A stretch of DNA of 31,546 bases from IMG/VR virus record IMGVR_UViG_3300032284_002637, positions 1-31,546 of that record. One strand, given 5' to 3'. Each line of letters opens with the position of its first letter. Position 1 is the stretch's first letter. Shown here in pieces: positions 1 through 31,546 of the stretch. Position numbers and translations under genes: made by a program. The notes beneath the pieces were generated by a model. It did no database searches. It was given only the letters and a program-made list of their open reading frames with translations, and was not told the DNA's origin. Origin of the DNA: a virus.

Positions 1-152
1 AACGACGTGCGCCAGCTGCAGTGGGGATGAGCCACTGAGCCCTCTGAGCCCCCTGCCCATTGGTTGGGTGGGGGGCAGTCCCCGTTCGTTCGTTCGTGGG
101 AGGCAGTGGCCCCGTTGCGTTGGGTCGGGCCGTCGGGGCGCGCGGGGGGGGG
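1..152. other. GC-rich edge segment of unlike composition
   Basis: By count, 110 of these 152 bases are G or C (about 72%), while everything after is AT-rich. The segment holds a CGTT tetranucleotide run at 83-97 and ends in nine consecutive G (144-152), after which the sequence switches at once to TTAATTAA. Frame +1 reads NDVRQLQWG and stops at 28-30, so the first 30 bases could be the tail of a gene entering from the left, but nine codons cannot identify it. It could be the end of a host-derived gene plus its flank, a horizontally acquired patch, or an assembly or cloning edge artefact. I recognise no RNA gene or protein in it. Confidence 0.6.
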
Positions 153-220
153 TTAATTAAAATCGATAGGATCCCTAAGCTATAAAGTGTTACCCAAGCG
201 AGCTCTATATTAACCTCTTA

Positions 221-248
221 CTTAAAAATTTTCGCCCATATAAAAACG
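221..248 (+). repeat. Direct repeat, copy 1
   Basis: This 28-base unit begins CTTAAAAATTTTCG and ends in ATATAAAAACG. It matches 292-319 at 26 of 28 positions. An AAAATTTT core gives it local dyad symmetry. It lies in the AT-rich stretch 153-316, in which I see no gene. Where copy 2 has the ATG start codon of the zinc-ribbon gene, copy 1 reads ACG, so it may be a duplicated leader that has lost its start codon. Confidence 0.75.
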
Positions 249-273
249 ATTCAAAAGGTTGATTAAAAACGCA

Positions 274-282
274 TGTTATAAT
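274..282 (+). promoter_or_regulatory. Extended -10 promoter candidate upstream of the zinc-ribbon gene
   Basis: TG-T-TATAAT (274-282) is a full -10 hexamer preceded by the TGn extension that lets sigma-70 class polymerases work without a good -35. The nearest -35-like hexamer (TTGATT, 259-264) lies only 12 bases away, which is too close. Transcription would start near 289, just before copy 2 of the direct repeat, giving a leader of about 28 bases for the gene at 317. Assigned from sequence only. Confidence 0.5.
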
Positions 283-291
283 ACAGAGAAG

Positions 292-319
292 CTTAAAAAT
301 TTTCGCGCATATAAAAATG
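292..319 (+). repeat. Direct repeat, copy 2 (ends in a start codon)
   Basis: Second copy of the unit at 221-248, differing at two positions (G for C in the CGCGC segment and T for C in the last codon-like triplet). It ends exactly on the ATG at 317-319, so the repeat forms the entire leader of that gene. No Shine-Dalgarno sequence is present in it. Confidence 0.75.
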
Positions 320-571
320 TTTCGTAGACATCAACCAACATATCGCCCACAGAATACATGTTGGAGTTGTTGGTATACTTGGTATCCCCGTGGGAAGAGT
401 TATTCATTAAAATGCCCAAATTGTGGCTCTACAAATACTGGGGTGAATTTATCAGGATTTTTAGTGATTCTATTTGTAATCGCCGCAGTATTCTTCATTT
501 CACATTTACATATACTACATGTAGGATTAATCATCATGTTACTATTATTACTCCTAGGTCGAAAAAAATAA
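317..571 (+). CDS. Small zinc-ribbon membrane protein
   Basis: An 84-aa protein of unknown function. Residues 15-18 (CWSC) and 33-36 (CPNC) form a paired CxxC zinc-ribbon signature separated by a Trp/Tyr-rich loop. From about residue 45 to 81 the chain is almost wholly hydrophobic and can form two short membrane helices separated by a SHLHILHV turn, followed by a basic GRKK tail. This suggests a membrane-anchored protein with a metal-binding head. The start ATG lies at the end of a direct repeat and has no visible Shine-Dalgarno. The next gene begins 24 bases downstream, so the two may be co-transcribed. Zinc-ribbon plus membrane-segment proteins of this size occur in phage accessory regions; I cannot assign a partner or process. 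Confidence 0.75.
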   Translation: MFRRHQPTYRPQNTCWSCWYTWYPRGKSYSLKCPNCGSTNTGVNLSGFLVILFVIAAVFFISHLHILHVGLIIMLLLLLLGRKK

Positions 572-595
572 AATGAATATATAATTTGATTTTAT

Positions 596-793
596 ATGTA
601 CGCCTATACAATAATGAAAAAAAATTCGGGAGAAAACATTCAACGTATTCAAGTTGACGCAATTACAGGAGATTATTACATCATTATTCCCGAATGGATG
701 ATTAATGAGTTATCCTGGTATGAAGATACTGAGATTAAAATCGCCGTGGATGGAGATGAACTAATTTTGAGCGAACGCGAAAATGACGAATAA
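596..793 (+). CDS. Small AbrB/MazE-like protein
   Basis: A 65-aa protein if it starts at ATG 596, or 59 aa from ATG 614 (MKKNSGENIQRIQV), which looks the more natural N-terminus. Neither start has a convincing Shine-Dalgarno. The segment GDYYIIIPEWMINELSWYED followed by an acidic strand-turn-strand (IKIAVDGDELILSE) resembles the swapped-hairpin fold of SpoVT/AbrB or MazE proteins, in which a beta strand leads into a short helix after an IP motif. Those proteins bind DNA as dimers, as transition-state regulators or antitoxins. No toxin gene lies beside it, so a regulator of host or phage transcription is the more natural guess. The assignment rests on pattern only. Confidence 0.65.
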   Translation: MYAYTIMKKNSGENIQRIQVDAITGDYYIIIPEWMINELSWYEDTEIKIAVDGDELILSERENDE

Positions 794-799
794 GTCTCA

Positions 800-828
800 T
801 TGACAAATGCTACATAATATTGTATGAT
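800..828 (+). promoter_or_regulatory. Sigma-70 promoter for the glycosyltransferase gene
   Basis: TTGACA (800-805) and TATGAT (823-828) are separated by 17 bases: a perfect -35, a one-mismatch -10 and the ideal spacing. A start near 835 would give a leader of about 17 bases before the ATG at 852. In T4-like cyanophages promoters of this class are read by host polymerase early in infection, so this gene and the two after it are likely expressed earlier than the virion genes. Confidence 0.75.
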
Positions 829-851
829 ACTTGATGTAAACACTAAAACTT

Positions 852-1610
852 ATGGCTAAAGGATTTACAGTAAAAGCAAAATCTCCCGTGGTTGCAAAAT
901 CAGAAGAGGAGTGGGATTATGATCTGGCTAAAGAAATGGTACGTGGTAAGTCCATTGTCTTTTGCCTTCCAGGAAGAGGAGTTTCGTATACTTACTTGAA
1001 GAGCTTTGTTCAGTTGTGCTTTGATCTAGTGCAAGCAGGGGCAAGCATTCAAATCTCTCAAGACTATTCTTCAATGGTTAACTTTGCCCGTTGCAAGTGT
1101 CTTGGTGCAAATGTACTACGTGGCCCTGATCAGTTACCTTGGGATGGAAAGCTGAAGTATGATTGGCAACTTTGGATCGATTCTGATATCGTCTTCAGTA
1201 GCAATTCATTCTGGCAGTTGGTCCTGATGGATAAAGATCTTGCCGCTGGTTGGTATTGCACAGAAGATGGTCAAACCACATCAGTCGCTCATTGGCTTGA
1301 AGAGGATGATTTCCGCAGCAATGGGGGCGTGATGAATCATGAAACGATCGAAAGTATGTCGAAGCGTCGGAAGCCCTTTACAGTCGATTATACAGGCTTT
1401 GGGTGGCTTCTAATCAAGCACGGTGTATTCGAGCATCCTGAAATGAAATATCCCTGGTTCGCACCAAAAATGCAGGTCTTTGAGTCTGGAGATGTGCAAG
1501 ATATGTGCGGCGAGGACGTTTCATTCTGTCTTGATGCAAAAGAAGCGGGCTTTGAAATCTGGTGCGATCCGCGTGTACGGGTTGGACACGAAAAAACTCG
1601 GGTAATCTAA
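852..1610 (+). CDS. Glycosyltransferase, GT-A fold
   Basis: A 252-aa protein with the marks of a GT-A glycosyltransferase. A DSD triad at residues 110-112 (WIDSDIVF) is the metal- and nucleotide-sugar-binding DxD motif. GEDVSFCLDAKEAGFEIWCD at residues 220-239 is the typical acidic acceptor/catalytic segment of family 2-like enzymes, followed by VGHEK with His246. It would move a sugar from an activated donor in the cytoplasm. Possible targets are phage DNA, virion proteins or the host surface; the sequence does not decide among them. There is no signal peptide or membrane segment. It follows a strong sigma-70 promoter and its TAA overlaps the next ATG by one base, so it heads a three-gene unit ending at the terminator at 1931-1955. 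Enzymes of this type are common in cyanomyophages. Confidence 0.85.
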   Translation: MAKGFTVKAKSPVVAKSEEEWDYDLAKEMVRGKSIVFCLPGRGVSYTYLKSFVQLCFDLVQAGASIQISQDYSSMVNFARCKCLGANVLRGPDQLPWDGKLKYDWQLWIDSDIVFSSNSFWQLVLMDKDLAAGWYCTEDGQTTSVAHWLEEDDFRSNGGVMNHETIESMSKRRKPFTVDYTGFGWLLIKHGVFEHPEMKYPWFAPKMQVFESGDVQDMCGEDVSFCLDAKEAGFEIWCDPRVRVGHEKTRVI

Positions 1611-1771
1611 TGGCGCAAGAAGTATATAACATTCTCTGTAATGGACGTAGAATATACTCCAATCTTACAGAGGAAGAATACTTTAACATTATGGAGGATC
1701 TGTCGATAGAGTATTATCAGACAGGTTCTCCAAGTCCCGAAGATCTTGAAACTGAAGTTATTGGAGATTAA
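1610..1771 (+). CDS. Small acidic protein of unknown function
   Basis: A 53-aa protein beginning MAQEVYNILCNGRRIYSN. The start is placed at ATG 1610, whose A is the last base of the preceding TAA, because this TAATG overlap is typical of translational coupling; reading 16 codons further upstream would run through the coding end of the glycosyltransferase. The chain is acidic (EEEYFNIMEDLSIEYY, then PSPEDLETE), mostly helical in appearance, with no membrane segment or recognised motif. It is the middle gene of the unit that opens at 852. Function unknown. Confidence 0.7.
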   Translation: MAQEVYNILCNGRRIYSNLTEEEYFNIMEDLSIEYYQTGSPSPEDLETEVIGD

Positions 1772-1773
1772 TT

Positions 1774-1923
1774 ATGGCAGTAAAATCAAAAGTTGGTACT
1801 AAAAGTGGTTCCTATAATCCAGGAAAACCTAAGTTAACCCTTCAAGGTGATGGTGGTGGCACTAAGTATGCGGCAACCTCACGCAATAAAGCGCGAAAAA
1901 AATATCGCGGACAAGGAAAATAG
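1774..1923 (+). CDS. Small basic glycine-rich protein
   Basis: A 49-aa protein, MAVKSKVGTKSGSYNPGKPK at the start and KARKKYRGQGK at the end, with a GDGGGTK turn in the middle. It begins three bases after the preceding stop and ends eight bases before a terminator, so it is the last gene of the glycosyltransferase unit. It is strongly basic at both ends and has no hydrophobic stretch, which would suit nucleic-acid binding, but this is inference. The tight spacing, clean ATG and position before the terminator are the reasons to accept such a short gene. Confidence 0.65.
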   Translation: MAVKSKVGTKSGSYNPGKPKLTLQGDGGGTKYAATSRNKARKKYRGQGK

Positions 1924-1930
1924 TTAAATG

Positions 1931-1955
1931 ATCTCCTTCACGGGAGATTTTTTTT
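1931..1955 (+). terminator. Intrinsic terminator after the glycosyltransferase unit
   Basis: ATCTCC (1931-1936) pairs exactly with GGAGAT (1943-1948) around a TTCACG loop, and eight T in a row follow from 1948 to 1955. The hairpin lies eight bases after the stop of the 49-aa gene. It should end the early-type transcript and insulate the late genes downstream. Confidence 0.85.
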
Positions 1956-1970
1956 GTCTCGAAGTATTTT

Positions 1971-2040
1971 ATAGGACCTCATTGCGATTTTGAAGAAAAA
2001 AATCTGAGTTTTTTAAGACTCATAAAGCCTGAGGTCTTAT
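1971..2040 (+). ncRNA. Folded intergenic element (nested hairpins)
   Basis: ATAGGACCTCA (1971-1981) can pair with TGAGGTCTTAT (2030-2040) over 11 pairs including one G-U. Inside it TGAGTTTTTTAAGACTCA (2005-2022) folds into a second stem of seven to eight pairs. The result is a stem carrying an inner hairpin, in the gap of 1956-2166 that otherwise lacks a gene. It could be a small RNA, an RNA-processing signal or a second transcription stop. I do not recognise a known family. Confidence 0.45.
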
Positions 2041-2120
2041 AAATTTAAAAAAATAATCGCGCTATCCGTCTCTAGAAGTAATCTTGAAGGAAAAAATACA
2101 AAAGTCTCCAAAAAATTAGA

Positions 2121-2130
2121 AATAAATACC
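2121..2130 (+). promoter_or_regulatory. T4-type late promoter before speD
   Basis: AATAAATACC matches the T4-like late promoter core (TATAAATA in T4, ATAAATAC in cyanophages), the box recognised by the phage late sigma factor gp55 with clamp gp45. It lies 37 bases before the favoured speD start. Transcription would begin near 2135. Confidence 0.6.
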
Positions 2131-2166
2131 CAGTATTTTGGACTATGAAAGTTGATTCAGTATTCG

Positions 2167-2493
2167 ATGGGTAGACATATTCTTTTAGAAATCTATAATT
2201 CTAGTTTTGAGGCATTAAATGACCTTGATGGTGTTGAAAAGTGCCTAACGACGGGTATTAAGCGTGCCAAAATGACAATTTTGAGCGTTTTTAAGCACCA
2301 ATTTAGCCCACAAGGGATTACAATAGTCATTGCTTTGGAAGAAAGTCACGTTTCATGTCATACATGGCCCGAAAAAGGGTGTGCTGCGATTGATGCTTAC
2401 ACATGTGGATCAGGAAATCCAAGAATTATCATGACAGAAATCCTCAAATATTTTGATTCTTTAGATTATAATCTCAGAGAGGTAGATCGTTAA
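2167..2493 (+). CDS. speD: S-adenosylmethionine decarboxylase proenzyme
   Basis: This enzyme makes decarboxylated S-adenosylmethionine, the aminopropyl donor for spermidine synthesis, in the cytosol. The signature is EESHVSCHTWPEKG: the chain should self-cleave between the second Glu and Ser, turning Ser60 (from ATG 2167) into the pyruvoyl group. His65 and Cys80 (in AYTCGSG) sit 5 and 20 residues after that Ser, the same spacing as the catalytic Ser, His and Cys of the short bacterial class. The length of 108 aa also fits that class. MGRHILLE is the family N-terminus and supports ATG 2167; an in-frame TTG at 2152 would add five residues. No Shine-Dalgarno is seen. A nine-codon frame (2145-2174) overlaps the start. 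Placed behind a late promoter at the head of the virion genes, it is an auxiliary metabolic gene of a kind known in cyanophages. Confidence 0.93.
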   Translation: MGRHILLEIYNSSFEALNDLDGVEKCLTTGIKRAKMTILSVFKHQFSPQGITIVIALEESHVSCHTWPEKGCAAIDAYTCGSGNPRIIMTEILKYFDSLDYNLREVDR

Positions 2494-2533
2494 ATAGTAT
2501 TAAGGAGATAGGAACCTCCTACCAAAAAAAGTT

Positions 2534-2556
2534 CTGTTTTTACCAAAAAACAGGAG
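2534..2556 (+). promoter_or_regulatory. Hairpin overlapping the ribosome binding site of the 82-aa gene
   Basis: CTGTTTTT (2534-2541) pairs perfectly with AAAAACAG (2546-2553) around the loop ACCA. The Shine-Dalgarno AGGAG (2552-2556) begins within the 3' arm, six bases before the ATG at 2562. Folding would hide the first two bases of the ribosome site, so translation of the next gene may depend on structure or on a bound protein. The stem is mostly A-U and therefore weak. Confidence 0.5.
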
Positions 2557-2561
2557 CCAAA

Positions 2562-2810
2562 ATGTCAAATTTACCCGTCGATAGAGACCAAGATTACATG
2601 TATCAAATGTGGGGAACCACAGAATTAGTTACGGATTATCCCAAAAATCCACCAAAAAGAATCATTCAAGAGGTCATGCACGATTCTGCACCGAAACATG
2701 ACTTTAAAAAACAAACTGAACTTCATGAAAAAATTCGTAATGAAGATGATTATGATGATTGGTCTTATGGAACAGAACCAGAGTATGGTAAACCTTGGAA
2801 TAAGGTATAA
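2562..2810 (+). CDS. Conserved-looking 82-aa protein, function unknown
   Basis: A hydrophilic 82-aa protein with an N-terminal DRDQDYMYQMWGTTEL segment, a basic Pro-rich middle (YPKNPPKRIIQEVMHD), a Lys/Glu-rich helix-like part, and an acidic Tyr/Trp-rich tail (NEDDYDDWSYGTEPEYGKPW). There is no membrane segment or metal motif. A good Shine-Dalgarno (AGGAG) precedes the ATG. Its last codons and stop contain the late promoter for gp25, so the two are packed tightly. By position it might be a small virion or assembly factor, but nothing in the chain says so. Confidence 0.75.
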   Translation: MSNLPVDRDQDYMYQMWGTTELVTDYPKNPPKRIIQEVMHDSAPKHDFKKQTELHEKIRNEDDYDDWSYGTEPEYGKPWNKV

Positions 2811-2813
2811 ATA
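2806..2813 (+). promoter_or_regulatory. T4-type late promoter before gp25
   Basis: TATAAATA is a perfect T4 late promoter box. It overlaps the stop codon (2808-2810) of the preceding gene. A start near 2819 gives a leader of only about 16 bases before the gp25 ATG at 2836, with no clear Shine-Dalgarno in it. It probably drives gp25, gp6 and the gp7-like gene as one unit, since those junctions are one base or less apart. Confidence 0.8.
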
Positions 2814-2835
2814 ACTCAAAGAAATCTCTCATTCG

Positions 2836-3240
2836 ATGGCAGTAGTTGTAGAAATATCAAGACCATTTAAAGATATTAGCTTATCTTTTGATCCTCATCC
2901 TGTAACTAATGATCTGCCAGTATTAACAAATGAGCGTGCAATCATCAGATCCGTAAGAAATCTAGTTGAAACTATTCCTACAGAAAGATTTTTTAACTCT
3001 CTTATTGGATCTGATGTTCGCAAAAGTTTATTTGAATTTGTAGACTACGGTACTGCAAATATCATTGAAGATCAGATTAAAACTGCAGTGAATAACTTTG
3101 AGCCCAGAGTTAATAATCTAGTCGTTCAGGCAACTCCACAACCCGATCAAAATAGTTTTGAGATTAATGTTATTTTTGATATCATTGGACAAGAGATTCC
3201 AACTCAACAGTTTACATTCATATTAGAGGCAGTTAGATAA
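2836..3240 (+). CDS. 25: Baseplate wedge subunit gp25
   Basis: A 134-aa member of the GPW/gp25 family, close to the 132 aa of T4 gp25. Residues 89-91 form the EPR motif (NFEPRVNNL), the core contact that contractile tails and type VI secretion sheath initiators share. In T4 gp25 sits at the inner edge of each wedge, touches gp6 and gp53, and helps seed sheath polymerisation. The N-terminal SRPFKDISLSFDPHP and the C-terminal beta strands (FEINVIFDIIGQ, QQFTFILEAVR) match the family layout. It begins 25 bases after the preceding stop, behind a perfect late promoter, and ends one base before gp6. Confidence 0.93.
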   Translation: MAVVVEISRPFKDISLSFDPHPVTNDLPVLTNERAIIRSVRNLVETIPTERFFNSLIGSDVRKSLFEFVDYGTANIIEDQIKTAVNNFEPRVNNLVVQATPQPDQNSFEINVIFDIIGQEIPTQQFTFILEAVR

Positions 3241-3241
3241 A

Positions 3242-5185
3242 ATGCCTTTCACTAATTTTACGAATTTAGATTTCGAGCAAATTAGAACTTCGATCAAAGA
3301 GTATCTTCGAGCAAACAGTAACTTTACTGACTTTGATTTTGAAGGTTCTAACTTCTCAGTATTAATTGATATTCTAGCATATAACACATATATCACTGCG
3401 GTTAACTCAAATATGATTGTTAACGAATCCTTTTTGGATTCGGCAACATTGAGAGCTAATGTGGTTTCCTTAGCAAGAAATATTGGCTACGTACCACGCT
3501 CTAAAACCGCCGCAAAGGCGTCTGTTACCTTTCAGGTATCAGTTGACACCAGTAGCCCTCATCTCACCTTACAGGCTGGTCTAGTGTGCGTTGGCTCAGC
3601 AAGTAATACCTCCTATGTGTTCTCAATTCCCGAGGATATTACAGTTCCTGTTATTGGTGGAGTTGCAACTTTTGGGTCAACAACATCACCAATAACTGTT
3701 TATCAAGGGACATATCTAAAGTATACTTGGACAGTCGATACTTCAATAACTCAAAGATTTATCATTGATAATCCAAGTGTAGATACCTCAACATTGGTTG
3801 TTCATGTTAAGGGAGTTAATGATAGTGGAATTGGTAGAGAATACTATCGAGTAGATAATATTCTGAACATTCATCCAGGATCTGAAATATATTTGATTCA
3901 AGAAATACAGGATGAAAAATATGAACTTCTTTTTGGTGATGGAATATTTGGTAAACCATTAGAAAATAATACAGTAATCACTACGGGATATATTGTATCT
4001 GATGGAATAAATGGAAATGGAGCTGCATCATTTGCATTTCAAGGAAAGTTTGTAGATGATTTAGGTGTTACTGTAATTCCTACTGGGAGAGTATCAATCA
4101 ATACGATTTCTCCAGCAGCAAATGGTGCTGAAATTGAAGGTCTATCCTCGATTAAATATTTTGCTCCCAGATTGTATTCCGCTCAGTACAGAGCAGTAAC
4201 AAGTAAAGATTATGAGGCAATCATTCAACAGATCTATAGAAATACCGAGTCAGTTTCTGTGATTGGTGGAGAAGATTTGAATCCACCTCAGTTCGGTAAG
4301 GTTTTGATTAGTATCAAACCAAAAAATGGCAACTATATTTCAGATTTTGATAAGCAAAATATTTTAAATAATCTCAAGCAATATTCAATCACAGGAATTA
4401 AGCAAGAAATTATCGATCTTAAAGTTCTTTATGTGGAGATCATTTCCTCAGTTTATTATAACTCAGCTCAGGTTAGTAATGTTAATGATTTACAAACATC
4501 GGTTGTAAACGGTCTAATCTCATATTCAAAATCAACTGATGTGAATAAGTTTGCTGGTAGATTTAGATATAGTAAAGTTCTCCAGGTGATTGATCGAATT
4601 GATAATGCAATTACATCAAATATTACAAAAGTTAGAATTAGAAGAGATTTAAAAGTACTATTAAATCGCTATGCTCAATATGAACTTTGTTTTGGAAATA
4701 GATTTCATATAAACCCATCAGGATTTAATATTAAGAGCACAGGATTTTATATTGATGGTGTTGTAGATTCTACAGGAAATCTCATTAAGGTCTATCTTAC
4801 GGATGTGCCAAATAAAGATGCTGCAGGCATGTTAGATGGAAGTAATATGGGAGTTTTATCTGCAATCAGCGTATCAACTCAGGGTACTTATAAAGTACAA
4901 GTTAAAGCTGTGGGTACTGTAGATTATTCAAAGGGAGAAATTAAACTTTCTACTCTTAATATTACTGGCACAGATGTTCCAAATAATATTATAGAAATAC
5001 AGGCATATCCAGAATCAAACGATGTTGTTGGTCTCAGAGACTTATATTTAAGTTTTGACGTTTCTAAGAGTTCGATAAATATGGTTAAAGATGTTATAGC
5101 TTCTGGTGAGGATATCTCAGGAGTTTCATTTACCAGGGATTATTATACTTCAAGTTATGCTAACGGATCTGTAGAGAGAGGATGA
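3242..5185 (+). CDS. 6: Baseplate wedge subunit gp6
   Basis: A 647-aa protein, near the 660 aa of T4 gp6, in the position directly after gp25. The N-terminus MPFTNFTNLDFEQIRTSIKE and following helices (NFSVLIDILAYNTYITAVNS, SARNIGYVPRS-like stretch) are typical of cyanophage gp6. Its central part (APRLYSAQYRAVTSKDYEAI) matches the baseplate J-like region. In T4, gp6 dimers join neighbouring wedges into the ring around the hub and form a core bundle with gp7. The ATG follows the gp25 stop by one base, and its own TGA overlaps the next ATG by four bases (ATGA), so translation is likely coupled. No truncation or frameshift is seen. Confidence 0.92.
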   Translation: MPFTNFTNLDFEQIRTSIKEYLRANSNFTDFDFEGSNFSVLIDILAYNTYITAVNSNMIVNESFLDSATLRANVVSLARNIGYVPRSKTAAKASVTFQVSVDTSSPHLTLQAGLVCVGSASNTSYVFSIPEDITVPVIGGVATFGSTTSPITVYQGTYLKYTWTVDTSITQRFIIDNPSVDTSTLVVHVKGVNDSGIGREYYRVDNILNIHPGSEIYLIQEIQDEKYELLFGDGIFGKPLENNTVITTGYIVSDGINGNGAASFAFQGKFVDDLGVTVIPTGRVSINTISPAANGAEIEGLSSIKYFAPRLYSAQYRAVTSKDYEAIIQQIYRNTESVSVIGGEDLNPPQFGKVLISIKPKNGNYISDFDKQNILNNLKQYSITGIKQEIIDLKVLYVEIISSVYYNSAQVSNVNDLQTSVVNGLISYSKSTDVNKFAGRFRYSKVLQVIDRIDNAITSNITKVRIRRDLKVLLNRYAQYELCFGNRFHINPSGFNIKSTGFYIDGVVDSTGNLIKVYLTDVPNKDAAGMLDGSNMGVLSAISVSTQGTYKVQVKAVGTVDYSKGEIKLSTLNITGTDVPNNIIEIQAYPESNDVVGLRDLYLSFDVSKSSINMVKDVIASGEDISGVSFTRDYYTSSYANGSVERG

Positions 5186-8100
5186 GTATGTTTGAGCCTA
5201 GTTTTGAGAAAAGAGTAAAGATTAATCAAATTATTGAAAATCAAGTACCAGAGTTTTTACTCTCAGAATCTCCCAAAGTTGTAGATTTTTTAAAGCAATA
5301 TTATATTTCTCAAGAATATCAAGGGGGACCCGTTGATCTTGTAGAGAACTTAGATCAATATATAAAGCTTGACAACCTAACACCAGAGGTTATTACAGGA
5401 TATACAAGTTTAACTTCGGATATTTCGTCTACAGATACTGTAATTTACGTACAGTCTACAAAAGGATTTCCATCAGAATATGGACTTTTGAAGATTGATG
5501 ATGAAATTATCACCTATACTGGAATATCCACAAACAGTTTTACTGGATGCATTCGTGGTTTTAGTGGAGTTACTGGATATGAAAATGTAGTTGGTAGTGG
5601 ATTAAGTATTGGTAATGAGCGCCAGTTGATCTTTTCATCATCTTCTAGCTCAAATCATACAAATAACTCTACAGTTAATAATCTAAGTTCATTATTTTTA
5701 AAAGAATTTTATAAAAAACTCAAATATTATTTGACTCCTGGCTTAGAAGATAACAATTTTACTACAGGTTTAAATGTTTCAAACTTTATAAAAGAAGCTA
5801 GAAGTTTTTATCAAGCTAAAGGAATTGAGGAATCTTTTAGAATCCTTTTTAATGTCCTTTATGATGATAACGCAACTGTTTTAAACCTCGATAGTCGTCT
5901 TATAAAACCATCATCTGCATCGTATATTAGAAGATTGGTTTTAATGACCGAACTTATTTCTGGTCAAAATCCACTAAATCTAGTGGGACAGACTATTAAC
6001 CAGTCCACAGACAGTGTAACTCAGGCATCAGTGTCTAATATTGAAGCAGTAACTAGGGAAGGAAAACTTTATTATAAAATTTCACTTTTTATTGGATATG
6101 ATGATAGATCTTTAATTGATGGGAAGTTTGATATTTCTGGAAAAACTAAAGCATTAGAAAATGTTTCAGTAGGCTCATCAATCATTTCTGTAGATTCTAC
6201 TATCGGGTTTGGACAAACTGGAACTTTAATTTCTGGATATAATCAAATTAATTATACTTCAAAAACAATAAATCAGTTTTTTGGGTGTAGTGGAATTATA
6301 GTTCCTATATCACAAACGGATGATATAAAATCCACTGAAGTGATTTATGGATATGAAAATGGGGATACTTCAAAAAAAGTAGAACTTAGAATTACTGGAG
6401 TATTATCAAATTTTGTCCCTATTTCTGATATTTCCTTAGCAGATGAAGGTGAAATAATTTCAATCAGAAGTATTGGAGAATCTATAAAAAATCCAGAATC
6501 TAATAAAACATATAAAGAAATCTTTGCAAACTCATGGGTCTATAACACAAGTTCTAGATACCAAGTATCAGACATTAATGGATCAACATTTACTCTTTTA
6601 AGTAAAATTGATAAATCTAGTTTAAAAGTTGGAGATTATGTTGACATTTTAGAAAGAAATAGTAATAATATTGTTATCTCTGGGGCACAGGTTGACTCAC
6701 TTTTAGGAAATAATCAGATTAGATTAAATACTTTTTCAACGTTCACTCCAGTATATGGGTTATATTATGATATAAGAAGAAAAATTAAAAAAGCAACTTC
6801 TTCACCAACTGCAGCTCAGTTACAATTTGGAAATAACGCTTTAATATCAGATGTATTGAATGTATATTCTGATTTTGACAGTTATGGATATGTTGCATCT
6901 AATTCCTTACCAGATTATCCAATTTATTCAAATATTACCAAAGCAATTATTCCTGATGCATCTGGTTTTGCATTACAGGGATATGACTCAATATCTAAAC
7001 AATATTCTGTACTTTCATTTGATGTGCCAAATGTGCCATTTATAACTGGTGATAGAGTAGTATATGAAGCATCCAACATTAATATACCAGGATTGGTGTC
7101 TGGGCAGGTTTACTATGTTCAAATAGTCGATAATTATCCAAATCAAATTCGACTTTATAGTTCAAAATCTTTATTATACACAAGCTACTATGAGCAGTTT
7201 AACCCTCTACCCACAGGATCTGGATCGCACACATTTATTTTAGAAAAACACAGAAAAGAACTTATTGGAACAAATCCAATTTTAAGAAAATTTCCATTTC
7301 CACAAAATATATCAAATACTGAAACTGACAAAAAAAATCTAGGTGGAGTTGGTATTTTAGTTAATGGTGTAGAGATTATTAATCCAGAGTCTGACGATAG
7401 AGTTTATTATGGACCTCTATCAAATTTTACAGTCCTTAATTCTGGACAAGGCTATGATGTTATAAATCCACCGACAATTCAAATATCAGCTCCAGATTCG
7501 GGCACGACAGCACAAGTTATTCCTGTAGTTAGTGGAATTGTATCATCTGTTTTTGTTGATCCTCAAGATTTTGATGTTCAAGATGTACTATCAGTCACAT
7601 TGACTGGTGGAAATGGTTCTGGTTGTATACTAGAACCAGTAATGGGAGAAAGGTATCGAGAAGTTTTATTTGATTCCCGACAGTTACTGTTTGGAGGTGG
7701 AATTGATATTGATCAAGAAACAATTTCATTCCAAACTCCACATAAGTTTCAGAGTGGAGAAACTATTATTTACGATCAAAATGGTAATTATCCGCTACAG
7801 ATATCCTCGTATAGAGATTCAAACAACCCTACAGGAACTCTGGTAAGTGGATCATCTTATGTTGCAAAAGTTATAAATCCAATAACTATTCAACTTTATA
7901 ATACAATATCGGACTATAACTCAGGTATTAATACCATTGGAATCGCTACAAATACTTATTCTGGTATTCAAAAGTTTAGAACTATATCAAAAAATACATT
8001 AAGATCTATAAAAGTTTTAAATCCAGGTTCAGGATATCAATACAGGCATTTATATGTTCCTCCCTCAGGAATTTCTACTCAGTATAGTACAGTTAGTTTT

Positions 8101-11100
8101 ACTAATCATGGATTCAATAGTGGAGATTTAATCCAATATTATTCAACAGGAAATACAATTTCTGGAATATCTACATTTAATCAATATTATGTTATTAAAG
8201 TAGATAATAATAGCTTTAAACTCGCTGATGCTGGGATTGGTGCAAGCATCACTTCAAACTACTCAAGAAATAAAACTGTTATTTTTGGTTCCACTGGTTC
8301 TGGATTTAATGTTTTTAAATACCCAGATATCTCAGTTTCAGTAAATGTTGCTTATGGTACAACAATAGCTGGTAACTTTGTTATTACTCCAGTCGTAACT
8401 GGACAGATTATTGATGCTTATATGTATGATCCTGGAAGTGGATATGGTTCTAATAGTTTAAATTTGGAAAGAAAGCCATTAGTTACTCTATCTAACGGAA
8501 AAGATGCTCAGCTAAAACCGATAGTTTCTGGTGGTAAGATATCATATGTTGAGGTTTTAAGTAAAGGATCTCATTACAATTCACCACCAGACTTAGAGGT
8601 AACTGGTAGTGGTAGTGGCGCAATTCTAAGAGCCGTTGTACAAAATGGGCAACTTGTGAGTGTTGTTGTTATAAATTCTGGAATTGGGTATAGTTCTTCA
8701 GATACGAGTGTTAAAGTCAACGTAAGGGGTCATGGTGCATTATTTGATGTCAATATTAGGTCATTAGCACTTAACAATCAGTATCGTTACAATCAAGAGT
8801 TTTTCCTAGAAAAAGGAGATCATTTAACCTACAATATACTCGGATATTCCGAAGATTTAGGAAAAAATGTGTTTTCAGATTATGGAAATTCCCATTCACC
8901 AATTATTGGTTGGGCATATGATGGTAATCCAATTTATGGGCCGTATGGATATTCTGATGCTAAAGATAACACATCTCCAATTAAAATTTTAAAATCAGGA
9001 TATTCATTATCACCTGGAAAAATTAATAGTAGACCTTCAACATCAGTATTTGCTCCTGGATTCTTTATTGATGATTATCAATTTGATAATATGGGCGATC
9101 TTGACATTTGTAATGGTAGATTTTGCAAAACCCCAGATTTTCCAAATGGAGTTTATGCATACTTTGTAGGCGTATCTACTAGTCCAATAACCAATAAGTT
9201 AGAACCCCAATATCCATATTTTATTGGAGATTATTATAGATCTCCATTTATTATGGAAAATATCTTATTAGATCAGACATTTGATTTTAATAACTCAAAT
9301 CTAACAAGAAATACCTTACCATATAAAGTTAGAGATCTATATGCAGGAAATGATTTTATTACAGAATCATATGGAATTACAAATCAGCTCTCTACGATAG
9401 AATCTATTACTAAAGGTTCAGTAGAAACTTTAGAGATTATAGATGGGGGAGAAAACTATCAAGTCGGAGACTATACAATATTCAATAATGTGGGCACAAA
9501 TGGAGGTGGATTAAATGCAGTAGTATCTTCAGTTTCTGGAAAAACTATTAATCAAATTAATACAAGTTTACAGAGATATACAAACTCAATTTTTATCTGG
9601 AATGGAAATGATTCAATAACCGTGTATCAGCCATTTTACAATACGTTCAATAATAATGATGCGGTAAGAATTTCTGGATTAACAAGTTCCATTACTGGAT
9701 TAACAGGAACCTTTAATGTTGGCATTGTAAGTAGTCAAGTTCAGTTACTCAAAGCAATGCCAGCAAACCCATATGGTGGAAATCCCTACACTGGAAATTT
9801 CACTAACGGTGGAGTTACCGCAGACATTTATGTTTCAGGTATACCTAATACAATTTCAATAGGAAGTTCTTTATTAGTAGATAATGAAGTTCTTACTGTA
9901 TTGAATATTTTCCCAGAAGGTTCTTGTTTGAGAGTTAAGAGGCATATAATATCAGTAGGACATAGTATAGGATCTACTGTCAATGTTTTGCCTAATAGAT
10001 TTACAATTAATGTACAAACACCACAATTTGATTCCAAAATAAATGACATGGTGTATTTCAATGCACTCCAGTCTGTTGGGATGGGTACAACCCCAGGTAT
10101 AAGTATATCTTCAGTATATACCACTGGTGATACCTCAGTAAATATTTCTATTCCAACTCAAACAATATACCTACCAAATCACCCATTCAAAACTGGACAG
10201 AAAGTAACGATTTCTAAAAATCCAGCAGCGGATTCAATTATTGTTGGTAATACTGCAGATGTTGGGTCTACATTTTATTTGCCAGATACATTTTCTGCAA
10301 TATCGACCGCTTATGTCATCAATAAATCTAAAGATTACATTGGATTGGCCACACAAGTAGGATTGACTACAAATACTAATGGGTTATTTTTCTTCAGTGC
10401 AGGGGTAAACGATGCTCAATATTTAATATCATCTAATTTTAATCAAGTTAAAGGTACTGCAGATAGAATTGTAGCAAATGTAATCACTAACAGTTCTCAT
10501 GGACTGCATAATGGTGATACTATATTTTTAGAAGTGAAGCCGAATGGTCTTGTGGGTATAGGATCAACAAATTCTGTCGTTATTGCATACAATCAAGATT
10601 TTGCAAAACTGTTAGTGGGTCCTGTAGGGTTTGACTCATCTCAGATCAGCGTTTCCACTGACAGTATTAATATTCCATCCCATGGATTTGAAACTGGAGA
10701 TAAAGTTTTATATACATCAAATGATCAAATTGCTGCGGGATTAAACACAGGAGTATACTTTGCATATAAAGTTGATTCTGACAATATCAGTCTTTCTGAG
10801 ACATTATTCGATGTTACATCAAAATATCCATCATTTTCTAACATAGTTGGTGTTGGCGGATCTCATCACCAACTTGCAAAGATTAATCCAAGAATTGATG
10901 TCATTAAGGATAATAGTATTGTTTTTAATCTTTCCGACCCATCTCTAGTTGGCTCTAAGTTAAAAATATTCTACGATAGTGGGTTTAATAAAGAGTTTTT
11001 ATCTACGGAAGAAACAAGTTCATTTAATGTTATTAGGCAGGGTTCACCTGGAATTGATAGTGGTGCCAAGTTAGTGGTAAACTATTCCGAAGCTTTTCCA

Positions 11101-14100
11101 TCTAAGTTATTTTATGCTTTAGAAAGATCTGGATATATCAGCACATCAGATACTGAAGTTATCAATGGATCTGAAATAATATTCACCAATAGTTCATACA
11201 CTGATTCATATCCAGTATTTGGTATTGGTACTAATACCTTCAACATTGCATTGAATAAGGTTCCTGAGTCGCTTAATCACAGTCAATATGATTGCAATGT
11301 ATTGAGATATTCAACTCCATCCACAAATGTGGTTGGTCCAGTAAATTCTTTGAGGATATTATCTAATGGTGCTAACTACAAGAAGCTTCCAACGCTTGAG
11401 AAAATTAACTCTATAAATGGAAAAAATGCAAACATCGCTCCATATTCTAATTCTATTGGTAGAATAAAAAATGTTAGAGTTTTGGATATTGGTTATGAAT
11501 ATTCTTCAGATAAAACATTAAAACCAGAAGCATTTATTTCTCCGATTGTTAGTCTTGATAACTCAGATACCATAGCAAATATTAGTATTCTCTATGGTGG
11601 AGCAGAATACATTTCACCACCAAGTTTGATCTTATATAATCCAGTAGCTAACACTGTTGTAGATACAACTTCATTGACTGCAACTGTTCAAAACTCAAAC
11701 GTTAGTTCTGTCAATATACTAGGACCAATTTATGGGTTACAATCAACAACACATAGAGTTATTGCAGTAGATAACTCAAATGGTGTGGGCATTTCCTCAA
11801 TGGTGGGAAGCAGTTCTGGAATAGTTACTTGTACATTATTAACACCCTTAGTTGGATTTCATACGTCTATATTTAACATTGGTGATCAAATATTTGTTGA
11901 GGGTGTGCAAAAAATCTCTTCGGATGGTACTGGATATAACTCTTCAGATTATGGCTACCAGTTCCTCACTGTTACTGCATTTCAAAATACCAATCCAGCA
12001 CAACTAGAATATAGTTTAGCAGGATTAACCACAAACCCAGGAATTGCAAAAACTTATCAATCTGGATATGCAACTATTGTAAATAAAAACTTTTATCCAG
12101 TTTTTAGTGTTGATCAAGAAAGATCTTTATTTGCAGTTGGAGAACAACTTTACACAAATCTTGGTTCTGGATTTATTGTAAATGATGTTTACATAACAAA
12201 ATCTAGACCCGATTATATAAAAATAAAAGGAAGTTATGACTTAAGTATTGGTGAAGTAATAAAAGGTAAAACTTCTGGTGTTATTGCAACTGTTAAAAAT
12301 ATATCAGAAAATAAAGGATTATTTTTGGTTGATTATGGAAGCAGGCAGGATATTGGGTGGTCTGATAGTACTGGAAAATTAGATGAGGATTATCAAGTTA
12401 CTCCAGATAATGATTATTACCAAAATCTTTCATACTCAGTAAAAAGTACAATAGAATATGATACATTTGTGGATCCTGTTAAGAGACTATTACATCCTAC
12501 AGGATTAAAAGGATTTGCAGACACTCAGGTTTTTTCTAGAGTTTCTTCGGCATCAACTTACCAATCAAAGACTGAAGATGTTATTATCTTAGATGTTTAT
12601 AACCAAAAGAGAATTGATAATATTAATAATTTTGATCTTGATTTAGATTATGATACTCTATTTGGAGAAAATAAATCAAAATATTTGATCTTCAAAAATA
12701 AAAAACTTGCAAACTATGCTTTATGCAAAACAAATAGGGTTTTAACGATTGATGATATAAGTGGTAAGTTTTCAAATATAGGAAACTTTTTACCATACGT
12801 AGATATTTCACCAATTAATGACAATTTCCAAAAATATTTGGTACAGATTACTAATCTAGATACTTTTGATACTCAAATTTCAGAAGTCGTTGTTATAGAC
12901 ACTCAAGCTGATGTATTTACATTCGAAAAGGAAACTTTATATACTACTCCAGGTGTTTTGGGAGATATTTCTGCCCAGATAGATGAGTTTTCAAATAAAA
13001 CTCTCAGATTTACACCAGCGGATATCTATAACAGTGATTATGATATCAAAGTTCTAAATTTAAACTTTAATACTGATTTGGCTGGAATAGGGACTTATTC
13101 TATTGGATCTGTTGATTTATCTGGTAACAATGTTATTGTTGCTAGTGGAGCAGCATCAACTATTTTCTCAAAATCATTAACTAGTTTTAATGGATTGTTT
13201 TCAAATATTGAAATTTTTGATACGATACAAAGAACAATTGAATATGCTGAAGTTACACTTGGTTATGATGGAAGTAATGTTTATCTTTCAGAATACTATT
13301 TTGATAGTATAGCGCAATCCTATAGTACACAATATGTTGGATTCTTTACTTCATTTGTTGATCCAGTTTCAAATACGGTGTCATTACAGTTTTACAATGA
13401 TAAAAATAATCCAATGCTTGTTAGGTGCAACAACGTTGGATTTGGTACGACTTCGGTTGGGATTGGAACCTACAGATATCTAATACCTGGTCAAAGTTCA
13501 GGTACTGAGAGAACTATTCGTTTGGAAAACACCTATGGATCGGGGAGTTCTCCAATTACAGTGTGTAACTTAAATATAAACCTTGATAGTAGCGTTAAAT
13601 CTTTGGTAAGAGTTTCTTCTGGAAATACCAGCGCAATGCATCAGGTGTTAATGACACAAAATAGATCTGATGTTTTTGTTGTCCAGTATCCATTTGTATC
13701 AATAGGAAGTACTTCGGGAATTGGAACTTTCGGTGGAAACATAAGTGGCGATAATGTTACCTTATTATTCTATCCTGATCCTATTTTTAATAATACTAAA
13801 GTTCAATCTTATAATGAAATCTTATATACTCAAAATGATTATGATAATAGTCCAGCACCATTGCAGTATGGTACAGTAAATCAAACATTATTATTAGCAC
13901 CTTATAATGGATTTAATGGGACTAGAGCAAATAAAGTTGATTTTGATTTGAGGCATAATGGTGATTACATTTATAAGAAAGTATTTAATCCATCAGATGC
14001 AACTCAATTAAATCCTGTTACTGGAATATTCAGTATTCCAAATCATTTCTTTAGCACAGGTGAGCAACTTACATATTTACCAGTTTCAACTTTTGCTGGA

Positions 14101-17100
14101 GTGGGAGCAACTGCAGTTGGTATTGGATCAACATTAAGCTATTTGGGAATTGTTACAAATAGACTTCCAGATACAGTATATCCAATAGTTATTGATGCAG
14201 ATCATTTTAAAATTTCAACCAGACAGGAATATGCAACTGCAGGTATTTTTGTCACTTTCACTTCATATGGGCAAGGAAATGCTCATGAGTTCCAAATGCA
14301 AAAGGTACTTGAAAGATCAGTCATTTCTTTGGATGGGATAGTCCAACAGCCAATCACATATACGCCAATTACACAAACACTATTTAATAATGGTGGAAGT
14401 ATTGGTGCTGCAGTGACTACATTCAGTCTTAGTGGTATTTCAACAATACAGCCAAGAGATGTATTGAAAATAGATGATGAATATATGAAGGTTATTTCTG
14501 TTGGATTTGGAACTACAAGTGTGGGACCAATAACTAATCTTGGAAGTTACAACTTGGTTTCAGTAAAAAGAGGTTCTATAGGTTCTTCAGCAACTTCACA
14601 TACTGACGGAAAAACGGCCAGAGTTTATCGAGGATCTTTTAATATTGTTGGAAGTAGAATTTATTTCTTGGATGCACCAGTAGGCAATACTCGTTCAGTA
14701 AGAGATAATAGTAATCTTCCATATGTTATTGATGTATTCAACGGAAGAACATTCCTGAGATCTGATTACAGCACTGATATTCTTTTTGATGATATTTCGG
14801 ATCAGTTCACTGGAATAGGTAAGACATTTACCCTAAAGTCTCAAGGACAAAATGTTTCAGGATTAACTCTTGGCAATGGAATTTTATTCATTAATGGAGT
14901 ATTCCAAACTCCATCAACTTTAAATAATTTAGGAAATAACTACACATTTACTTCAAGTGCAGGGATTTCTAGCGTTGTATTTACTGGAATCACTTCAGCA
15001 AATGGTCAGCTTGTACAATCGACATTTGATGTTAATCAGAATCAAGTACCAAGAGGAGGTTTAGTAGTTTCATTGGGGTCTACACCTGGATTAGGATATG
15101 CACCCCTAGTTGGAGCATCAGTTACTGCAGTATTGAATCCATCAACTGGAAGTATTGTATCTGTTGGATTTGGAACTACTGATATTTTGGGTTCAGGATA
15201 TCGAGGAGTAGTTTCGATTGGGATAACTCAGTATAGTGGTCACACTGGGACTGATGCAGTCATTACCGCTACTGTTGGTGCTGGAGGAACTTTAGCATTT
15301 AATATTATTAATGGTGGAACTGGATATACCAATCCAGTTATACAAATACCAAATCCAATTTATGAAAATTTACCAATTATTGGAGTTTCTAGATTGGGCA
15401 TTGGTGCTACTACTGATACTGGATATAACACATTGATAACTGTTGATGTTGGGGGCAGTAACACGACTGGAATAGGTTCAACATTATTCCAAGTCTCATC
15501 GTTTGCAATCTCTAGACCTGGATATGGATTTAAAGTTGGTGACGTATTTAAACCTGTAGGATTAGTAACCGCTAAAGGATTATCTGCACCAATCAGTGAG
15601 TTTCAGCTAACTGTTACTCAAGTATTTAATGATTATTTTTCAGCTTGGCAATTTGGAGAAATGGATCACTTTGATTCCATTAAACCTTTCCAAGATGGGC
15701 ATAGAGTTAGATTCCCACTTTATTATAATAGTTCGTTGATAAGTTTTGAAGTTGATCCAAATGATCCAGTATCAGCAAAGATTGATTTAAATGCAGTATT
15801 GGTTATTTTTGTAAACGGAGTTTTACAGGTGCCAGGAACTTCATATCAATTTGATGGCGGAACATCATTCGTATTTACTCAACCCCCAGATCCAAGTGAT
15901 GATATTCAAGTATTTTTCTACTTGGGTACAAGAGGAGTTGATATATTAACTGTAAATGTGCCCGAAACAGTAAAAATCGGAGATACTGTATCTGTTTATA
16001 AAAATCCGAACTACCCAAGCACTCAATCACAAACTAATGGTAGAGTTGTTATGAATATACCAAACTCGGATTCTATAGAAACAGACATCTATGTTGGTCT
16101 TGGAGTTGATCCATATAACTATAAACCAATAGAATGGCAAAAACAAAAAGTAGATACTGCAATTAAAGGTGACATTGTATACAAAACAAGAGATTCTCTA
16201 GAGTCTTCAGTGTACCCAACGGCCAAAATAATTAAAGACATTACACCATCTTCAACTAGCATCTTTGTAGATGATGCGCAATTCTTTAGATACGAATCTA
16301 ATAATTTTGCATTTAACTATGCTACATTTGATGCCTTAATGGTTCCAGGTTTAAATCCTGTTGGGGCAGCATTTAGTGCTACTGTTGGAATCAATAGCAG
16401 CATTTCCTCAATTTCTATATTGAATCCTGGATCTGGATATTCAGGATCCTCAGTTAATCTTGCAATTTCAAATCCTAAATCAATTGGAGTTGGAATTGGT
16501 ACAACAGCAACTGCGACTGCAAATATAATATCAGGATCTATTGTTGGGGTTAATACTACAAATTATGGATTTGGATATGACATTAATCATCCACCATATG
16601 TTATTGCACCAATCCCAGCATATAATACTGAAAAGGTAACACTAATTAATAATGTGCAAGGTTTTTCTGGAATTATCACTGGAATAACTACAACTACAGG
16701 GACAGGAGGTAATCCTCGGGCAATTAGGTTCTTCTTCAGAGCTAATGCAGCAACTGCCAGTGATTTGTCAGTTGGATATCCGATTTGTATAGTTGATACT
16801 AAAGTTGGTAGTGGAGTAACATCAATTGATTCTTCAGATTCTTCGGTTGTTGGTATTGGAACTTCCTTCTTAGATAATATCTACTATGTACATTCAATAT
16901 CAAATCTAGGACCAAATGCACAAATAGTGTGTAATGTTAGGTCAGATTCCCCAATCTTAGGAATCAATACTTCTGGTACTGATCTAGGGAGACTTTCTTG
17001 GGGGAGATTATACAACTTTACAAGATCAACATCACCAATATCATTGACTGTTTCAGGATTAACTGTTGATTCTGGTTTGACTACATTCCCAAGTATTCAA

Positions 17101-17163
17101 AGAAGGAGTGTTGGATTACGTAATACTGGAGCTCTTAAAAAAGATCAACTTCCTGATTTGTAA
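5182..17163 (+). CDS. Giant gp7-like baseplate wedge structural protein
   Basis: An uninterrupted 3993-aa chain, almost four times T4 gp7 (1032 aa), in the gp7 slot between gp6 and gp8. The N-terminal ~300 residues (MFEPSFEKRVKINQIIENQV; QAKGIEESFRILFNVLYDD) are helical and likely the wedge-binding part. The rest is beta-rich and built from recurring units: 'IDDE...YTG' near residues 74-127, 1557-1603 and 3075-3152; 'HGF-x-TGD' near 611, 847, 970, 1662, 1767, 1829 and 2950; Gly-x-Gly-Tyr near 751, 946, 1083, 1164, 2137, 3335, 3377 and 3747; 'NGV-x-Q-x-P' near 3183-3270 and 3538-3587. A YHYH-like domain lies at about 1233-1353. The C-terminus ends SVGLRNTGALKKDQLPDL. It is a virion protein of the baseplate periphery by context; equating it with gp7 rests on position and the N-terminus. 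Confidence 0.85.
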   Translation: MSMFEPSFEKRVKINQIIENQVPEFLLSESPKVVDFLKQYYISQEYQGGPVDLVENLDQYIKLDNLTPEVITGYTSLTSDISSTDTVIYVQSTKGFPSEYGLLKIDDEIITYTGISTNSFTGCIRGFSGVTGYENVVGSGLSIGNERQLIFSSSSSSNHTNNSTVNNLSSLFLKEFYKKLKYYLTPGLEDNNFTTGLNVSNFIKEARSFYQAKGIEESFRILFNVLYDDNATVLNLDSRLIKPSSASYIRRLVLMTELISGQNPLNLVGQTINQSTDSVTQASVSNIEAVTREGKLYYKISLFIGYDDRSLIDGKFDISGKTKALENVSVGSSIISVDSTIGFGQTGTLISGYNQINYTSKTINQFFGCSGIIVPISQTDDIKSTEVIYGYENGDTSKKVELRITGVLSNFVPISDISLADEGEIISIRSIGESIKNPESNKTYKEIFANSWVYNTSSRYQVSDINGSTFTLLSKIDKSSLKVGDYVDILERNSNNIVISGAQVDSLLGNNQIRLNTFSTFTPVYGLYYDIRRKIKKATSSPTAAQLQFGNNALISDVLNVYSDFDSYGYVASNSLPDYPIYSNITKAIIPDASGFALQGYDSISKQYSVLSFDVPNVPFITGDRVVYEASNINIPGLVSGQVYYVQIVDNYPNQIRLYSSKSLLYTSYYEQFNPLPTGSGSHTFILEKHRKELIGTNPILRKFPFPQNISNTETDKKNLGGVGILVNGVEIINPESDDRVYYGPLSNFTVLNSGQGYDVINPPTIQISAPDSGTTAQVIPVVSGIVSSVFVDPQDFDVQDVLSVTLTGGNGSGCILEPVMGERYREVLFDSRQLLFGGGIDIDQETISFQTPHKFQSGETIIYDQNGNYPLQISSYRDSNNPTGTLVSGSSYVAKVINPITIQLYNTISDYNSGINTIGIATNTYSGIQKFRTISKNTLRSIKVLNPGSGYQYRHLYVPPSGISTQYSTVSFTNHGFNSGDLIQYYSTGNTISGISTFNQYYVIKVDNNSFKLADAGIGASITSNYSRNKTVIFGSTGSGFNVFKYPDISVSVNVAYGTTIAGNFVITPVVTGQIIDAYMYDPGSGYGSNSLNLERKPLVTLSNGKDAQLKPIVSGGKISYVEVLSKGSHYNSPPDLEVTGSGSGAILRAVVQNGQLVSVVVINSGIGYSSSDTSVKVNVRGHGALFDVNIRSLALNNQYRYNQEFFLEKGDHLTYNILGYSEDLGKNVFSDYGNSHSPIIGWAYDGNPIYGPYGYSDAKDNTSPIKILKSGYSLSPGKINSRPSTSVFAPGFFIDDYQFDNMGDLDICNGRFCKTPDFPNGVYAYFVGVSTSPITNKLEPQYPYFIGDYYRSPFIMENILLDQTFDFNNSNLTRNTLPYKVRDLYAGNDFITESYGITNQLSTIESITKGSVETLEIIDGGENYQVGDYTIFNNVGTNGGGLNAVVSSVSGKTINQINTSLQRYTNSIFIWNGNDSITVYQPFYNTFNNNDAVRISGLTSSITGLTGTFNVGIVSSQVQLLKAMPANPYGGNPYTGNFTNGGVTADIYVSGIPNTISIGSSLLVDNEVLTVLNIFPEGSCLRVKRHIISVGHSIGSTVNVLPNRFTINVQTPQFDSKINDMVYFNALQSVGMGTTPGISISSVYTTGDTSVNISIPTQTIYLPNHPFKTGQKVTISKNPAADSIIVGNTADVGSTFYLPDTFSAISTAYVINKSKDYIGLATQVGLTTNTNGLFFFSAGVNDAQYLISSNFNQVKGTADRIVANVITNSSHGLHNGDTIFLEVKPNGLVGIGSTNSVVIAYNQDFAKLLVGPVGFDSSQISVSTDSINIPSHGFETGDKVLYTSNDQIAAGLNTGVYFAYKVDSDNISLSETLFDVTSKYPSFSNIVGVGGSHHQLAKINPRIDVIKDNSIVFNLSDPSLVGSKLKIFYDSGFNKEFLSTEETSSFNVIRQGSPGIDSGAKLVVNYSEAFPSKLFYALERSGYISTSDTEVINGSEIIFTNSSYTDSYPVFGIGTNTFNIALNKVPESLNHSQYDCNVLRYSTPSTNVVGPVNSLRILSNGANYKKLPTLEKINSINGKNANIAPYSNSIGRIKNVRVLDIGYEYSSDKTLKPEAFISPIVSLDNSDTIANISILYGGAEYISPPSLILYNPVANTVVDTTSLTATVQNSNVSSVNILGPIYGLQSTTHRVIAVDNSNGVGISSMVGSSSGIVTCTLLTPLVGFHTSIFNIGDQIFVEGVQKISSDGTGYNSSDYGYQFLTVTAFQNTNPAQLEYSLAGLTTNPGIAKTYQSGYATIVNKNFYPVFSVDQERSLFAVGEQLYTNLGSGFIVNDVYITKSRPDYIKIKGSYDLSIGEVIKGKTSGVIATVKNISENKGLFLVDYGSRQDIGWSDSTGKLDEDYQVTPDNDYYQNLSYSVKSTIEYDTFVDPVKRLLHPTGLKGFADTQVFSRVSSASTYQSKTEDVIILDVYNQKRIDNINNFDLDLDYDTLFGENKSKYLIFKNKKLANYALCKTNRVLTIDDISGKFSNIGNFLPYVDISPINDNFQKYLVQITNLDTFDTQISEVVVIDTQADVFTFEKETLYTTPGVLGDISAQIDEFSNKTLRFTPADIYNSDYDIKVLNLNFNTDLAGIGTYSIGSVDLSGNNVIVASGAASTIFSKSLTSFNGLFSNIEIFDTIQRTIEYAEVTLGYDGSNVYLSEYYFDSIAQSYSTQYVGFFTSFVDPVSNTVSLQFYNDKNNPMLVRCNNVGFGTTSVGIGTYRYLIPGQSSGTERTIRLENTYGSGSSPITVCNLNINLDSSVKSLVRVSSGNTSAMHQVLMTQNRSDVFVVQYPFVSIGSTSGIGTFGGNISGDNVTLLFYPDPIFNNTKVQSYNEILYTQNDYDNSPAPLQYGTVNQTLLLAPYNGFNGTRANKVDFDLRHNGDYIYKKVFNPSDATQLNPVTGIFSIPNHFFSTGEQLTYLPVSTFAGVGATAVGIGSTLSYLGIVTNRLPDTVYPIVIDADHFKISTRQEYATAGIFVTFTSYGQGNAHEFQMQKVLERSVISLDGIVQQPITYTPITQTLFNNGGSIGAAVTTFSLSGISTIQPRDVLKIDDEYMKVISVGFGTTSVGPITNLGSYNLVSVKRGSIGSSATSHTDGKTARVYRGSFNIVGSRIYFLDAPVGNTRSVRDNSNLPYVIDVFNGRTFLRSDYSTDILFDDISDQFTGIGKTFTLKSQGQNVSGLTLGNGILFINGVFQTPSTLNNLGNNYTFTSSAGISSVVFTGITSANGQLVQSTFDVNQNQVPRGGLVVSLGSTPGLGYAPLVGASVTAVLNPSTGSIVSVGFGTTDILGSGYRGVVSIGITQYSGHTGTDAVITATVGAGGTLAFNIINGGTGYTNPVIQIPNPIYENLPIIGVSRLGIGATTDTGYNTLITVDVGGSNTTGIGSTLFQVSSFAISRPGYGFKVGDVFKPVGLVTAKGLSAPISEFQLTVTQVFNDYFSAWQFGEMDHFDSIKPFQDGHRVRFPLYYNSSLISFEVDPNDPVSAKIDLNAVLVIFVNGVLQVPGTSYQFDGGTSFVFTQPPDPSDDIQVFFYLGTRGVDILTVNVPETVKIGDTVSVYKNPNYPSTQSQTNGRVVMNIPNSDSIETDIYVGLGVDPYNYKPIEWQKQKVDTAIKGDIVYKTRDSLESSVYPTAKIIKDITPSSTSIFVDDAQFFRYESNNFAFNYATFDALMVPGLNPVGAAFSATVGINSSISSISILNPGSGYSGSSVNLAISNPKSIGVGIGTTATATANIISGSIVGVNTTNYGFGYDINHPPYVIAPIPAYNTEKVTLINNVQGFSGIITGITTTTGTGGNPRAIRFFFRANAATASDLSVGYPICIVDTKVGSGVTSIDSSDSSVVGIGTSFLDNIYYVHSISNLGPNAQIVCNVRSDSPILGINTSGTDLGRLSWGRLYNFTRSTSPISLTVSGLTVDSGLTTFPSIQRRSVGLRNTGALKKDQLPDL
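8880..9240 (+). other. YHYH-like domain within the giant baseplate protein
   Basis: Residues about 1233-1353 of the gp7-like protein contain, in order, IIGWAYDGNPIYGPYGYSD, then DLDICNGRFCKTPDFPNG, then VYAYFVGVS and finally YPYFIGDYY. This order of DGNPIYGPYGY, LDxCNGR, a Tyr-rich YAYF and PYFIG matches the layout of the YHYH domain found in secreted bacterial proteins, with YAYF in place of the name-giving YHYH. Two Cys lie in the CNGRFC segment. The domain's biochemical role is not established. Confidence 0.6.
14497..14516 (+). repeat. Exact 20-bp repeat, copy 1
   Basis: TCTGTTGGATTTGGAACTAC occurs here and again at 15160-15179, in the same reading frame of the giant gene, encoding SVGFGTT. 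A diverged third copy encodes NVGFGTTSVG near 13434. The DNA-level identity suggests recent duplication or gene conversion within the repeat-rich region. Confidence 0.8.
15160..15179 (+). repeat. Exact 20-bp repeat, copy 2
   Basis: Second exact copy of the 20-bp unit at 14497-14516, 663 bases further on (a multiple of three, so in the same frame). It sits between a strand and a Gly-Ser-Gly-Tyr repeat (ILGSGYRG) of the giant protein. Confidence 0.8.
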
Positions 17164-17183
17164 TCCTATACCCCAAAGACAAG

Positions 17184-17191
17184 TATAAATA
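17184..17191 (+). promoter_or_regulatory. T4-type late promoter before gp8
   Basis: TATAAATA, a perfect late box, lies in the 46-base gap between the giant gene and gp8. A start near 17197 leaves a leader of about 13 bases, too short for a normal Shine-Dalgarno, and none is visible. It gives gp8 and the genes after it expression independent of the 12-kb transcript upstream. Confidence 0.8.
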
Positions 17192-17209
17192 TAGAAAAAA
17201 GATCTCAAA

Positions 17210-18766
17210 ATGTCTGCGCTTGTTACTGATCAGTTTAGAATTTTAAACGCAAGTAATTTTATAGATTCTGTAGAAAATCCAGCAAATTCTTATTATGTTT
17301 TTGTTGGATTAACAAACCCCACTACAGTAGGATTTGCAAGAACTAGTGATTGGGATACAAATCCTCCCGCACCAGTTGATAACTTTTCATATTTAGCACA
17401 TGATGGTGACATCATGATGTTTGGTAAAAAACTTTCTTCAGCAAATGTAAGACGCATTATACGAAGAATTGATTGGGTGAGTGGAACAAAATACGAAATG
17501 TATAGAAATGATTATAGTGTTTTGAATCCAAGTCCACTGACTGCGGCTTACCGACTATATGATGCAAATTATTATGTTATGAACTCCGATTATAGGGTTT
17601 ATATCTGCATTGATAATGGAGCTACAGGTTCGAATCCACTTGGCAACGCCTCTCAAGATCAACCAACATTTACCGATTTAGAACCATCTAGAGCAGGCAA
17701 TAGTGGAGATGGTTATGTTTGGAAATATCTGTTTAGTGTTTCTCCAAGTGATATTATAAAGTTTGATTCTACAGAATATATTACTGTTCCTAATGATTGG
17801 AATACTACAAACGATACGCAAATAACTGCAATTAGAGAAAATGGTAACTCTGATGTCAATGCAAATCAAATAAAAAAAGTTTATATACAAAATGCTGGAG
17901 CAAACTATTCAAATGGTTTGGATCAAGAGGTTAATATTCTTGGTGATGGATCTGGTGCAAAGGTTAGGCTCGATATTACTGGAGGAAAAATAGTTAATAC
18001 AAATGTTTCGTCTGGTGGTCAAGGTTACAGTTACGGTATAGTAGATTTGGGAGGACTTAACTCTAATAGTAGTGGTAATTTTGCAACGCTTGTCCCTATT
18101 ATACCACCATCGAAAGGACATGGATTTAATATATACACTGAGTTGGGTACGGATAGAATTTTAGCCTATGCTAGATTTGACGATTCAACTAAAAACTTCC
18201 CAATAGATGCAAAATTTGCTCAAGTTGGGATTCTTAAGAATCCCACTTCAATTGGATCCACCCAAATATATTATGATGATACCTTTTCTTCATTATATTG
18301 CTTAAAATTAACTTCGTTGCAGGGAACTCCTCAAGTTGGGGAAAAAATATATCAATATGTTACAGGTGGTAGGGCAGTAGGTTATGTTGCATCGTTTGAT
18401 ATTGAAACAAATGTTCTCAAATATTTTAGAGATAGATCATTGTTTTGGAATCAAACTACTTTAGATCAAACCGATTATATTGGAATTTCTACCTCTGGTA
18501 AAATATTTAATTTTGATCCGACATCACCAAATAATGTTGTTGGATCAAGATCGGGATTTTCTGCCGCCATTGACGTGGGTTTTACAGGGATTACCACAAA
18601 TCCAACGGGATCCAAGTTAATTAATCTTGGTGTTAATTTTACTAATGGTGTAGCAGTTCCTCAAATAAATAAAGGATCAGGTGAGATTATTTACATTGAT
18701 AATCGACCATTAATAAACAGAAACTCTCGCCAAAAAGAAGATATTAAAATCGTTCTGGAATTTTAG
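17210..18766 (+). CDS. 8: Baseplate wedge subunit gp8
   Basis: A 518-aa protein, longer than T4 gp8 (334 aa). The N-terminal two fifths carry the conserved core: MSALVTDQFRILNASNFIDS, NSYYVFVG, TSDWD, the tract FGKKLSSANVRRIIRRIDW, YRVYICIDN and GDGYVWKYLFSVSPSD. In T4 gp8 is a dimer that binds gp7 and gp10 in the outer wedge. The extra length comes from a beta-rich part starting near residue 223 with two Gly-Tyr repeats (NAGANYSNG, SSGGQGYSYG) and a 'GE-x-x...G-x-A' unit (VGEKIYQYVTGGRAVGYVAS). These are the same units seen in the flanking giant proteins. It has its own late promoter and ends three bases before the next gene. Confidence 0.9.
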   Translation: MSALVTDQFRILNASNFIDSVENPANSYYVFVGLTNPTTVGFARTSDWDTNPPAPVDNFSYLAHDGDIMMFGKKLSSANVRRIIRRIDWVSGTKYEMYRNDYSVLNPSPLTAAYRLYDANYYVMNSDYRVYICIDNGATGSNPLGNASQDQPTFTDLEPSRAGNSGDGYVWKYLFSVSPSDIIKFDSTEYITVPNDWNTTNDTQITAIRENGNSDVNANQIKKVYIQNAGANYSNGLDQEVNILGDGSGAKVRLDITGGKIVNTNVSSGGQGYSYGIVDLGGLNSNSSGNFATLVPIIPPSKGHGFNIYTELGTDRILAYARFDDSTKNFPIDAKFAQVGILKNPTSIGSTQIYYDDTFSSLYCLKLTSLQGTPQVGEKIYQYVTGGRAVGYVASFDIETNVLKYFRDRSLFWNQTTLDQTDYIGISTSGKIFNFDPTSPNNVVGSRSGFSAAIDVGFTGITTNPTGSKLINLGVNFTNGVAVPQINKGSGEIIYIDNRPLINRNSRQKEDIKIVLEF

Positions 18767-18768
18767 AA

Positions 18769-21700
18769 ATGCCTCAGAAAACTAACTTAAATATAAGCCC
18801 ATATTATGATGATTTTAATCCTCAGGATAATTTCTATAGGGTATTGTTTAAACCTGGATTCCCAGTACAGGCTAGAGAGTTAACTAATCTCCAGTCAATT
18901 CTTCAAAATCAAATAGAATCCTTTGGTAGCCATATTTTTCAAGAAGGCTCCATGGTTATACCTGGAGCAGTTACATTTGATAACAGATATTTTTCAGTAA
19001 AAATAAATCCAGACCATCTTGGAATTGATGTAACAGTTTATCTTCAAAGTTTAGTTGATACTGGAGTTAGACTTAAGGGTCAAAGCTCTGGAGTAGTTGC
19101 AACCATTAAAGGATTTACATTGCCCCCAAATGAGGGAGTAACCGATATAACGATTTATGTAAAATATTTGGATTCTGGGGATGACTTCAAAATATCTCAG
19201 TTTTCTGATGGAGAAATTTTAGTATTACTAGATAATGCAACTTATGGAAATACTACATTGAATGCTGGAGATACAGTATTAACTGTACTATCTCAAAATG
19301 CAACTGCAGTAGGATCTGCAGTTGGTGTGGATCGTGGAGTATATTTTATTCGGGGAACTTTTGTTAATGTTCCCATGTCAAATATTGTATTAGATCCATA
19401 CTCTAATACTCCCACATATAGAGTTGGTTTAAATATTTTAGAGGAAATAATAACTTCAAATGATGAATCTCAACTAAATGATAATGCCAGAGGATTTTCA
19501 AATTATGCTGCTCCAGGCGCTGACCGATTAAAAATCAGCACTACGCTCGTCAAAAAAGCTATAGATGATTACCAAGATACAAATTTTGTAGAGTTACTTA
19601 AAGTTGATGCTGGCGTAGTTAAAAGTGTTCAGAATACTTCAGATTATTCTTTGATTAGGGATTATTTTGCCCAAAGAACTTATGAGGAAACGGGTAACTT
19701 TGCATTAAACTCTTTTAATGTAGATGTTTTAAATTCTCTTAATGATGAAGTTTCATCAAATGGGATTTATATTGACACACAAAAAACAGAACAAGGAAAT
19801 ATACCATCAGATGATTTGATGTGTGTGAGAGTATCTGCAGGTAAAGCTTACGTAAAGGGGTATGATGTCAGTCTCCCTGGATCTAGAGTTGTTGATGTCA
19901 AAAAACCAAGGGATACAAAAACCATTTCTGAGGCATTGGTGCCCTTTGAAATGGGAAATCTCCTAAGAGTTAATAATGTATATGGAACACCTTTACTTGG
20001 TTTAAATAGTTCTAATACAATAAGCCTTTATAGTAAAAGAAGGAATACTTCAAATACAACAAGCGGAACAGGAACTTTAATTGGTAAAGCTAGGGCATAT
20101 ACTTTTCAAGTAACTGATGCAGCATATACTGATCAAACTACTTCATGGGATTTGTATTTGTTTGATATTCAAACATATACAGCACTGACATTATCTTCAT
20201 CATTAGGAGCATCTGATGTACCAGTTAGTAGCTATGTAAGAGGATTAAGTAGTGGGGCAACAGGTTATGTTGCGGTAGCCCCTAACTCAACCTTACTATA
20301 CATAGATCAAACTTCTGGTAATTTCTTATCTGGTGAGCAGATTATTTTTAATGAAAATACACAGTTTTCAAGAACTGTCAAATCAATAACAGTATATAAT
20401 ACTGATGATATAAAATCAGTATTTCAAAACTCACCAGCGTTAGACGCAAACCTGCAATCATGCTTTATTGCAGATACGGTTTTATACAGATCAATACCTA
20501 CAGGATTCAATGCATCTGACCAAATTACAATCACTAGTGGTGGAACTGTAACTTGTCCTGTATCAATTCCCGCAAAATCGTTTTTGACAATTAAACCTGG
20601 TTCTATTATTAGGTATCAAAAACAGGGTTCAAATGTGGAAACCTTTAACGTTGTGAGCTCAGTTTCTGCTGATGGGTTGTCCATGACCCTATCAGCATTA
20701 GATTCTTCGGTATCTAAAATATGCGATGGGACACTTCCTGGAACAACAATATCAACACCGTTTGCGTTGGGTGTTCCAACAGTTTTAAATACGGATAAAG
20801 CATCGTTATATTCACAACTACCCAAAGCAAATATATCAGCTCTTAATTTGGGAGTTTCAAATTTAATAGTTACTTCACAAGTCAAAAATAAAAGTGTCAA
20901 TGGAAGTGGGAGTTTAACAATTACCACAAATGATGTTGGGATTACTAGTTCGTTTTTTGAAGCTTTTAATCCACAAAGATATTCTATATTTTATTCCAAC
21001 GGTACAATTGAACCCCTAAGTTCAGATCAGTTTACATTGGGTCCAAATGCAGGATCTATAACTTTATCTGGATTAACTGCTAGTGCAACTGGAGTATCTG
21101 TTAATGTCACTTTAGCAAAGAATCTAACATCAACAAAAGCCAAGAACTTTGTTAGAAGTAATCAGTTAGCAGTTACATATACTAGTGGCGTTTCAGACCC
21201 AGCTATTAGTGGATTATCAACTAATAGTTATTATGGATTAAGAGTTGAGGATAGAGATATTTCATTAAATGTTCCAGATGTCGTTAATGTTGTTGCAATA
21301 TATCAATCAGTAGATACTAATGCACCAGTATTAGATTCTCTTACATTTCCAACTGGATTGGCATTAAATACAAAAACAATTGTTGGTGAAAAAATAGTTG
21401 GTCAAAATAGTAGAGCAGTAGCTCAGTTAGTTACCCAAATATCATCAAATCAGATTGGCTTTGTTTATTTAAACTCTAAGCAGTTTACTGCAGGTGAAAC
21501 TGTTATTTTTAAAGAATCGAATATTCAAACAAACATTCAAAGTGTCAATGTAGGAAGTTATACTGATCTTACAAGTAACTATACTTTAGATAAGGGTCAG
21601 AAAGATCAGTTTTACGATTATTCTAAGATTGTTAGAAAAGCTGGATCTATATTACCATCAAAACAACTATTAATCATTTATGATTGCTATCAAATAACAA

Positions 21701-24700
21701 CCAATAATAATGGTGATGTATCTACTGTAAACTCATATACTAAGGATAGATTTTCTAAAGATATCCCATTACTTCAAAATGGATCTCTAAGAGCAACTGA
21801 TACTTTAGATTTCAGGCCAGCAGTTTCTAATTTTACATCAAATACATCATCTCCGTTTGATTTTTCAAGTCGTTCCTTTTCATCATCAATAAACTATGTA
21901 ATAACACCTAATGAGGGGTCTTTACTGGGATATAGTTATTATTTACCTAGGGTTGATAAGGTAACCTTAACTAAATTTGGGCAGGTATCCGTTATAGTTG
22001 GCAATTCCGATGATTCACCAAAACCACCTGTCAACGTTGATGATTCAATGGATGTAGCGGATATATATTTACCTCCATATCTGTATAGTCCAACTACTGA
22101 TGTTAAGTTTAAACTATATGATAATAGAAGATATACAATGCGAGATATTGGTGCATTGGATAACAGGATTAAAAACTTAGAAACAGTAACAACACTAAAT
22201 TTATTAGAACTTGATACAAAATCTTTACAAATTCAAGATGCTGATGGCATAAACAGATTTAAAACTGGATTTGTTGCAGATAACTTTAAAAATTCTGATT
22301 TAATTTCCACAACTAATACTGATAATAGATGTGATGTTGATGTTGTGGTAGGTGAGCTGAGTAATGCTGTTGATTTTTGGTCGATTGCCCCACAACTGGC
22401 ATATGATCCATCAGTTAATCTTAGCCAAAATATTTCAGAAGCTAGTGGCACATTCCCATTATTAGATCCTAATACTACAAAAACTGGAGATTTGATTACA
22501 CTCAATTATACTGAAGTTGAATGGATAACACAACCACAAGCATCGGATGTTGAAAATGTAAACCCATTTAATGTTATTGCATATGTTGGTGGAGTTATAT
22601 TAGATCCCGCATCGGATAACTGGATAAGGACGATTTATGTTGACAATTCAAGAACAGAATCTACTGGTGCTCAGTGGGTACAAAGTTCTAATACAACTAC
22701 TGATACTTTTACCCAGGGTAATCAGAATGTTACTCGTAAAACAACTACTTATACCAATACATTAGAGGGTCCATCAAGAGAATTTAACTATGTTGAAAGT
22801 ATAAAAGTCTCAGGGCAAATAGATCCATATATGAGATCTAGAAATGTATATTTTGCAGCTAGTGGGTTAAAGCCATTTACCCAACATTATTACTATATGG
22901 ATAATATAAGTGGTTTGGATATTGTTCCAAAGTTAGTTGAGATTAGCATGATTTCTGGAACTTTCCAAGTTGGTGAAACTGTAGGTGGATTTTTTGGTGG
23001 ACAACAAATTTTGCGTGCTTTGGTTAAAGAACCAAATCATAAAAAGGGTCTGCCCGATGGTACAACTAAGTTGTATAATATCAACCCATATGATAGAAAT
23101 TTAACTCTTGGATCAACATATTCACCAACATCTACTGTTTTGAATATTGGTGTAAATGCTCTGGCTAGTGATATGGAGCATTTCCAAGGTTTAGTAACTC
23201 CTGGAATGACGCTAAGTGGACAGACAAGTGGAGCAGTAGCGACAGTTACTAATGTTCGATTGATTACCGATAATTATGGAGATTTGATCGGTGCGTTTTT
23301 CATTAGAGATCCAAATACAAATCCACCGATTAAAATTAACTCAGGACAAAGAACATTCAAATTAACGGCGGCTCCCCCTGGTATTACACCACTTCCAGGT
23401 AGTACAACCTACGCAAGTAATGCTAGTACCACATATAGTGGAAGTGGTACAATATTAACACAAAATACAACCACAGTTAATGTAAGAAATCCACCCCCAC
23501 CACCAGATAAGGCACCAACGGTTACTGAAACTCGTGTAGATATTCCTCAACCAACACCTGCACCTGCACCTGCACCCCCACCATCTAATAATGGTGGTGA
23601 TCATGATAAAGATCCTCTCGCACAAACTTTTAAGGTTGATGGGACTGGGGCATTTTTAACTGGAGTAGATGTATATTTTGGCAATAAGGATCCAAATCAG
23701 AGATTATTTGTGGAAGTTAGGACGGTAGAGTTAGGAACTCCTACCACACAGCTAGTTCAAGATTATGCAAGGGCGGTTCTTGATCCAAATGATATTCAAA
23801 TATCTAGTGATGCTTCAGTACCAACTCACATTAAATTCCCATCTCCAATCTATCTTGAATCAGCTAAAACATATGCTTTAGTATTTTTGGCACCAACTTC
23901 GGATATGTTTGAGATGTGGGTTGCCACTATGGGACAACCTACGGTTCAAACCGCAAATCTACCAGACGTTCAAAACGTTATCATATCTAAGCAATATAAT
24001 GGTGGTAGCTTATTTAAATCCCAAAATGGTGAAATTTGGACTCCAAGTCAATATCAAGATTTGACGTTTAAACTGTATAAAGCTAAGTTTGTTTCTTCAG
24101 GAGATGCTGTTTTTTATAATACAAGAGTAGCTGCTGGAAACATTAATGTCCCAAATCTTCAGGCTAATGCAATTAGGACTTACCCTAGAAAGTTAAAAGT
24201 TCCAGTTCAAAATGTTTCAGCTGCTTGGTCAAAATTAGTTCCAGGAACTAAAGTTGGGCAAGGATCTATAAATCAAACAGGAATAACTGGCATTATTGAG
24301 AAGATTGGTGGTAGTATTAATGCTGTTGGAATCACAACTGGTGGAAATGGTTTTATTCCTTCGCAAGTATATTCGAATGTACCATTATATTCTATATCTG
24401 GATTAGGTCAAAATGCAACTGCTACAGTTACGACTTCTGCATCTGGAACGGTACAAACAGTATCAATAGCTAATACTGGAACTGGATATGTTGTTGGTGA
24501 TTCTTTAGGTATTACAACTTCTGCAGTTGTTAAGGGGTATGGTGCTGTACTTTCGGTATCTTCCGTTTATGGCACTGACACTCTGTATTTAACTAATGTT
24601 CAGGGTGATTCATTCAATTTAAATCAGCCATTAGTATATTATAATGGAAATACGAGAGTTTCTTCAGGTACAACTATCAGTGCAGATTCTTCACTTATAA

Positions 24701-26025
24701 GCTCCTTGTACTCTGGAAATGTGTTTAAAGTACAACAGTATAATCATGGTATGCACGGTGCAAACAACTTGGTCAACGTTACAAATGTTGCTCCAGATAC
24801 TGCTGCAGTTGCATTAACTGGCAATTTGGGAATAAATGATACACAAGTATCCGTCGCAACTACTATACCATTTGGAAATTTTGAAGGAGTATCAACATCT
24901 AGAGGATATGCAATTGTTGATAGTGAGATTGTTCAATACACTGGGCTATCTAATAATATTTTACAGCTTGGTGCCAGAGGAGTAAATGGATCTCCCATTA
25001 CACCTCATGCATCTGGATCTGTGATATATCCATATCAAATAAATGGAGTTTCTCTTACTAGAATCAATACTACATTTACATTACCAACTGATCCCGCATT
25101 ATCTGGAGCAGTAGATTTAGATAGTTATTATTTACAGTTTAATCGAACTGATACTCCTCAAGTTAGTTTTACTGATCAAAAATCAGTAGGTGAAAATAAT
25201 ATTCAAGTTTCGCAAAATCATCAGTTTAGTACCATTGTTCCACAATTTAATGTTATCACTCCAGGCAATGGTACTCAAATTTCGGCACAAATCAGAACTA
25301 TAAGCGGAACAAGCTCTGGAGGATCTGAAGTTTCGTTTGTAGATCAAGGTTATGAGGCTGTAAACTTAAATAGTGAGACATTCCTTAAGACACCCAGATT
25401 AGTGGCATCGGAAATTAATGAAAATGCATATCTAGCAAATCTACCCCTTAATAAGTCATTAGCATTACGAACAAGAATGCAATCTATTGACCCAAATCTA
25501 TCTCCAGTTATTGATACAAAAAATGCAATATTTATTTTGGGTAGAAATAGATTAAATAATCCAATAGTAGATTATGTTACTGATGATAGGTCAAATCGCA
25601 CTTCTGGAGATCCTCATAGCTCAGTCTATATTACTAAAAAGGTAGATTTGGCGCAGGCGGCAACTTCATTACAAGTTATTGTATCTGCATGTAGACCAGC
25701 AGAAGCTGATTTTAGGGTTTTATATCAACTATTTAAATCAGATTCGAGTGAGATTACTCAATCTTATGTACTTTTTCCAGGTTATGATAACTTAACCGAC
25801 ACTACTGGTAATGGATATGGAAATAGAGTTATTGATCCATCTAAAAATACTGGACGAGCTGACGCTTTTGTAAGAGCCAGCAATGATAATGAGTTTTTAG
25901 ATTATCAGTTTACAGCTCATGATTTAGATCCATTTTCAGGATTCATTATTAAAGTTGTAATGTCATCTACAAATGAATCTGCTAGAGTTAGATTAAAAGA
26001 TTTTAGAGCGATTGCATTAGCATGA
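18769..26025 (+). CDS. Large virion structural protein, DUF4815 family (baseplate/tail fibre connector)
   Basis: A 2418-aa protein. The first ~70 residues (MPQKTNLNISPYYDDFNPQD; GFPVQARELTNLQSILQNQI) and GVYFIRGTFVNVP match the DUF4815 family of T4-like marine phages. It occupies the gp9/gp10 position after gp8, so a role in the outer baseplate or in fibre attachment is likely. A proline-rich stretch at about residues 1570-1612 (PPPPPDKAP, then PTPAPAPAPPP) looks like a hinge. After it comes a distinct domain (DPLAQTFKVDG; FLTGVDVYFGNKD; PIYLESAKTYALVFLAP) at about 1615-1778, then Gly-Tyr repeats near 1848 and 1896 and an 'IDDE'-like unit (IVDSEIVQYTG) near 2014-2089. The ATGA overlap with the next gene indicates coupling. 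No T4 gp10 similarity is evident by eye. Confidence 0.85.
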   Translation: MPQKTNLNISPYYDDFNPQDNFYRVLFKPGFPVQARELTNLQSILQNQIESFGSHIFQEGSMVIPGAVTFDNRYFSVKINPDHLGIDVTVYLQSLVDTGVRLKGQSSGVVATIKGFTLPPNEGVTDITIYVKYLDSGDDFKISQFSDGEILVLLDNATYGNTTLNAGDTVLTVLSQNATAVGSAVGVDRGVYFIRGTFVNVPMSNIVLDPYSNTPTYRVGLNILEEIITSNDESQLNDNARGFSNYAAPGADRLKISTTLVKKAIDDYQDTNFVELLKVDAGVVKSVQNTSDYSLIRDYFAQRTYEETGNFALNSFNVDVLNSLNDEVSSNGIYIDTQKTEQGNIPSDDLMCVRVSAGKAYVKGYDVSLPGSRVVDVKKPRDTKTISEALVPFEMGNLLRVNNVYGTPLLGLNSSNTISLYSKRRNTSNTTSGTGTLIGKARAYTFQVTDAAYTDQTTSWDLYLFDIQTYTALTLSSSLGASDVPVSSYVRGLSSGATGYVAVAPNSTLLYIDQTSGNFLSGEQIIFNENTQFSRTVKSITVYNTDDIKSVFQNSPALDANLQSCFIADTVLYRSIPTGFNASDQITITSGGTVTCPVSIPAKSFLTIKPGSIIRYQKQGSNVETFNVVSSVSADGLSMTLSALDSSVSKICDGTLPGTTISTPFALGVPTVLNTDKASLYSQLPKANISALNLGVSNLIVTSQVKNKSVNGSGSLTITTNDVGITSSFFEAFNPQRYSIFYSNGTIEPLSSDQFTLGPNAGSITLSGLTASATGVSVNVTLAKNLTSTKAKNFVRSNQLAVTYTSGVSDPAISGLSTNSYYGLRVEDRDISLNVPDVVNVVAIYQSVDTNAPVLDSLTFPTGLALNTKTIVGEKIVGQNSRAVAQLVTQISSNQIGFVYLNSKQFTAGETVIFKESNIQTNIQSVNVGSYTDLTSNYTLDKGQKDQFYDYSKIVRKAGSILPSKQLLIIYDCYQITTNNNGDVSTVNSYTKDRFSKDIPLLQNGSLRATDTLDFRPAVSNFTSNTSSPFDFSSRSFSSSINYVITPNEGSLLGYSYYLPRVDKVTLTKFGQVSVIVGNSDDSPKPPVNVDDSMDVADIYLPPYLYSPTTDVKFKLYDNRRYTMRDIGALDNRIKNLETVTTLNLLELDTKSLQIQDADGINRFKTGFVADNFKNSDLISTTNTDNRCDVDVVVGELSNAVDFWSIAPQLAYDPSVNLSQNISEASGTFPLLDPNTTKTGDLITLNYTEVEWITQPQASDVENVNPFNVIAYVGGVILDPASDNWIRTIYVDNSRTESTGAQWVQSSNTTTDTFTQGNQNVTRKTTTYTNTLEGPSREFNYVESIKVSGQIDPYMRSRNVYFAASGLKPFTQHYYYMDNISGLDIVPKLVEISMISGTFQVGETVGGFFGGQQILRALVKEPNHKKGLPDGTTKLYNINPYDRNLTLGSTYSPTSTVLNIGVNALASDMEHFQGLVTPGMTLSGQTSGAVATVTNVRLITDNYGDLIGAFFIRDPNTNPPIKINSGQRTFKLTAAPPGITPLPGSTTYASNASTTYSGSGTILTQNTTTVNVRNPPPPPDKAPTVTETRVDIPQPTPAPAPAPPPSNNGGDHDKDPLAQTFKVDGTGAFLTGVDVYFGNKDPNQRLFVEVRTVELGTPTTQLVQDYARAVLDPNDIQISSDASVPTHIKFPSPIYLESAKTYALVFLAPTSDMFEMWVATMGQPTVQTANLPDVQNVIISKQYNGGSLFKSQNGEIWTPSQYQDLTFKLYKAKFVSSGDAVFYNTRVAAGNINVPNLQANAIRTYPRKLKVPVQNVSAAWSKLVPGTKVGQGSINQTGITGIIEKIGGSINAVGITTGGNGFIPSQVYSNVPLYSISGLGQNATATVTTSASGTVQTVSIANTGTGYVVGDSLGITTSAVVKGYGAVLSVSSVYGTDTLYLTNVQGDSFNLNQPLVYYNGNTRVSSGTTISADSSLISSLYSGNVFKVQQYNHGMHGANNLVNVTNVAPDTAAVALTGNLGINDTQVSVATTIPFGNFEGVSTSRGYAIVDSEIVQYTGLSNNILQLGARGVNGSPITPHASGSVIYPYQINGVSLTRINTTFTLPTDPALSGAVDLDSYYLQFNRTDTPQVSFTDQKSVGENNIQVSQNHQFSTIVPQFNVITPGNGTQISAQIRTISGTSSGGSEVSFVDQGYEAVNLNSETFLKTPRLVASEINENAYLANLPLNKSLALRTRMQSIDPNLSPVIDTKNAIFILGRNRLNNPIVDYVTDDRSNRTSGDPHSSVYITKKVDLAQAATSLQVIVSACRPAEADFRVLYQLFKSDSSEITQSYVLFPGYDNLTDTTGNGYGNRVIDPSKNTGRADAFVRASNDNEFLDYQFTAHDLDPFSGFIIKVVMSSTNESARVRLKDFRAIALA
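23556..23573 (+). repeat. ACCTGC hexamer repeat in the proline-rich hinge
   Basis: Three perfect ACCTGC units in tandem encode the PAPAPA core of the hinge in the DUF4815 protein. Hexamer arrays of this kind can gain or lose units by slippage without breaking the frame, so hinge length may vary between related phages. Confidence 0.7.
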
Positions 26026-26228
26026 TACCTGTAGAAGGACATAAACATCTTTTCCGCGATGAAAATAGTGGAGCAATTATTAATCATGATACCTATGGAT
26101 ATTCCCAATATATTAGATCTCGAAATGAGAGAAAAAAGCAACGCGATGAAATTGAAACCATAAAAAATGACATCGAACAGATTAAATCTATGTTAAAGGA
26201 GATACTTAATGGATCCAAAGGAAATTGA
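26022..26228 (+). CDS. Small coiled-coil protein between baseplate and neck genes
   Basis: A 68-aa protein whose ATG overlaps the preceding TGA (ATGA), pointing to translational coupling with the DUF4815 gene. The first half (MIPVEGHKHLFRDENSGAII, then NHDTYGYSQYIRSRNERKKQ) is polar. The second half (RDEIETIKNDIEQIKSMLKE) has a clear heptad pattern of Ile/Leu and would form a coiled coil, probably an oligomer. The 3' end overlaps the next gene by 20 bases in another frame. Its role is unknown; an assembly factor or small virion component would fit. Confidence 0.8.
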   Translation: MIPVEGHKHLFRDENSGAIINHDTYGYSQYIRSRNERKKQRDEIETIKNDIEQIKSMLKEILNGSKGN

Positions 26229-26388
26229 TTTAGAGACAATCACTAAAATGTTTGAATATGAAAAACATGCTCGGATGATTGATGAACTTAATATTAATGA
26301 GTTGCGAGATTTCGCAAAACTTTATTGTAAACTTTATCTAAAACAGCAAGAAGTTATTTCCACTTTAGGTCCTATCAACCTTAAGTAA
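26209..26388 (+). CDS. Small 59-aa protein of unknown function
   Basis: A 59-aa frame beginning MDPKEIDLETITKMFEYEKH and ending GPINLK. A strong Shine-Dalgarno (AAAGGAG, 26196-26202) precedes the ATG, and the frame overlaps the preceding gene by 20 bases. The chain is helical and Leu/Tyr-rich (NELRDFAKLYCKLYLKQQEV) without membrane segments. It fills the whole interval to the gp13 late promoter, which begins two bases after its stop. Good ribosome site, start and gap-filling length make it credible despite its size. Function unknown. Confidence 0.75.
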   Translation: MDPKEIDLETITKMFEYEKHARMIDELNINELRDFAKLYCKLYLKQQEVISTLGPINLK

Positions 26389-26389
26389 A

Positions 26390-26397
26390 GATAAATA
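26390..26397 (+). promoter_or_regulatory. T4-type late promoter before gp13
   Basis: GATAAATA (followed by CATTTT) matches the late box at seven of eight positions. It lies 43 bases before the gp13 ATG, just after the stop of the 59-aa gene, and probably drives gp13, gp14, gp15 and gp16 together. Confidence 0.65.
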
Positions 26398-26440
26398 CAT
26401 TTTAGGGTAAGGTGTTGTCACTTATTAGGTACAAAGAAGT

Positions 26441-27277
26441 ATGTCACAACCAGCGTCCAGACAACAACTCATAGATTACTGTTTAAGGAGGCTGGGAGCC
26501 CCTGTGTTGGAAATTAACCTTGATGATGACCAAATAGATGATTTAGTCGATGATGCCTTCCAGTACTTCCAGGAGCGCCATTTTGACGGTGTTGAAAGAA
26601 TGTATCTTAAACACCAGATTACTCAGGAAGAAATTGATAGGGGTAAAGCTAGTGCGTTATCTCCAGTTGGCCCAGGCGTAACTACATCCATAGCAACATC
26701 AACGTCAGGATTTGCTTCCACCTGGTATGAGGGATCAAACTATATTCAAGTTCCTGATAGTGTTATAGGAGTTGAACAGGTATTTAAATTTGATACCAGC
26801 TCGATATCTGGTGGCATGTTTAGTATTAAATACCAGTTATTTTTAAATGATTTATACTACTTCAACTCCGTAGAACTTCTCCAATATGCAATGGTTAAAT
26901 CATACCTAGCAGATATTGATTACCTATTAACTACGGATAAGCAAATAAGATTTAATAAGAGGCAGAATAGGTTGTATATGGATATTGATTGGGGAGCACA
27001 AACTGCAGGAAATTTTATTATATTGGATTGCTATAGAATACTAGATCCAAATAATTTCACAAAAGTTTATAATGACAGTTTCTTGAAAAAATATCTTACT
27101 GCACTAATGAAAAAGCAGTGGGGACAAAATCTAATTAAATTTAAAGGAGTAAAACTCCCTGGAGGAGTTGAACTAAATGGTAGAGAAATCTATGAAGATG
27201 CTGAAAGAGAGCTCGATAAGTTGAAGCAGATCATGGCACTAGAACATGAACTTCCACCATACGATTTTATTGCATAA
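26441..27277 (+). CDS. 13: Neck protein gp13
   Basis: A 278-aa protein (T4 gp13 is 309 aa) with the characteristic opening MSQPASRQQLIDYCLRRLGA and the acidic helix INLDDDQIDDLVDDAFQYFQ. The C-terminal half has the family segment MDIDWGAQ, then DCYRILDPN, KKYLTALMKKQWGQNLIKF and a closing helix (AERELDKLKQIMALEHELPP). In T4 gp13 and gp14 form the neck ring that closes the packaged head and accepts the tail. It follows a late promoter, and its TAA shares a base with the gp14 ATG (TAATG). The middle (SPVGPGVTTSIATSTSGFAS) is a low-complexity Thr/Ser loop. Confidence 0.92.
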   Translation: MSQPASRQQLIDYCLRRLGAPVLEINLDDDQIDDLVDDAFQYFQERHFDGVERMYLKHQITQEEIDRGKASALSPVGPGVTTSIATSTSGFASTWYEGSNYIQVPDSVIGVEQVFKFDTSSISGGMFSIKYQLFLNDLYYFNSVELLQYAMVKSYLADIDYLLTTDKQIRFNKRQNRLYMDIDWGAQTAGNFIILDCYRILDPNNFTKVYNDSFLKKYLTALMKKQWGQNLIKFKGVKLPGGVELNGREIYEDAERELDKLKQIMALEHELPPYDFIA

Positions 27278-28674
27278 TGGCACTTAATCCTTTTTTTACT
27301 CAGGGATCACCTTCAGAGCAAAGACTTGTTCAGGATTTAATCAATGAACAGTTAAAAATATTTGGTGTTGAAGTTACTTACATTCCAAGAAAATTTGTTA
27401 GAAAAGAAACCATATTGAGAGAAGTAACCACATCTAAATTTGATGACAACTTCGCTATAGAAGCTTATGTCAATACTTATGATGGATATAACGGAGCTGG
27501 AGACATTTTAACAAAATTTGGAATGAGTTTACGAGATGAAGTAACTCTTATCATTTCAAAGGAAAGATTTGAGGATTTTATTGTCCCATTTTTAGTTGAT
27601 ATGGATCCAAATGAAATTGAGTTAGCAACAAGACCTAGAGAAGGAGATTTAGTCTATTTTCCTTTGGGTAAAAGATTATTTGAAATTAAGTTTGTTGAGC
27701 ATGAGCAGCCATTCTATCAACTAGGAAAAACTTATGTTTATGAACTTAAATGTGAACTCTTTGAATATGAAGATGAACTTGGTGGATGGGATAATCTCAA
27801 TACAACTGTTGAAGAAATAGACTCCACATTACAAAATCAAGGATATTTAACTGCTTTAAATTTATTTTCTTTTGGCCTAACTGCAACGGCAACAGCAGGA
27901 ATATCATCTGGTTATATTAGGCAGATTATTTTGAATAATGATGGTTATGACTATACATCTATCCCAACAGTAACTATTGACCCAGCACCATTAGGCGGAA
28001 TCAATGCTACCGCAGTTGCTATAACCACTTCTAAAGGTGGGATTCAATCCATAAAAAATATTCTTATATCAAATGCTGGGGCAGGATATACTGTTGCTCC
28101 CAAGGTAACAATAACTGGTGGGGGTGGAGTAGGTGCTGCAGCATCTTCAGTATTAGTTAATAACTATTATGGTATTAATCATGTATCCATTAATAACTAC
28201 GGCGCAGGATATCCAACAGCACCAAGAATATCATTTGCTAGCCCAACAGTTGGACTAGCAATAACAGCATCGGGGATAGTTGGTATTGCGTCAACAGGAT
28301 CAGTAAGTTATGTTCTTTTATCTGATGCTGGAATTGGATATACTGCTGCACCCACAATAGTCGTAGCTCCACCACCGATATTAACTGGCATAGGAACATT
28401 CATATTTAATGAAGTTATTACTGGATCAATATCAGGTGCTAAAGCAAGAGTTAAGACTTGGGATAAAGATACAAATGTATTAGAAGTTGGAACTACCGAA
28501 GGAAACTTTATTCCAGGGGATATTATTGTGGGGACTGCATCTTCCGCACAATATAGTCTTAGAAATATTTCTCAAGCTATATTCCAAGATAAATATGAAG
28601 AAAATAATGATATTGAAACTGCAGGAGATCAAATCTTAGATTTTTCAGAATCAAATCCATTTGGAGTCTACTAG
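27277..28674 (+). CDS. 14: Neck protein gp14 with a large repeat insertion
   Basis: A 465-aa protein against 256 aa in T4. Residues 1 to about 205 carry the gp14 core (MALNPFFTQGSPSEQRLVQD; FGVEVTYIPRKFVRKETILR; RLFEIKFVEHEQPFYQLGK; GGWDNLN). The last ~30 residues (YEENNDIETAGDQILDFSES, then NPFGVY) are the usual gp14 end. Between them sits an insertion with four Gly-Tyr repeats at about residues 210-239, 257-284, 300-322 and 342-368 and a 'GSISGA' unit at about 369-436. The gene lies between gp13 and gp15 with a one-base overlap upstream and two bases downstream. The insertion probably projects from the neck. Confidence 0.92.
   Translation: MALNPFFTQGSPSEQRLVQDLINEQLKIFGVEVTYIPRKFVRKETILREVTTSKFDDNFAIEAYVNTYDGYNGAGDILTKFGMSLRDEVTLIISKERFEDFIVPFLVDMDPNEIELATRPREGDLVYFPLGKRLFEIKFVEHEQPFYQLGKTYVYELKCELFEYEDELGGWDNLNTTVEEIDSTLQNQGYLTALNLFSFGLTATATAGISSGYIRQIILNNDGYDYTSIPTVTIDPAPLGGINATAVAITTSKGGIQSIKNILISNAGAGYTVAPKVTITGGGGVGAAASSVLVNNYYGINHVSINNYGAGYPTAPRISFASPTVGLAITASGIVGIASTGSVSYVLLSDAGIGYTAAPTIVVAPPPILTGIGTFIFNEVITGSISGAKARVKTWDKDTNVLEVGTTEGNFIPGDIIVGTASSAQYSLRNISQAIFQDKYEENNDIETAGDQILDFSESNPFGVY
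27905..28378 (+). repeat. Four Gly-Tyr beta repeats inside gp14
   Basis: Four successive units with the pattern hydrophobic-hydrophobic-x-(N/S)-x-G-x-x-Y-(T/P)-x-x-P-x-(V/I)-x-(I/V): LNNDGYDYTSIPTVTI, ISNAGAGYTVAPKVTI, INNYGAGYPTAPRISF and LSDAGIGYTAAPTIVV. Unit spacing is about 42-47 residues. Units of the same pattern occur in the gp7-like protein, gp8 and the DUF4815 protein of this window. Confidence 0.85.
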
Positions 28675-28676
28675 TA

Positions 28677-29474
28677 ATGTTAGGTAAATACTATTATCAT
28701 CAGATAATAAGAAAAACAATTGTTGCATTTGGAACCTTATTTAATCAGATCTATATTCAACATTTGGATGCCGCAGGGGCAGTATATGATGAGTTAAGAG
28801 TTCCATTGGCATATGGACCTACACAAAAGTTTTTAGCGCGTATTGAGCAACAACCAGATCTGAATAAGCCAGTTCAAATTACATTGCCAAGAATGTCTTT
28901 TGAAATGACATCTATTCAATATGATTCTACTAGAAAATCTGGTATTACTCAGACATTTAAGGCAGTAGATAGTACTGATACTAAACTTAAACAGGTTTAT
29001 TTTCCAGTTCCATATAATATTGGATTTGAACTAAATATATTGACCAAATTAAATGACGATGCTTTGCAGATTGTAGAGCAAATTTTACCAAATTTTCAAC
29101 CTGGATTTACTCTAACTGTAGATTTAATCGATTCAATTGGTGAAAAGAAAGATATACCGATAGTTTTGGATAATGTTTCATTTCAAGATGACTATGAAGG
29201 AGATTTTTCAACTAGAAGAGCATTAATATATACATTGCGATTTACTGCAAAAGTTATGCTATTCGGTCCAGTCGCCGAAACTACAGATGGACTGATTAGA
29301 AAAGTTCAAGTTGATACTTATAGTGGTTCGCCTCCAGCCACAAGAGAAATGAGGTATACCGTAGTTCCAAATCCAATAACTGCCAACCCAGGAGATGATT
29401 TTGGATTCTCAGAAAATACTTATTTCCTAGACGATTCTAAAACATATAGTCCTACTCAGCAAACTGATATTTAA
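28677..29474 (+). CDS. 15: Tail sheath stabilizer and completion protein gp15
   Basis: A 265-aa protein, near the 272 aa of T4 gp15. The opening LGKYYYHQIIRKTIVAFGTL, the central ITLPRMSFEMTSIQYDSTRK and the end of the core (TRRALIYTLRFTAKVMLFGP) are the conserved gp15 landmarks. In T4 gp15 forms a hexamer that caps the tail tube and sheath and joins the tail to the gp13-gp14 neck. The start lies two bases after the gp14 stop (TAGTAATG). The tail after residue 205 is polar and less ordered in appearance. No anomaly is seen. Confidence 0.92.
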   Translation: MLGKYYYHQIIRKTIVAFGTLFNQIYIQHLDAAGAVYDELRVPLAYGPTQKFLARIEQQPDLNKPVQITLPRMSFEMTSIQYDSTRKSGITQTFKAVDSTDTKLKQVYFPVPYNIGFELNILTKLNDDALQIVEQILPNFQPGFTLTVDLIDSIGEKKDIPIVLDNVSFQDDYEGDFSTRRALIYTLRFTAKVMLFGPVAETTDGLIRKVQVDTYSGSPPATREMRYTVVPNPITANPGDDFGFSENTYFLDDSKTYSPTQQTDI

Positions 29475-29488
29475 TTTTTGGTAAAAAT

Positions 29489-29941
29489 ATGAAAAGTTTT
29501 GAAAATATCGATGCTGCATTAAATACTACTAGTACTACTACTAGTAGTAGTATTATTGAAACCCAAGAAATTCAAGATCTTAGATTAAAGGAATCTGATA
29601 TTGGAATCATATCAGAAAGGGATCAAGATATAAAAAAAGATTATGAGTATACGAGAGCAAATTTATATTCTTTGATTGAAAAGGGTCAAGCAGCAATTAA
29701 TGGAATAATGGAGTTGGCTGGGGAAAGTGACTCACCAAGAGCATATGAAGTTGCAGGACAACTCATTAAAAGTGTTGGTGACGTTACTGACAAACTTATA
29801 GATTTACAGAAAAAACTTAAGGAAGTTGAAGAAGAAACCATAAAAACAACAAATAATGTCACGAATAATGCATTATTTGTTGGATCAACCTCAGAGTTAT
29901 CAAAGTTACTCAAACAAGGTTTTCTAAATAATAAAGAATAA
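29489..29941 (+). CDS. 16: Terminase small subunit gp16
   Basis: A 150-aa protein, near the 164 aa of T4 gp16, in the standard slot after gp15. The core ITDKLIDLQKKLKEVEE-like helix (residues about 96-113) and the preceding YEYTRANLYSLIEKGQAAIN, then ESDSPRAYEVAGQLIKSVGD, are typical of cyanophage gp16. In T4 it forms a ring that binds the concatemer, stimulates gp17 and guides the first cut. Residues 12-24 are a Thr/Ser run (NTTSTTTSSSIIE) encoded by a trinucleotide palindrome at 29533-29552. No Shine-Dalgarno is obvious in the 14-base gap after gp15. Confidence 0.88.
   Translation: MKSFENIDAALNTTSTTTSSSIIETQEIQDLRLKESDIGIISERDQDIKKDYEYTRANLYSLIEKGQAAINGIMELAGESDSPRAYEVAGQLIKSVGDVTDKLIDLQKKLKEVEEETIKTTNNVTNNALFVGSTSELSKLLKQGFLNNKE
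29533..29552. repeat. Perfect 20-bp palindrome in the start of gp16
   Basis: TACTACTACTAGTAGTAGTA equals its own reverse complement. Three further pairs (a G-U, then A-T and T-A) can extend the stem in RNA. It lies 44 bases inside gp16. In T4 a pac-like sequence used by gp16 lies within gene 16, so this may be a terminase recognition site; it might instead be a hairpin affecting gp16 translation. It may also be simple triplet slippage in a Thr/Ser run. Confidence 0.8.
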
Positions 29942-29953
29942 TATTTTTATTTC

Positions 29954-31546
29954 ATGAGTTGGTCTAAGGATTATAAAAGATCAATAGATTGTAGCAACCC
30001 AAAAGGGTTTTCTCAACGTGCTCATTGTGCTGCTCGTAGAAAAAGAGTAAAAGGTGAGTATACTAAGTCTAAATCTCCTTTTAATGAAATGATGGAGCAT
30101 TGTGGTTGTGAAGATGATGCAGTTCAAGAACTTGAATCTGCACTTAAAAAACTAAAAAATACTTCTTATGATTCTATTGACCATTTAATGCACCGTATTA
30201 TGAAAAAACATGATATGACTGCAAAACAACTTCATAATGCTTTTGTTGATAAGCACCATAAAACTCCTGATGATTGGATAAATGAAGGAACTCTTCATTA
30301 TTGGTTCCATGGATCTAAATCTAAAGAAGGAAAACCAGGCTGGGTTCAAGCAGATGGTTCGCCATGTGCAAATGAACCAGGTGAAACTAAAACACCAAAG
30401 TGCTTTAGCAGTGCACGACTTTCTGCACTAAAAAGAAAGGGGAAGAGGGGAGAATCATTGATTCGTTCAGCAGTTCGTCGCAAAAGGCAAAAAGATAAAA
30501 CTCAACAACAAAAATCAGGGGCAGCGAAACCAACCAATGTTCCAACTTTTGCCAAAGGCAAAAAAGATAAAAACTACATTAAAGCAGAACCAGGAATTAA
30601 AGAACATATGGAACTTAACGAAGCACAAAAAGATAAACCTGGTAAAGGTAGTGGTAAAAAAGATGCCTGCTACAATAAAGTAAAGTCAAGATATAGAGTT
30701 TGGCCAAGTGCATATGCCTCTGGGGCATTAGTGAAGTGTCGTAAAGTTGGTGCTGATAACTGGGGAACTAAATCTGAAGATTGTTGGGAAAAAGGTGTGA
30801 AAAAGAAAAATAAAAAAATGGTTCCAAACTGTGTTCCAGTAAAAGAGGAATCTGGCATGAGATATTGTCCTAAATGTAAAAAAAATGAAAATCGTGATGC
30901 GTGTAAGTATGGACCAAAATTTTGGGATATGTATTCTATTCCAGTTAGACTGGCTAAATATGATGCTAACAAGCCACACCCAGGAAACTTTCCCGAATCT
31001 GTAAATATTGAAGACGCTAACGGAAATCATTATGTAGAATTTATTGATATCATTAAACCTCAACCATTAAAGCCAAGTAAAGGTATTGGGAGTAGATTTC
31101 TTGAAGAGGGTCTTAGTTTTGAAATTTCATCCAAAAAAACCACAGGATTTGGTGCATTAACAAAATCTGGTGCGGAGCAACTTGGCCATATTGCGATTAA
31201 AAAAAGGCAGGAAAAAGCATCCGACGTAGATGTTCCAAGATTTAGTCCAGGATCAATGGCCAAAATTGCAGATTCTTATATACCAAACAGAAAATCATTT
31301 AATCAATTTGTAATTGAAGCATCTGCTGCTTGGCAAAGAAAAGAGGGAAAGAATCCTACTGGTGGATTAAATAAAAAAGGAATTTCTTCTTATCGTAAAG
31401 AGCATCCAGGTTCTCATCTTTCGCTTGCTGTTACAACAAAACCTTCAAAATTAAAACCTGGATCCAAATCTGCAAATCGTAGAAAATCATTTTGCTCCAG
31501 AATGAAGGGTATGAAAGCAAAATTAACAAGTGCAAAAACTGCACAT
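29954..31546 (+). CDS. Lys- and Cys-rich multidomain protein, DUF5872/DUF6321-like (3' end beyond window)
   Basis: A frame open from ATG 29954 to the window edge: 531 codons, no stop. Visible parts in order: a basic Cys/His N-terminus (SWSKDYKRSIDCSNPKGFSQ); a helix-turn segment at about residues 74-110 (TAKQLHNAF, HHKTPDDWINEG); a GKPGWVQADGSPCANEP unit with a basic helix at 117-183; KKDACYNKVKSRYRVWPSAY, then ASGALVKCRKVGA, at 235-273, which resembles DUF5872; a YCPKCKKN zinc-ribbon-like segment with KYGPKFWD at about 304-325; and at 471-531 a DUF6321-like end (GGLNKKGISSYRKEHPGSHL; RRKSFCSRMKGMKAKLTSAK). Such modules occur in marine phage proteins of unknown role. The protein is strongly basic, hence perhaps DNA-binding. 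It sits where gp17 would be expected. I infer that the gene ends soon after the window. Confidence 0.75.
   Translation, partial: MSWSKDYKRSIDCSNPKGFSQRAHCAARRKRVKGEYTKSKSPFNEMMEHCGCEDDAVQELESALKKLKNTSYDSIDHLMHRIMKKHDMTAKQLHNAFVDKHHKTPDDWINEGTLHYWFHGSKSKEGKPGWVQADGSPCANEPGETKTPKCFSSARLSALKRKGKRGESLIRSAVRRKRQKDKTQQQKSGAAKPTNVPTFAKGKKDKNYIKAEPGIKEHMELNEAQKDKPGKGSGKKDACYNKVKSRYRVWPSAYASGALVKCRKVGADNWGTKSEDCWEKGVKKKNKKMVPNCVPVKEESGMRYCPKCKKNENRDACKYGPKFWDMYSIPVRLAKYDANKPHPGNFPESVNIEDANGNHYVEFIDIIKPQPLKPSKGIGSRFLEEGLSFEISSKKTTGFGALTKSGAEQLGHIAIKKRQEKASDVDVPRFSPGSMAKIADSYIPNRKSFNQFVIEASAAWQRKEGKNPTGGLNKKGISSYRKEHPGSHLSLAVTTKPSKLKPGSKSANRRKSFCSRMKGMKAKLTSAKTAH

Follow-up and report, generated by a model that had tools for sequence, protein, structure and literature searches.

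The gp7-type proteins of cyanophages are 3000-7000 residues long, compared to about 1000 for gp7 of T4, and the locus described here raises the question of what the additional sequence consists of and whether the short beta-rich units that recur in this protein and in neighbouring virion proteins are copies of a single block. The window, by which we mean the whole stretch of DNA analysed, is a 31.5 kb virus record that represents a fragment of a T4-like cyanomyovirus genome. Its closest isolate at the DNA level is Synechococcus phage S-SRM01 (Kyanoviridae), and the two have a closely similar gene order: gp25, gp6, gp7-like, gp8, DUF4815, gp13, gp14 and gp15. Pfam support was obtained in the window for gp25, gp6, gp8, DUF4815, gp14 and gp15. 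An earlier note on this sequence had placed the recurrent units in a block of genes at 5182-28674, and these limits are right.

The four proteins that carry the units are given in Table 1. Those encoded by gp8, DUF4815 (VrlC) and gp14 exceed the curated cut-offs of their Pfam families, and gp8 also matches the T4 gp8 structure 1n7z at E 1.2e-7. The 3993-residue protein falls into PHROG 2885 (baseplate wedge). Since the best two PDB matches to a profile of its N-terminal region are both T4-type gp7 (E 0.0014 and 0.0021, weak matches over 31-97 residues), “gp7-like” is a fair label for it, although gp7 has been reported as missing from this phage group (PMC7029224). The same protein possesses a YHYH domain, a predicted metal-dependent hydrolase (PMC7824862). 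An NCBIfam scan of the four proteins returned no match. The gp14 and gp8 proteins and the N-terminus of gp7 (E 0.002) are recognisable relatives of their T4 counterparts; T4 differs in being devoid of units A, B, C and D, and in having a gp7 of 1032 residues.

Five units were named after their motifs: A (GxGY), B (HGF), C (IDDE), D (GE..SGA) and E (NGV). Counts from strict regular expressions were compared with those from 200 shuffles per protein. The strict A motif occurs six times in the gp7-like protein (0.26 expected), twice in gp8 (0.03), once in DUF4815 (0.06) and twice in gp14 (0.015), while the strict expressions for HGF, IDDE, GE..SGA and NGVxQxP, searched in the same four proteins, match the gp7-like protein only. 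HMM profile searches, run with shuffled and reversed decoys (the best of which reached about 4-8 bits), gave the unit counts in Table 1; the second A unit of gp8 was found by gp8's own family profile only. The earlier note had described all five kinds of unit as common to the four proteins. Their recurrence does stand above the decoys, but the distribution was overstated: in the window A is found in four proteins (weakly in one), D in three and C in two, and B and E, both multi-copy, are confined to the gp7-like protein. Nor do the units make up more than a minority of any protein (26% of the gp7-like protein, 16% of gp8, 13% of DUF4815 and 42% of gp14), and the proposal that they cover the exterior of the tail is not supported. 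Low-complexity Gly/Ser/Thr composition as the cause of the matches was ruled out by the shuffled decoys, and the overlap of a C-like match (residues 982-1033 of the gp7-like protein) with a B unit led us to discard this match as profile drift.

Table 1. Carrier proteins and unit coordinates in the window (unit counts are from HMM searches)
Feature	Residues (aa)	Position	Strand	Remarks
gp7-like baseplate wedge protein	3993	5182..17163	+	PHROG 2885; A about 11, B 7, C 2, D 1, E 3
gp8 baseplate wedge protein	518	17210..18766	+	PF09215 (Phage-Gp8) 49.7 bits, curated cut-off 25; A 2
DUF4815 (VrlC) protein	2418	18769..26025	+	PF16075 180.8 bits, curated cut-off 30; A 2, C 1, D 4
gp14 neck protein	465	27277..28674	+	PF11649 (T4_neck) 110.6 bits, curated cut-off 25; T4-like core 3-183, then A and D units; A 4, D 1
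gp7-like C unit	79-131	5416..5574	+	46.8 bits
gp7-like three B units	615-659, 848-911, 972-1018	7024..8235	+	25.9, 48.4, 55.1 bits
gp7-like A unit	747-785	7420..7536	+	36.3 bits
gp7-like three A units	1076-1192	8407..8757	+	28.9, 32.5, 26.1 bits
gp7-like three B units	1662-1724, 1768-1798, 1829-1873	10165..10800	+	51.0, 12.0, 51.9 bits
gp7-like three A units	2055-2163	11344..11670	+	19.0, 26.4, 7.7 bits; last marginal
gp7-like D unit	2354-2390	12241..12351	+	56.6 bits; profile matches DUF4815 and gp14
gp7-like B unit	2950-3016	14029..14229	+	63.3 bits
gp7-like E unit	3046-3088	14317..14445	+	54.6 bits
gp7-like C unit	3070-3149	14389..14628	+	115.0 bits; predicted fold matches tail-hub barrels, Z 9-11
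gp7-like E unit	3232-3272	14875..14997	+	56.4 bits
gp7-like E unit	3539-3569	15796..15888	+	37.7 bits
gp7-like two A units	3741-3827	16402..16662	+	30.2, 24.1 bits; model pLDDT about 84-89
gp8 two A units	221-303	17870..18118	+	own profile 62.4, 54.2 bits; first also matched by gp7-like and gp14 profiles
DUF4815 D unit	101-152	19069..19224	+	28.9 bits
DUF4815 D unit	480-530	20206..20358	+	66.0 bits
DUF4815 D unit	870-917	21376..21519	+	64.6 bits
DUF4815 partial D unit	1481-1504	23209..23280	+	16.0 bits
DUF4815 two A units	1853-1931	24325..24561	+	own profile 40.8, 31.5 bits; pooled profile only 8.3, 11.1 bits
DUF4815 C unit	2016-2089	24814..25035	+	86.0 bits; profile matches gp7-like C unit at 5e-8
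gp14 four A units	214-380	27916..28416	+	54.5, 40.8, 34.7, 48.1 bits; best decoy 6.0
gp14 D unit	374-428	28396..28560	+	own family profile 104.1 bits, decoy 7.2; pooled profile 39.8 bits

The decisive test was to leave one protein out, a profile built from a single protein family being searched against the other proteins. The gp7-like A profile matches all four gp14 units (domain E 4e-5 to 2e-4) as well as one gp8 unit (1e-4), and the gp8 A profile matches gp14 (E 4e-5). The C profile of DUF4815 finds the gp7-like protein at E 5e-8, and the gp7-like D profile finds both DUF4815 and gp14 at E 2e-4 to 5e-4. Units of the same family are consequently present above chance in neck, wedge and DUF4815 proteins, as had been claimed; the profile search that the earlier note called for links A, C and D across proteins above the decoys, but leaves B and E within the gp7-like protein. 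The A units of DUF4815 are matched by neither the gp7-only, the gp8-only nor the gp14-only profile, and weakly by the pooled one (8-11 bits); at the level of profile comparison they are the weakest link in the sharing. One could argue from this that short Gly/Tyr beta-turn motifs simply arise repeatedly in beta-rich structural proteins, with no common descent between the genes. The modest cross-gene E-values for D and A would agree, as would the low identity (mean 0.48, maximum 0.62) of those A units whose nearest relative lies in a different gene of another phage. Such convergence is nevertheless distinctly unlikely in our estimation, given that the leave-one-out profiles score above both shuffled and reversed decoys, that C joins DUF4815 to the gp7-like protein so firmly, that gp14 is matched within residues 200-441 by PHROG profiles belonging to several other virion proteins, and that T4 is without matches.

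The five families A-E could not be merged into one: profile-profile comparison revealed no convincing relation among them, the best cross pair being B-D at 37% probability over 16 columns and all others lying below 20%. The five families appear to be several small beta modules, not detectably related to one another, and not the one building block that had been postulated. That a single block was recently copied among the four genes, the earlier note taken literally, might be argued from the presence of A units in all four proteins and from copy numbers that differ between phages. We consider this very improbable, not only because the five families have no detectable kinship but also because for 79 of 100 A units the nearest relative lies in the corresponding gene of a different phage (mean identity 0.70), and because a search for long DNA repeats joining the genes found none. 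From the latter two observations the sharing looks old, with copies gained and lost between lineages.

Whole-genome searches of four cyanophages placed A and C matches in virion genes wherever the annotation was checked (this covers part of the matches and, particularly for D, part only). Among the genes that bear them are those encoding a hub/lysozyme, another wedge protein and a long tail fibre, so that in relatives the sharing extends beyond the neck, wedge and DUF4815 genes. B is also present in the long tail fibre gene of S-SRM01. The whole T4 genome gave no A, B, C or D match at E <= 0.01; a borderline A match in T4 gp18 was discarded on that ground. A single D unit is present in the gp7 of Sinorhizobium phage phiM12. 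No match was found between the gp14 A region and plasmids.

The gp14 model has a pLDDT of mostly 85-96 over residues 191-434, which span all of its A and D units; its N-terminal half is unreliable. In it, the A units repeat one pattern: a long strand leads through a GxGY turn into a short strand, which a loop connects to a second long strand. The same strand pattern is seen in the A pair at the end of the modelled gp7-like segment (residues 2940-3820, 881 residues; mean pLDDT 61, pTM 0.26), where local pLDDT is about 84-89 in a model of low overall confidence. A units are thus confidently modelled as beta-hairpin repeats. The A profile found no convincing solved structure in the PDB and Pfam gave no significant match to A, and a role for these units would be read from their position only. 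Weak fold matches of the gp14 model to barrels of eIF2-gamma domain III, F1 ATPase and 8rk3_b have Z 5.4-6.4, about 6 being background for such folds; the best alignments comprise 62-73 residues scattered over 187-433 (Z about 6 only), which would fit a barrel that the A array interrupts. The D profile has no convincing sequence match in the PDB, and D may be a barrel similar to C. When the gp14 and gp7-like models were compared with the PDB by Foldseek, nothing reached E <= 0.001, and Pfam searches with the consensus sequences of C, D and E gave nothing convincing. The gp14 model also has matches among the predicted structures of other viral proteins, including proteins of uncultured phages and of a giant virus.

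For C, sequence profile and predicted fold agree. The C profile (A5) matches the phage Chi tail-tip protein 8vjh_A at E 7.6e-6 and residues 497-556 of the JBD30 hub (8rk3_o) at E 8.1e-5. The predicted fold, over model residues 122-224 (about 3061-3163 of the gp7-like protein, with pLDDT mostly 57-82), matches VP1 9in6_M (Z 10.9), JBD30 8rk3_b (10.0), Chi 8vjh_A (9.7) and Mystique 9n71_A (8.9), with 77 residues aligned at an rmsd of 2.4 to 8rk3_b and 74 residues at 1.9 to 8vjh_A. The proteins matched are tail or capsid proteins of these four phages. Domain VI of the JBD30 hub is a small six-stranded barrel described as stabilising the baseplate (PMC11445458), and by both profile and model the C unit is this barrel, known from the siphophage tail hubs of JBD30 and Chi. 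Both systems have extra barrels on tail proteins. In the window the carriers are the gp7-like protein and DUF4815 of a phage with a contractile tail, and one C barrel of some cyanophages bears an A/E array in a loop.

The B unit weakly resembles the endosialidase beta-barrel (PF12195): relatives reach a best E of 1.5e-5, the family consensus 0.006 and the window unit 0.029. Small six-stranded barrels in one tailspike are described as often linked to the binding of biological polymers (PMC13420450), and the units might on these grounds be weak glycan-binding modules, many low-affinity copies around neck and baseplate keeping the particle close to its cyanobacterial host in the way suggested for Ig-like domains of phages. 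However, the window unit (14.7 bits) and the consensus (16.9 bits) both lie below the curated cut-off of 35 bits, Pfam scans show no endosialidase catalytic domain, B is limited here to the gp7-like protein and absent from S-SM1 and S-MbCM6, no carbohydrate-binding family is matched by A, C, D or E, and the hub barrel to which C belongs is described as stabilising. Glycan binding as the general function is therefore unlikely; carbohydrate contact by B and by the YHYH domain is possible, both being candidates only.

We favour a role in stiffness or spacing because the units are positioned in core tail proteins, vary in copy number and include, in C, a match to a stabilising hub barrel. The probable explanation for the locus is that the gp7-like and gp8 wedge proteins, DUF4815/VrlC and the gp14 neck protein are core T4-type proteins that have been enlarged by unrelated small all-beta modules in their loops. 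C, and possibly D, would be small six-stranded barrels like those bracing siphophage tail hubs. The A hairpin repeats would occur as arrays inserted in loops of the C and D barrels or in the gp8 core, accompanied in one such insert, that of the gp7 N-terminal C unit, by E-like units. The modules, presumably exposed on the surface, would most likely be structural spacers and braces, making the neck and baseplate wider and stiffer. The modular theme is genuine and is a variant of the known phage habit of adding accessory domains to virion proteins; it appears to be mostly one of scaffold and spacer, not one recently copied sugar-binding block. As with phage Ig-like and other accessory domains and protein mosaicism (PMC10684548), accessory domains are common to functionally different virion proteins. 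The present modules differ in that neither the four proteins nor the unit consensus sequences match an Ig-like Pfam family, and in being smaller, of several kinds and nested. This reading offers a testable account of the length of cyanophage gp7-type proteins, with one recurring unit assigned to a solved tail-hub barrel.

Alignment among relatives locates the insertions. The gp14 of S-SM1 (310 aa) lacks A units but has D in full. In S-RIM2 two A units lie within D, the D match beginning only at model position 13; two are detected upstream of D in ACG-2014f, and four in the window, P-SSM2, S-SM2 and S-SRM01. Four A units are present in 91 of 99 gp14 proteins, a set made up mostly of close relatives of the window. 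In S-SM1, S-RIM2 and S-MbCM6 an insert of about 500 residues interrupts the C unit within the gp7 N-terminal profile, which is unbroken in the window; the S-SM1 insert reads as two E-like and seven A units. In one multiple alignment of low identity to T4, the A units of cyanophage gp8, and a D-like stretch further along it, align to gaps or short loops of T4 gp8. These alignments suggest that A/E arrays sit in C or D barrel loops, at differing loops between lineages, and that, as far as a few genomes indicate, barrels and core loops are sockets for arrays, with sites varying by lineage. We tentatively extend this to a grammar of nesting, in which C and D barrels would serve as sockets, while A hairpin arrays and E units would be gained and lost in their loops independently across genes and lineages, resulting in an outer layer of adjustable size that extends from the neck to the baseplate. 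The insertion points named are concrete and can be compared across cyanomyoviruses whose gp14 has 0, 2 or 4 A units.

The giant proteins (6180-7022 aa) of cyanophages S-MbCM6, S-RIM2 and S-SM1 bear differing annotations: gp8, "similar to gp7" or "virion structural protein". They possess the gp7-like N-terminal domain together with 20-23 A units (GxGY beta-hairpin repeats), and look like gp7 orthologues. D units (GE..SGA modules) extend beyond the cyanophages, since Sinorhizobium phage phiM12 has one in its gp7-like wedge protein.

The YHYH domain in the gp7-like protein is a predicted metal-dependent hydrolase (PMC7824862); PF14240 matches 463 phage records, nearly all of them from cyanophages. 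Two overlapping small ORFs (68 and 59 aa) separate DUF4815 and gp13, the second of which begins with MDPKEIDLET, resembling the stretch MDPNEIELAT of gp14 (87% DNA identity over 31 bases). An S-adenosylmethionine decarboxylase gene is located directly upstream of the baseplate genes of the window, and S-SRM01 likewise carries one.

Positions of the features discussed, in the window or in the phage locus named
Feature	Location	Match
Giant protein, S-MbCM6	L167 8780-29848	
Giant protein, S-RIM2	L168 5643-24779	
Giant protein, S-SM1	L171 8822-27364	
Wedge protein, phiM12	L173 25409-28432	D unit, E 2e-12
YHYH domain	8857-9183	PF14240, 93.6 bits
Small ORF pair	26022-26388	
S-adenosylmethionine decarboxylase	2152-2493	PF02675, 103.9 bits
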